64,000 bases of DNA, from positions 87,952,765-88,016,764 of the forward strand of contig CM037588.1 in assembly GCA_021018995.1 (NCBI GenBank). The letters run 5' to 3'. Numbering within the stretch: the first letter of the stretch is position 1; the number at the start of each line of letters is the position of its first letter. The notes under the pieces were generated by a model. It saw only the letters and a program-made list of their open reading frames with translations. It did no database searches and was not told the origin of the DNA. Source of the DNA: Chloranthus sessilifolius. Taxonomy: Eukaryota; Streptophyta; Magnoliopsida; Chloranthales; Chloranthaceae. Shown here in pieces: positions 1 to 64,000 of this stretch. The translations under genes were made by a program, and so were the position numbers.

Positions 1-9
1 TAAGGCTAT

Positions 10-37
10 AATCTGTCCACTTAAATGGTCACAGACT
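10..37 (-). other. Conserved covarying LTR hairpin (copy in reverse LTR)
   Basis: On the minus strand the order is AGTCTGT, GA, CCA, TTTAAG, TGG, ACAGATT. The 7-nt arms pair fully with one G-U, CCA pairs with TGG, and the apical loop is TTTAAG. The hairpin lies about 475 bp downstream of this LTR's TATA box. The same architecture with different stem bases is found in A0 (twice), A1 and A2. The function is unknown. Confidence 0.7.
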
Positions 38-510
38 ATCCCAGAGGTTATCCTCCTCACGGAGCCCAAGACAAAACAAGAATATCACTGCTACCACCAT
101 GGTCACAAGGCTACCAGCTCAAGCTCCCATGGGAATTTCAGATTTAGTGGGTCCTGTGGTGGGGCAAAGGCTGTAGGACCATGATAGCCCAGACACACAG
201 GTCACTTGGTTCTGAGTGGCCCTTAGAATCAGTCCTCCATTGCTTTGAAACATAGCCAAAGCAATGGCAGATCACAAGGCAGCAGCCTTGCACAGAGCAT
301 CTCACATTCAAACATAAATCCCATAAAATACAGATCCTATTACAGAATTTCCATTGATCTAATTCAAAAACACATACAAAGGCATAGCTAGCAAGTGCTG
401 GACTATGGAGAGAAGGAAAGAGAAAAAGAAAACTACTTACAGATAAAAAGAAAGAGAAAAGAAAAACGATCTGAGATGTGTTCCCAGATACCTAAACCTA
501 AGCTAGGTAT

Positions 511-522
511 GGGTTTATATAG
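511..522 (-). promoter_or_regulatory. TATA box of the reverse LTR
   Basis: The minus strand reads CTATATAAACCC. It lies between the CGCGAG-rich upstream block (780-1330) and the U5-like block, the same relative place as CTATAAATAG in the other Athila LTRs. Confidence 0.65.
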
Positions 523-779
523 CAGTGAGGTGGCGGCGCATTACGGTTAGGAAACCCTAATTTTAATGATGCCACATGGCCTAACAGTGATCCTTGAATG
601 CCTCAGGGTGCGTGCATGGAGATTTGAGCATGGGAGTGCGTGCCCTAATCGTTGGAAATTCCCAGAAGGTCCTCTACTGAAGAGATGGAAGTTTAGGTTT
701 AGAGCTTTGCTAGGTAGCTATAGTTTCCCAGACTTATCGTGTGGTAGCTCTTTGCTCTTCGCTAGGATGATTTGACATT

Positions 780-1330
780 GCAGCTTCAGCCGTCGTGAGG
801 TTGCCTTGGTTTGCTCTTCAGGCAGTCACGCGGTAGAGAATTGCGCTCTCGCTGGATTTGGCTTCGCGAGGTTGAGTAGAAAACACAGTCTCAGAAGTCG
901 CGAGGTTGAAGTTCAAGTAGTCGAGAGGTTGCTCGATCTTCGCTGAACTGATCTTCGAGAGAGTGGCGTCACTTTTGCAAGGATGTTTTCTTCTTGAATG
1001 GCGCGAGAACTACGTGAGGAGTTCTTCTTCTGATAATTGCATCCCGCGGCAACTGCGCGACAGCTGCGCGAGGAATCTTCTGAAGCTCACTCTCCTCATC
1101 CGTTCTGAGCGAACTGCACGAGATTGAGAGAGGTCTGCTTTGAACTGCGTGACATCACGCGATGTGTTCTATTCTTGAGCTTCGCGAGAGCTGCACGAGT
1201 TTGAGTTTCTGAAGCTCTTCAATCACTCATCTGCACGAGAGGTTGCTGTAAAAGTCTTGGGAAGTTCAGTTGAACTGCGCGAGGCATATTTCTCCTGAAT
1301 CCTCTAAGGCTTGGGTCAGCTGTGCGAGGC
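780..1330 (-). repeat. Cluster of degenerate CGCGAG / CTGCGCGAG motifs in U3
   Basis: More than fifteen near-copies of GCGCGAG, GCACGAG, CTTCGCGAG or CTCGC occur in about 550 bp, for example near 838, 898, 998, 1055, 1068, 1106, 1178, 1232 and 1275. They are scattered rather than in strict tandem. The cluster is upstream of the TATA box in the LTR's own direction. It is the positional equivalent of the CTCGAG block in A0 and the TTCGAA block in A1/A2. CpG density is far above the surrounding AT-rich sequence. Confidence 0.75.
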
Positions 1331-1529
1331 TCATTTCAGGTCTGGATTCAGAGTTCATTCTTCTGAGGGATTTCTGGTGCCAAAGCAGGCTCCTTAACAG
1401 GATTCCTGGCCTTATTTCACTACTGATTATTACCTACACAAAACACTTAACAAGAACTTATTAGGAGGCTAAGGGTCTAATCAAAGGTTAAGTTAAGGGG
1501 TGAAAAGTGGTACTTTTCAGGTCTTAACA

Positions 1530-1964
1530 GCAGCAGGCATTGCTCTACAATTCCAACCAGCAGTCCCCTCATGGTTATGCACTAAGACAACATTTCCCAC
1601 ATCAGTCCCCCCAGCCAGGTCAATTAGCTTTGCCCCCACCTCAACCTAGAGCCCCCTCCTTTAAGGAGCATGTTTTGCCTTCATTGCAAACCTTAACTCC
1701 TTATCATAGACTATGAATTCCCATAGTCAGAGCATTAAGAAAATAGAGGATCAGCTGGGTCACATCTCAAATGCTCTGACAAGAAGGGATGAGGGCAGGC
1801 TCCCAAGCCAAATTGTGAATAATCCCAAAGGGCATTACATGATTGGTGAAGCTTCTTCAACCAATGAGGAAGCTAGGGCCAATCATGTATTGAGGACTGG
1901 TAAAGTGGTGGAGCACCAAGAGGTTTTCAATGGAAAAAGGTGTGCAAGAGAGAGAGAGGATTGA
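1530..1964 (+). pseudogene. Athila gag C-terminal fragment
   Basis: The translated stretch from about 1713 aligns by eye with A2 gag at 36177-36370. The shared pattern is HSxSIKKIE, then LGxxSNAL, a KRxEG-like stretch, NNPKGxxMxGEAS, and an LRTGK/LRSGK motif. This is the linker between the Gag nucleocapsid part and the protease in Athila polyproteins. The left end is cut by the reverse LTR. The right end stops in AG-repeat sequence at 1950-1964, where A0 has lost the protease, RT and most of integrase. It is non-functional. Confidence 0.75.
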
Positions 1965-4479
1965 GTTCATGCTGTAATGCAGTAGGAGCTGAATAATGGG
2001 CTACTCTTGAGCCCCATTTAAAATATATATATATATATAAATAAAAAAATTTAAAATATATATTTTATTTTTCTTAGAAAAAAAAATTTACGATGTTGAG
2101 TCCCATTTCATCATGCTTTTAAAGAGCCTTTTCCTTCTTAATAAGGAGAAGGCTATGATAAGGAAATGAGATTTGTAAATAGTTCTAACCATTGGTTGAG
2201 CAGACCTTGCCCAATCTACTGGACTGGGTAGAGGTGTGTGCTGAAATTTTTTAAAGTTTGGATTGAGGAGGCACCCACCCATGTGCTCACTCAGCCTTCT
2301 ATTGATTGCCCACCTGTTATGGAGCTGGAGCTGCTCTCTGCATCTAGCATGCAACTGCAGCTACTGAGCTAGAGGATTTTAGGTTTGATGCAAATGCAAA
2401 GGTATGGCCTTTCAATTTTTTTTGTAGTTCCTTCCAATTCAGCTGAGATCCAGATGGGGTAGGCCAAAATTGATGTCATTTATGCACCCCCATCCAGATT
2501 GTTGTGTACATATTGTGTTTGTTTGATCTGATTTTGTATGAATCTTGCTTTAAAATGTGTGCTATTAATGTTGAAAATTCTTTGCCATCAATTTAGATTC
2601 ATACTTAGATCATGTTTAGGAAGTTGTATTTAGGAATTTCTTGTTTTAGGTGTTTTGTATAGTATTTTTTGTATATACCTGTTGTTTTGCAAGTAATTTT
2701 TGTTGCATATAGTAGTTGTTTTAGGAATTTGTGTGGATGTTTTGTTTTCTTAGTTGTCATGCTTGTATATACTCTCCTTTTCTCTTTCTTAGGATAATTT
2801 TCTGCAGTTTTTAGTTCAGTTTTCTCTTTATTTTCTATTATAGTTTAGTGTGTTTTATTGTTATAAACCCTGTTGACTACCCTATACATGTCTATTGAAA
2901 CAGTGAGGACACTGTTTATCTTAGGTTTGGGGGTATGGAAGGGTGGTAGGCCAGTAGAATAGTTAATTTTAGTGCAGCAGTGTGGGTTGAATTGAGATAA
3001 ATAAAGTCAATTCCCACCTCCATGTGAGAATGAGGAAATTTTAAAAAAATTTACAGACATTTAAAATTGAAAATTTTTAAGAATTAGCACTTCCATGAGG
3101 CTAACATCAAGAAATTTTTTTCAATTAGTACTTAGTGAACTAGAGAGGAGAGAAAAATGTGAAAATACACCCCAGGGGTTAATTTGAAGACCATACCCAG
3201 TGAGATTTGGGCCTATCAAACTTCTTTTGAAGAGTGTTTTTGGCAAATTTTTCCTGCTCTAAGGAATGACTGACTCAATATCTTTTCATTAGAAGTTAGG
3301 CACCCACAAATTGAAACTGATTGCCAATACTCATGACACTAAGGAGATGATTTAAGGCCTTCATTTGGGCACTTTGAGCCTTAAAAATCTAATTTTTCTT
3401 CAACAAACACCAGAGTACTTGTACCCAAACCTCATGACCTGATTCAAACTGACCCTCACTCTGAAAATTCAGAAGGTACAGGAGAAGAAGTTGGAGATAG
3501 GTGGGCTGGGTTCAACATTTGGTGGAAGGAGAAGAAAAGCAACCTATAAACAATAGTGTATCAGTGGTATATGTGTGGTAATTCATCATAAAAATATAAA
3601 AATATATTAAAAAAAAAAAGAGAAAGAAAAGAGAAGTAAAAAAAGTACCTCATCTAAAAATTAAAAAGAAGAGAAGAAGTTGGCCACTTCGAATCTAAAA
3701 AATATCAAGGAAGGTGAAGTAGTGCTGAAATGAAGTACGTGAAGACATGAATCACCTCCTCCCCTTACTGATATATCAAATTTTGAATCCATTATATCCC
3801 TTTTATCCTTTATAAACCTCACCCATAAGCCACATTAAAACACATTGAAAAGACCTTGTTGGTCCAAAGTGAAATGAGTTGTCATGTGGAGATGAGATGT
3901 CTAATCTATGGTGAAAGTACATGAGGATGTCAGAACTTAGATGCAATGCCTATGCTCATGCTTGCAGGCCTATTTGAGGTCTGTGACTGATCTTGAGCTG
4001 ATGAGAATGTGAACACCCTTAAATTTTGGTTGTGAGAGATAGACCTGGTGAGGATTGGGTCTGAAATTTAACTTCATTGGAGCAGTATCTACACCTGATT
4101 TTTGAATTAAAGGTGAGCCTAGTACTGATCTTCACACATTCTAAATGATTGTTGGTAATGCAAATACATGCTGATTTTGCTTTTAAATGGTTTGCATTAT
4201 TGTTATAATTTCCTCTGATTTTTAAAGAATGGGTGTGGAATGATTCTTTATTTATTAAAATCTGTTTTGTCATTGGCTACACTATACTTAACTGTTTTAA
4301 TGGTAAAGTGGGTATCTTCACTAAAAACCCTCAGGAGACTTCACACCTCTACTAGGGATCACCTAAGGGTTTAAAAGGCTTGATGCATAAGCTAAATGCA
4401 TCTATGCTCCATACGAAAGTGGCATTTACTGTTTTGAAAAACTGTTTTAATTTTTCCTTTGCTTGAGGACTACCAAAGA
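1965..4479 (+). other. A0 non-coding 3' internal region
   Basis: No credible ORF is present. The region holds an AT microsatellite (about 2020-2070), a short integrase-like scrap at 2440-2470, an internal polypurine tract (2921-2936) and a 1.5 kb block colinear with the 3' regions of A1 (26983-28528) and A2 (43720-45276). Shared landmarks are a purine-rich stretch near 3605-3680, a TCACATGGAGATAAG-like string (3890) and a TAGGGATCACCTAAGGGTTT-like block at about 4350. Conservation of this untranslated stretch across three diverged elements suggests a cis-acting role. Confidence 0.7.
2921..2936 (+). promoter_or_regulatory. Internal polypurine tract (A0)
   Basis: TTAGGTTTGGGGGTAT closely copies the true 3' tract TTAGGTTTGGGGGTG at 4480-4494, and it starts 1559 bp upstream of it. 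A1 and A2 have the same duplicate at 1562 and 1572 bp. In retroelements such a tract primes plus-strand DNA; here that is inferred. Confidence 0.6.
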
Positions 4480-4494
4480 TTAGGTTTGGGGGTG
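4480..4494 (+). promoter_or_regulatory. 3' polypurine tract (A0)
   Basis: TTAGGTTTGGGGGTG abuts the LTR start TGTTGAGCAC. This is the expected plus-strand primer position and is almost identical to the tracts before the A1 and A2 3' LTRs. Confidence 0.85.
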
Positions 4495-4689
4495 TGTTGA
4501 GCACTGAAAAATACCATTTTTCACCTCTTAACCTGGCCTTTGATGGACCATTGAGCTGGTTAATAATGAAGTTTTAATTGTGTTTTTGTAGATGATAGGA
4601 AATTATAGCTTAGTGCTGCAATCCATTATTTTCAAGTGAAGAAGAAGGAATTTTGAGTTAAGTTGAGGAGCTGATGAGTTTACAATGAA

Positions 4690-4935
4690 TGCTCGAATAG
4701 TTCAGCAAATCCTTTAATCCTCTCGAGCAGTTCAGTAGGCACTCGAGTTGTTCATAAGCAACACATTTCAGCCTCTCGAGTGCTTAAAAGGGGCTATTTT
4801 TAACCTGTCGAGATCCTCACGAGATCCTGTTGAGGACAAAATGTTGAAGTTGCCTGAAGCCTCCATCCTCTCGAGAGTCACTCGAGATGCATCCTGAAGC
4901 AACTCAATTGGTCTAGATCCCCTCAAGATTTAAAA
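4690..4935 (+). repeat. CTCGAG motif cluster in A0 U3
   Basis: Exact or near CTCGAG copies occur around 4691, 4718, 4741, 4777, 4807, 4818, 4868 and 4879, often followed by CAGTTCAG or TTGTTCA. The core is a perfect 6-bp palindrome. It occupies the same slot (200-450 bp into the LTR, upstream of TATA) as the TTCGAA block of A1/A2. Confidence 0.75.
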
Positions 4936-5150
4936 TCTGAAGCACCATCTGCTCAAGGCACGGGTTCCAACAATTGCATTTGAACCTTCAAGGATATTTT
5001 TGGGATTTCACAGCTTCTAGGGCACACATCCCAATGTGCTTAGCTGTCCTACACATCCCAATGCAATTACTTGGCCACAAAAGGGCCACAATAGCAGCTC
5101 CAAACATCTTATTTCTGATTGGCTAAAGCACATAATGGTTGTTTGGATTG

Positions 5151-5160
5151 TATAAATAGA
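5151..5160 (+). promoter_or_regulatory. TATA box of A0 LTR
   Basis: TATAAATAGA lies downstream of an ATTGG (CCAAT) box. The equivalent is CTATAAATAG in A1 (29411), A2 (33713, 46119), T1 (17778) and T2 (48301). Confidence 0.8.
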
Positions 5161-5511
5161 GCTATAGTTGTCTTCTAAAAACATCTAGATTAGCTGGATC
5201 AGAGTTGGGATTAGCCTGAGTTCATTTATCTTTTTAGGGTTTTAATTTTCTTGTTACTTTTTCTCTTTCTTCTTCCTTAGCACAATAGCATTGTTGGGCT
5301 AAAGCTTTGGTTAGCAACTAGGTTTATTTTAGTTTTGTAATCAATTTTGTATAAGCATTGAGAGTAGTTTTGGGGATTTACACTGACTGTTGCCTTGAGG
5401 GCAATCATTGTAAGTTCTTTTTATTCAATGAAATGCCAATTTTAAAGCTTTATTACATCCTTATTTTTCTATAATTTCTCACATAGAGAGGTAAGGGTTT
5501 GATGAACCTAT

Positions 5512-6117
5512 GGTTGCTTGAGCTTGTAGCCCTACAACCATGGTGGCAGTAGTGGTATCCCTATTTCATCTCTAACCTCTGTGATTAGGATAACCTCTGG
5601 GATAGCCTGTGGCCATTCAAGTGGGCAGGGTATAGCCCTAAGGCTGGTCTGAATCACATGGTTGAGTTGGATTCTTCTTCTCTACACTTGAGCTTCCAGT
5701 CATGTGAGAGACAATTGCAAACCCAACTCCTCCTCTGTTTTACAATCTCATCATTAGTGAATTGACCTGAAATTTTGTAGAGATTGCAGACTTATGAGCT
5801 GGGTCATTGCAAGCCTTTTTATAACAATGACCAGCTGAATCTAAGTCGCCATTCAGTCTATGATTTCTTGTGGTTCTCACCTGATTTTCATAGATAATTT
5901 GATCCCATGAATGCATGAGCTTATAGCCTTGCAAACATAGTGTCTGTAATAGTTTTCTTATTCTGATTTAACCTTTTGATTGGATAAATCCTTGGGATAT
6001 TTTGTGACCATTTAAGTGGACAAAATACAACCCTAAGATCAGTTCATGCCTTTGGGTTAGGTTAAATTCTTCTACCTTGCAGATGTGCTTGTAGCCATCT
6101 AAAAGACTGTTGCAGAT
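5512..6117 (+). repeat. Tandem duplication (~395 bp) with two copies of the LTR hairpin
   Basis: Two diverged copies of a block run from GAGCTTGTAGCCCTACAA to the AAGACTGTTGCAG / GACAATTGCAAACC end. They start near 5518 and 5918. Each contains one copy of the conserved hairpin: 5605-5630 (arms GCCTGT / GCAGGG) and 5999-6026 (arms ATTTTGT / ACAAAAT), both with CCA-TTNAAG-TGG at the tip. A1 and A2 carry this block once. Confidence 0.65.
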
Positions 6118-6554
6118 CTATTTCTTGATTTGAGTTGCAGTGCTGATTTACCCATAACTGCCTACTTCTCATTATTTTTACTTTATTTTCCCATTCCATC
6201 ACCATTCTTCTTCTCCCTTCTTTAGCTATAGTTTATTCATATTTTTAGTTTAGTTGTGACACTTAAAGACCCTTTCTTTACCTTGCTTTCTAGTGTAGAT
6301 TTAGAGTTGCCATATCTGTAGCAAGATCTAGAGATTTACTACACAACCCTTGTGGTTTAGATCATCACTCCCTGTGGGACAAACTGTTATTAAAATTTTC
6401 TACAACAGGCCCTGTATCTTGCAGGACTGTGTGAGTTTGGTTTTGTGTTGTGTTCAATCCATTTTATTTTATTTTGTTTTTGCTTTTCTTTATTTTCCTC
6501 ATTTTTTTCTTTATCATTTTTATAATAAGAACAACACAATCAAATTCCCCAACA

Positions 6555-6840
6555 TACACCTTGAGTTTAATTCCTGATTTAAGTATTCCAAGTTGAACTA
6601 TGTAAAATGTACTTTAAATTAGTTCAAGATCTATGCTTTGAAATATGTTATACATGCTAGTGATTTTCCCCTATTGAGCTTAGATGTTAGCTTACCCTTC
6701 GACTGACTCTATCTATGTCATTAGATTGATCAGCTTTGTTCTACTTTACGTAGATGTACCAAGTGTTCTATAAGTAAGGGATCACCTTAACGGGTGATCT
6801 GATGGTCCGGGTTTCAGGTTAGGAAATCTGGGCTATGACA
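6555..6840 (+). repeat. 3' part of the G 5' LTR
   Basis: 6555-6700 matches 16432-16578 of the 3' LTR almost base for base (TACACCTTGAGTTTAATTCC and onward). The segment ends ...GGGCTATGACA directly before the PBS. Beyond the shared 145 bp the two LTRs differ, so one has a deletion or rearrangement. TACAC at 6555-6559 is the likely target-site copy made by A0. Confidence 0.75.
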
Positions 6841-6842
6841 GT

Positions 6843-6854
6843 TGGTATCAATGC
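6843..6854 (+). promoter_or_regulatory. Primer binding site (initiator tRNA-Met type)
   Basis: TGGTATCAATGC two bases after the LTR end closely matches TGGTATCAGAGC, the usual plant LTR-retrotransposon site complementary to the 3' end of initiator tRNA-Met. Confidence 0.75.
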
Positions 6855-6968
6855 TTTGGCTTTAGAGATTTTTGATGAGATATAGACTTAGGCTTCTAGT
6901 TTAGAAATCCATTAGAGTACAAGGACTTTCTATTAATGAAACTTTTGGTTTCATGCTAACATATCAAG

Positions 6969-8289
6969 ATGTATGCTAGAGGAAGAGGTCGACCAAGGAG
7001 CGGTCGAGGAAGAAGTACAAGGCGTGTGGAAGATATTCTCACGAGCTCAAATCAGGTTCCTCTTGGTAATAGAAACCCACCTAAAGAGGGAGAGGAACAG
7101 AGAGAGAATGAGAATGAAAGGATGGCTCAAGACATGGAGGTTGTCGCCAATGCAATGGCGCGACAAATGGTGTTGATGATGGCACACTAACAATAACCAT
7201 CAACAACCACCACCACCTCCACCGCTGATACAAACTACGCAATCAACCTTTGTGGAGTTTAGAAGATTACGGCCTCCAAGTTTCTATGGCCAAAATGATC
7301 CGCTTGACGCAGAGAAATGGCTAAATCAATTAGAAAAGCTTCTTCTGAGGTTACCGTGCATAGAGGAAGAAAAGGTAAGTTGGGCTTTCTTTCAATTAGA
7401 AGGTGATGCAGATCCGTGGTGGAAGAATGTGTTGAGAATTAGAGAGCAGGAAAATCCTAATGGAATGTGGATTTGGGAAGAGTTTGTGAGGGTATTCAAC
7501 AAGGAATACTTTCCCAAATAGGTTAGAAAGCAATTGGCAATTAAGTTCATGAACTTAGAGCAAGGGGCAATGTCCGTACAAGACCATGGTACGGAGTTCA
7601 CCAGATTATCATGATTCTCCCCGTAGTATGTGTCCACAGAGCTAATGAGAGCAAATAAGTTTGAGTGGGGTTTAAGGCCAAACATACTGGATAGGATTTC
7701 CATGTTAGAATTGGAAACCTACGGAGCTGTTATAGGCAAAGCAATTGTTATTGAGAAAGACATGGAGGGCATGTACAAACGGAGGGACCAACAGAACAAG
7801 GGAAAGACAAATCAAGGAAGATAGGGTGGCTATGAACCTACCAGTAAGAAACCAAGGTTCACAACACCGATACCAAGGTAATCAAATCAGAGTCATTATT
7901 CTAGACCACCTTTGCCTATACCTACGAGATCATATCGTCCGCTTGGTCCTACTTTAACGTCAGGGGCATCGATCTCACAGGGAATTTCATGTGCCGCTTC
8001 GTCTACGCCCATGGAAATATGTACTCATTGTGGGAGGTCACATAAGACTTTTGAGTGTCGACATGGTACAGGGGCGTATTTCAAATGTGGCAAGATGGAG
8101 CACATGATTAAAGATTGCACTGAATTGAAAAAGGAAGGAGTATCTTTTGCTGCTACGCTTAGGCCCATACGAGTCACGAGCCCTACAATTCAAGGACGTG
8201 CGTATGCAGTCAATGCCCAAGATGCCCAGACAAATAATGAGATAATCCAAGGTGAAAATTTCTTGTCTATTGTTAATAGATTTCCTTAA
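6969..8289 (+). pseudogene. G gag, decayed
   Basis: This is the Gag capsid/nucleocapsid polyprotein of a chromovirus. The N-terminus is arginine/glycine-rich (MYARGRGRPRSGRGRSTRR). The Retrotrans_gag core is at 7252-7521 (FRRLRPPSFYGQNDP, WWKNV, FNKEYFP) and 7630-7824. A nucleocapsid zinc knuckle is at about 8020-8060 (CTHCGRSHKTFEC, CX2CX4HX4C), followed by a second, damaged knuckle (YFKCGKMEHMIKDC, first Cys lost). Breaks are TAA at 7188, TAG at 7519, several stops at 7610-7630 and a TAG near 7822. Start chosen at the first ATG, 129 bp after the LTR. Confidence 0.8.
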
Positions 8290-8484
8290 TAATTTTTAGA
8301 TAAATAAGGGGCATAGATATAAATAATCTTTTAAATTTCCTACTCATACTGAGTGTTAAATTTTTATGTAATTCCCAATTACGTTTAATGTTAAAATTCG
8401 AGCATGCATATCTAATCATTTAGTTATGTAACATAGGTACCTTACAACTGTATAGAGAAAAAAATTATTGTTGTCATGAGGCAT
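8290..8484 (+). other. Spacer between G gag and protease
   Basis: AT-rich, no ORF and no clear homology. It probably marks an insertion or decay within the original gag-protease reading frame. Confidence 0.4.
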
Positions 8485-8952
8485 GAGTCTTGATAGACCC
8501 ACCCAGGGTTTACTCATTCGTTTGTGACTCTAGAGTTTGCGGGAAGATTGAAGGTCACTCCTGAGGCATTGGAGTTTATTTTGGCCGTGTCAATTCCTAC
8601 GGGAAATTCAGTGAACACGGATATGTTCTATCGATCAATCATTGTACAAGTTGAAGATCACGAGACAGTACCAGATCTCATTTTGTTAGATATGCAAGGA
8701 TTCGATGTAATCTTTGGCATGGATCGACTATCCGCTTATCATGCAAGTGTGGATTGCCTACAAAAAGTTGTTACTTTCAGTCCTCCAAAGGAGAAATCAT
8801 TCCAATTTTTTTACAACAAAGCTAATGTTGTAGCATTCATCTTCGCGATACGAGAAGAACGCATGATGAGAAATGGTTGCAGTGATTATCTTGCCCTTTT
8901 AAAAGAACATCGAGAGGGGAAGAATGACATTACCAAGATTTTAGTGGTTTGA
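8485..8952 (+). pseudogene. G aspartic protease, decayed
   Basis: Retroviral-type aspartic protease that would process Gag-Pol. The catalytic stretch (normally D-S/T-G followed by THSF) appears only as a frame-shifted relic around 8491-8522 (CTTGATAGACCCACCCAGGG, then TACTCATTCGTT). The downstream half is open from 8524 and contains the family pattern LIxLDMQGFDVIFGMDRLSAY, typical of Tekay proteases, with the flap and C-terminal strand. The active-site Gly appears lost, so it is non-functional. Confidence 0.7.
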
Positions 8953-10276
8953 GAGTATGCTGATGTGTTTTCGGAAGAACTTCCAGGATTGCCACTAGAT
9001 CGAGAAGTAGAGTTTGCAATTGACTTAGCTCTAGGTACGGAGCCAGTGTCGAAAGCACCTTACCAGATGGCTCCAACTGAGTTAATATAGTTGAAAGAGT
9101 AGCTACAAGAACTCTTGGACAAAGGGTTCATAAGACCAAGTGTATTTCCTTGGGGAGCACCAGTCTTTATTTATCAAAAAGAAGGATGGATCGATGAGAT
9201 TATGCATCGATTATTTCTAGTTGAATAAATTGATAATCAAGAACCGATATCTGCTTCCAAGGATTGATGATCTGTTTGATCAATTAAAAGGAGCAAGGTT
9301 CTTCTCAAAGATTAATTTGAGATCCGGCTATCACCAGTTGAAAGTTAAAGTCGAAGATATTTAGAAGACGACGTTCAGAACAAGATATGGGCATTATAAA
9401 TTTCTAGTGATGCCTTTTGGCTTAACTAATGCACCAGCGTCTTTCATGGATCTCATGAATAGGGTATTTAAGCCACATCTGGATACATGTGTAGTGCTAT
9501 TTGTGGATGACATCGTTATTTATTCAAGGATAAAAGAAGAATACAAATAACATCTACAAATCACTCTCGAAACATTGAGAGAACACCAGCTGTATGTGAA
9601 GATCAATAGGTGTGAATTTTGGATAGAACAAGTGAGCTTCTTGGGGCACGCCATTTCAGAAGTAGGTGTTAAGGTAGATTCAGCTAAGATAGAGGCTATG
9701 GTACAATGGGAACAACCTAAGACTGTCACAGAAGTGAGAAGTTTTCTAGGTTTGGTTGGGTACTACAGAAGGTTCGTAGAAGAGTTTTCTAAGCTTTTCG
9801 GTCCTCTTACACAACTGATAAGGAAGAATACAAAGTTTGACTGGACTGAGGCATGTGAGAAAAGTTTTCAAGAACTAAAGAAAAGGCTTACTTCTGCACC
9901 AATGCTTGCCATCCCAACCGGCACTGGAGGATTCGTGGTGTTTAGTAATGCATCACATAGCAGCTTAGGATGTGTGCCAAACCAAAACCAGAAAGTCATT
10001 GCCTACGGATCAAGCCAGCTCAAGGATCATGAAAAGAATTATCCTACATATGACCTTAAGCTTGCTACGATGAGTTTTGCACTAAAGATATGGAGACACT
10101 ATCTCTATGGAGAGACCTTTGAGATTTTTACTAATAATAATCGCCTCAAGTACTTGTTCACGCAAAAGGAATTGAATATGAGGCAGCAAAGATGGATCGA
10201 GTTTCTCAAAGATTACGATTGCTCTATTTCATATCACATGGGTAAATCAAATGTTGTGGCGGATGCATTAAGCTAG
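8950..10276 (+). pseudogene. G reverse transcriptase and RNase H, decayed
   Basis: RT motifs are recognisable although spread over frames: PGLP with a chromovirus-style approach (8985), GFIRPSxxPWGAPV (9127-9165), [12 protein letters not shown] (9307), [20 protein letters not shown] (9385-9450) and the catalytic box FVDD at 9500-9511. RNase H follows in an open frame (9575-10276) with GHAISEx[18 protein letters not shown], then [12 protein letters not shown] (the usual catalytic Asp of FSDAS is Asn here) and the end NVVADALS. Nonsense codons include TAG at 9088, 9101 and 9362. It is dead. Confidence 0.85.
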
Positions 10277-10289
10277 AAGAGTTCAGCGC

Positions 10290-11802
10290 AATTAGCAAAC
10301 CTTGTTATGTGATTGCGCCAATGGAAATATTTGGAAGATGTGTCACTTTATGACGCCAGGATAGAGGCACAAAGATCGAGAGCTCTAATGGCAAGCATCA
10401 TTATCTGATCTACTGTGTATGAGCTGTAGATGAAAGACACAGAGTTGGTGAAGATCAGGTAGGGCATGATTGAGGGTACTACACCAGATTTCTCCATCAG
10501 GGAGGATGGATCATTGTTGTTTAAAGGACATCTTTGTATACCGACCAATGCTAATCTACGACATAATATTTTGGAAGAGGCGCACAAGTCTAAGTACGCG
10601 ATTCATCTTGGTGGTACCAAGATGTACCAAAATTTACGAAAAAGTTTATGATGGAGAGGTTTAAAAAGGGATGTCGCTGAATATGATTCAAGGTGCTTAG
10701 TGTGTCAACAGGTGAAAGTAGATCACCGACATCCGTCAGGGTTATTACAACCTTTAGCAATACCAGAGTGGAAGTGGGAGTCCATTTCCATGGATTTTAT
10801 TAAGGGATTGCCAAGGACGGTAAAAGGACACAATGCTATATGGGTCGTCGTGGACAGACTGACCAAGTCTGCCCATTTCTTTCCTTACAATACCCAATAT
10901 ATAGCAAGTAGGCTTGCTGATATGTATTTGAAGGAGATTATTAGATTGCGTGGCATTCCTACGAGTATAGTTTCCGATCGTGACCCGTTGTATACGTCAC
11001 ATTTTTGGCAGAAATTGCAAGCTCAACGCTCCACCCACAGACGGATGGACAAACTGAAAGAGTAAATCAGATCATTGAGGACATGCTCAGGGCATGTATG
11101 CTTAATTTCAAAGGATCATGGGATCAACACCTACCGTTGATCGAATTTGCATATAATAACAGTTATCAGATGAGCATTGGTATGGCTCCCTATGAAGCAT
11201 TATATGGGCCAAAATGTAAATCCCCTCTAAATTGTGAAGAAATAGGAGAAAAATTTATTTTGGGTCTAGAGATACTGTTAAATGCTAACGAAGGTGTGTG
11301 TTGGATCTGAGAGAGATTAAAGAGTGCTCAAAGCAAACAAAAGAGTTATGCAACTTTGAGATGGACGAGTGTGGATTTTTAGATTGGAGACCATGTGTTC
11401 CTAAGGATTTCACCTTTGAAAGGGGTGATGCATTTTGAGACACATGGAAAACTTAGCCCACGCTACATTGGACCATTCGACATTGTGGGTCGAGTCGGTG
11501 AAGCTGCATACCGGATTGCATTACCTCTGCAATTAGAGAGAGTACACGACGTATTCCACGTGTCCATGTTAAGGAAGTATATCAGGGATCTGACTCACGT
11601 AATTGATGAGCAACGGATCGAGCTTTATGAAGATTTAACCATTAGGGAAGACCCTATGCATATTCTAGATAGAAAGGAACAAGTTCTACGTACAAAGAGT
11701 ATTCCGTTGGTACTTCTGAAATGGAAGAATCATTCACCAGAGGAGCTCACGTGGGAACGCGAGTCCGATATTCATGACTCGTATCCACAACTTTTTAAGT
11801 AG
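10290..11802 (+). pseudogene. G integrase with chromodomain-like C-terminus, decayed
   Basis: The integrase inserts the cDNA into the host genome. An H-H-C-C zinc finger (EEAHKSKYAIHLGGTKM, then CLVCQQ) spans 10570-10715. The catalytic core has SMDFIKGLP, DRLTKSAHFFP, VSDRDPLY and, after a frameshift near 11020, TDGQTERVNQIIEDMLR with the catalytic Glu. The GPY module is at 11449-11500 (KLSPRYIGPF) followed by VHDVFHVSMLRKY. The end (11690-11780: IPLVLLKWKNHSPEELTWE) is the chromodomain-like tail of Tekay/Del elements, thought to tether integration to marked chromatin. It is interrupted by a TGA at 11308 and frameshifts. Confidence 0.85.
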
Positions 11803-12436
11803 ATTGATGTAAATGATACTATAAGTTCAATGGAACTGTAAGGCGATATATAAGAACATATATTCTAGTATATCGTGGCAATTTAACACAAGAAAGAATG
11901 TGTGGTGATGTGTTTACGGAATTAGACGTAAATCTATAATAAACTTAGCTATAGGAAATAAATGAGGTAGAAAATGAGTGAAAGAACTGATAGAAAAGAA
12001 ATCAGAAGTAAAAAATAAACAAAACAAGCCAAAGTATTGAAATCGCGCATGCGATATTTAAGTCTCTTGCGCGACTGTCTCAGAGGGTCACGCGAGAAAA
12101 CTGGCCTTATCACTTGCTCACGTGACTATCTTAAGGGTTTAGATTTCTAAAGGGTTGTTCGCGTGACATTAGAAGTTGCTAGCACAATTGTTGATCTATT
12201 TAACGCCTATGGACCACATTTCTTCCAAATTTTTGGGCGCGAAGTTTCCCAAAGCTAGGGTTTCCATTCCCCAACCTTTCGATTTACATCCTCACGTTGA
12301 TTTTGCATCGATTCACTTCAGATTTGCTTCGGATTCTCCATAATCAAGCGTCATCCAAGGTTTTTCTTTCACATGTGGGGTAAAACTCTATCGTTTAACC
12401 TAATTTTTCTAAATTTTTGTTTTAAATCCTTAGAAG
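11803..12436 (+). other. Non-coding spacer between G pol and extra ORF
   Basis: A 634-bp gap with no ORF. It contains the GCGCGAC/ACGCGAG motif cluster (12042-12170) and, just before the ATG at 12437, a pyrimidine-rich leader. It is a candidate internal promoter for the extra ORF. Confidence 0.5.
12042..12170 (+). repeat. GCGCGAC motif cluster upstream of the G extra ORF
   Basis: Cores ATCGCGCATGCGAT (12042), TTGCGCGACT (12067), TCACGCGAG (12088), CTCACGTGACT (12117) and TTCGCGTGAC (12159) occur in 130 bp. The same word family recurs in the G 3' LTR at 15370-15632 and is not obvious elsewhere in G. Confidence 0.65.
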
Positions 12437-13698
12437 ATGGGACTGAAGAAGGTTTCCACTTTGAAACCCCAACCATCTAAGAAAGCCAAGGTAGCTCCTC
12501 CACCCGTTAAGAGGGAAGAACCTACTGATTGGTGGGAATTAAGAAAATTTGCAACGAATTGGGTAGTTCACGGTAGCTTGTTCAAGGACCATGATTCAAC
12601 CAAATGGATCCTCGAATATATAACTCCTACCGACCTAAAATCGCTTCTAGAACCGCCCCACACACACCATTGCCCTAGGCTTGTATGCCTATTTTACCAA
12701 AAGCTTCGAATGAACAATGATTAGATGGAATTCATAGTCAACATCGACGACTACAAATTTCATTTTGATATTGATGACATCTCCATTGTGATGGGCTGAC
12801 CATCATCTTACGTTGAGGGTGGACCGTTGCAACTGCCAATCCAAGCTAAAATAACTTTTCTAGAAATTGTCACCAACATGACCAAGGGATTGACCAGGTC
12901 TGGTTTATCAATCAAACGTGTCCAGTTGCCAACCCACATGTGGCCTCTGGACATAATCTTTTCCCAATGGGGCATGAACAGGAGAGGAGGGATGCACTTC
13001 TACAGGTCCTATATTCGGCCTACCAAGAGAAGTGGTTCTTCGCTCCTACAGTTGTAGCTGATGGCATAGTATATGCCAGGAACAATGCTGGGGAGGGTTC
13101 CCAGAAGCATCCACTTACGAGGCTACCTTATGCCTGACTGATTACCTATATGATTGAGACTCATGTCAACGAAAATGGGGAGAAGTTCCCAATGTCATCT
13201 AAAGAACCACGTATGACTAGAAATGTTGAAGTTTATATGTAAGAGGACTTAAAAGGAAGCCTAAATAGCCTCGAGAATAGAATCAACCACCATAAAACCG
13301 AAGAGCTTGCCCACCAAACCTAACAACAACAGCAACAACCATAGCAGCAACAAGCACCACCCCAACAACCTCATGTTGAGCTAGGACAAGCAGCTCGGGA
13401 CCCAGTACCTCCACCAATTCCTCCTTTTATTGGTGCTGACTTCGCGACGGAGTTGTTTTGATGGATGGACCTCCAAGACATTGCACTCCAACAAATCCAA
13501 TAGCAGAATGAGTTGCACACACGTCAGCTCTACTACCATGAGACGATGATCAGCGATGTGATGCAGTATGCCTATCCATCGGACTACCTTCAGCGCTTGG
13601 CTGCAGCTAGAGCTTATGTGCCAGAGGCTTCTAGTTTCGGAGCCGGTAGAGTGGATGGTGATGACGTAGACACACATATGGGTGGTGATGAGGACTAG
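12437..13698 (+). pseudogene. Extra ORF downstream of pol in a chromovirus; resembles the Athila accessory ('env-like') protein
   Basis: One reading frame with a single frameshift (12960-12990) spans about 420 codons. Every internal stop is explicable by one transition (12722, 12797, 13135, 13240, 13321, 13342, 13459 and 13501: CAA/CAG/CGA/TGG to stop). The N-terminus is basic with an NLS-like PSKKAKVAPPPVKRE. The core has LFYQKLRMNN, VNIDDYKFHFDIDDISIVMG, then GHEQERRDALLQVLYSAYQE and KWFFAPTVVADGI. These align by eye with A1/A2: LWYQN, IDDCDLTVTxEDIGNALGIP, GHxQERRxPILEALFHFSKG and FFNAPMLIFEAM. A Gln-rich linker and a helical, acidic tail (DVMQYAYPSDYLQRLAAARAYV, ending HMGGDED) follow. 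There is no signal peptide or membrane segment, so it is probably nuclear. From memory the core resembles the plant 'putative plant transposon protein' domain; an HMM search would decide. Confidence 0.65.
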
Positions 13699-14583
13699 CC
13701 GGGAGGCTATCATGTCAAGATATTTTTTTTTTTGTTTTGGATATGTAATTTTTTGAAAATTTGGATATTTGGAACGTGTAAAACTGTGGAAATGGTAAAT
13801 TTTGGATATGTGGATTTGTGCTTTAAACAATTATGAATTTGTTAATTAAGAATGTTGGATGTCATGGATCTCATCAGTTGTGAATGGAGAAAATTGGTTG
13901 TGTGAATGTTTATTTGTATATGCTTTGTTATATGCAGGAATAGTCATGATTCGAATATGTAAATGGGTATGCATTAGAATTGTATGTCCATTGCAGGTAT
14001 GAGTTAAATTAGTAATAGTTAATCCATTTAGACGTGAACGAGTTGTGGGGAAATTGTACTATGAATGACTTATGTGTGGTTTCTAGTAATGAGTTATGTG
14101 TTAAGTTGGAATTTAAGCTAAACTCATGGTTTTGTTATATGATGGATTTAAAGGTTAGAGGATGATTGCTCAATGTGAATTTGGTTAATGTAGATTTACT
14201 TACAAATGTCTTGCAATATAATTTATAGTCAATGTATGAGTAGTCGGATAATTCATTTATGATTATATGGTAACAGGGTGTTATTATGAATGGTTTGATG
14301 GTAAACAAAAGTGACATGTGTATGACTTTTATGGTTAGATTGGATGTGAATAATGATGTGAGTGTGCAGGTGTGTAAACGTACGTGGTTATGTGTGTGAT
14401 TGCAGGAAAGATGAATAGTTATGTAGGTGTGATAGGATACGTCAATGTGTGTGTCTTGTCTGAACTGGTGATATGCTGGTATGTGAACAAGTGTCTCTTT
14501 GGAGTAAGTGTATGATTAATAGGATGAGTGTGTTAAAGGCAAATGGTGTGCGTGTGATCAATTTTCGAGGATAAAAATTTTAT
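13699..14583 (+). other. Non-coding 3' region of G
   Basis: About 885 bp, T/G-rich, with many TGTGTG and TATGG words and no ORF on the + strand. Nothing else identified. Confidence 0.5.
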
Positions 14584-14596
14584 AAGTTTTGGAGAA
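14584..14596 (+). promoter_or_regulatory. 3' polypurine tract of G (degenerate)
   Basis: The sequence TTCGAGGATAAAAATT (14564) followed by AAGTTTTGGAGAA at the LTR start is a decayed form of the Tekay junction (GAGGACGAATTT..., purine run, GGGAGAA, TGTAAC). Confidence 0.6.
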
Positions 14597-15369
14597 TGTA
14601 ACAACCTCAACAATTGGGAAACCGTGTTGACCAACTTGGCACGTGTATTGGTGCGGTGCAGTGTGTCGTGCCAGATATGACGTAGTGCAAGTGAAAATCG
14701 GTTAACACCTAAGTTAGATGTATGGGGTTCATGAGTGAGCCAAGTCACGTGTGAAACACTCAAGAGTGGTGTTTGTGTTTCACAAGGAAACCACCTAGGT
14801 TATAAGATAAGGGTAAAACCCCCTTTTCTTGTTTGTCTTAGAAGTTCTAAAGAGAGAGAGAGGGTGAGCTAGAGAGAAAGAAAAGGAGAGAGCTTGGGGG
14901 AAAGCTATACTTGAAATCAGGATCGTAGCCAATCTAGCGTGTAAATCCTCCCCGAGATTGATCGTTGATGCAAGGGTGATCTAAGGAGTGTGTGTTAGGG
15001 ATTTGCTCAGAGATTTGATAAGTGGAACATTCCTCCTTGATGGATTGTTGATCTCCCTCTCAATCTTTCATCAGAAGCTTCAAATATCATAAGGGAACCG
15101 AGAAGAAGGATCGCGGTAGTGATCGCTAGAGCGTGGACTCCAAAAACATTCCGAAGGCATCAAAGGATACCTTCATTTGAATCCAAAAGCATTCCATGCC
15201 AAGTAAATGAGGTAAGATCTTGTGATCTTAGGTAGTTTGGATGTGTATTAATGGTAGTAAATGGGGGCAATGAATGCCTTAAAAGTGTGGCATTAGTTGC
15301 GTATTAGGGTTAGGTAAGAAGGGTGGATAGATAGAAAATCTGATTTGAGGAAGAAACCCTAAAACTATG

Positions 15370-15632
15370 AAAGTCACTCATGCGACTTTCTTCCTCGCTT
15401 GCGCGACCTTTAGTTGCTCGTGCAAGTGAAGCTTTAGAATAGGTGTAAAATTGTGTCTGAACAGTTGCTCACGCAACTGAGACAGAACTTAAGAAATCGC
15501 TCACGCAACTATATCAGGTTGGGAGCTTTAGAATGATAGGCAGGCATAAGTTGCTCGAGCGAGCTCGAACGACTGAGAGGTGCCACAAGGACTTGCTCGT
15601 GCGACCTTGGGACTCGCGTGTGCGACTTAGCA
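15370..15632 (+). repeat. CpG motif cluster in the G LTR
   Basis: Words of the form (A/T)TGCGCGAC, CTCACGCAACT, CTCGTGCGAC and CGAGCGAGCTCGAACG appear about ten times (15377, 15397, 15415, 15465, 15490, 15551, 15560, 15595, 15612, 15623). Some are dyads, such as GTTGCTCACGCAAC and TTGCTCGAGCGAG. The equivalent words occur in front of the extra ORF (12042-12170). Unlike in A and T elements, the cluster lies downstream of the putative TATA. Confidence 0.65.
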
Positions 15633-16167
15633 AGTTTAGGTTATTTTGGATTTTTCTTTGAGAACTTTCCAAATCTTTGGTGTGTATGGTCTTTTAGGCT
15701 TAGTTATTGGTCTTTGGACACCTTAAATTGTAGGTTTGATGCGAACTATTTCCTAGGGATTCTCGTCCATTTTACATGATCGTGTGAACTTCGTACATTT
15801 AGGGGAATTCAATATCATGATTTCCAATATGAATTGTATAGATAATGTGAACGTAAAAGCATTTGTGTATGTGAAATGTGAATGTGACAAGCATGTGTGT
15901 GCGTGTGTGAACGCAATAAGCAGGTGAATATGTTAAGAAATATGTGAAAGTGATAAGTGTGATAAGCAAGTGTGTACGTGAATGTGACAAGTAAGAATGT
16001 GAAACTCAAAACCTAGCTATGATTAATCACATTGATTTAATTACACAATGAATAAGTATAAGTTAGAATTGCACAATGATTTAAGGTTTCTGTGAAATGA
16101 ATTCCCATCGTGTATTTAGTACAACGGGATATCTGTACATCATGGACTGGCTAATGGTCATTGTAAA

Positions 16168-16249
16168 GCTCAAGTGACCCTATTAACATAGCTCAGGGGC
16201 TTGGCAATGTGGCTCAAGTGACCCTATTAACTTAGCTCAGGGGCTTGCA
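16168..16249 (+). repeat. 41-bp direct duplication in G LTR
   Basis: GCTCAAGTGACCCTATTAAC followed by a TTAGCTCAGGGGCTTG-type end occurs twice in tandem. Confidence 0.7.
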
Positions 16250-17299
16250 ATCGCATAAATTGTTCTTTAACGACGGTGTGTCTGGGATTCCCATCAGTAT
16301 CACTGTGGCTTCTAATCCTATTTATGCTTGGGAGATTATTTAAGTTAAGATTTAAGTCATTTTAAATTTAAGAAGCATGCAAGAATGAGCTAAGTTAGAA
16401 CGTGAGAGATAAGAAGCAAGATATGTGTGTGTACACCTTGAGTTTAATTCCTGATTTAAGTATTCCAAGTCGAACTATGTAAAATGTGTTGTAAATTTAG
16501 TTCAAGATCTATGCTTTGAAATATGAAATGCATGCTAGTGATTTTCCCCTATTGAGCTTAGATCTTAGCTCACCCTTCGACTATACGTCACAGGTATAGA
16601 CGTTGAGATAGGCTTGGAGAATTTTGGTTGAGGGGAAGATCCCAATTACGTATCTAAGGAGGAATCGGATCTTCTGCTAGAAGATTGCTTCCCTTAGGGG
16701 ACTTCTTTTGGATATATATACTTTTCGGAGATTTGTGTAAGGCTTGGTCTGTCCAGCCTTTTCATTTTGGTTTAGAATACTAGATATTAGAACATGTATA
16801 TGGTTGTTTTGAACCATTGTTTGGGTGATGATTGTTTATCACTGGTGGTTTGTTTCGATTCTGTTGAGCTTACGGTTTACATAAGGACAGAACCACCATT
16901 TTGCCATTTTGTTCGTTGTTATATTGTAGACACCCAAATTTGGCCCAAGGCCCGATCGGAACACATTTTGAGAGAGGTACACTTTCGAGCTTTTGATGGC
17001 ATGTATGAAACCCTTAGGAACCTTTCCAAACCCTTAGGAACCTTCCCGAACCCTTAGGAATCAACCCTAACCTTTCCAAACCCATTAGAACCCTTTCTTG
17101 GACCAGTGTCAAACCCTCCAGAGTAGTGGTTGGAAAGAGGAGTGACAAAATTTATACAGACCTCTTCAAGAGCAGAATTATATACCATTAGAAAGAAGAT
17201 TTCTCCAACTTTCTAAAAAGCCAAAAATCACCTCAATCGGAGTTATATATCAAAAGTTATGACTATTTACAAATCAGATTATTTTGGAGGAATTTCTAC

Positions 17300-17419
17300 C
17301 TGACGCAACTAATAGTTGCGCCAAGCCATTTTCCCCAAAATTTGCCTGGCGCGACTATACGTTGCGCCAGGCTTTTTTCCTCCAAAAATGGTTTGGCACA
17401 ACTAATAGTTGTGCCAGGT
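17300..17419 (+). repeat. Three palindromes GCGCAACTA-A-TAGTTGCGC in T1 U3
   Basis: Copies are near 17301-17323, 17345-17369 (GCGCGACTATACGTTGCGCC, partly degenerate) and 17393-17417 (GGCACAACTA-A-TAGTTGTGCC). In the first and third, two 9-10 bp arms flank a single A. They are spaced about 45 bp apart, each embedded in TGGC...GCCAG, roughly 375-490 bp into the LTR and upstream of TATA. Confidence 0.85.
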
Positions 17420-17777
17420 ATAAATGGGTCCCCCAACCCCTCGCGAAGCCAACTTCCAGGCTACTGTACAGAACTGTTTTACTGTACATTTGCCTGGCAT
17501 ATGAACAGTAACCTCTGGATTTTGCCCCGAAATTCATAATTAGGGTTTGACTTATTGACCACCTCAGTCCTTGAGGTGTGTTTTGATAACTTTGTTGCAC
17601 CCTTTTAATGCCTATTTGCAACCGTTCAAGTGGCTTAAGGCCTCACCCCATCATCCACCATTGGAGGACCTTCTCACACATCTCAAGGCTCCAAAAACCC
17701 TAGGAATCCTTTGATGTGAGATTACCTAATTGCTAAACCCATTTAGCTCATAAGTGGTTTCCTAATCCACCTATTTC

Positions 17778-17787
17778 CTATAAATAG
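17778..17787 (+). promoter_or_regulatory. TATA box of T1 LTR
   Basis: CTATAAATAG is followed by GAGCCCCCC, the same arrangement as in T2 (48301-48310). Confidence 0.8.
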
Positions 17788-18513
17788 AGCCCCCCACCCC
17801 CTGGTTTAAAAGTTGAGAATTTTGGCCTAAGAGAGAAAGAGCTTAAAGTGAGAAGATCTTTCTCCCTTTGGTGCACACTTCCCATACAAAATTCAGAATT
17901 TTAAAACCTCCTTTGAGTGATATTTTTCACCTTAGATCCCTTAATTTAGGTATATGTTTCCCATTTACCTTCCCTCTCTACTTCTTAGCTAGCAAGCTTT
18001 AGAGGTTAGTACCTCTCTTTCCACCATATAAGCCTTCAAGAGCTCATCAAAGCAAGCCAGGCAAGGCTCTCCTATGGTGCTACAAGGGCCCGAGGGCTTC
18101 GGCTCTCCCTTTTCTTCTACTATCTCTTTCTAGCTCCCTCCATCCTCCCATTTATGCCGTTACGTCGCCGACTTTTCGATTGGGACGGAGGGGCACAAAT
18201 ACGATTCTAAGCCCTTTTGGGCTAAAGGAAGTTATTTTCTTTTCTTTTACTTCATTTTATTTTTGGCCATTAGTAGAGGCCGCTTTAAGCGGGTTGATCG
18301 GGTGCCTAACACCTTCCCGATCGATAACCGAAGGCCCTACCCAAGAGCCTTTGGTGTGGACTGGAATCAGAGTTATATTTTAAGCACTTCGGTTCTCATA
18401 AAAATGAACTAGGTTTCTCGGGACACCGAAAGCTCTGGGTGGCAACTCTATTTTTTTTTGCAAGCAAGCGCATCGCCGCGACGGGATGGTCACAAATCCC
18501 ACGGTTGTACAGA

Positions 18514-18531
18514 TGATAACTCCGTTGGGGA
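18514..18531 (+). promoter_or_regulatory. T1 primer binding site (degenerate)
   Basis: TGATAACTCCGTTGGGGA, two bases after the LTR end, matches the T2 site TGGCGACTCTGCTGGGGA at 14 of 18 positions. From memory this type is a tRNA-Arg site of Ogre/Tat elements. Confidence 0.65.
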
Positions 18532-18654
18532 TAACTTGTAGAGCTTCTCCTTGAAATTTGGCCTTCTTATTTTTATTTTACTAATCATTTTGCTATTTTT
18601 TTTAATGTTTATTTTATTTTATTTTTGTTTTACTCAACCCTACTTTTCCGTCAT

Positions 18655-18840
18655 TTACATGCCTTAGCCGATCGGCGGGCTTACTTGTGCATTGCCTTTA
18701 TTTTTTTCCTTACATTTATGTCATTTTTGGTTCCTTAGCCGATTGGCGAGCCTACTTGAGCATTGTCTTTCAATTCTTTTAATTTTCCGTCATTTAAAGT
18801 GCCTTAGCCGTTTAGCGGGCCTACTTATGCACTCATATCC
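18655..18840 (+). repeat. Leader repeat with GCCTTAGCCGATCGGCGGGC-type core, three copies (T1)
   Basis: Three copies of a 60-80 bp unit (near 18661, 18731, 18800) contain CCTTAGCCG, GGCG or GCGG, GCCTACTTG and a following CATTG, and are preceded by CGTCATTTA. T2 has three homologous copies at 49182-49345. The core can fold (GCCGATCGGC is a palindrome). It lies in the untranslated leader downstream of the PBS, so a packaging or dimerisation role is possible but unproven. Confidence 0.65.
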
Positions 18841-19982
18841 CAATAGTGGACGTCAGCGGTAGTGGCAGCACGGGGTCATCACCCCCGGTCTTTGAGCTAA
18901 AGAAAACTTCCAAAAAAAAGAAGAAAAGCTTTGAAAAAAAATAAAATTGAACCAAGTTAGGGAGCTTAATCAATTTATTTTTCACGGGATAGATTTTCGA
19001 AAGGGTTGGGTTTAGGCACACATACAACCACCCGGGTCTTAGTATGGCGGCAACCCTTAGTGGTGATGATCCAGAAAAGTCCCAGCCCACCTAGTATCTG
19101 AGAAGGCGCTTGCACCGGAGGTATATCGGGTGGGTTCTAATTCCAAAGCTTAAAACCCCTTGGGGAGCGCGCTAGCGAGTTATACTAGACTTAAACCCTT
19201 TAGGTGCGGTGAGGAGAGAATCGATTACCAAAAAATAGCTCAGTTTTCGGAAGCCTAGCTTCCACAAAAACCAAAAAAAGAGACATTTCAGGTGTTGGTG
19301 CCTGCTGTCATCAGTTCTGGAGCATCAGTTTTTGTTTGGCTCAAGCATTAGTTGCACCGGTGCAAAAAACTAGAATTTATAAGTGGCGCAACTAATAGTT
19401 GTGCCAACTTTAAAATCCAAATTTTTACCTTGGCGCAACTACCAGTGTAAAAAAGGTGCCTTGGAACCTAGGCGCATGTATTAGTTGTGTCAGGTCTGCT
19501 TAACAACACACCAGCCCGAATCTGTGGCCTTCTTCACCTCCCGAGTCCCCCGATCAGTATGCTTAGTGCCTTGTTTAGGCCCTGCCATCTCCAACGCCCA
19601 ATACACTCCCGCCGGTTAAAAGAAGGCAACTTCTTTTTATCTCATTTTGAGGGATCGAGTTATTTGCCTCGATTTTTGTGCCTTCAATAGATCAAAGGTT
19701 CTCCTTCGATTCTTTCGAAGTGCGTTGGAATCGTCGCCGCAGGTCTTGAATTAAGGTACGAGAGCCACTCGAAAAGGGAATTTCAAGGCCTTGGAACCTT
19801 TGCTTTTTCAAAACTTTTTTAAAAAAATTTGAAAAAAAAATATATAAATCAACACCCCAAAAAATATAGTTTGTGGTGCCAGCACAACAGCATCATCTTG
19901 CCCTCGGCCATCCCATAGGGGAAGAAGGAGTAGAATTTTTGGGCATTATCCAAGGCGCCCTTTCCCAACCCGTTCCCAAAGA
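18841..19982 (+). other. T1 untranslated leader, incl. further palindromes 19383-19496
   Basis: No supported ORF. Contains GGCGCAACTA-A-TAGTTGTGCC (19384-19406), a half copy TTGGCGCAACTA (19431) and a degenerate copy GGCGCATGTATTAGTTGTGTC (19471). A block equivalent to T2 49550-49690 (AGTGGTGATGATCC, GGCGCTTGC, CGGAGGTATATCGG) lies at 19060-19140. The family motif therefore appears on both sides of the PBS. Confidence 0.65.
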
Positions 19983-20322
19983 ATGTCGTGGGTAGTGGAC
20001 CCGGTTTATGCCAATCCTGACTCATCCCCGCCACATTCTCCAACCCACTCCCATTCAGGAGAAGCCTTCACATCCATCCCCATCACCCTATCCCCTTTTA
20101 CCGTTATCGGCCCATTTGGCGCCCCCATTTTCCCAACCACCACCTCCCAAAACATCCAAAGTCCAACCCCCAACTCCCCGTCTTTTGCGCGAACCATGCT
20201 CATACCAAATCCATCACATTTCCCACCCATGTCCATACAAAACCCAAACCCATTCTCCCAATCCACATCCATGCCCCATTTCCCATCTTTCCCCGATAGG
20301 CGTGATCCACCCACCAACCACA
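19983..20322 (+). pseudogene. T1 gag N-terminal fragment
   Basis: Proline/serine-rich N-terminus of a Tat-type Gag. VIGPFGAPIFPTT corresponds to ITGPFGAPVFTST in T2 (50703-50740), and both are followed by SP-rich low-complexity sequence. At about 20322 the sequence changes abruptly to Athila pol (AAAAGCAAAACTTCC), so the gag is truncated. The reading frame happens to continue across the junction. Confidence 0.7.
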
Positions 20323-22330
20323 AAAAGCAAAACTTCCATCCCTGTCATTTTAGGGAGACCATTCCTGGCTACAGCCAATGCTTGTATTCAATGCAGGTCT
20401 GGTATTATGGAAGTCTCTTTTGGAAATATGAAGGTGAAATTAAATGTTTATAATGCAGTCACACAGCCTCAATTCAGATCTGAGGAATGTTTTCTTGTTG
20501 ATCTATTGGATGAACTGGTGGAAGAGACTCTACCACAGTTTTTGAAGTGTGAAGATTTAACCACAGATTTTAAAGATGCTTTGGAAAAGTCTGAGGAAGT
20601 AAATGCTGTGTAAGGAACTCATGATCAATCAGTAAGGTTCTCTTCATGGAATCCTGCTATTCTTCCCCTTCCACAAACAGCCAAGGTACCTTTGTTACCT
20701 TCTTTTCTCAGCCCACCGGATGTAGAGCTAAAGCAGTTGCCAGAAAATTTGAAATATGTGTTTTTAGGAGACCATAAAACATTGCCTGCGATTATTTCTT
20801 CCTCCCTCACTGAGGAGCAGGAGGAAGAGCTGTTGAATGTATTGAAACAACATAAGAAAGCAATTGGCTGGACTATTGCTGATTTGGGAGGAATCAGTCC
20901 AACTGTTTGCATGCATAAAATTCATTTGGAAGAAGATGCAAAGCCTTCTAGGGAAATGCAAAGGAGGCTGAATCCTCATATGCAAGAAGTGGTCATGAAA
21001 GAGGTTGTTAAACTGTTGGATGCAAGGGTCATTTACCCCATTTCAGATTCAGCTTGGGTGGCACCTACACAGGTGGTACCTAAGAAATCTGGGATCACTG
21101 TTGCAACCTCAGATTCTGGTGAGCTTATGTCAACCAGACAAACAACTGGTTGGAGGGTCTGTATTGATTACAGAAAACTAAACATAATGACCAGAAAATA
21201 CCATTTCCCTCTTCCCTTCATTGATCAAATTTTAGATAAGCTAGTAGGAAAAGCTTATTACTGTTTTCTTGATGGTTACTCTGATTACAACCAAATTCCT
21301 GTGTATCCACATGATCAGGAAAAGACCACATTCACTTGCCCTTTTGGCACTTTTGCCTATAGGAGAATGCCTTTTGGTCTTTGAAATGCCCCTGCTACCT
21401 TTCAAAGATGCATATACTCCATTTTCTCTGATATGATTGACCTATTTATGGTGATTTTTATGGATGATTTTTCAATCTATGGAGACAGTTTTGCCTAGTG
21501 TTTACATCATCTCAAATTGGTGTTACAGAGATGTGAAGAAACCAATCTAGTTTTGAGCTGGGAGAAGATCCATTTCATGGTCACCCAAGGCATTGTCCTT
21601 GGCTATATTGTCCCACAAGGGCATTGAGGTGGACAGAGCAAAAATTGATTTAATTGCACATTTGCTACCTCCCAAAACTGTTAAACAAATCAGAAGTTTT
21701 TGGGACATGCTGGATTCTACAGAAGGTTCATTAAGGACTTCAGTAAAATAACCAAGCCTCTTTGTCATTTATTGTGCCAAGATGTCCCTTTTGTTTTCAA
21801 CAATGAATGCTTGAAGGCATTTGAATTCTTAAAAAACTGTTTGGTTTCAGCTCCAATATTATAGTCTCCAGATTATTCACTGCCTTTTGAACTGATGTGT
21901 GATGCATCAGATTATGCTTTGGGAGCTGTTCTTGGGCAGAGAAAGGATAAGCTGCCTCATGTCATAGCTTATGCCAGTAGATCAATGATTGATGCACAAC
22001 TCAATTACACAACAACTAAGAAGGAGCTGCTAGCAATTGTTTTTGCTTTAGAGTAATTCAGGTCATATGAGTTGGGTTCACAAATAGTGGTGTTCACTGA
22101 CCACTCAGCCCTGAAATACCTTCTGTCTAAGAAGGACACCAAACCAAGATTAATCAGGTGGATCCTCCTATTACAGGAGTTTGATTTACAGATCAAAGAT
22201 AAAAAGGGTGTGGAGAATGTGGTGGCTGATCACCTGTCTAGAATTTTAACTGCTGAGATTGATAGGCTGCCTATCAATGAATCTTTTCCTGATGAGCAAC
22301 TTTTTGCTATCAGTATACACACCCCTTAGT
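20323..22330 (+). pseudogene. A1 protease tail, reverse transcriptase and RNase H, decayed
   Basis: Opens with SIPVILGRPFLATANA (the strand after the protease core) and the acidic linker up to 20613. RT is open from 20692: GGISPTVCMHKIHLEED, SDSAWVAPTQVVPKKSG, RVCIDYRKLNIMTRK, FPLPFIDQILDKL and FGTFAYRRMPFGL. The catalytic box FMDD is at 21457-21468. RNase H spans about 21870-22250 with LMCDASDYALGAVLGQ, a degenerate KEL glutamate region, TDHSALKYL and VENVVADHLSRI. Breaks: TAA at 20611, TGA at 21382, TAG at 21497, a frameshift near 21700 and TAA at 22054. It would copy element RNA to DNA in the virus-like particle but is inactive. Confidence 0.85.
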
Positions 22331-23612
22331 TTGCAAACATAGTCAACTTTTTGGCTACTGAAAGAATTCCTCAATATTGGAATAAAATGGATAAAGATCT
22401 TTTCTTCTCAAAGGTTAAATATTTTATTTGGGAAGATCCTTATCTGTTTAAGATTTGTGCAGACCAAATAATAAGAAGATGTGTCCCTGAAGAAGACTTT
22501 CATAGCATACTTTCTATGTGTCATGAACAGGCCTGTGGAGGTCATTTTAGTGGAAACAAAACTGCTGCAAAGGTTTTGCAGTGTGGATTTTATTGGCCTA
22601 CACTTTTCAAAGATGCACTGCAGCACTGTAAGTCTTGTCAGAACTGCCAGAGATTGGGTAGCATTTCCAAGAGAAACTCAATGCCTTTACAGCCCATTTT
22701 GGTAGTGGAACTGTTTGACATTTGGGGGATAGACTGGGTCCCTTTCCTCCTTCCAATGGGTGTAATTTCATCTTAGTAGCTGTGGATTATGTATCCAAAT
22801 GGGTTGAAGCCACAGCCACTAAAACCAATGATCATAGAGTGGTTCTGAAATTTTTAAAGGATAACATTTTTTCCAGGTTTGGTTTTCCCAGAGCTATTAT
22901 CAGTGATGGGGGAAGCCATTTTTGTAATAAACATTTTGAAGCTTTATTGAAAAAATACCCTGTGACTCATAGAGTAGCTACTCCATATCATCTACAAACC
23001 AGTGGACAAGTGGAGATTTCCAATAGAGAAATCAAACATATACTGGAAAAGACTGTGAAGAAGGACAGAAAGGATTGGTCCTTTAAGCTGAATGATGCAT
23101 TGTGGGCATATAGGACAGCCTATAAAACTCCAATTGGCATGTCCCCATTCAGATTGGTCTTTGGCAAAGCATGCCATTTACTAGTGGAGTTAGAATATAA
23201 GGCCTTTTGGGCTATTAAAACCTTGAACATGGATCTTACTACTGCTGGTAATCACAGGAAACTGCAGCTTGAGGAGTTAGAAGAGTTGAGGATGGATGCA
23301 TACACCAATGCAAGATCTTACAAAGAGAAAGTCAAAGCCTTCCATGATAAAAATTTGTTGAGAAAAGAGTTCATAGCTGGCTCTAAGGTATGGCTATTTA
23401 ACTCAAAACTTAAGTTTTTTCCTGGAAAGCTGAGATCCAGATGGGAAGGGCCATATACTGTCATTCATGCATCACCTTCTGGGGCTGTTGAAATTTTAGA
23501 CCCAAGAGATGGGAGAATCTTGAAAGTAAATGGTCAGAGGCTCAAACCATGCATTGAAAATACTCTGGAGCCTGTGCTGACCATCTATCACCAAGAACCT
23601 CCACATGTCTAA
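22331..23612 (+). pseudogene. A1 integrase, nearly intact apart from one 4-bp deletion
   Basis: H-H-C-C finger: CHEQACGGHFSGNKTAA and CKSCQNCQ (22518-22655). Catalytic Asp residues are in GIDW (about 22726) and IISDGGSHF (22898-22924), and the catalytic Glu is in [12 protein letters not shown] (23002-23037). The GPY/F C-terminal domain is at 23430-23530 ([17 protein letters not shown]). Compared with A2 (CTAGATTTCATGGGTCCC), A1 lacks 4 bp near 22735, which shifts the frame and splits the protein. Athila integrases lack a chromodomain, as here. Confidence 0.88.
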
Positions 23613-23703
23613 TGATAAACAACTGTATCATAAGTATTTTACCAGTGCTTGTTTTATAATTTTTGCATAGTTGTGTGCTCTCTATTTTAATCTTGTGTAC
23701 ACT

Positions 23704-24006
23704 CAATTCGAGAAGTTTATAATATGTGAAAAATGAGTTCGCAAAGAAAAAATTCATTTCGAAAAGTTCAATTTTCTGTTCGAAAAGGATCTGGCCCTGT
23801 AACCAACTGATCGAAAAGAAGCTATTTGCTTTTCGAATAGTTAGTTCTTTAGCTATTTGCTTTTCGAATAGTTAGTTCTGAAGCTATTTGCTTTTCGAAT
23901 GGTACTGATGCCATTCTCACTTGTAAAAGAGGACTATTTTGAACTTTTCGAAAACTTCAAAGACACTTTGCGAAACTCATTTTAAGCATATTTAAACCCT
24001 TTCGAA
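23704..24006 (+). repeat. TTCGAA-type motif cluster upstream of the A1 accessory ORF
   Basis: At least eleven TTCGAA, TTCGAG, ATCGAAAAG or TTGCGAAA sites occur in 300 bp (23705, 23737, 23757, 23778, 23808, 23830, 23861, 23892, 23945, 23968, 24000). Three lie in 31-bp tandem repeats (AGCTATTTGCTTTTCGAATA). The full core CTTTTCGAAAAG is a 12-bp dyad. The same words fill the A1 LTR at 28806-29040 but not the 1.7 kb between. Confidence 0.85.
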
Positions 24007-24306
24007 GCAGGGGTTTCATATTTGAAAGCCTTCTGAGAACATCCTGTTTCACAAAAAACCCATTTTCGTTCCATCTCTGTGTGCTTTTAAAGTTCAGATC
24101 CCATTTGTTTCATATTTGTTCCACTAATAAAGCTTCAAGAGAGGGACATTTTACTTATGATTTTGGTGGATCTCATCAAGCGTTCAAAGAGTTCAACCAA
24201 AACCCTAGATTTCGGTATTTTTCTGTGCATTTCCTCTGTTTATCATTTGCAAATTTTGATTTGGTGTCAACATTTGTTGTGGGAGTTTTTTATACAAAGG
24301 TTTAGA

Positions 24307-26794
24307 ATGGGGAAAGCTGAAAAATCATTCGCTAAAATGTTCCAAAAATCTTCTGCTAAGAAAATTAGCAAACCGTCCAAAAAAGGAAAAACCAAAGCTT
24401 CAGCCAAGAGAAAACTTTCGATGGATAAAGCAGATAGAATTGAGAAGGGGAAGAAGGTTAGACATGAGGAACCCATCCTGGCAGCTAACCCTAGTCCTGA
24501 GCCTGAGCTCCCTCCTCTCCCTATGCATTTGGTACTGCCAAACCCATTCATTCAAGCTCAGAAGCTGATCCCAGAGCTTATCGTGGATGAAATTTTTTTC
24601 TACAACAAACCTGAATGTCAGTTATCTTTGAAATACATTAGGGATGCCTCACTGAGCAATATCTTAACCCCTCTTCCAGTAAAAATTTATCCACGAATGG
24701 TGAAATTATGGTACCAAAACATGGTAAAAGTGACAGAGAAGGATGCTGATGTCCCTACTCTTGTTATTTTCATTGATGATTGCGATTTAACTGTCACTTA
24801 TGAAGACATTGGGAATGCTTTGGGGATACCTTTTCAATACGATCCTGCTGGTCCATTGGCGCTTTTGAAATTGACCTCTTCAGAGAAATGGCTGCACATT
24901 TAACCCAAGGCATAGTTGGAACTGGACAATCCATAATGAGGAGAGATTTAGCACCTCAATTTTTGCTGATGGATTCTATTTTGAGGGGATGTTTTTATGT
25001 CACTGGGCACAATCAAGAAAGGAGGAAACCAATTTTAGAGGCTCTCTTTCATTTTTCTAAGGGGCAATTCTTTAATGCTCCTATGTTGATTTTTGAAGCC
25101 ATGGTTGATATTAGTACCAAGCTGAAAAAGGAGCAGAAATTAGCTGGAATACCATTTAGTAGGCTGATCACAGCCCTACTAAGAGCCAAATTTGACATTG
25201 ATGAGCAAAAACCATTTGAAGTTATATCTCCTCATGCTTTTGGGAAAAAGGCTTGAACTACAAGTCAAGCAATGTTGAATAGAATGAGGGAGGAAGTGGA
25301 GCCTGCCCCTGCAGCTGCTAGTGAACCTGCCATCACGAACCGCCTCTCACATACCTTAGAACCCGCTTTGCAGGACTCGACGTGTGACCAGCTCTTTAGC
25401 TGCACCTATTTTACCTACAGCCGACATTGAGCAAGTTGTCCTTCCTGTGGTGACCAGCTCTTCAGCTGCACCCCTTCTTGAAGAAATTGTCATCTTACCT
25501 ACCTCACCTAGCCCAACTCCTATGCTTGCACCAATTCAAGCAATCCCATCTCCCATAACCAACATAATCCCCGTTGCAGATTCCTCCTCTACACCATCTA
25601 CTCCAGCCATACTCACACCACCAATTTCTCCTAACAATGACCAAGATTTGGCCCAAGATTTTGTTGAACCATCTCAAAGCACCCCCCTTCTCCAAAGCTT
25701 CTCAGGTTCACCTGCTCATTTAACTCATACACCTGAAATAACTCATACCCAAACTAAACCTGAGATATTCACTACAGAGGCCTATTCATCACTGATGGGA
25801 TCTATTTTAGAGAATATTGGGCTTGAATCTGTCCCTATACCTGACACTCCTCATTTCACTCATTTAGCTACTTCACCCTTTACAACCATTTCACCCATTG
25901 CACATCAACCATCCACTTCAGTTTTACCAGCTGCTACTATGCATACCACACCCACACCTGAATCAATTAGCCAAATATTTACCTTTCTCCAATCCATCCA
26001 AGCCCAACTCTGAGATCAACACGCATAATCGATGCATGACCAATGCCCTTCTCCAAACCTTAGCCTCCACATCCCACACAACTACCTTAGCCACTGTACC
26101 TGCTGTTGATGACCATGCTACCCAAACCGGACCTGAGGTAGTATTGGTTGATCCACCCACCCTCACCACTACTGACCATGCTACCCAAACAGAACCTGAG
26201 GTAGTTCTTATTGAGTCCCCTTCACCTCTCCTCATTTTTTTTTATCAAGCCACTCAGATTGACCCTGAGGTCATTCTTTTGGACCCCTCTTCTCCCACTC
26301 CCACAGCTGGGATACCTTTGGTCCCCTACCATTCCATCCCCATTCCCAGATTTGCCTCTCTCAAAAAGGCTATGGAAGAGAATCCATATATCTGTCGAGA
26401 TGTCCTCAAGGGGTTAGCTGATTTGCAAGCTTACATTAGAACCCCTTATGAAAACCAGATTCGGAAATTGGAGTTATTCATGAAATTTGAGAGAGAGAAG
26501 ATGCAGGACCTGCTGGGTCAAACTTTTCAGATGGTTAGGAGTGAGCAGCACAAGGTGACCATGTTGCAAGCACAGCTTGAACAGGAAAAATTGAGGACTA
26601 CTAGACTTGAAAAGTATATTGGCCTCACCAAAAAGATCAAAGCTGAGGAATACACCGAGCTGCAAGCCACAATCCAGGAGAAGGCCAAATCGAGTTCAGA
26701 CTCCAATACTGATTCTAGTTCTGACTCTGACAGTGACTCCAGTTCTGATCCCATTGAACCAACTTATGATACAGACTTTGACCCCAGCTATTAG
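24307..26794 (+). pseudogene. A1 accessory ORF ('env-like' of Athila), probably a nuclear coiled-coil protein
   Basis: Start ATG at 24307 (MGKAEKSFAKMFQK), conserved in A2 at 41071. Order: a very basic, NLS-rich N-terminus (KKISKPSKKGKTKASAKRK); a globular core with VKLWYQNMVKV, VIFIDDCDLTVTYEDIGNAL, MRRDLAPQFLL and GHNQERRKPILEALF; a long Pro/Ser/Thr linker with three ATQT-type repeats (26117, 26180, 26249); a coiled coil (26440-26670); and an acidic Ser/Asp tail ending FDPSY. It has no signal peptide, transmembrane segment or glycoprotein pattern, so the label 'env' is not supported by the sequence. Breaks: a frameshift near 24870, TGA for Trp at 25254 and frameshifts at 25260-25400 and 25950-26030. 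Confidence 0.8.
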
Positions 26795-28528
26795 AATACA
26801 TTGTACATTTTTTTTTTTGGGTCTATAATATAAAATTTTGGTTTTGTGTTAATGCATTGTACATACATTGTGCATTTCTTTTCTTTTTTCTTGTCATTAT
26901 GATTTCTGATTGCTTGTTTCTTTTTTTTGCTAATACACTTCAGACCAGTGCGGACCCTGCTCACCATAGGTTTGGGGGTGTGGCAGAAATGCTAATAATT
27001 GAGTTAACATTAATGCATCTGATCATCAGTAGAATTTTTGAAAATAAAGTGATTTCACACCTAAAAAATGAGGAAGTTAAAACTTTTAAAACTGATTTTT
27101 AGTGTAATTCCAATACTTTCATGAAGGGAATGTCAGAAAATTTTCAAAATAAAAAATTGATGTTTTAGTAAACCTAAAAGGAGAGAAAACAGTGATGATA
27201 TACCTCAGGAATTTGATAGAAAACTGCACCTAGTGAGACTAGGGCCTGAAATGTATTCTTTGGAGATATGATTTGGCAATTTTTTCTGCTCTAGGGACTG
27301 TTTGAACCTGCTTACTATCACTAGAAGTGACACATATTCAAATTGAAATAACTTGACAACAATCATGATATTAAAGGCATGATGTAAGGCCTCCTTTTGG
27401 ACAATTTGAACTTCAAAAAGCCCCACCTATTGAAACTGCCTTTGATACACACCAGTTGAGCCTTATAAACCCAAGATTTCTTTGTAACCTCATCAACCTC
27501 ATTGAGCCTAACCCTCACTCTAAAAATTCAGAAGGTAAAGGAAAGGAAGCTGAAGAAAGGAGAGTTGGGTAACAGATTGGTAAAAGAAGAAGAAAAATAA
27601 TTGAAGGCAATGATGCATCAACAAAAGAAATGTTGCACTCCAGTCAATGTTGCTTCGAAAAGAAAAAAAAAAAAAAGTCAGAAAAAGTCATTTCATTGGG
27701 AATTTGAAAAAGAAAGAGAAAAAGATGGCCACTTTGGCTCTGAAAATTCAAAGAAGAAGATGAAATTGTGCTGAAATAAAGAAGATGTGTCTACCACATC
27801 CTTACCTTGACTGACTTCTCAATTCTGAATTCCATTCCACCTCTTTATTCTCGATAAAGTTCACTCATAAGCCACAGTACCACCCAAGTTAAAGTCCTTA
27901 CTGATCAATGATGGATTGAGCTGTCACATGGAGATAAGGATTTGTGTAATCTATGGTGAAAAGAGCAGTGAATTCAGAACTAAAAAGCAAAGCCCATGCT
28001 CCTGCTTACAATCCTATTTGAGGACTGTGATTGCTCTTGAGCTGTGTGAAATAGTGCAACCCTCATATTTGCATGGTGAGTGAAAACCCTGGTGAGAGTT
28101 GAGTTTGAAATCAAATTATTTGAGGTAACATCATAAACTAAATTTTCAACTAGAAGGCAAGCTTTTCATTAATTTTTCTTATAAAAACCTTTTGACAACA
28201 ACTGAGTGAATGATAAAGGAATTACAGCTGAATTTTAGTTTTAAACTAATGTTTTCCTGGAGATCTTTTTACAGCTTGACTAATGCAGGTGTGAATAACC
28301 TGACTAGATAAAAGTCTGCTTTAACGGAACTGCATTGATATTAATTGATTTATTGGAGAAGTTTGTGGGTACCTTCACTGAAAACCTTCAGGAGACTTCA
28401 CTCCTCCACTAGGGATCACCTAGGGGTTTAAAAGGCTTGTTGCATATGCTAAATGCAACTGTGTTCCCTACAAAAGTGGCTTTTTATTCTGTTTTTAATT
28501 TTGTCTATGCTCAAGGACTAGCAAAACT
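26795..28528 (+). other. A1 non-coding 3' internal region
   Basis: About 1.7 kb without an ORF, starting with T-rich sequence and an internal polypurine tract (26967-26982). The rest is colinear with A0 2937-4479 and A2 43720-45276. Landmarks are a purine run (27655-27735), GATGGATTGAGCTGTCACATG (27910) and CTAGGGATCACCTAGGGG (28409). Confidence 0.7.
26967..26982 (+). promoter_or_regulatory. Internal polypurine tract (A1)
   Basis: ATAGGTTTGGGGGTGT lies 1562 bp upstream of the 3' tract TTAGGTTTGGGGGTG, preceded by the conserved GTGCGGACCCTGCTC. Confidence 0.65.
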
Positions 28529-28542
28529 TAGGTTTGGGGGTG
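28529..28542 (+). promoter_or_regulatory. 3' polypurine tract (A1)
   Basis: TAGGTTTGGGGGTG directly precedes LTR start TGTTGAGAAC. Confidence 0.85.
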
Positions 28543-28805
28543 TGTTGAGAACTAGAAAATACCATTTTCCACCCTTTAACCTGGGCCTTGATAGACCCTT
28601 GAGAGAACTAAATAAGTGTTTTAAGTGCTTATGTTAAAGCTAACAATAAAGACAGGCTTAACCATGAAAGCAGCCTAAAAGTTCCAAAAAGATGATAATC
28701 CATGTTGATCCAAAGGAAGAAAGAGAAGGGACAACCTCACTAGCTGTCAAAATGCCTGAACTGAAGAGGCAAAGACCTGGTCTCAACCCAGAAAAGAAAT
28801 GTGGA

Positions 28806-29040
28806 GCAATTCGAACAGAAGAGTGCACTATAGAGTGCTTTTCGAAAGGAATCTGAACATTTCGAAAAGAACCCGAACTCTGCGAAAAGAACTAAAAGCT
28901 CCAGGCTGAGTTTTCGAAGAGTACCTGAACTCTTTGAAAGGATGTTTGACCTATTCGAAAAGAAGAGAACTCTTTGCGAACAGAACCTGAACTTTGCGAA
29001 AAGAGCTTCAGAAGTCACAGTACCTTGCGAAAAGTTCCCT
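28806..29040 (+). repeat. TTCGAA-type motif cluster in A1 LTR
   Basis: Sites ATTCGAAC, TTTTCGAAAGG, ATTTCGAAAAG, CTGCGAAAAG, TTTTCGAAGAG, TATTCGAAAAG, TTGCGAACAG, TTTGCGAAAAG and CTTGCGAAAAG lie at about 20-30 bp intervals, upstream of TATA. Confidence 0.85.
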
Positions 29041-29855
29041 AAACTATGTGAAATGGTATTCTGGAGATTCCTAGCATCTGCAAGGGTATTTTAGTAATCT
29101 TTTGCACAAGCCCCAATGCATTTAAAAACTCAGGAACATTTCGAAAGATTCTGAGCAAGAACCAAAGGCATATTCCACCCCATGTGAACACCCAAAGATG
29201 AAATTACTTGGCGAGAACTTCTAGAAGTTCCAACAGATTTTTAAATTTCCTAACTAAATTAATGCCTCTGTTTCCTGATTGACTGAACCAGATCAAGCAG
29301 TTCTGATTGGCCAGAACAGATCTGGATCCTGGTGCTTGACTCCTATTGGCTGATATGGATCTAACCAATTCTGATTGGTTGATGCACATCTGAGATGGAC
29401 TTGGGAAAAACTATAAATAGATTAACTATTTGCCCAATTTGGGTATCCAGATTTTGAGTTTTATTTCTATTGCCTCATTTCCATTTCAGATAGCTTGTTT
29501 GAAATTTCTGTAATAGCCTAGCTTTTATTTGTAACTGAGAGCTGTGAGATGTCTCTGTACTTCACGTGAGAATTATATTCAAGACTACAAATCCGAGAGC
29601 TGTTTAAGCTGTGCTCTGTAATTGTAATGGTGAATTTGAAAAGATTGCTGTGAACTGTACGTTCTCAATTGGATTCGTGTTGAGGGTTCCCTGTGATCTC
29701 CTTATTGCACTAGGCTCCTTTAGATTTACTATTTTTCAAGTAATTTCCCTTGATTCATTATCCCTGTGGGAATTAGTGTTTGTAACCTAATCTTTCACAG
29801 CATTTGTATTGGTATTTCTTGTTCTGAATTGAGGGTTTAGATTAAAGACTATTGG

Positions 29856-29887
29856 ATGGTCTGTGTCCATTGAAGTGGACATACCAT
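29856..29887 (+). other. Conserved covarying LTR hairpin (A1)
   Basis: Arms ATGGTCTGT / ACATACCAT (one mismatch), bulge GT, CCA / TGG, loop TTGAAG, followed by ATAGCC. It lies 445 bp downstream of the TATA box and so in the transcribed R-U5 part. Confidence 0.75.
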
Positions 29888-30409
29888 AGCCATAAGTTTA
29901 ACTCTAATCCTTGAGTTAGATTATTTCCTCTTGCATCTGTGCTTGTAGCCAGATGAAGATTGGATCATCTCTCATTTGATCTACATTTATTCTCATTGTG
30001 TTTCAAGAACCAAATCAAAGTTAGATATTATTTCTCCATTCTTATTAATTTACATCAAAATCTCCCCAACTCAGATCTGGATCACTTAGTGTAATCTTTA
30101 CTTTTATCATTTAGTTAAAGTGACAAATTCAACCTCCCATCTTATGTGCTTTGTAGATAGGATCAGAGGCCAGATCTGGTAGCTCAGATCTGGAGGTTTA
30201 TCTTACATTTTAAATAAATTCTCTGTGGACGATCTTTTACTCACTTACATTTAAAACTTGCTACAATTGGCCCTGATCTTGCAGGCTAATTTACTTCTCT
30301 CGGTGCTGATATTTCTTTATTCCTTTTAATTTTCCAAATTCAATATAATTCATCATTTGCAAATCGGTTTTCAAAATACAAATAAATCATGCACACTCAT
30401 AATTAAGCA

Positions 30410-30660
30410 ATAGCCCTTGGGGTTTGTGGGCCTGGCCCACTGGGTTTTGAGGGGTATGGGCCATGGGCCATTGGTGGGTTTAGGCCATGGGCCCTTGGGT
30501 ATGGGTGATGGGTGTTGGGCCATTGGGCCTTGGAGATCATGGGTGATGGGGTGTTGGGCCATTGGGCCTTGGAGATCATGGGTGGTGGGGTTTTGGGCCA
30601 ATGGGCCTTGGTGAATGGTGGGAATTTTGGCCAATGGGTGTTAGGGCATGTGGGAGATGG
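30410..30660 (-). pseudogene. Inverted proline-rich gag segment of T1
   Basis: The + strand is G-rich (GGGCCATTGGGCCTTGG repeats, 39-bp period at 30513, 30552 and 30591), whereas gag of T2 in the equivalent place is C-rich on the + strand (51290-51530). On the minus strand it reads as a Pro/Gly repeat protein (QGPMAQHP, PKGPWPKP), like the GPSPSPSDPGP repeats of T2. The left boundary coincides with the A1 LTR end. An inversion accompanying the A1-associated deletion is the simplest reading. Confidence 0.5.
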
Positions 30661-31925
30661 GGGTTTGGATGGTCCGATAATTCCCCAAAAATTTCACCCA
30701 CCCCCAACCTTCACAACTGGATCAAACCCATGCCATACCTCAGACCCAATTTTCTCATGGCCCCATACCCCAAGACCATCTCTAAACCTTCCCTCATGTC
30801 TAATGGCCTCATCAGGCCCCACCCCTAAACCAAACTACCACTCACCCCATCACCCCACAACACTTCCCTTACACCCAAGGGGCTCACCCAACCCACATCC
30901 AGTCCAATCCCATCCAGTCCATACATCAACATGAAAATCTCATCCTCACTGCACCTTATGTAGACCAGCAGTATGAGGAGGATGAGATCAGAAATAGTGG
31001 GGCCTATGCCGAGGCAGTAACCAATGTCAATCCTCCACCTATAATTACCCCACCCTTGGCAGCCCAAAGTGAGTCCAGGCTAATAATTGAGAAGACAGCC
31101 CCCATGTCCAAGGATTTGGAACAGCTGAAAGAACAGTTGCATAAAATCCAATAGCAATTATAGAAGATGGGTGGTGCTGAAATCCATGCCACAGACGTCA
31201 CAGATTTATGCCTGCTCGCCGAGGTCCCCTTGCCCCCCAAATTTAAAATGCTAGTATTCGACAAGTACAGTGGCACAGGCAATCCTATTGCACACCTCAA
31301 GTCCTATTGTGAGGATATGTGCCAATACGGGGGGGATGAGAGACTGGTAATAAAAGTCTTCCAGAAGAGTCTAACAGGTCCGGCCCTGAGGTAGTTCACA
31401 TCCATAGAACCCTCCATGATGAAGACGTGGAAAGATTTGACCCACTTGTTCCAAGAACAATATGTCTATAATGTAGACATTGAACCATGTAAGTCAGACT
31501 TGGCCCGCTTAAGCCATAACCCGAATGAGACCTTCAGCGACTATTTGATACGCTGGAGAGCACTGGTAGCTCAAGTCAAAAATAGGATACCTGACAATGA
31601 GCAGATCGAAATAATTTTAAAAAACACTCTGCCAGTGATCTCAGACTTCTTGGTGTACCAACAGCAGTCCAGCTTTGCTGATCTGGTAAGAAATGCTAAT
31701 AGATGCGAGGACGTGATCAGGGAAGGTCGCTTGAATAAAAATGTACCAAGCGGAACTAGTGGGGTCAGGAGGTTTTCAGCCCAGAGGAACGATAAGAGAA
31801 TCGGGGTCAACGTTCAGAATGTCACCAATACCACGCCCAATAATAACGTAACCCTGTTCCAATTTCAAGCAGCGCAACCAGCTCCTGTCAGGACAGGGCT
31901 AGTACAGAGAGCCGAGAATGGGTAG
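30661..31925 (+). pseudogene. T1 gag, proline-rich part and capsid core
   Basis: The proline-rich start (30680-30935) leads into YEEDEIRNSGA, equivalent to T2 YEDEIRNNGG. The capsid core follows from 31167: KFKMLVFDKYSGTGNPIAHL, CEDMCQYGGDERLVIKVFQK, FQEQYVYNVDIEPCKSDLAR and QQQSSFADLVRNANRCEDVI. These are the hallmarks of Tat-lineage Gag. Breaks: TAG stops at about 31153 and 31162 just before the core, TAG for Trp at 31392 and a TAG at 31923. Confidence 0.8.
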
Positions 31926-32877
31926 AGAATGCAAATGACCTCAAAAGGAGAGCCCATTATGATCGTATTTTTATGCCCTTGGGGCAATCTTTAAGTGTAC
32001 TTTTACCTTTATTAATTAAAAAGGGATTAGTAACTACACTCCAACCACGACCTCCTCCCAATCCGATTCCATATAACTTTGACCCAAATACTCATTGTAA
32101 TTTCCACCAGGGCCTGGGTCACCCGACATATCACTGCTTCCCATTAAAGCACACGATCTAAGATTTAATCGATGCTGGGAAGATCATTCCCCTTGCACCC
32201 ACCCAAACAAACCAACATGCGAATTTTCACCAGGTGCCTTTGCCACCACACCCTACCGGAATAGCAGGTCCCAAACCCACCATAGGGTTGGTAGAGGAAA
32301 TTGAGAAAGAGTATGAATTTAACCCCTCTGATTATATCAGTAATAGATAAAATTTTGTGGTCCCTTGACAACGAGACAAAGAAGAGAGAACCATTGGGGT
32401 GGTTGAGCCCCTGAATCTGGCAGATTATTTTCCTACCCCTGCACCGCAGACCGAACCCTTAGATCTTAAGGCCTATTTTCCACCATCCACTCCCATAAAT
32501 TACGTACAAATAAATGCGTATTAACCATACTCCACTACCCCCTTGAATAGCCCAATAAGCTATCCGGCCCCCAATCCTCCACCCGCACCCATTAATTACC
32601 AATGGCCTACACCCACCCCATTATCCCCATTTTAACCACCCCTAAACTCTACCAACCCAGTCAATTCCCTAGTGGCCCATCAAATCCCCAATCCTCTGCC
32701 TGCATCCATCAACTACCAATGGCCTACGGCCACCCCGCTACCCTCGGTACAACCATCGTTAAGCTTCACCACCCCTACCTGGCCCAATTTTGCCACCCAC
32801 CCATCCATCACCAAGGTAAGCCAGGTCTTACCTATTATCTCAGAGCCATCGGTACATGCACTTCAGATACTGGCAGC
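31926..32877 (+). pseudogene. T1 gag C-terminus with zinc-knuckle-like motif and proline-rich tail
   Basis: FMPLGQSLSVLLPLLI (31969) is followed by a CHHC-type knuckle HCNFHQGLGHPTYHC (32093-32137, C-X2-H-X4-H-X4-C) and the FPLKH string, typical of Tat Gag nucleocapsids. The remainder (32165-32877) is Pro/Thr/His-rich low-complexity sequence equivalent to T2 53340-54260, with scattered stops. It is cut at 32877 by A2, where GCAGC (32873-32877) is the target site. Confidence 0.65.
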
Positions 32878-33133
32878 TGTTGACAAGTGAAAAATACCAT
32901 TTTTCACCCCTAAACTTAAGTCTTGATAGACCTTTGAGAGAACTAAATAAGTGTTTTAAGTGCCTATGTTGCAGCTAACAATAAAGACAGGCTTAACCAT
33001 AAAAGCAGCTTAAAAGTGCCAAAAAGATGACAATCCATGTCAGTCCAAAGAAAGGAAGTGAAGAAACAACCTCATCAGCTGTTGAAAGGTCTAAAGTGAA
33101 GAGGCAAAGACCTGTAAGAGAAGCAGGGAACAA

Positions 33134-33360
33134 TTCGAACAGAGAAATGCACTACAGAGTTCTTTTCGCAAAGAACCTGCACTTTTCGTAAAGAACCTTG
33201 AACTCTGTGAAAAGGACTAAAACTCCAGGCTTAGCTTTCGAAGAGCATCTGAACTCCTCGAAGAGAAGATTGAACTTTGTGAAAAGGAGAACACAATTCG
33301 AAGAGAAGATTGAACATTGCGAAAAGAGCTTCAGAAGTCACAGCACTCTGCGAAAAGGTA
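33134..33360 (+). repeat. TTCGAA-type motif cluster in A2 5' LTR
   Basis: Sites include ATTCGAAC, TTTTCGCAAAG, TTTTCGTAAAG, TTTCGAAGAG, CCTCGAAGAG, ATTCGAAGAG, TTGCGAAAAG and CTGCGAAAAGG, about every 25 bp. Several sites differ from the 3' LTR copies by CG-to-TG changes (for example TCTGTGAAAAGG against TCTGCGAAAAGG), as expected for methylated cytosines. Confidence 0.85.
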
Positions 33361-34147
33361 TTCTGGAGATTCACAGCTTTAACAAGGGCAATTCAAGAAT
33401 CATCTGCGGCCCGTCCTAATGCATTTTAAAACCTAGGGACATTCCAGAGGGTTCTAAGCATGAAGCGAAGGAATATTCCACCCCACGTGAGCACCTAGAG
33501 AGGGAATAACTTGGCGGGAACTTCTAGAAACTCTAAACAAACTTTCAAAATGCATAACAGAATTGATGCCTTTTCACACGATTAGGTGAACGGATCGAGG
33601 AATTCTAATTGGCCAGAAAAGATCTGGATCCCCGTGCTCGACTACCATTGGTTAATACAGATCTGAGAACCTCTGATTGGTTGATACACATCTGAGCTGG
33701 ACTCGGGGAAAGCTATAAATAGACGAAGCATTTGCCCAATTAGGGCATCCAGATTTTGAGTTTCATTTCTAATCTCCCATTTCCCAGCCAGACGACATGC
33801 GCAATCCTTTAATAGCCTACTTTGTACTTGCATTTGAGAGTCGTGAGATAATCGTAACTCAAAGGAGAGTTTGCATCCAAGACTCGCAAATCCGAGAGTA
33901 ATTTAAGCGTGCATTGTAATGGTGGATTTTAAAAGGTTGCTGTAAACTATGCATTCTCCATTGGACTCATGTCAAGGGTTCCCTCTGATCTCCTCAGTAC
34001 ATTAGACTCCTTTAGATTCATTATTTTGCATGCAATTTCCCTTGATTCATTAATCCTGTGAGAATTAGTGTTGGTAACCTAGTCTCTTACAGCATTTGTA
34101 GTGATGTTTTTTGTTCTGAATTGAGGATTTGGATTAAAGACTATTAA

Positions 34148-34179
34148 ATGGTTTGTGGCCATTAAAGTGGACAGACCAT
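34148..34179 (+). other. Conserved covarying LTR hairpin (A2)
   Basis: Arms ATGGTTTGT / ACAGACCAT pair throughout with one G-U. GG bulge, CCA / TGG, loop TTAAAG, then ATAGCC. It lies 435 bp downstream of TATA. The 3' LTR copy is at 46564-46595. Confidence 0.75.
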
Positions 34180-34705
34180 AGCCATAAGTGTAAGCCTAAT
34201 CCTTGAATTACATTTATCTCTCTTACATCTGTGCTTGTAGCCAGATGAAGATTGGATCACCTCTGTTGACCTGCAGTTATTCTCATTAGATTTCAAAGAC
34301 CAAATCAGATTTAGATATTACTTCTCCATCTTGGTTTCAATCACTCCCCCAACTCGGATCTGGATCATTTAGTTTAAATTTTTCTTTGTTTTTAGTTAGT
34401 TAAACGTGACAAATTCAAACCTCTCATCTTATCAGTTTTCTAGATAGGATAAGAAGCCAGATCTGGTAGTTCAGATCTGGAGGTTTATCTTACATTTTAG
34501 ACAAATTCTCTGTGGACGATCTTTCACTCACTTACTTTTAAAACTTGCTACAATTGGCCCTGATCTTGCAGGCTAATTCTCTTCTAACTGTGCTAATATT
34601 TCTTTATTTCTTTATATAGTCTAGAGCCACTGTAATTTAGCACCTATAAATCTGTTTTCGAAACTCACATAAATCAAGCACACTAAGAAGTAAACAACAA
34701 GTTTT

Positions 34706-34723
34706 TGGCGCCGTTGCCGGGGA
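34706..34723 (+). promoter_or_regulatory. A2 primer binding site
   Basis: TGGCGCCGTTGCCGGGGA, seven bases after the LTR, is the standard Athila primer site, complementary to a tRNA 3' end (tRNA-Asp as I recall). Confidence 0.9.
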
Positions 34724-34897
34724 ATTCGTTCTAAAATAGATAGACCTAAGTTTTCATTTTAATTTTTATCAGTACTAAACTATTCTATTGTTTATACTTG
34801 TGCAGTTATTCATATTCAGATTTTTGAAGAAGGGAAACTACTTAAAGGAATTCTGAAGGTTTGCTGTGAATAATCAGATTTTTTTGTTCTCAGTTGT

Positions 34898-37012
34898 ATG
34901 TTTGGTAGGACTCTCAGCCCTGAGATTCTCCCATTGAATTTAGAAGTTGAAAGGCTACTACGAACCAAACAAACAACACAGAATTCTGCTACTATGGGTG
35001 AAGAACCTCGACTTTTGAGGGATTACTTTGCACCTGGTACTTATAATTCCCCCTTTTGCATTCAATTTCCTACTGTTGAAGGAAATTATGAGATCAAGTC
35101 ATCAACTATCCAAATGCTTCCTTCCTTCCATGGGTTGAGTAAGGAAGACCCATACAAGCATGTGGATGAATTCTTGGCTCTTTGCACCACATTCAACATA
35201 GCTGGACTTGGTCCAGAAGCAACCAAGCTTAGGCTCTTTCCTTTTTCATTAAAGGATAAAGCTAGAGCATGGTTATCTATGTTAGCACCAAACAATATCA
35301 CTTCTTGGAATGATTTGCAATGTCAATTTTTAGCCAAATATTTCCCAATGTCTAAAACAAGCCAATTGAGACAAAGTATCATTTCCTTCTCCCAAAACTC
35401 AACTGAAACTTTCCATGAAGCATGGGAAAGATTCAAGGAACTTTTAAGGCAATGTCCTCATCATCAAATTCCTAGATGGTAGCTAGTTCCAAGCTTCTAT
35501 CAAGGAATTGATCAAAAAGGCAAAAATATGGTGGATGCCTCCTGTGGAGGCACTTACTTGCAAAAAACAGTTGAAGAGGTTTGGGACTTATTTGAAGTGA
35601 TTGGTGAAAACTCAACTCAGCAGGAATCTCTGTCAAGAGAAATTGAAAATCCTGCTAGGTTGAACAATCATCAATCCACCAAAGGGAAGATCTATGAGGT
35701 GAATGAGTTGGAAAGAAAGATGGACAATCTAACCACAAAGTTTGATAGATTGATGGACTCACTTAAAAATCCAAATGTTTCAAGAGTAGAGGAGGCATGT
35801 CTGATATGCCAGTCCCCTACTCATTCACTTGACCAATGTCCTGCTGCATCACAGTTCCCAGATTTAATGGTGGAACAAGCTCATGATGCTCAATCATTTG
35901 GACAGATGCAGTCAAATGAATATCCATGGAGAGCACACCCCAATTTGAGGTGGAACCAAGGGAATTACCAATCCCAACAACAGCAACAACCAAAAATCAA
36001 ATGCCTTTCAAAACCGCACAACCTTATCAAGAAAATTTTATGTCAAACCAAACTTTGATGACCCATTCCACAACAACATGCAGTGATGCACTTTGATTCA
36101 AACCCCTCCGTGTCCCTTTCTTTTGAAGATCAAGTCCTAAATTCACTCCAGAATTTAGGATCTTTAACTCAAACTGTGAATTTTCACAGCCATAGCATAA
36201 AGAAGATTGAAGAAACATTGGGACAGCTTTCAAATGCCTTGGCAAAAAGAGAGGAAGGAAAGTTACCCAACCAACCTTTGAACAATCCCAAAGGACAGTT
36301 CATGGTTGGAGAAGCTTCTAATTCACATGAAGAAGTAAAAATTGTTACCACTTTGAGAAGTGGAAAAATGATAGATAACAAAGTGGGTACTGAAGAAGAA
36401 AGAAATGAGGAAGAGGATAAAGATATGCAGCAAGAGCAGCATAGTGATAGCAGTGGGGTTGCTGATGTACCTCAGAAAAACCAAAAAAATGAAAAACAGA
36501 AAATTCAAAAAATTTCTGAAAATACTTCTAAAGCTGTAGATGAAAGATTAGTTCCTCATTTACCATTTCCTCATGCAATGAAATTTGTATCCCCTTTTGA
36601 TAAAGGGAACACAAAAATAGATGACATGATGGAGACTTTCAAGCAAGTCAAGATAAATTTACCTTTGCTTGAAGCAATCAAACAAATTCCACCATATGCA
36701 AAATTTTTAAAAGATGTGTGCTCTCACAAAAGACAGTCTAGGATACAGTTGTCTAAGAAGGTCTTTGCTGTGGAAAGAATTAACCAGGTGTTATCCATTG
36801 CTACACCTCCTAAACTTCAAGATCCTGGAATCCTCACAATCCCTTGCATTATTGGGGAACACACCATTGAAAAGGCTTTATTAGATCTGGGTGCTAGTGT
36901 CAACCTACTTCCATATTCTGTATATGAGAAACTAGGTTTGGGAGAATTAAAACCCACTCATGTGGTGTTACAACTAGCGCATGATCCGAAAGAAAGCCGA
37001 TGGGATGATTGA
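34898..37012 (+). pseudogene. A2 gag and aspartic protease, three frames
   Basis: The Gag capsid (34898-35482) has the Athila signature LLRDYFAPGTYNSP, FHGLSKEDPYKHVDEF, LRLFPFSLKDKARAWL and FLAKYFP, ending at a TAG (35480). It continues at 35528 with a CCHC knuckle CLICQSPTHSLDQC (about 35798-35840). A frameshift near 36050 leads to the linker and protease (36083-37012). HSIKKIEETLGQLSNAL and KGQFMVGEAS precede PFPHAMK, IPPYAKFLKD and the active-site motif LLDLGASVNLLPYS (36880-36920), where Athila enzymes carry D-L-G in place of D-S/T-G. The frame is lost at about 36985 by a 1-2 bp indel. Confidence 0.85.
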
Positions 37013-39029
37013 AGATGTATTGGTGGGAGTAGATAAATTCTTCTATCTGCGATTTTCTAGTTTTGGATATGGAACCAACCAAAAGCAAAACTTCCATCAC
37101 ATCATTTTGAAGACCATTCACAGCTCTGACAAATGCTTGCATTCAATGCAGTGTCTGGTATTATAAGTCTCATTTGGAAACATGAAGGTAAAATTAAATA
37201 TTTATAATGCACACAACCTCAACTCATTCTGAAGAATGTTTTCATGTTGATCTATTGGATGAACTTGTGGAAGGACTTTACAACAATTTACTGCGGGTGA
37301 AGACTTCACCACAGATGTTAAAGATGCTTGGGGATATCTTTGAAAATGAAGCAAGTTGTATCTCAAATTTGAGGAAATAAATGTTGTGCAAGGAACTCTT
37401 AATCAATAAGCAAGTTTCTCTTCTTGGAAACACCACTCTCCCCTTCCACAAAGCGTCTAAGGTACCTTTGTTGCCTTCTTTTTCTTAGCCACGATTAAGA
37501 ACTAAAGCATTTGGAAAATTTGAAGTATGTGTTCTTAGGTAATCATAAATCATTGCTGAAGTTATTTCTTCCTCTCTCACAAAGGAGCAAGAGGAAGAGT
37601 GTTGATAGTCTTGAAGAACATAAAAGGGCAATTGGTTGGACTATTCTGATTTAGGAGAATCAGTCCATTTGTTTGCATGCACAAAATCCACTTGGAAGAA
37701 GCTGCAAAGCCTTCTAGGGAAACGCAAAGGAGGTTGAACCCTCATATGCAAGAAGGGGTCATGAAAGAGGTTGGTAAGTTGCTGCATGCATGGGTCATCT
37801 ACCCCATTTGATTCGACTTGGGTGGCACCTACGGGTGGTACCTAAGAAATCTGGGATCCTTGTAACCTCGGATCTGGTGAGCTTATGTCAACTAGACAAA
37901 CAAGCTGGATGGAGAGTCGTATTGATTCTGAAAATTAAATGCAATGACCAGAAAAGACCATTTCCCCCTCCCATTCATTGATCAGATCTTAGATAAGCTA
38001 GCAGGAAAAGCTTATTACTATTTTCTTGATGGTTACTCTGGTTACAGCCAGATTCCTGTGTACCCACAAGATCAGGAAAATACCACATTCACTTGCCCTT
38101 TTGGCACTTTTGCTTATAGGAGAATGCCTTTTGGTCTTTATAATGCTCCTGTTACCTTCCAAAGATGCATGTATGCCATTTTTTCTGATATGATTGACCA
38201 ATTTATGGAAATTTTTATGGATGATTTTTCAATCTATGGCGACAGTTTTTCCCAGTGTTTACACCATCTCAAATTGGTACCACAAAGATGTGAAGAAACC
38301 AATCTGGTTTTGAGCTGGGAAAAAAACCATTTCATGGTCACCCAGGGCATTGTCCTTAGCCATGTTGTTTCCCACAAAGGCATTGAGGTGGACAAAGCAA
38401 AAATTGAGTTAATTGCACATTTACCACCTCCCAAAACTGTTAAACAAATCAAGTTTTTAGGACATCTTCGGATTTTACAGAAGGTTCATCAAGGACTTCA
38501 GTAAAATAACCAAACCTCTTTGTCATCTACTGTGCCAAGATGCCCCTTTTGTTTTCAATAATGAATGCATGAAGGCTTTTGAATTCCTAAAAAATTGTCT
38601 GATTTCAGCTCCAATATTGCAGTCTCCAGATTATTCATCACCTTTTGAACTGATGTGTGATGCATCAGATTATGCTTTGGGAGCTGTTCTTGGACAGAGA
38701 AAAGATAAGTTGCCTCATGTCATAGCTTATGCCAGTAGATCAATGATTGATGCACAACTCAATTACACAACAACTGAGAAGGAGCTGCTGGCAATTGTTT
38801 TTGCTTTAGAAAAATTCAGGTCATATGTCTTGGGTTCACAAATAGTGGTGCTCAGTGACCACTCTGCCTTGAAATACCTTCTGTCTAAGAAGGACACCAA
38901 ACCAGGATTAATCAGGTGGATTCTCCTATTATAGGAATTTGATCTACAGATTAAAGATAAAAAGGGGGTGGAAAATGTGGTGGCTGATCACCTCTCCAGA
39001 ATTTTAACTGTTGAGATTGATAGGATGCC
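37013..39029 (+). pseudogene. A2 reverse transcriptase and RNase H, N-terminal part riddled with small indels
   Basis: 37013-37940 corresponds to A1 20323-21190 but is broken by many 1-3 bp gaps. From 37944 RT is open: FPLPFIDQILDKLAGKAYYY, FGTFAYRRMPFGLYNAP and the catalytic box FMDD (38214-38225, intact). After a 1-bp frameshift near 38450, RNase H (38569-38934, then TAG, 38940-39029) shows LMCDASDYALGAVLGQRKD, TEKELLAIVFALE, SDHSALKYLLSKKD and VENVVADHLSRI with D-E-D catalytic residues present. The 38452-38934 block is 95% or so like A1 by eye. Confidence 0.85.
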
Positions 39030-40371
39030 TATCAATGAATCTTTTCCTGATGAGCAACTTTTTGCCATTAGTATACACACTCCTTGCTTTGCAAACAAAG
39101 TCAACTTTTTGGCTACTGGAAGAATTCCTCAACATTGGAATAGAATGGATAAAGATCTTTTCTTCTCAAAGGTTAAACACTTCATCTGGGAGGATCCTTA
39201 TCTGTTTAAGAGTTGTGCAGATCAAATAATAAGGAAATGTGTCCCTGACCAAGAATTTCATAGAATACTTTCTATGTGTCATGAACAGGCCTGTGGAGGT
39301 TATTTTAGTGGGAAGAAAACGGCTGCAAAAGTTTTGCAGTGTGGATTTTATTGGCCTACACTTTTCAAGGATGCCCGCAGCATTGTAAGTCCTACCAAAA
39401 CTGCCAGAAATTAGGCAGCATTTCCAAGAGGAACTCAATGCCTTTACAGCCTATTTTGGTAGTCGAGTTGTTTGATGATTGGGGGCTAGATTTCATGGGT
39501 CCCTTTCCTCCTTCCAATGGGAATAACTTCATTCTAGTAGCTGTGGATTATGTATCCAAATGGATTGAAGCCACAGCTACTAAAACAAATGATCACAAAG
39601 TGGTTTTGAAATTTCTTAAGGATCACATTTTTTCTAGGTTTGGTTTTCCCAGAGCCATTATCAGTGATGGGGGAAGCCATTTTTGTAATAGACATTTTGA
39701 AACTTTGTTGAAGAAATACTCTGTGACTCATAGAGTAGCCACTTCATATCATCCACAAACCAGTGGACAAGTGGAGATTTCCAATAGAGAAATCAAACAT
39801 ATTTTGGAAAAGACTGTGAAGAAGGACAGAAAGGATTGGTCCTTGTTTGAATGATGCATTGTGGGCATATAGGACAGCCTATAAAACCCCAATTGGTATG
39901 TCCCCATTTAGGTTGGTCTATGGCAAAGCATGCCATTTACCAGTAGAGTTAGAATATAAAGCTTTTTGGGCCATTAAAACATTGAACATGGATCTAACTC
40001 TCTTTGGTAATCACAGGAAACTGCAACTTGCTGAGTTAGAAGAGCTACGAATGGATGCATACACAAATTCAAGATTGTATAAAGAGAAAGTCAAAACTTT
40101 TCATGATAAAAATTTATTGAGAAAAGAGTTCACAGCTGGTTCTAAGGTATGGTTATTTAACTCAAAGCTCAAGTTTTTCTCAGGAAAATTGAGATCCAGA
40201 TGGGAAGGGCCATACACTGTCATTAAGGCAGCCCCTTCAGGAGCTGTTGACATCATTGATCCAAGTAATGGAAGAATCATAAAGATAAATGGTCAGAGGC
40301 TCAAGCCATACATTGAAAATACCCAGGAGCCTGTGCTGCCCATCTATCATCACGAATCTCCAAAAATTTGA
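39030..40371 (+). pseudogene. A2 integrase, two frameshifts
   Basis: H-H-C-C finger [17 protein letters not shown] (39277) and Cys pair region (39388-39410) split by a 1-bp deletion at about 39375. Core: [13 protein letters not shown] (39485), SDGGSHFCN (39663) and [12 protein letters not shown] (39766-39800) give D, D and E. A second frameshift at 39842-39850 precedes [20 protein letters not shown]. The GPY module at about 40190-40300 ([25 protein letters not shown]) ends at TGA 40369. No chromodomain. Confidence 0.88.
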
Positions 40372-40481
40372 TGGTAGAAAACTGTACATTATGTTTGTAC
40401 ATCATAGTTTGTGCTTATTTTCTCTGTTTCTGCTTTTATCTCTTTTTGCATAGTTTAAACATGCTTAATGTTCAATCGCAA

Positions 40482-40775
40482 AGTAATGATTCGCTTTTCG
40501 CAAAGTCCAATTTGCTTTTCGAATAGACTCTGGAGCTGTAATGAACTGCTCGAAAGCAAAGATGTGCTTTTCGAATAGTTGTTTCTGGAAACATTTTCTT
40601 TTCGAAAAGAGAGTTCTGAAGCTAATTCCTTTGCGAAATAATGTTTCTGAAGCTGTTAACTTGTCGAATGGTACTGATGCCATTCACAATTGTAAAAAGG
40701 TCACTTTTGGAACTTTTCAAAAACTTAAAGGCGCTTTACGATATTAACTTTGAGTATATTTAACCCCTTTCGAAG
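40482..40775 (+). repeat. TTCGAA-type motif cluster upstream of the A2 accessory ORF
   Basis: Sites CGCAAAG, ATTCGCTTTTCGCAAAG, TGCTTTTCGAATAG (40515, 40567), GCTCGAAAGC, TCTTTTCGAAAAG, TTTGCGAAAT, TTGTCGAATGG and TTTCGAAG (40770) lie in about 290 bp between the integrase stop and the ORF start, the same slot as in A1. Confidence 0.85.
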
Positions 40776-41070
40776 TTGGGGTTTCATTTCAAACTCTTTT
40801 TGCAGAGCGACTCTTCACTGCTACCCTACTTCGCTCTCTCCTTGCACGAGTTAACAAGTTTACTACCCTTTTATAACTGATTGTGTAGATCATTTGCATT
40901 TTCAGAGAAGGATTTCAGCTTGTAATCTGGGGGATTTCTGCAAAGCAAATAACTCGTTCAAACATAAACCCTAGATCTCGGTATTTCTCTACCCATTCTC
41001 TCTGGTTATCAGTTAGTAATTTGATTCTGTGTCAGCATCTATTTTGGGCATTTTTATACATCAATCTAGA

Positions 41071-43584
41071 ATGGGAAAAGCAGAGAAATCATTGGCTGCA
41101 ATGTTCCCCAAATCCTCTGCTAGGAAAGTGAGCAAATCGACCCCAAAAGCAAAAGGAAAAGCCAAAACTAAACGGAAACTTTCAATGGATAAGGCGCAGG
41201 TGGAGAAAGGAAAGAAAATTAGACATGTAGCTGAGCCCGAGCTTACTCTCGCCCATTCATTTGGTCCTACCAAATCCCTTCATTGAAGCTCAGAAGCTAA
41301 TACCGAGCTGATGGTAGACGAAACTTTTTTTGTCACCAAACCAGAGTGCTTGCCATCCTTAAGATACCTTAGAGAGGCTTCACTAAGCAATATCCTTACC
41401 CCCTTGCAAGAGAAAATTTACCCAAGAATGGTGAAGTTATGGTACCAAAACCTAGTCAAGGTCACTGAAAAAGATGCTGATGTCCCTACCCTTGTCATTT
41501 TTATTGATGATTGCGATCTTACTGTGACATTTGAAGACATAGGGAATGCTTTAGGGATACCATTCCAATTTGATCCCTCTGGTCCTTTGACTGCTCCAGA
41601 AACAGCCTCTTTTAGAGAGATGGCTGCCCATTTAACCCAAGGTATTGTGGGCACTGGGCAGCCCATCATGAGAAGAGACCTTGCCCCCCAATTTCTATTG
41701 ATGGATTCCATTTTAAGGGGCAGTTTTTATGTCACTGGGCACAGCCAAGAGAGGAGAACACCAATTTTAGAGGCCCTTTTTCATTTCTCCAAGGGGTAAT
41801 TTTTCAATGCCCCTATGTTAATTTTTGAAGCTATGGCCGATGTCAGTACCAAGCTGAAGAAAGAGCAGAAGATAGCTGGCCTACCATTTGGCAGATTGAT
41901 CACAGCCCTCCTCAGAGCCAAATTCGACATTGCTAGTGAGGAGCCATTTGAAGTCATTACCCCTCACAATTTAGGGAAAAAGGCTTGGACTACAGCCGGC
42001 TATCGAGAAGGATGAGAGAGGCGGTGCACTGCACATGCCCTCGCACCAAAACACTGCAATTGTGAGTGAGCAGAACCCACCCTGCAGATGAGCACCTTTT
42101 GAAGCCACCCTGCAGCTGAATTTGAGCCTACAATGAGCCTACCTTGCCATGTTGCAGGATCCAAATTTGAGAATCAACTTTGCCCGATCCAGTTACGCCA
42201 ATTCTGTGGTGACGGCTCTTTAGTGCACCCATTTTAGATGACACCTCCTCCCTTTGGTTACCACTCTTTTTGCACATACTCTGGAGGAAGCGGCCTTGCA
42301 CCCTACTCCCGACTCAAGCCCTGCACTTTCACCTATCCCAGTGTCCCATCTCCCACCTTCCATCATTCCAATTGTGGATTCCCCTCTACACCAACCATAC
42401 TCACACCACCAATTTCTCCCACCAATGCCTGTGTTTTAGAGGAATTAGCTCTGATTTTATTGCCCCATCTCCTGCACTCCTCTGCTCCAAAGCCCTCACA
42501 TTCCCTACTAATTCAGCCCACACACGAGGTCTCCATACACACCGAACTCAGAGCCCTTCACTACAGAGGCCTACTCTTCTTTATTGGGTTCTATTTTTGA
42601 AACCATGGAACTGGACCCCACCCCTATACCTGCTCCTCCTCCCTTCACCCACTTTCCAACCTCTCCCTTCTGACCATTGCACTCCACCCTCCACCTCAGC
42701 TTGTCCCGTCTCTACTATGCCCACTGTCCCACACACCGCATCCATTTCCCAAATCCTTACCTACCTCCAATCCATCCAAGCCCAACTTCAAATTAACATG
42801 ACAAATCACAGAACCATGGAACCGCTCCATACCTTAGCTTCCACATCCCAAACAACCACCATTACCCCTGTACCTATTTTTTCTTCCCAGGCCACCCAAA
42901 CAGATCCAGAGGTAATATTGGTTGATCTGCCAACCCCCACCACTACTACCCATGCAACACATACTCAAACTGAAGTCCCTTTAGTTCCATCCCCTCCACC
43001 ACTCCCCATTTTCTCAGAGCAAGCCACTCAGACAGACCCTGTTGTCCCCCTTCTAGCCACTTCTCCCCCCCCCTCCCACAGCTGGGCCGCCTTTAGTCCC
43101 CTACCATTCCATTCCCCTCCCCCGATATGCCACCCTCATCAAAGCCATGGAAAATAACCCTTATATCCGCAAAGATGTTCAAAAGGGGCTAGCTGATTTG
43201 CAAGCTTACATCCGCACCCCCTATTAAAACCAATTCCGGAAGTTAGAGATCTTTATGCAATTTGAAAGAGATAAAATGAGGGACCTGCTGGGTCAAACAT
43301 TTCAGCTGGTGAGGACTGAGCAACACAAGGTGTCCATGTTGCAAGCCCAACTGGATCAAGAAAAATTGAAGACCACTAGCCTCAGCAAACACCTTGGCCT
43401 CACCAAAAAGATCAAATCTGAGGAGTATACTGAGCTACAAAACACCATTCCCGAGAAAGCTCAATCAAGTTTGGACTCCAACACTGACTCTAAGGACTCA
43501 GTTCGAGCCACCGAACCAACCTATGATACGATTTTGACCCCGCTTATTAGCTCTCATTGTACTTTTTGTGTTATAAAGTTGTAA
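41071..43584 (+). pseudogene. A2 accessory ORF ('env-like'), decayed
   Basis: ATG at 41071 (MGKAEKSLAAMFPKSSARKV). Basic NLS-rich N-terminus, then a frameshift near 41265. The core 41311-41799 is highly similar to A1 (NILTPLQEKIYPRMVKLWYQ, VIFIDDCDLTVTFEDIGNAL, MRRDLAPQFLLMDSIL), with TAA for a CAA codon at 41797. The second core segment is 41815-42015. A scrambled patch (41980-42240) lies before the Pro/Ser-rich linker. Three TQT motifs with following Asp/Glu occur at 42894, 42963 and 43026. A coiled coil (43255-43460: MRDLLGQTFQLVRTEQHKV) and an acidic tail follow. No membrane or signal features. Same architecture as A1. Confidence 0.8.
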
Positions 43585-45276
43585 TAGAAAATTCATTTTG
43601 TGTATACTGCATTTCTCATTCTTCTTGCCATCATTACTTTTGTTGTTTTTCTTTCTTGCATATATTTTTCCTCTGTTTTGGACCAGTGTGGACCCTGCTC
43701 CCCTTTGCTTTGGGGGTATGGTAGGTATGCCAATAAAATAAGTTAATGCTTGCTGCAGCTTATGATCAGTAGAACTTTTGAAAATGAAGTCATTTCACAC
43801 CTGTTGTTTTGAAAAATGAGGAAGTTAAAACTTTTTAAAATGAATTTCTACTGTAATTCTAAAGACTTTCATGAAGTAAATGTCAGGAAATTTCCAAAAG
43901 AAAATTGATGTTTTAGTAAACCTAAAATGAAGGAAAACAGTGAAGATATACCTCAAGAAGTTGATATAAAACCACACCCAGTGAGGTTTGGGCCTGAAAT
44001 GTATTCTTTGGAGGTATGCTTTGGCAATCTTTTCTGCTTTTTGGGACTATGTGAATCTGCTTACTTACACTAGAAGTTACACATATCCAAATCGAAATAA
44101 TTTGATAGCACTCATGATATTAAAGACATGATGTAAGGCCTCCTTTTGGACAGTTTGAACCTTACAAAGCCCCACCTTTTGAAACTGCCCTTGATACACA
44201 CCATTTGAGCTAAATAAATCTATGATTCCTTTGAAATCTCCCCCAATAAACCTCATCAACCTCATTTAGCCTAACCCTACCCCGAGAAGGCAGAAGATAA
44301 AGGAAGGAAGTGAGGAAGGAGAATTGAGTAACAATTTAATAGCAAAAGAAGGGTAAAAGTTGAAGGCAATGATGAAGCAATGAGAGGAATGTGGCATGTA
44401 GTGATGCTAATTGAAAAAGAAAAGCAAAATATTTGACCAAAACAAAAGAAAGAAGGCATGTTCATTGGAAGTTTGAAAAGAAAGAGAAAAGATGGCCACT
44501 TTGGCTCGAAATTCAAAAGAAGAAGATGAAACTATGTCAAGAAGAGTGGGTTCAGTATAACCACGACCTTGATTGACTTCTCAAATATGAACACCATTCC
44601 AACCCTTTTGAGAAATTTCACCCATAAGCCGAATAAAACCCAAGTAAAAGTCCTTCTTGATCAATGATGGATTGAGCTATCACATGGAGATAAGAATTTG
44701 TGTAATCTATGGTGAAAGGGAATTTATAACTAAAAGCAATGCCTATGCTCACTGCCATGATCCTATTTGAGGACAGAATCGCTCTTGATGTGAAATAGTA
44801 CAACCCTCTCATTTGCTTATTGAGTGAAAATCCTGGTGAGAATTGGGTTTAAAATCAACTGATTAGGGCAACATCGAAGCTGGATTCCTAAATCAAAGGC
44901 TAGCTGTTCGTTAATTTTCCCTGTAAATGGCCTCTGACATAAATCGACTGAGTAGTAATAAGAATTACTGCAGAATTTTAGTTTTAAACTGATATCTTTC
45001 TTGAAAAACCTTCTTACAAAATAACTGATGCAGGTGCGAATAATCAATTGAGGAAAGTGGCTGTAATAGAACTGCAGTGATCTTAACTAACTTATTGAAG
45101 AAGTTTGGGGGTACCTTCACTGAAAACCCTCAGGAGACTTCACTCCTCCACTAGGGATCACCTAGGGGTTTAAAAGGCTTGTTGCATATGCTAAATGCAA
45201 CTGTGCTCCCTACAAAAGTGGCTCTTTACTTTGTTCTTTTTATTATTCTTTTCTTTGCTCAGGGACTAGCAAAGCT
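43585..45276 (+). other. A2 non-coding 3' internal region
   Basis: About 1.7 kb without an ORF. Internal polypurine tract at 43703-43718, then a block colinear with A0 and A1 including a purine-rich stretch (44340-44490), GATGGATTGAGCTATCACATG (44664) and CTAGGGATCACCTAGGGG (45152). Confidence 0.7.
43703..43718 (+). promoter_or_regulatory. Internal polypurine tract (A2)
   Basis: CTTTGCTTTGGGGGTA, 1572 bp upstream of the 3' tract, again preceded by GTGTGGACCCTGCTC. Confidence 0.6.
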
Positions 45277-45290
45277 TAGGTTTGGGGGTG
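45277..45290 (+). promoter_or_regulatory. 3' polypurine tract (A2)
   Basis: TAGGTTTGGGGGTG directly precedes LTR start TGTTGACAAG. Confidence 0.88.
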
Positions 45291-47115
45291 TGTTGACAAG
45301 TGAAAAATACCAATTTTCACCCCTAAACTTAAGTCTTGATAGACCTTTGAGAGAACTAAATAAGTGTTTTAAGTGCCTAACAATAAAGACAAATTTTAAC
45401 CATAAAAACAGCTTAAAAGTGCCAAAAAGATGACAATCCATGTCAGTCCAAAGAAAGGAAGTGAAGAAACAACCTCATCAGCTGTTGAAAGGTCTAAAGT
45501 GAAGAGGCAAAGACCTGTAAGAGAAGCAGGGAACAATTCGACCAGAGAAATGCACTACAGAGTTCTTTTCGCAAAGAACCTGCACTTTTCGTAAAGAACC
45601 TTGAACTCTGCGAAAAGGACTAAAACTCCAGGCTTAGCTTTCGAAGAGCATCTAAACTCCTCGAAGAGAAGATTGAACTTTGCGAAAAGGAGAAAACACA
45701 ATTCGAAGAGAAGATTGAACATTGCGAAAAGAGATTCAGAAGTCACAGCACTCTGTGAAAAGGTATTCTGAAGATTCACAACTTTAACAAGGGCAATTCA
45801 GTAATCTGTTGCACGCGTCCCAATGCATTTTAAAACCTAGGGACATTCCAGAGGGTTCTAAGCATGAAGCGAAGGAATATTTCACCCCACGTGAGCACCT
45901 AGAGAGGGAATAACTTGGCAGGAACTTCTAGAAACTCTAAACAAACTTTCAAAATGCATAACAGAATTGATGCCTTTTTTACCTGATTGGTTGAACCAGA
46001 TCGAGGAATTCTAATTGGCCAGAACAGATCTGGATCCCCGTGCTCGACTACCATTGGTAAATACAGATCTGAGAACCTCTGATTGGTTGATACACATCTG
46101 AGCTGGACCTGGGGAAAGCTATAAATAGACGAAGCATTTGCCCAATTAGGGCATCCAGATTTTGAGTTTCATTTCTAATCTCCCATTTCCCAGCCAGACA
46201 ACTTGTCTGCAATCCTTGTAATAGCCTACTTTGTACTTGCATTTGAGAGCTATGAGATACTACTGTAACTCAAAGGAGAGTTTGCATCCAAGACTGCAAA
46301 TCCGAGAGCTGTTAAGCCGTGCTCTGTAATTGTAATGGTGGATTTTAAAAGGTTGCTGTAAACTATGCATTCTCCATTGGACTCATGTCAAGGGTTCCCT
46401 CTGATCTCCTCAGTACATTAGACTCCTTTAGATTCATTGTTTTGCATGCAATTTCCCTTGATTCATTAATCCTGTGAGAATTAGTGTTGGTAACCTAGTC
46501 TCTTACAACATTTGTAGTGATGTTTTTTGTTCTGAATTGAGGATTTGGATTAAAGACTATTGGATGGTTTGTGGCCATTAAAGTGGACAGACCATAGCCA
46601 TAAGTGTAAGCCTAATCCTTGAATTAGATTTATCTCTCTTACATCTGTGCTTGTAGCCAGATGAAGATTGGATCACCTCTGTTGAGCTGCAGTTATTCTC
46701 ATTAGATTTCAAAGACCAAATCAGATTTAGATATTACTTCTCCATCTTTGTTTCAATCATTCCCCCAACTCGGATCTGGATCATTTAGTTTAAATTTTTC
46801 TTTGTTTTTAGTTAGTTAAACGTGACAAATTCAAACCTCTCATCTTATCAGTTTTCTAGATAGGATAAGAAGCCAGATCTGGTAGCTCAGATCTGGAGGT
46901 TTATCTTACATTTTAGAAAAATTCTCTGTGGACGATCTTTCACTCACTTACTTTTAAAACTTGCTACAATTGGCCCTAATCTTGCAGGCTAATTCTCTTC
47001 TAACTGTGCTAATATTTCTTTATTTGGTTATATAGTCTAGAGCCACTGTAATTTAGCAGCTATAAATCTGTTTTCAAAACTCACATAAATCAAGCACACT
47101 AAGAAGTAAACAACA
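45291..47115 (+). repeat. A2 3' LTR (1825 bp)
   Basis: Paired with 32878-34699. TTCGAA cluster 45535-45765, TATA 46119-46128, hairpin 46564-46595. Followed by target duplicate GCAGC (47116-47120). Confidence 0.92.
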
Positions 47116-47416
47116 GCAGCCATACCTTTTTAGCTCTCAGGACCAACCTATGATCTACAGCAAGTCCCGCTGAGATAGGAGAAAACAAATGCTAATGCCG
47201 ACAGCAGCGACAGGGAGGGGGCAGTGGACTTCGTTACCAGATCAAGAAGAGTCTCAAAATAGCCCGAGGCAACAACACTAGCAGCACAAACCCAACCCGA
47301 AGGAAAGAAAGACAGCATAGTAAACCCCTTCGAGAAGATGAGTCGAGAACATATACTGGAGACTCAGCTGAGAAGAATGTCTGCCCATATACTATGGGAT
47401 TTGTTGATGACGTCCC
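47116..47416 (+). pseudogene. T1 gag end / protease start, cut by T2
   Basis: After the A2 target site the T1 sequence resumes. 47337-47411 encodes MSREHILETQLRR and WDLLMTSL, equivalent to the start of the T2 protease ORF (54485: MVREHILETQLKR, WDLLITSP). It ends at 47416, where the T2 LTR begins; GTCCC (47412-47416) is the putative T2 target site. Confidence 0.7.
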
Positions 47417-49011
47417 TGTAGACACCCAAATTCGGCCCAAGGCCCGATCAATCTGTACTTCGAGAGAGATGTACGCCTGTGCCCCCGATGGCACCCCCTG
47501 AGCCCTTAGAAACGTCCCTAGACCAGTAGAAATCACCCTAAGACCTTTAGAGCCATTCCCCCAATCCTTAGAAGTCACCCCTACACCCTAGAATCCCTTC
47601 CCAGACCTACCTTAAACCCTTCTGGCGGTTGATGGGAGGAGAGCTACAGAATTTCACACAGATAATTTCCAAGGGTGAGCCATATATCATTGGAAAGAGG
47701 ACTTCTCTAGATTTCCAACAAGCTAATGATCACCCAATTTGGAGCTATGGTTCAAAAGTTATGGCCGATTGAAGTTTCACATAAAATCATAGGACTTTTA
47801 CTCAGGCATAGATATTACATACGCCCAGCCATTTTTACCCCAGATTAGTCAGGAGTATATATTATATACGCCTGCCTATTTTGAGGAAAATTTGGCCGGG
47901 CATATATAATATATACGCCCAGTATAGGTGGGACCCACCACGGACTTCATCTTCTCAAAACTCCCCTGATTTTGGTGAAATATACTGTTCCTAAACTGGG
48001 CGTATATAATATATATGCCTAGCTTAGCTACAGTAACTATCATCGGTTGCTCGAATTTCCTTCATCTAGTTTGACCCTTTGACCATCCCCTTAGTTAAGG
48101 TGGGTGTCATGAGCTTGGTTGCACCCTCTTTGAGCTTATTGGCAACCCTTAAGTCACCTTTGGTCTCAGCCCATCATCTGCCATTGAAATCAGTTTCCCC
48201 AAAACCCTGGGACCTGGAAAACCTAGAAAACCTTAGATGGGGAGATTACCTAATTGCTAAACCCATTAGCTCTTAATTAAGCCCCTAATCCACCTCTTCT
48301 CTATAAATAGAGAGGCCCCCCTCTTCCTTAAGGGTTAGAAAAAATTGGAGGTTAAGGATTTGGAGCTCAAGAGAGAACCCTAGTGAGAGAAAATGAACTT
48401 ATTTACCAGAATTCCAGCAAGCTTAGTTCATCTTTTCCAATCCATTTCAACCATTAGATCACTCCCTTTAGCTAAATTCTAGCCTTTGGCCTTACCCTAC
48501 ACTTCCTATTTTATTGAATCCTAGCATTAGAACCCATTTTCACACGATTTAAGCCATCAGAAGCATGCCAAAGCGAAGATCGTCCACGGTGCAACAAGGG
48601 CCCGTGAGCTCCGGCTCACCCCTCTCTTCCTCTACCTTCTTGGTGTCTCCTCCGTCCAAGGATTCAAGTCATTATGCCGCCAAAATTTTGGTTTGGCTCA
48701 AAGCTTGAAAGGACCGTATTGCCTTCGGGGAAGGGGAAGCTCCGCCCTTTTTATTTTTATTTTGGCCATAGATAGAGACCGCTACGTGCGGGTTGATCGG
48801 GTGCCTAAACCCTTCCCGATCGATAACCGAAGCCCCTACCCTAGAGCCTTTGGCAAAGACCGGTAAATCAGAGTCATATTTAGCACTTCGATGCTCAAAA
48901 TATCGATATGATGGTTTCCTGGGTCACCAAAAGCTCCGGGTGGCGACTCTACATTTTCGTTGAAAGCGAGCGCATCACTGCGACGGGCTCGAGAGGATCC
49001 ACGGTCGCACA
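47417..49011 (+). repeat. T2 5' LTR (1595 bp)
   Basis: Begins TGTAGACACCCAAATTCGGC and ends ...GTCGCACA. Contains four GCGTATATA-A-TATATACGC-type palindromes (47812-48022), TATA CTATAAATAG (48301-48310) and the CCTTCCCGATCGATAACCGA block (48811). The backbone aligns with the T1 LTR throughout. Confidence 0.85.
47812..48022 (+). repeat. Four palindromes of the GCGTATATA-A-TATATACGC type in T2 U3
   Basis: Copies near 47812 (degenerate), 47850-47872, 47899-47919 and 47999-48018. Arms of 9-10 bp around a central A, each flanked by CAGG/CCGG and CCAG/CCTG. They lie at the same LTR offset as the T1 palindromes (about 395-600 bp). Confidence 0.85.
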
Positions 49012-49013
49012 GA

Positions 49014-49031
49014 TGGCGACTCTGCTGGGGA
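49014..49031 (+). promoter_or_regulatory. T2 primer binding site
   Basis: TGGCGACTCTGCTGGGGA, two bases after the LTR. It matches the Tat/Ogre-type site (tRNA-Arg from memory). Confidence 0.8.
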
Positions 49032-50502
49032 TTTCACCCTAGCGCTTCCCCTCTTGTTGGCCTTTCCTTTTATTTTATTATTTTACTAACCATGGCTGTT
49101 TTTTTTATTCTAATTTGCTACTATTTTTCGTTATTTTTTGTTGTTTTTACTAACATACTCACCCCTACAATTCAGTCCTTTCCATGCCTTAGCCGTTTGG
49201 CGGGCCTACTTGCGCCTTAAATTTCAGCTTTTACGATTCTTGTCATATAAGCCGCCTTAGCCGTTTGGCGGGCCCGCTTGCATTTATTTTCACGTCATTT
49301 AAATTTCGGTCATTTACAAGCCCTAGCCGTTTTGGCTGGCCTACTTGCGCACTTTATTTCGGTCATCATATTTCACCTTTGAGCGCTGGCTCGTTGAGGC
49401 GGCACTGGTTTGCCATCCCTAACCTGATTTTGGACTTAATCTCACTCCCCTATAAAAGTTTGTAATTAAAAGTGAACCAACAGTATGGGGACATAATTGA
49501 ATTTATTTTTGAGTTGTTGGGCAGTTTTCGGGGGGTTTAGGCACAGATACAATTTACCCGGTTCCCAGTAAGGGGGCAGCCCTAGTGGTGATGATCCTGA
49601 AAAGAACCACCCCTTCCAGTACCTGGGAAGGCGCTTGCGCCGGAGGTATATCGGTTGGGTTGCCAATTCCGATCAAGCTGTAAAACCCGCATTGGTGAGA
49701 GCGTAGAAAACCCAAAATTCAGCCGTGTATCCCTAGGAAACGGAAAGGAGGGACCCGATAACATACACAGCAGTCCCCGGGAGCATTTCTCCCAAGAAAC
49801 CAGTTCAAAGACCCACATTCGGGCTTGCTGTCCACTGTCAAAATATAATTGACAGAACCTTTTGCCCGGCGTATATAATATATACCAAATTAAAATCCTC
49901 AGATTTAAGCGGATATATAATATATCGCCACCAATCTGTATTTTTTGGTGGCGTGCATATATATACGCCAAAGATATATAGATCCCAACTTGAGGCCCAA
50001 TCCACCACCCCAATTCCCCGATTAGCGGTATTAGTGTCCGCGGTAGCCTCCCACATTCTCTAACACCCAATATGCCCCCGCCCAGTCAAAAGAAGGCGAC
50101 TTCTTATTGATTTGCTCTGGGGGATTGGGTCATTTGCGTGGATTCCCTCGTCTTCAATAGAACGAAAGGGTTCCCTTTCGCTTCTTTCGAAGTGTGTCGG
50201 ATCCCGCCGTGGGACCTACTAAAGGCGCATATGTCGCCCGAAACGGGAGTTGACCCTGGGCACCAGGTCATCATTCATCTAAGTAGAGGGGAGTTAATTG
50301 CTATTTAAAAAAAAAAGGGAGAAAGAAAATCCTCATCTTCAAAAAATCCACCTTCAAAAAAAAAAAATCAATCAAAATCAAAAATCAAAAATAACAACAA
50401 AAAATTCACTTTTCAAAAACAAAAAAAATAAAATCATCATCATTTTCCAAAACCCAAAAAAAAAGAACACACAAAGAAAAACAATCAAAAATATACCTTT
50501 GT
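49032..50502 (+). other. T2 untranslated leader with repeats and palindromes
   Basis: No ORF. Three copies of the CCTTAGCCGTTTGGCGGGCC-type leader repeat (49182-49345) match those of T1. Further family palindromes are at 49868-49885, 49910-49930 and 49952-49973. An A-rich stretch (50306-50500) leads to gag. The same order is found in T1 (18532-19982). Confidence 0.7.
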
Positions 50503-52182
50503 GTGCCCGTCACTACGGCGACCTCAAACCCGGCCCGTAGGAGAAGAACAAGGAAGGTATTTGGCCCTTACCCGCGACATCGGTACAACACTCGTCAGCG
50601 GATCATGTCAAGAGCCGATACATCCCCACCATCATCCCCTTCCCATTCTCGGATAGGAGAAGACCCGATCTCCGACACCTTCACCCAAACCAGGTTCGAT
50701 ATCACGGGCCCATTTGGGGCACCCGTGTTCACCTCCACTTCATCCCCTTCCCTCACATTCTCCCAACATACCCCTTTTTCATCCCCTACTGAAACCCCTC
50801 ATTTCCCAACCGATCCCTACATCCCCATCTCCCATCCAAACACCCTTACCGCATCCCCATACTTCCAAAGACCCCCTAGGGAGTCCCATCCCCCGCCTAC
50901 TTCCCACGTTCCATCCCTCTCATCACCCATGCCCCCAACATCCTACATCCCATCCACCCCATCTCACATACCATTCCCACCACATGGCCCATCCACATCC
51001 CAACATACCCCCCCATTTACCCGGATCATGCCCAACTTCTCCCAACCACCTCCATCCTTAAGTGATCCATCATCCCCCACTCTCACACCTGAATCCATGC
51101 CCTCGATGGAGGACATGAGAACGATGTAAGCTCCGTGGGCTGCTTCTCGCAACCCTACCTCTCAAACCCTGCATCCAAATCTCCAAAACCTCCGTACCTC
51201 ATTCCCTCCTAACCATGCCCAACCACCCATCGTCCATACCTCCTAAAATCCCCCACCTCAATTCCAGACCCAAACCCACACAAATCCATGGGCCCCAGCC
51301 CAAACACCTCTAGAGCCAGGGGCCCAGGCCCAAAACCCTCAAAACCCATGGGCCCAAGCCCAAGCCCATCAGGCCCAGGTCCCAGCCCAAACACCTCCAA
51401 ATCCATGGGCTCAAGCCCAAGCCCATCAGACCCAGGCCCAAGCCCAAAACCCTCAAAACCCATGGGCCCAAGCCCAAGCCCATCAGACCCAGGTCCAGGT
51501 CCAAGCCCTCCAGGGCCTTTGGACCCAAACCTATCAAACCCAAGCCCAGGGCCCATGGACACAAACCCAACCCCCTCATGGCCCAGTAATCCAAACTCAA
51601 CAAGGCCCAGTGGCCCAAAGTCATATTAAGACCCACACCCAGGCCCAAGGCCCGTCAGTCCAAGCCTTCCAAAACCATCAAACCCAAATCCCTCAAACCC
51701 AAGGCCCATCCGCCCATGCTCATCAAAGCCCATTCACAAACCCCATACCCCCCCACCAATACCCTTCATTCACCTATACCCCTTACGCCCCCATCCCACC
51801 TCCAACGGGAAATCCAATCCATCCCATTCCTCAAAACCACAACATCCCACCACCTCAATCACACCCCCATCACCCCCAGAACGTGCACCCAACTCAGCAC
51901 ATCACTTACACACAAACCGCTCATCCATTTATCCCCTCCCATCCCCTACAAACCATATGGCCTCACCAGTTCATCCAACCCATCACCCCCCAAGTCCAAA
52001 TAGCAGAGCTCGCCCCTCACCAATATAATGATGAACAGTATGAGGATGAGATTCGCAACAATGGAGGAGTTGCCAGTTTTAACCCTCCCGGGCCCACCAT
52101 CATCACACCTAGGGTCGAACCAAAATCGGGGAAGGGTCCTCAGCCTCAAAGGAACCAGAGCAAATTGAAAGAACAAAGATAG
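50503..52182 (+). pseudogene. T2 gag N-terminus and proline-rich region
   Basis: Basic start (RRRRTRKVFGPYPRHRYNTR), then DITGPFGAPVF and a long Pro/Ser/Thr-rich region to the TAA at 51127. 51288-51629 encodes a repeat protein with units of about 19-20 residues built on KPMGPSPSPSDPGPSP (at least three copies). Then 51610-52182 is Pro/His/Gln-rich and ends near EDEIRNNGGVASF. Frames change between blocks. Extended proline-rich Gag is typical of Tat/Ogre elements. Confidence 0.7.
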
Positions 52183-52202
52183 ATGTAATACGTAAGTAGC
52201 TG

Positions 52203-53337
52203 ATGAAGATGGGAGGAATGGAACTACACTCAATGGACTTTTCAGACTTATGTCTGTTCTCTGATGTACCCTTGCCACAGAAATTCAAGATGCCATCATT
52301 CGATAAGTATAATGGCACTGGCAATCCCATCGCCCACTTAAAATTTTACTGCGGGGATATGTGCCAGTATGGCGGAGATGAACGATTCTTCATCAAAGTG
52401 TTCCAGAAGAGTTTGACGGGCCTAGCACTGAGATGGTTCACATCCCTGGAACCATCCATGATAAAAAATTGGAAAGACCTGACACGATTATTTCAAGAAC
52501 AATATGTCTATAACATAGACATAGAACCAAGAAAGTCAGATTTGGCCCGATTAAAGCAGAGACATAGTGAAACATTCAGTGCTTACTTGGGGAGGTGGAA
52601 GGCCTTAGCCGCTCAGGTAACTCATCGAATTCCTGATGATGAGTAGATTGAGTTGATAACCAAGGGAGCCCTCTTAGTCATCGCAGATTTTTTAGTATAT
52701 CAGCAGCAGTCATGTTTTGCTGATCTGATTCGAGACGCAAATCGTTGCGAAGACGCCATTAGAGAGGGCAGGTTAGGAAGGAATGTGGCCAACGGGGCCA
52801 CCGGGGTTCGAAAAGCCGTCGAACCAAGAATTGAAAGAAGACCAGGGACAGAGGTACAAAACATTGTTTACCCCCCAGGCCAATACCAATGCCCCCCTGA
52901 TACAACTCCAGGTTACACAACCACCCCCGACCCGTTTCGAGCAAGTACCAAGGCCAAGCAACGAACCAAGAGCCCCGTTTACACCGGAACAGATGAAAGC
53001 ACATTTTGAACGAGTATTCACCCCGTTGGGGCAATCCTTGAGTGTCTTACTGCCGGTATTACTACAGAAAGGCCTGGTCAATTTACTCCAACCTCGCCCA
53101 CCACCCCACCCAATACCAAGGAATTATGATCCGAATCGCATTGCAATTTCCTGGACCCACTACGGACCGGTGCTTCCCATTAAAACACATAGTCCAAGAT
53201 CCGATAGAGGCGGAAAGATCATTCCCCGCCCCTTCCTCAAGGGCGAACGAATATCCATCAAGTCCCTCTACCATCACATCTGTGGAGGCCCTGTGCCTAA
53301 CATACATTGGATAGAGGAAGGAAGAAGAAGAGTTTGA
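52203..53337 (+). pseudogene. T2 gag capsid core and nucleocapsid
   Basis: Core: MKMGGMELHSMDFSDLCLF, KFKMPSFDKYNGTGNPIAHL, MCQYGGDERFFIKVFQKSLT, RWFTSLEP and FQEQYVYNIDIEPRKSDLAR, then TAG (52645) and QQQSCFADLIRDANRCEDAI (52703-52770). FTPLGQSLSVLLPVLLQKGL (53018) precedes a damaged zinc motif (about 53133-53175, CNF and DRCFPLKH in a shifted frame, His lost). T1 31167-32160 is the homologue. Confidence 0.8.
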
Positions 53338-54484
53338 CCCTTCGATTATATTAGTAATCGAGGAATTATCACTCCCGTGTCGAGAGATGAACTATTTGTT
53401 GGGGTGATCGAGCCATTGTATCTAGCCGACTATTTTCCCACACCAGATACCAAGAGGAGCCCTTAGATTTAGGGCAATATTCTCCACCCCGCTCCACCTA
53501 TCAAATCCAAACGGGCAGCCCGCAATCATGCATCCACCCCATGCCCAATTTACCCCATACACCCTCCACACACACAAATCATCCTGCTCTCACGCAACTC
53601 GCCATCCCCATATTATCCTACCCCATACACACCCTCAAGTCCCTCCACCCAATACATTACTCCGCCATCCCCAAGTTAACCCATTCGATACACACCTTCA
53701 AATCCCACCACCCAATTTACCCCATACACCCCTCCATCGCCCCCGAATCACCCCACTCCATGCACAACTCCACCATCCCCAATCTATCCATTTCATCTAC
53801 TAACCCCTCATCATCCCACCATGCCACAAACCCTTTATACCCCCCCATTCCACCCACTACCCCGCCATGCCCCAATCCATCCCACTCATGCACAACTCCA
53901 TCATCCCCAATTTACCCCACTTCATCCACAAACCCACCACCATCCCATCATACCTCCCCATATACAAACCTTCATATCCCTATCGCCTCAACACGCATCT
54001 CCCCATCCCTCCATCCCACCACACTCCCACCCATCCCTTCGCTATTTTGGCCCCAATCTAACTCCACCCCCACTCATGCAAGCAACCCTCACCCAATCTC
54101 TCATCACCCAATCACCACTGGTCCTACCATGCCTGTGTAATACCAAAGACAAGCCCCTCCGTGCGCCCATAACTCCAATTTTGCCAATTCCCCCCACTAC
54201 CATTCCACCCCCCATTGGAGTTAACCTGGTTGGACCCGAGAAACCAGTATATCTAGCCTAATCCTCCCAGGAATCCTCACGCACTCCTTTTCTCATCCCA
54301 AAACCTACTTATGACCCGCATCAAGTACCGTTGAGCTATGAACAGACGGACATGAATGTCGGGTGCAACCAAAAAGGGGATGTTAAATTTGTTACCCGAT
54401 CGGATTTCAATTTCGCCCAAGCATTAGGGGGACCGAGGAGAAGAAAAGAAGAAAGAATAGGCCGCGAGAAATCCCTTTAAAAAA
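53338..54484 (+). other. T2 proline/histidine-rich low-complexity gag tail
   Basis: C-rich sequence (CCCCATACACCC, CCATCCCCAA) readable in all three + frames as Pro/His/Thr/Ser-rich peptide. One of them was probably the Gag-protease linker. There is no domain. T1 32165-32877 is equivalent. Confidence 0.5.
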
Positions 54485-55822
54485 ATGGTCAGGGAGCACA
54501 TACTGGAGACACAACTCAAGAGAACACCTGCACATATTACTATGTGGGATTTGTTAATCACGTCTCCACTCCACTTTCAAGCCCTAATGGGAGCGCTCAA
54601 GGACGCGCATGTCTCCACCCATGTAACTCCAGATGAAGTAGGGGAAATAATAGGGCAAGTGTTGTCCCCAAACGCCATCTCTTTCACCGATGCAGACCTA
54701 CCGATCGAGGGGAATGACCATTCTAAACCCCTGAATATAACAGTGGAAGTAGGGAACTTGGTGGTACCGTTGGTCCTGATAGACAACGGGTCGGCACTGA
54801 ACGTATGCCCTCTAAGGACGGCAATCAAAATTGGGACGAACCCCGACACCTTTCGGCCATCCATATCAAGCGCACGGGGATTTGACAACACTAGAAGGGA
54901 AATCATAGGAGAAGTAGAGCTTGACCTGATCCTCAAACCGTAAATGTTCACCACCCCCTTTCAAGTGATGGACATCAAGTCTACCTTCAATCTGCTATTG
55001 GGCCGGCCATGGATACATAAGCTCGGAGCAATACCATCTACTCTACACCAAAAGCTCCGATTCATCTCAAAAGGAAAAATTGTCACCATCATAGGTGAGA
55101 GCAGAGAGGACATGGGGAAGAGTGCTCTGCACATTGAGAATTTGAAAGTACTAAACATACCACACACAGTCGAGGATGCCGATCTCCACCGATTTGAGTA
55201 TGACTTCTCAAGTGTTACCCTCGAATCAACTGAAAAGACCCTGGATAAAACTGGAGGAGGAATGGGCGTAGCTGTGTTCATGCTCCACAGATGGGGCCAT
55301 AAAAAAGGGAAAGGACTGGGCCCATGCCTTCAAGGAAGAAGAGACCCCGTCAAGGCCAAGGGACAACAAACTAAATTCGGCTTAGGATACAGGCCCAGAG
55401 AAGAGGAAGTCAGAGAAGCCAAGGAAAAGATGAGAGCCGCAGCAGCCGCCAAGGCCAGAGGAATCATCTTGGAAGAGGAATCTCACGCTCACCCCCACAT
55501 CCGTGAAACCTTTATGAGCTCCGGGGTAGTAAAAATTGATCTGAATGGGGTGATGAGGGTAACCCCACATAAGCCTACTTCAATCCACCCCACCAATCCC
55601 TACATCATCCCCCCAGACTTCGAATTGGACTTAGCCGTCCTTTCCCTGTTTGAGGAAGAAGTTCCCCGATCCACCCCCCACTCCAGCACCAACCACTCTG
55701 GGCCCCTCCTAACCGTAGAGGACAAGGTCCAGAAGGATCCCTCCATAAATATGATGAGGGAAGAAATGCAAGAGCCTACCGATGCCACTACCGACCGAAG
55801 AGGTAAAGGCCAGGCCTCGTAG
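54485..55822 (+). pseudogene. T2 aspartic protease followed by a G-patch domain
   Basis: MVREHILETQL opens the frame. The active site VLIDNGSALNVCPL has Asp at residue 100 with N-G-S, the usual Tat form of D-T/S-G. A TAA at 54941 interrupts the fold, which resumes with VMDIKSTFNLLLGRPWIH. At about 55256-55396 comes a G-patch-like module: GGGMGVAVF, then WGHKKGKGLGPCLQGRRDPV and KFGLGYRP, with the spaced glycines and the GKGLG core. An Ala/Arg/Glu helix and an acidic stretch follow. The frame ends in TCG TAG directly before GTGAGT, a probable splice donor. Confidence 0.8.
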
Positions 55823-55971
55823 GTGAGTAACTGGACATCCTTGCCCCAACTCTTGAGAGCTGCCAAATACCATGAAAACGGCACCGACTCTCAAAAAAAA
55901 AATAACCTATAAAAAATGAGGTTAGCCTCTGGACCACTCTACCTTGTATATATAGAGATCCACCTCGCCAG
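55823..55971 (+). other. Probable Ogre-type intron between protease and RT (149 bp)
   Basis: Donor TAG/GTGAGTAACT (the TAG may be a mutated CAG) and acceptor CACCTCGCCAG/GGATTG. Removing it joins the protease frame to the RT frame in phase. Unspliced, the frame runs into TAA near 55909, and 149 is not a multiple of 3. Ogre elements are known to have an intron at this place. Prediction from sequence only. Confidence 0.5.
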
Positions 55972-58359
55972 GGATTGACCTCCGAAAAAATACAAAAGAT
56001 CATAAAAATAGAAAAAATACCAATTCTAAAAATATTATCCTTTAAAATTCCCAATAAAATTAAAATCAATGTCGTGACACCCGTCCCACGTGAAGCCAAC
56101 CCCTTCCCTGTAGAAATCCAAGAAGAGGTAGGAGTCATGAGTCTGAACGAGGAAGGCCAAACCAACGAGCTCCCCAATGAGCTCCTCAAACAATTTGCCA
56201 ATTTTGAGCATGGCCCTATCCCGATCGTCGAAGAGACGGAGGATGTCAATTTGGGCACCACAGAGGCTCCCAGAATCACCAAAATTAGAACATCGCTGTC
56301 CCCTGCGGAGACGAAAGGTATGATAGACTTCCTTCGGTCATACCAAGACGTCTTCGCATGGTCGTATGAAGACATGCCTGGTTTGGATACCGATCTGGTT
56401 GAGCATGAGTTGCCACTCTACCTTGATGTTAAGCCGGTTAAACAAAAGCTGAGATGACTCCGAGCTGAATGGATGTTGAAGGTGAAGGATGAGGTCATTA
56501 AACAGTATGACGCAGTTTTCCTCATGGTATCCAAGTACCCACAGTGGCTAGCCAATATCATCCCCGTACCAAAGAAGGATGGAAAGGTTCGAATGTGTAT
56601 CGACTTTCGAAATCTCAACAAGGCAAGCCTTAAGGACGATTTCCCACTGCCACACATCGATAACTTGGTTGATAACACCGCAAAGCATGGAATGCTCTCA
56701 TTCATGGATGGATTCTCAGGATACAATCAGATAAAGATGGCAGAGGTTGATTGCGAGAAGACATCGTTCATTACCCCCTGGGGAACCTTCTGCTATAAAG
56801 TAATGCCATTCGGGCTGAAGAATGCTGGGGCAACCTATCAAAGAGCAATGACGGCCCTGTTCCATGACATGATGCACCGAGAGATCGAAGTATACGTCAA
56901 TGACATGATTGCCAAATCACCAGAAAGGGAGGACCACTTGATAAACCTTCAGAAGCTATTCGAGAGATTGAGAAAATACAAATTGTGGTTGAATCCCCAG
57001 AAGTGCACCTTCGGCGCTATGTCTGGAAAGTTGTTGGGCTTTATTCTCAGTAGGAGAGGGATCGAGGTCAATCCGACCAAGATCAAGGCTATCACTGAAA
57101 TGCCGCCACCATCTACAGAGAGGGAAGTCAGAGGCTTTTTAGGCAGGATCCAGTACATCAGCCTATTCATCGCACAGTTAACTCCGATATGCGCACCAAT
57201 CATCAAGTTGTTAAAAAAGGACTCACCGATTGAATGGAATGACGACTGCCAGGCTGCATTCGACAAGATTAAAGGTTATCTCTTCAAACCTCCGATATTG
57301 GTATCGCCTGTACCCGATAGACCCCTGATAATGTACTTGTCCACGACTGAGTTTTCCATTGGCTGTGTGTTAGGACAGCATGATGAGACGAGAAGAAGAG
57401 AGCAGGCCATCTATTACCTAAGCAAGAAATTCACTGATTACGAGACGCGCTATTCTCATATGGAGAAAGCATGCCTAGTGCTCGTTTGGGCAACTCAGAG
57501 ACTTCAACAGTACCTGTTATCCCAGGTCGTTCTACTTCTAGCACGGATGGATCCGTTGAAGTACCTATTCGAGAAACCTACTCTCACTGGCCGAACTGCA
57601 CTATGGCAACTACTCCTATCCGAATTTGACATTACTTATGTCACCCAGAAGTCGATTAAGGGGCAAGCACTCGTTGATCATCTTGCTGAGAACCCTCTGC
57701 CAGACTATGAGCCTCTAAGAACCGAATTCCCCAATGAAGACATTTTGTTCATGACCGACGAGGATATAGAGGAAACGGAGGAGCCCTGGGTAATGCACTT
57801 CGATGGGGCATCACATGTTGAGGGCCAAGGAGTTGGCGCCATTCTTATCTCGCCAAAAGGATCCCATATGCCCATCTCAATCAAATTGAACTTCCCCTGC
57901 ACCAACAATATGGCCGAGTATGAGGCCTGTATAGCTAGTTTACAGCCGACTCTTGATCTAAATATAACTCACCTTAGGGTCTTTGGAGATTCACAGTTAA
58001 TTATATGCCAAACCAACGGGGATTAGAAGACCAAGGATGAGAAACTGATCCTGTACCATGAACATCTGGAGGATCTGATAACCTACTTTGAGGAGGTCAC
58101 CTTCTCCTATGTGCCGCGAGCAAGAAATCGGTTTGCTGACGCCCTGGCTACCCTGGCCTCTATGGTTGAGATTCCATATGGAGTGGTGATGAAGCCGATC
58201 ATGATAGAACAGAGCAACGAGCCAGCTTTCTGTCACCTGATCGAAGGACCTACAGAGGTAGATGCTGAACCACCCTGGTTCTCAGACATCAAGAATTTCC
58301 ATGAGACCCAAACTGTCCCGGAAGGAACATCAAAGGTAGACGAACGCACCATCCGGTGA
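55972..58359 (+). pseudogene. T2 reverse transcriptase with two RNase H domains; catalytic Asp lost
   Basis: The pre-RT part (55975-56457) ends SYEDMPGLDTDLVEHELPLY with TGA at 56455 (CGA changed). The 517-codon frame at 56473 has VPKKDGKVRMCIDFRNLNKA, DDFPLPHIDNLVD, FMDGFSGYNQIKM and VMPFGLKNAGATYQRAM. The catalytic box is YVND (56893-56904) in place of YVDD, which should abolish polymerisation. The first RNase H follows (FSIGCVLGQ, YLSKKFTDYETRYSHMEKAC). A second, archaeal-like RNase H begins about 57785 (WVMHFDGAS, NNMAEYEACIASL, VFGDSQLIICQ) and, after TAG at 58024, ends ARNRFADALATLASM. Confidence 0.87.
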
Positions 58360-59513
58360 TTGGCAATAAACTACGTCATCTGCGGCGATCTCCTGTATAG
58401 ACGGTCTCACGACAATATTCTGCTCTGATGCCTAACCCAGAAAGAAGCGATTGAGATCATGAAGGAGATTCATGAAGGGGTCTGCAAGCCCACGTCAGCG
58501 GTCACATGCTCGCTAAGAAAATTCTAAGGCAAGGATACTTTTGGGCTACTTTGGAGATTGCGCAAGCACGCGTTAAATGCTACAAATGCCAAGAGCACTC
58601 CAGCTTAATACACGCTCCGGCCATTGACTTGCACAGCATGGCCACTCCTTGATCGTTCGCCACCTGGGGTCTCGACGTCATCGGCAAGATCAATCCAAAG
58701 GCTTCTAATGGACATCAATTCATCCTCGTCGCTGTGGAATACTTTACAAAATGGGTAGAGGTGGCCTCCTATACGAGCATTAAGGCTAGTCATGTTGAGA
58801 AGTTCATCAAGAACAACATCATTTGCAGATTCGACATACCCAAAGATATCATCACTGATAATGGCACTAATTTCACTAATAGGCACATCCGGGCCTTGTG
58901 TGAGCGGTTCAAGATCAAGCACCATCGATCATCCCCATACAAGCCTCAAACGAATGGAGCAGTAGAGGCAGCCAACAAAACTCTGATCCGCATCCTGGAG
59001 AAGATGGTAGTTACTTACAGAGATTGGAGTGAGCAGTTACCCTTCGCACTTTGGGCCTATAGAACATCTATCTGTACCGCAATAGGGGCAACACCATTCT
59101 CCCCTGTGTATGGGACCGAGGCCGTGCTACCCATTGAGGTCGAGGTACCGTCGCTCCGTATCCTTTTACAATCCCATCTACCTGAAGCTGAGAGGGAAAG
59201 AGCCCATTTTGAATAGCTAGACTTGATTGACGAGAAAAGACTCCTAGCCTTGTGCCACACTCAGGTCTATCAGAGGAGAATTGCACGTGCTTACAATAAG
59301 CGCGTCCGAAGAGATCTAAGGTAGGAGACATCAGATCGAAGAAAATTGTTTCGTCTCTCCATGCTGATCCGAGAGGGAAGTTTAAGCCGAATTGGGAGGG
59401 ACCCTACGTCATCCGAGAGGTTTTGCCAGGATACGCCATTCGCCTCGCCACCATGGACGGAGACCACTTTCCTGAGCCCATCAACGCTGGATACCTCCGT
59501 AAGTTCTACTCAT
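58360..59513 (+). pseudogene. T2 integrase, decayed
   Basis: An H-H-C-C finger is readable with one frameshift near 58485 (EIHEGVC, HVSGHMLAKKIL, CYKCQEH, 58468-58595). Linker with TGA for Trp at 58650. Core: GLDVIGKINPKAS (58671), ILVAVEYFTKWVEV, ITDNGTNFTN (58852-58881) and TNGAVEAANKTL (58950-58985) give D, D and E. TAG at 59214. The GPY module NWEGPYVIREVLPGYAIRL and GYLRKFYS, with stop about 59513, closes pol. No chromodomain, as expected for Tat. Confidence 0.82.
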
Positions 59514-60117
59514 AGGTCTTGGGACAAGGTAAGTTTCGATAAAAGTAGATGCGTGACCGCTTAAGGGCTCCATAAAAGAGGCCATCATTTCAAAGTCAAG
59601 TAGCCCAAAAGAAATATTCCCTGAAAACCTTCACCCTTTTTGCTACACACGTCGGGCCAACAACCATTTCTTTCATATACCCCACCCAAAATTCCAAGAA
59701 AAAAAGACAAAAGAGAAAAGAGGAAAAATCCAAACCAAAAAAAAAAAGAAGAAAAAGCAAAACCCCTCAAAAAAAAAAGAGAGAGGGGGACCAAGAAAAA
59801 TGAAATGACTGGGGCATAAAAAGCCTTTGGAAAGAAAAAGGAGTCCCCGAATCTAGAAATCACCCCAAACTTAGATCCAAATCCTCAGAAAAATCTAACC
59901 TGTTTGAACCCCAACCACATTACGACCCAAAAGAAAGCCCTCTTTAAGGCCCACAAGCGGTTATAATATCTACTGCATCAGAACAAGCCGAGTTAACAAA
60001 CCACACAGAACTTCATTCAGCCGGCTATGACAGAATCGACGCCCATGTCGTGGCTTTCTGGTTCTAAAATAAAAGAAGAAAGAAAAAAAAAAAAAAAACG
60101 AAAATTAATTTGAGTTC
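59514..60117 (+). other. Non-coding spacer after T2 pol
   Basis: A-rich with purine runs (59698-59790 and 60066-60100). No ORF of note on either strand. Confidence 0.5.
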
Positions 60118-60320
60118 AAAGCAAGACGGACGTGGTGAAAACCCGAAAGGGCGCCACGGGTAAAAACAGCGAACTCACGCGGACCAGGTGAAAACCTGAA
60201 AGGGCACCTGGGGTAAGAGAGCAAACCCATGGACTTGGTTAAAACCCGAAAGGGCGCTATAGGTAAAAACAGGGATGACAGGCATGGCGAAAACCCGTCT
60301 TGGGCGCTATGAGCAAAAAA
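60118..60320 (+). repeat. Four diverged repeats GTGAAAACCCGAAAGGGCGC
   Basis: Units near 60133, 60187, 60238 and 60287, about 50-57 bp apart, each with GAAAACCYGAAAGGGCRC(C) and a trailing GGTAAAAACAG. AAACCCGAAAGGG-like inverted arms (CCC/GGG) could form small hairpins. Located between pol and the antisense ORFs. Confidence 0.75.
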
Positions 60321-60633
60321 TGTCAAGAAAAGAGAGATTAAGAGAAGATGTGTCCTATCCTACCTGCTTTTGTTTGGATCCCTTGAGCCTTTCCTCCTCT
60401 TTGTTGTGCCACCCATGTGAATATTGGATCAGATCCCGATCAAGTATGTCGTCTCTACCACGGCGTCTGACGCATGGCCAAAGGAAAAGACAGAAGGCTA
60501 GACCAACCCGGGAAAGCTGACCTTCCCACGTTTAAAGAAAAAACCTACATCTCACAAACAGGGTTCAGCCATGCTCAAAAAAGGGACCCGCTGGTTTGGC
60601 CTTGTGGTTACCGGCATCACAAAAGAAAAAAAA

Positions 60634-60955
60634 AATTCCAAAAAAAGATAATAGATTTCCCTTTCCCATAAAAAGCCCCACACTGTGGAGGAGAAAATTC
60701 CAAAAAAGATGATAGATTTTCCTTTCCCATAAAAAGCCCCACACTGTGGAGGAGAAAATTCCAAAAAAGATAATAGATTTCCCTTTCCCATAAAAAGCCT
60801 CACACTGTGGAGGAGAAAATTCCAAAAAAGATAATAGATTTCCCTTTCCCATAAAAATCCTCACATTGTGGAGGAGAAAATTCCAAAAAAGAAAATAGAT
60901 TTCCCTTTCCCATAAAAAAACCCCACTTTGTGGAAGAGAAAATCCCATAAAAAGT
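60634..60955 (+). repeat. 61-bp minisatellite, about five copies
   Basis: The unit contains TTCCAAAAAAGATAATAG, ATTTCCCTTTCCCATAAAAA and CCACACTGTGGAGGAG. Anchors at 60681, 60742, 60803, 60864 and 60924 give periods of 61, 61, 61 and 60. CCACACTGTGG is a near-palindrome. The long minus-strand ORF over it is a by-product of the repeat. Confidence 0.85.
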
Positions 60956-61258
60956 CTTACATTACAAAACTACAAAAAGAAAAACAAAAAGCGCATGTAT
61001 AGATTTCATTCCATTTCTTTACAAGTGTGGCCTGCAGAGTGTCACGCCCCAAAAAGATAACGACATGACACACTTCCTATTTTACTGCTTCCTTTATAAA
61101 AAAAAACACACAAAAAAAAACACAAACAAAAAAAAAACCAAAATGTATATAGCTGTGTATCTATGAAAAGAAAAGAAGAGAAAAAGATAACCCAAAAATG
61201 ATCTCTGTTAAGGGGCTTTCCCCCCGTGTATATGATCTATGATATCTGCAGGAACAGG
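60956..61258 (-). other. AT-rich region downstream of antisense ORFs
   Basis: Contains A-rich runs and GTGTGGCCTGCAGAGTGTCA. On the minus strand this would be the 3' untranslated part of the antisense transcript. Nothing else seen. Confidence 0.4.
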
Positions 61259-61540
61259 TCAAGGGCGGGGAGCACGCTTCAAAGCGCTAATCTCTGCAAG
61301 CAGGGAGTCCTCGCGGGCATCTCGATTAGACATCCACCTACCATGAAGACTCTTCTGCCATCTCCGTGAAGCTTCAGCTGCAATGCGGGACTCAGTCAAA
61401 AGACCAGTCAACCGAAGAACCTCGCTCTCGGTTGTAGCAGCTCTCACCTCCGCAATATCAGCTCTGACCCTTTCTTTCTCCAAAGCCTCGATCAAAGCCA
61501 GCCTCTCTACGGAAAGGGACTCGATCCGGGTCCGAAGCAT
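61259..61540 (-). pseudogene. Antisense coiled-coil segment of T2 accessory ORF
   Basis: 93 codons starting MLRTRIESLSVERLALIEAL; heptad-like Leu/Ile spacing and high Glu/Arg/Ala content predict a coiled coil, with KRAPRP at the end. It lies 38 bp beyond the PMD frame in a different frame, so it is either its frameshifted C-terminus or a separate exon. A C-terminal coiled coil also occurs in the accessory ORFs of A1 and A2. Confidence 0.55.
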
Positions 61541-61578
61541 CGCTTCCTTACATGGCTAGGGCCCTGTCTCTACCACAT

Positions 61579-62894
61579 CTACCGAAACCAGGCTGGGAGT
61601 AGGTAATTCCTTAGATACCAGCCAACCCTCGTAATCCAGTGAGACGACGCCCCCCTGAACCAAGCTACACATATGTGCTGATTGGCGGTTTCCCAGAGGG
61701 CAGCTATGCGATCAAGATCACTAAGAGAACCTCGAGAGAATATCAGAGAGCATAAGGGTGGCCGTGCGGTACACGGCACATGCTGAGTATACCCGAATTG
61801 ATGAAGCACCCGAGATGGGAAGTAGTATGTGCCGCCAGTCAACCCCAAAAGTGTGATGCCCTCACAATCCCGAGAGCGGACAATCGGAAAGGTGTTGTCC
61901 ATCCAGGGAAGTTGCCAGTTCAGCTCTGCATCAGATAGCCACAGGCTCAGTTCCTCGACGCTCCCACGAGGCAGTCTCGAACTCCGGACCAGAAAACCCC
62001 GAGCCACATCCCCTCTAATCAAGCAGAATCTCGGCACAGGCCCCATGATAGCCAAATGCTCTCCTAACCAGATCTGAAAAAGGAGCGGGCTCCCGCTGAG
62101 AGTCCCAACCCGGCCCGAGGCCGCAGCATCCAAGCCTCGATACATCTCTACCAGGACCAGGTGTACCAATGAGCGACCTCCCTCCAATTCGGTCAAAGCA
62201 TCACATAGTCCAAGGGAAAAGCTCTCACCCCCAGTGAAGAAGAGAACTTTCGACAGCAAATAAAGGGCAAAGGCCTTCACATTGAAGGGATCTTGAATAG
62301 GCAATTTTCGAAGGCTCGAGTAACCGAAAAGTTCTCTAAGGAATTTCACCGAACACCTAGTGGGCCCTCCGGCGAAACATTTCTCATATCCACCCTTTTT
62401 AAGCCAAGGACCGCGTGGATTGCCTTTCCATACCTTGGTTTGGGCACTACTTTGGCAAGACCTCGATGCATCTTCAAGCCAGTGATGGAGGCTAGCTCTT
62501 CCAAAGTTGGGGTCAGCTCCCTAGACCCAAATTTAAAGAAATGGGCCCTATGGTCCCATGATGCCAAAGCTGCCTGTAGTAGGTTGGGCAACAGAGGAAC
62601 AACGAGGAGAGAGGAAAGGCGGGACAACCCGAGGCCATTCAGAATAGCAAGCTCGCTCTCAGCCAAACTGTCATGCCATTTTTGCAAAAAGCTAAGCCCC
62701 GAGTCCAAACAGGGAAGTATACCAGCCCCCGTATAAAAGCTTGGGCCCCCTTTTAAAGGTAGGTTCATCGACGTACAAAGATGTTGTTTATGGAATCGGT
62801 CAATATATGACAATGAACCCACTAGAAAAAGAGGGGAAAGAAAGAAAATAAAAGGAGGGGCAAAACAGCCAAACCAAAGTAGAAGAGGAGACAA
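61579..62894 (-). pseudogene. Antisense accessory ORF with plant mobile domain (PMD) similarity
   Basis: Two minus-strand frames, 62894-62346 (182 codons) and 62349-61579 (256 codons), overlap by ATGA. N-terminal hydrophobic start, then LQKWHDSLAESELAILNGLG, LLPNLLQAALASWDH, and ELTPTLEELASITGLKMHRG, the PMD-type signature. This is followed by FNVKAFALYLLSKVLFFTGG, SLVHLVLVEMYRGLDAA and PLLFQIWLGEHLAIMG. PMD is found in MULE-like and other plant transposon proteins and in the antisense ORFs of Tat elements. A single -1 shift between the frames is more likely a mutation than programmed. Probably nuclear or DNA-associated; no function is proven. Confidence 0.7.
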
Positions 62895-62942
62895 GGGGGG
62901 ACCAGGCTCGGGTTATAGGGAGCCCGCTAAGCTCAATCTATA

Positions 62943-63112
62943 GCAGGCGTATATATTATATACGCCAAGGCAAATTTTGAACCATTTTTGCCCGGCATAT
63001 ATAATGTATACGCCCGGCCATTTTTACTGAGGATTGGTCAGGCGTATGTAATATATACGCCCGGCTATTGATTGCTGAATCTTGGCTTGACGTATATAAT
63101 ATATACGCCCAG
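62943..63112. repeat. Four family palindromes upstream of the antisense ORF
   Basis: Near 62946-62966 (GCGTATATATTATATACGC), 62994-63013, 63041-63060 and 63089-63108 (CGTATATAATATATACGC), about 48 bp apart. They are the same motif as in the T2 LTR (47812-48022) and leader (49868-49973). They begin 49 bp before the first ATG of the antisense PMD frame. Confidence 0.85.
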
Positions 63113-63431
63113 TTTAAGTCGGGGCTGGTAAGGCCCCCCCTCACACTGGTCTATTTCTTTTCCCAAGGAGGAACGTAGTTTTATTTGGCCCACCTTTTCG
63201 CTGCCCATAGGTCACATACGGAGAGTCACCTGCATGATCAACCTCATCATTGGAGAGGTGCCAGTTCATTCCAAGCAAGAAAAAGAGAGGAAACCACCAA
63301 AGCAAAGAGATAACCCAATAAAACAGTCGCATAAACCATGAAAGTTTTAAAACCATAAAAAAAAAGAGAGGAGACTATTGCTGTCTAAAGTTATTACATG
63401 TCCCAAATAAATCAATAGTCTAAATTATCTC
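63113..63431. other. Spacer between the two antisense PMD frames
   Basis: About 320 bp with no convincing coding potential. A minus-strand ORF (63356-63141) is short and has no recognisable motif. Confidence 0.4.
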
Positions 63432-64000
63432 ATTGTGCCCACTTTTTCAGAAAAAAAACTACTCCTGGGCAGCTCCCTTCGATTTCTTCTGGCGCTGGCT
63501 CGCACTTTGGACATGAGTACGGCATAGCCAGCGCCACCCTAATCGAATTGATGCACGGTCTCCCAATTCACCATCAGGCTGAGCAGGGACAAAGAGACTC
63601 GCCCTTCCCTGGTGTTGGAGAGGAGAGTCTTGCCCAGGAGGAACAATAAGGAGATGCGGGCCAGCATAAGTACGCGCGCAGGCTCGATGTAAATGTCCAT
63701 GTCAGGCTGCCCCTGGTCCACCAACTCATTAGGCCCAAACTGACCAACCAACCAGGATAGCTTGACCTCCGAGCCCCGAACATTCCCTGAGGACGGGTAG
63801 GCCCCTATCAGTTGAATCACCTCCTCCCTACCCGATGTGCGGGTAGGTACCACGGGCATCCCTCAGATACGGACCCCAGTGATCATAGACCAGTCCGCCG
63901 GTGTGAAGGCCATCTCTGCCACGGCCATGTGGAATGTCATCGTCTCGGGAGAAAACGCTCTATCAGTGCCTTTAAATAGGCCATATCAGCCCTCACAGCA
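63432..64000 (-). pseudogene. Second antisense PMD frame, running off the right edge
   Basis: On the minus strand, from the right edge: ETMTFHMAVAEMAFTPADWS, MITGVRI, stop (TGA, about 63865), GMPVVPTRTSG, VIQLIGAYP, KLSWLVGQFGPNELV, ARVLMLARISLLFLLGKTLL, VSLSLLSLMVNWE, stop (TAG, about 63537), GGAGYAVLMSKVRASARR. The EMxxTPxDWxMITGVRI pattern followed by SWL...F and ARVLxLxxxxLFLxGKTL is the classical PMD arrangement. This is an independent PMD unit from that at 61579-62894, so the element carries two in tandem. Confidence 0.65.

Follow-up and report, generated by a model that had tools for sequence, protein, structure and literature searches.

Each family of Ty3/gypsy LTR retrotransposons studied here in Chloranthus sessilifolius probably carries a private two-promoter circuit, in which the accessory protein would read one word placed both in the LTR and in its own promoter. 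Word arrays were found in the LTR and upstream of the accessory gene, the two arrays of an element share their word, the word covaries with the accessory protein, and the accessory gene of the A elements is under purifying selection.

Sequences and elements studied

The material was a 64-kb window of CM037588.1 (the window being the whole stretch of DNA under analysis), together with 290 kb more from the same genome (the L-numbered loci). Nearly all elements studied lie in one 324-kb stretch, and no accessory gene was found in 30 kb from another chromosome, so the results are without independent replication. Elements in the window have LTRs and Ty3/gypsy-type RT, RNase H and integrase. Sixteen accessory genes were examined across the window and the extra loci, PF20167-like in Athila elements and chromoviruses and of the plant mobile domain (PMD) type in Tat/Ogre elements. 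The element's own LTR array was located for 12 of the 16, the exceptions being L017, L023, L025b and L027b.

LTR pairs were confirmed as direct repeats in 10 elements: A2 (95%), T2, L008/9, L010, L014, L019 and L021 (87.6-94%), L013 (91.6%), the T1-type L011/L029 (90.6%) and G (82-84%). The LTR of L025a (in L024) was assigned by homology alone, its pair not having been found. The array at L020:3350-3700 was rejected as a 5' LTR of L023, its orientation being opposite to that of the related L023 stretch, and because of this oppositely oriented same-word array L023 was removed from the paired-element tests; the L023 word is absent from the remainder of L023, and no LTR array of its own was found. 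The results held when the tests were repeated without L023 and with the T1-type element added. Also left out were L001-L003, plant contigs that sit within bacterial assemblies; a PF20167 search of the two genomes reached through them gave no match, the control being silent as well. A 61-aa PMD piece at L012:8745-8927 was rejected as a separate gene and assigned to the L027a gene as its second part, that gene being split by the L013 element (LTR L027:612-1644 ends beside the PMD match at 1652). A palindrome scan returned 32 clusters at p<3e-8, several of which were microsatellite-like (TATACGTATA) or of unclear context and were left out.

Arrays in LTRs and upstream of accessory genes

The palindrome arrays at the positions listed below are real. 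By reading, one lies upstream of all 16 accessory genes, and a CG-palindrome cluster at p<1e-6 was found upstream of 13/16, the rate in 250 random 1-kb windows being 11.2% (Mann-Whitney p 1e-7). Motifs taken from internal arrays alone locate the other arrays of their element over distances of up to about 28 kb. The sequence-only reading had placed family-specific clusters in A, G, T2, T1, A0 and R, with the internal cluster upstream of the accessory ORF and in its direction in A1, A2, G and T2 (antisense in T2), and both statements were confirmed. The CpG character that it gave the arrays stood for the A arrays, with observed/expected values of 0.84-1.36 against 0.12-0.40 in the flanks, but is weak in Tat arrays (T2 LTR 0.73 against 0.53; T1 leader 0.69 against 0.70). 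In the motif learner, the R, T1 and T2 words as palindromes did not exceed the best of 12 null runs.

The features of the A elements (A2 being Athila-type) and of the reverse LTR R are as follows.

780..1300, minus strand: R, array (CGCGAG) in the 5' LTR of the L014 element, 93% to L014:1-681
4690..4890, plus strand: A0 LTR array, CTCGAG word; LTR 4722-6371, 88.4% to L016:3539-5174
23704..24010, plus strand: A1 internal array, ending in CATATTTAAACCC
24307..25253, plus strand: A1 accessory gene with interrupted frame, encoding a basic N-terminus and a PF20167-like domain
25868..26791, plus strand: A1 accessory gene, C-terminal part, coiled-coil-like with acidic Ser/Asp tail (by eye)
28806..29060, plus strand: array of the A1 3' LTR (28543-30410, LTR by homology to that of A2)
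32878..34697, plus strand: A2 5' LTR, array 33134-33360, 95% identical to 45291-47115
40482..40775, plus strand: A2 internal array of CTTTTCGAAAAG, with TATA-like TATATTTAACCCC at its end
41071..42012, plus strand: A2 accessory gene with interrupted frame, encoding a basic N-terminus and a PF20167-like domain
43096..43542, plus strand: C-terminal part of the A2 accessory gene, judged coiled-coil-like by eye, 72% to A1 by tblastn
45291..47115, plus strand: A2 3' LTR, array 45535-45765

When the motif was derived from the A1 LTR only, the five richest 300-bp windows of the 64 kb were the three A LTR arrays and the two internal arrays (11, 10, 9, 9 and 9 matches; next window 2). The word CTTTTCGAAAAG at up to 3 mismatches peaked exactly at these five clusters (11, 10, 9, 9 and 8 per 300 bp; next 3), and TTTTCGAAAA occurred exactly just twice. 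The A0 and R words are clustered too; the R motif gives 10 matches, and the accessory gene of that element lies just left of the window, in L014.

Between A1 and A2 the internal array is an island of conservation, with 85/105 motif columns identical (81%), 71% in other array columns and about 60% in the flanks. The A accessory gene is under purifying selection, dN/dS between A1 and A2 being 0.10 and 0.05 at dS 1.5-1.7, compared with a dS of 0.24-0.56 for pol.

The chromovirus G carries the following features.

11383..11799, plus strand: integrase tail with chromodomain (PF00385, E 5.4e-6)
12040..12280, plus strand: internal array, found with the motif learned from the G LTR
12437..13400, plus strand: interrupted accessory gene, its product homologous to that of the A accessory gene
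15350..15640, plus strand: 3' LTR array; LTR 14596-16430, 82-84% to L016:1172-2820

For the G LTR motif, the internal cluster was the best other window (5 matches; next 2). Accessory pieces of G and A aligned in two of three pairwise comparisons (E 1e-6 and 6e-7), the third giving none.

The Tat/Ogre features of the window are listed next.

17302..17415, plus strand: T1 LTR dyads, starting at 17302, 17348 and 17395, with TATAAATGGG 3 nt past the last
19338..19491, plus strand: dyads of the T1 leader, carrying the T1 word and starting at 19338, 19385 and 19471
47416..49012, plus strand: T2 5' LTR, dyads 47805-48019, 94% to L004:3477-5069
49868..49973, plus strand: T2 leader array, outside the LTR, which ends at 49012
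61582..62912, minus strand: antisense accessory gene of T2, with plant mobile domain and interrupted frame
62946..63109, minus strand: T2 internal dyads, arrayed upstream of the antisense gene and with GCC-NNN-TATA on the minus strand

T2 has an additional RNase H (PF13456, 28 bits, cut-off 21.6) and a G-patch (PF01585, 30.4, cut-off 22), which we take to be marks of the Tat/Ogre lineage and so assign T2 to it. Its dyads of about 21 bp start at 47805, 47852, 47899 and 47999 in the LTR and at 62946, 62994, 63041 and 63089 internally, with one in the leader at 49868 and two weaker ones there by eye; in the LTR, a TATA lies 3 nt past the dyad ending at 47919. The internal array was rejected as a 3' LTR, that LTR being L004:3477-5069.

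The T1 LTR (16925-18299) is 89.9% identical to L005:2548-3946, the T1 3' LTR outside the window, which carries the T1 word, and no accessory gene was recognised ahead of it in L004/L005. In the T1-type element L011-L029, the T1 word recurs in the LTR, in the leader and ahead of a PMD gene that is divergent from the T2 one (48-65%). A dyad followed by GCC-NNN-TATA was found in the T1 LTR, the T2 LTR and three PMD promoters, the exceptions being L027a (ACC-AGG-TTTA) and the L010 LTR copy (GCC-CAG-CATA). In L031, arrays are present in LTR and leader and an accessory gene was not recognised. The earlier statement that every element pairs its arrays with an accessory ORF is too strong, since T1 and L031 carry arrays without a recognised one.

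Accessory proteins

The accessory genes of plant LTR retrotransposons have often been guessed to encode envelope proteins. The PMD assignment of the T2 protein is above threshold (PF10536, 42.1 bits, cut-off 34.9), and that to PF20167 (Transposase_32) is sub-threshold, with matches in 7/19 distinct pieces of interrupted genes at search thresholds of 0.01 to 10 and a best score of 28.4 bits against a gathering cut-off of 45. The A1 N-terminus has a net charge of +15 over its first 50 aa. No known DNA-binding domain was recognised in the accessory proteins; protein searches with A1 and T2 pieces returned nothing at E<=0.001, a PDB sequence search gave a best E of 0.29 and above, and viral contig scans gave no match. 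AlphaFold models of A2 and T2 pieces had pLDDT values of 43.7 and 36.6, too poor for the fold to be read. Among 42 open pieces from 11 accessory loci, which include frames that are perhaps non-coding, the Kyte-Doolittle 19-aa maximum was below 1.6 in 39, including all A1 and A2 pieces, and above it in L010 8954-9631 (1.62), L023 6843-7121 (1.64) and L025 1680-1910 (1.84). By the transmembrane criterion, these are not plant env-like proteins.

Covariation of word and accessory protein

The internal word covaries with the accessory protein over 12 elements (rho 0.65, 0/2000), and does so given RT over 10 elements (partial rho 0.62, 0/5000) and within Athila (n=7; 0.82, 1/5000); given the accessory protein, its correlation with RT is -0.07. 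Because the internal array adjoins the accessory gene, this covariation may be partly hitchhiking. For the LTR word the relation is weaker and in the same direction: 0.45 over 9 elements (7/5000) and 0.52 given RT over 7 elements (48/5000; p about 0.01), the same 7 giving 0.36 with RT kept in (398/5000); its correlation with RT given the accessory protein is -0.43. The covariation proposed from the sequence alone was thus borne out.

These results bear on the strongest rival, that the families have each taken up a different transcription factor of the host, whose sites LTR and internal promoter would have in common, the accessory protein serving some other purpose. Arrays for which no accessory gene was recognised (L031, T1, and Sireviruses without ENV in the available part of PMC2829016) speak for it, as does the match, in that same part, of Sirevirus motifs mainly to stress-related plant sites in PLACE. 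It is nevertheless unlikely: the words track the accessory protein and not RT, and the chromoviruses G, L017 and L023, with 58-72% identity in RT-RH and 32-36% in the accessory protein, carry three different words. Among the Athila words, moreover, bases change symmetrically (CCTATCGATAGG, CCTCTCGAGAGG, the mixed CCT[ACG]TCGA form and CTTTTCGAAAAG).

One word in LTR and internal arrays

When internal profiles were compared with LTR profiles over 12 elements, the best match was the element's own LTR in nine and a same-word sibling in three (A2, L008 and L014), with 0/20000 permutations as good, which upholds the word sharing of the sequence-only reading. Over the 10 elements with confirmed pairs the own LTR was best in 9/10 (0/20000 permutations), matching by word class was 8/8, and control pieces 2 kb off found their own LTR best in 2/10. 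Masking the CpG and 5 bases on each side, in a set that includes L023, lowered own-best matches to 2/12 and z from 7.7 to a residual 4.1.

Concerted copying, by which gene conversion or template switching would keep the arrays alike without a binding factor, has its best case in T2, where LTR and internal array share 119 bp at 77% with equal 47-48-bp spacing; copying is possible in that element. Long copied tracts were rejected as the source of every shared word, since the best-scoring matches (two listed per element) are at most 31 bp in the 10 correctly paired elements besides T2; the earlier proviso about tandem-repeat drift, checked here together with copying, did not refute the proposal. 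As words also persist where the flanks have fallen to about 60%, and TATA-like boxes at both sites are not predicted by copying, we consider it very improbable as the general explanation. The least probable alternative is an RNA function, with dyads as hairpins in genomic RNA (packaging, small-RNA targets), which would suit the long T dyads (up to 20/20 self-paired, also in leaders) but not the A words of just 12 bp, mostly imperfect dyads, nor the 6/10 T2 dyad matches with one or two unmatched arm pairs, nor the LTR and minus-strand promoter positions beside TATA, which suit DNA sites.

Comparison with known systems

VANDALs are DNA transposons with a VANA transposase and VANC; the present elements, having LTRs, RT, RNase H and integrase, are not of that type. 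Their layout is nearer to foamy-virus Tas than to VANC, which is one analogue. In the part of the foamy-virus literature available, the transactivator acts on both LTR and internal promoter; the likeness is one of layout alone, and foamy viruses differ as spumaretroviruses. The VANDAL/VANC system, in the available part of PMC5735166, likewise has a TE-encoded protein, short specific motifs in repeats, and factor and sites coevolving; it differs in that binding and demethylation were demonstrated there, the present case being a sequence layout in LTR elements.

The layout has already been described for the repeated motifs (RM) of Sireviruses; new here are the Ty3/gypsy setting, other cores and proteins, and the covariation. 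According to the available part of Bousios et al. (2010, PMC2829016), RM boxes are element-specific CpG palindromes with many copies in LTRs upstream of TATA, also clustered upstream of the ENV-like gene, for which an internal promoter was suggested. Among 13 Sireviruses with RMs, linker copies occur in the 9 with ENV and in none of the 4 without, which keep their LTR motifs; six ENV-containing elements are without RM boxes. The same part of that source found no common binding factor and describes no test against the ENV protein. Similarly, palindrome arrays precede the 3' accessory gene and also occur in the LTR here in 12/12 elements whose own LTR array was located. Unlike the Ty1/copia Sireviruses, these are Ty3/gypsy elements of Athila, Tat and chromovirus type (chromodomain in G; second RNase H and G-patch in T2), with PF20167-like and PMD proteins instead of ENV, and most words lack the Sirevirus CGG-CCG core, which that of L023 (ACCGACCGGTCGG) comes near.

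As far as the available text of PMC11728184 goes, a sunflower Athila 3' aORF resembles that of A in partial PF20167 similarity and has a predicted NLS and nuclear localisation, and Tekay accessory proteins are likened to dsRNA-binding proteins; cis-site arrays are not described there, Tekay aORFs are 5', and another Athila aORF has a predicted transmembrane helix. Like T2, Grande gene23 (own promoter, nuclear protein; PMC7264820) and Retand TRP28 (predicted DNA binding, family-specific tandem repeats; PMC11963269) are 3' antisense genes; they differ in protein domains, and LTR site sharing is not described in the parts of these sources available. The host PMD proteins MAIN/MAIL1, comparable to the T2 accessory protein, are tied to the DOWN promoter motif of dependent genes, direct binding being left open by the authors in the available part of PMC7156037.

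Proposed circuit and its implications

The best reading of these sequences is a self-encoded, Tas/VANC-like regulator of the element's own LTR and gene. One CpG word, roughly dyad-symmetric, would be arrayed beside a TATA-like box in the LTR and in the internal accessory promoter, with an additional leader array in Tat elements, and a single trans-acting factor would read both arrays. We infer that this factor is the accessory protein itself, PF20167-like in Athila elements and chromoviruses or PMD in Tat/Ogre, and that it would sit at these sites as a nuclear regulator, activating or de-silencing the gene that encodes it and the LTRs within its family. The self-recognition system first proposed came through the checks on word sharing, covariation and copying, and fell short in its universality, as T1 and L031 illustrate.

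More tentatively, the 3' accessory proteins of plant LTR retrotransposons ('env-like', Transposase_32-like and PMD) might form a broad class of sequence-specific regulators that the elements encode themselves and that diversify rapidly. Each family would then have its private dyad code, such as CCT-N-TCGA-N'-AGG with a variable N, in its LTR and own promoter, and host PMD regulators such as MAIN/MAIL1 might be tamed members. If the circuit is true, private regulators would explain the separate control of families with similar pol genes, and natural sequence-specific activators or anti-silencers would be on offer.

Nested elements and their motif arrays

The window, 64 kb out of a 2.17-Gb genome (that of a plant, to judge by the elements), holds nested Ty3/gypsy elements, which are listed here by handle; L004 to L031 denote further 10-kb pieces of the same genome.

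A1, A2: Athila-type, a lineage that we take from resemblance and PBS
T1, T2: Tat/Ogre (T2 by a second RNase H and a G-patch)
47416-49012 and L004:3477-5069: T2 LTR pair, 94% identity, which makes the T2 leader array internal
G: chromovirus (chromodomain)
A0: truncated element
R: reverse LTR, the 5' LTR of an element with its accessory gene just left of the window (846-1529 vs L014:1-681, 93%)
L011 and L029: LTRs of a T1-type element, 90.6% identity
L031:3232-4480: element whose LTR and leader use a single palindrome word; no accessory gene recognised in it

The A0 LTR pair is L016:3539-5174 plus window 4722-6371 (88.4%), and the G 5' LTR (window 6555-6704 plus L016:1172-2820) appears to be split by A0. 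T2 carries a 61-bp tandem repeat of 5.2 copies in its 3' region (60632-60954) and a GGGCCCAAGCCC-rich 57/114-bp tandem repeat (51264-51555) within an ORF without a Pfam match.

Motifs were learned by EM on one array alone and scored in 300-bp windows across the 64 kb. The clustered arrays claimed by the sequence-only reading proved real: EM on the A1 LTR array alone gave CTTTTCGAAAAG, which peaks in five windows (11, 10, 9, 9, 9; next 2), three of them at the A LTR arrays and two at the internal ones. For the G LTR motif the internal cluster ranked second (5; next 2), and for the T2 LTR motif LTR and internal array tied at 4, followed by a chance window at 3 and by the leader, among others, at 2. 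EM did not recover the T1 motif, though the T1 dyads are plain, and R, T1, and T2 scored as palindromes did not exceed the best of 12 null runs. CpG enrichment, measured against flanks, was strongest in A, A0, and R, lower in G and the T2 internal array, weak in the T2 LTR, and absent from the T1 leader.

By eye, a TATA-like box lies at the end of the internal array facing the accessory ORF in A1 (CATATTTAAACCC), A2 (GTATATTTAACCCC), and G (CTATTTAACG). Tat elements place GCC-NNN-TATA just after the dyad nearest the promoter: in the T1 and T2 LTRs and, on the strand of the plant mobile domain (PMD) gene, in T2, L008, and L025b; exceptions are L027a (ACC-AGG-TTTA) and the L010 LTR copy (GCC-CAG-CATA). 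Two Tat elements have an extra T2-type dyad pair ~2 kb inside the 3' LTR (L004:1397-1465, L008:5754-5822).

Arrays upstream of accessory genes

The sample comprised 26 tiles from the surroundings of the window and 3 from elsewhere in the genome, each of 10 kb, in which tblastn with window pieces identified 12 further accessory genes, or 16 with those of the window (starts approximate).

Words upstream of the 16 accessory genes
CTTTTCGAAAAG: A1, A2
GCGCGAC: G
TATACGCC: T2, L008 (gene L008/9), L025b
T1 word: L027a
mixed CCT[ACG]TCGA form: L010
CCTATCGATAGG: L013
CGCGA forms: L014, L021, L025a, L027b
ATCGATCGAT: L017
CCTCTCGAGAGG: L019
ACCGGTCG: L023

An upstream dyad array was found by reading in 16/16. 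CG palindromes were also counted blind over 1 kb upstream of each gene (1.7 kb for L017) and in 250 random windows: p<1e-6 was reached by 13/16 genes vs 11.2% of random windows, and p<1e-5 by 14/16 vs 17.6%. L008/9 and L027a fail this count because each has only two or three long dyads; for G its best word differs from G's array.

Words shared between LTR and internal arrays

Motifs learned on internal arrays alone lead to the LTR arrays of the same element. Ten elements have direct-repeat LTR pairs (A2, T2, L008/9, L010, L014, L019, L021, G, L013, and the T1-type element); the LTR status of A1 and L025a was assigned by homology. As had been proposed, the two arrays share a word: by 6-mer profiles of 12 elements, the own LTR ranked first in 9 and a same-word sibling in 3 (A1 for A2, T2 for L008, L025a for L014; 0/20000 permutations). 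The own LTR was first in 9/10 elements with direct-repeat pairs, and 8/8 matched by word class; another set gave 8/10 (0/100000 permutations; control 2/10). Masking CpG and its neighbours reduced own-LTR matches from 9/12 to 2/12, in a set including L023, whose LTR assignment is wrong. The T1-type element (RT, reverse transcriptase, in L012) bears the T1 word in LTR, leader, and upstream of its PMD gene, which is split by the nested L013 element.

Accessory proteins

The A1/A2 protein comprises a basic N-terminus (net +15 over the first 50 residues in A1), and a PF20167-like domain below cut-off, followed, as judged by eye, by Pro-rich, coiled-coil-like, and acidic segments. The interrupted G ORF matched the A ORFs in two of three comparisons and not in the third, which argues for one gene family in Athila and chromoviruses. 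The T2 accessory protein is a PMD protein (42.1 bits; cut-off 34.9).

A1/A2 accessory dN/dS was 0.10 (160 codons) and 0.05 (114 codons). The module from the pol end to ~26.9 kb appears far older than the remainder of the element, given its near-saturated dS (1.7 and 1.5) vs 0.24-0.56 in five pol pieces, and the identity profile. Within it the array is a conserved island, with 85/105 motif columns identical, 140/197 other array columns, 44/73 in the upstream spacer, and 174/291 in the 5'UTR. A1 and A2 share pol at ~91% identity but have near-saturated dS in the accessory module (23560-26950 vs 40320-43600). From these sequences, module exchange between families is probable for this region.

Athila-type plant DNA, probably contamination, was also present in assemblies labelled as the bacteria Solirubrobacter sp. 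CPCC 204708 and Geminicoccus harenae (contigs L001, L002; 99.66% identity across 9013 bp), with an open gag-pol frame of ~2000 aa. Downstream of pol, L001:6680-7126 (-) is a 148-aa antisense ORF, coiled-coil-like by eye, with TGTCAAA words upstream.

Covariation of words with the accessory protein

Internal words covaried with the accessory protein (rho 0.65, 12 elements, 0/2000; 0.62 in 9 Athila, 0/2000), as the proposed self-recognition system predicted, and did so given RT (0.62, 10 elements, 0/5000); with RT given accessory no covariation was seen in those 10 (-0.07, 3195/5000). In 7 Athila the values were 0.82 (1/5000) given RT and 0.37 (372/5000) for RT given accessory. The LTR-word test weighs more because the internal array adjoins the gene. 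Without L023, LTR words gave 0.45 (9 elements, 7/5000); in the 7 having RT, 0.36 (398/5000), 0.52 given RT (48/5000), and -0.43 for RT given accessory; in Athila, 0.53 (8 elements, 1/5000) and 0.58 given RT (6 elements, 67/5000). Including L023, with its wrong LTR assignment, gave 0.54 (10 elements, 14/5000) and 0.45 given RT (8 elements, 228/5000).

Arrays without a recognised accessory gene

An accessory ORF in every element, as first claimed, does not hold. L031, a Ty3/gypsy element on another chromosome, repeats one word (CAATCGATTG), similar to that of L017, in arrays of both LTR and leader; its 1.6 kb from RNase H to the 3' LTR, integrase-like by eye, had no accessory match. T1 has arrays in LTR and leader; no PMD or PF20167-like match was obtained in its 3' portion, which runs from L004 beyond T2 to L005:2548. 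Arrays therefore need no recognisable gene in cis, and may use a factor in trans or a host factor.

Interpretation

In the literature searched, with subscription papers mostly outside its coverage, no plant accessory protein was reported to bind its own LTR, nor was this layout reported in Ty3/gypsy. The Sirevirus RM layout (PMC2829016) is the direct precedent in Ty1/copia. A paired-promoter circuit read by one putative trans factor is well supported by the sequences; it would work like those of foamy-virus Tas and VANC, without being a member of either. The accessory protein, a candidate from one genome, is rather likely to be that factor, as the best explanation of the covariation.
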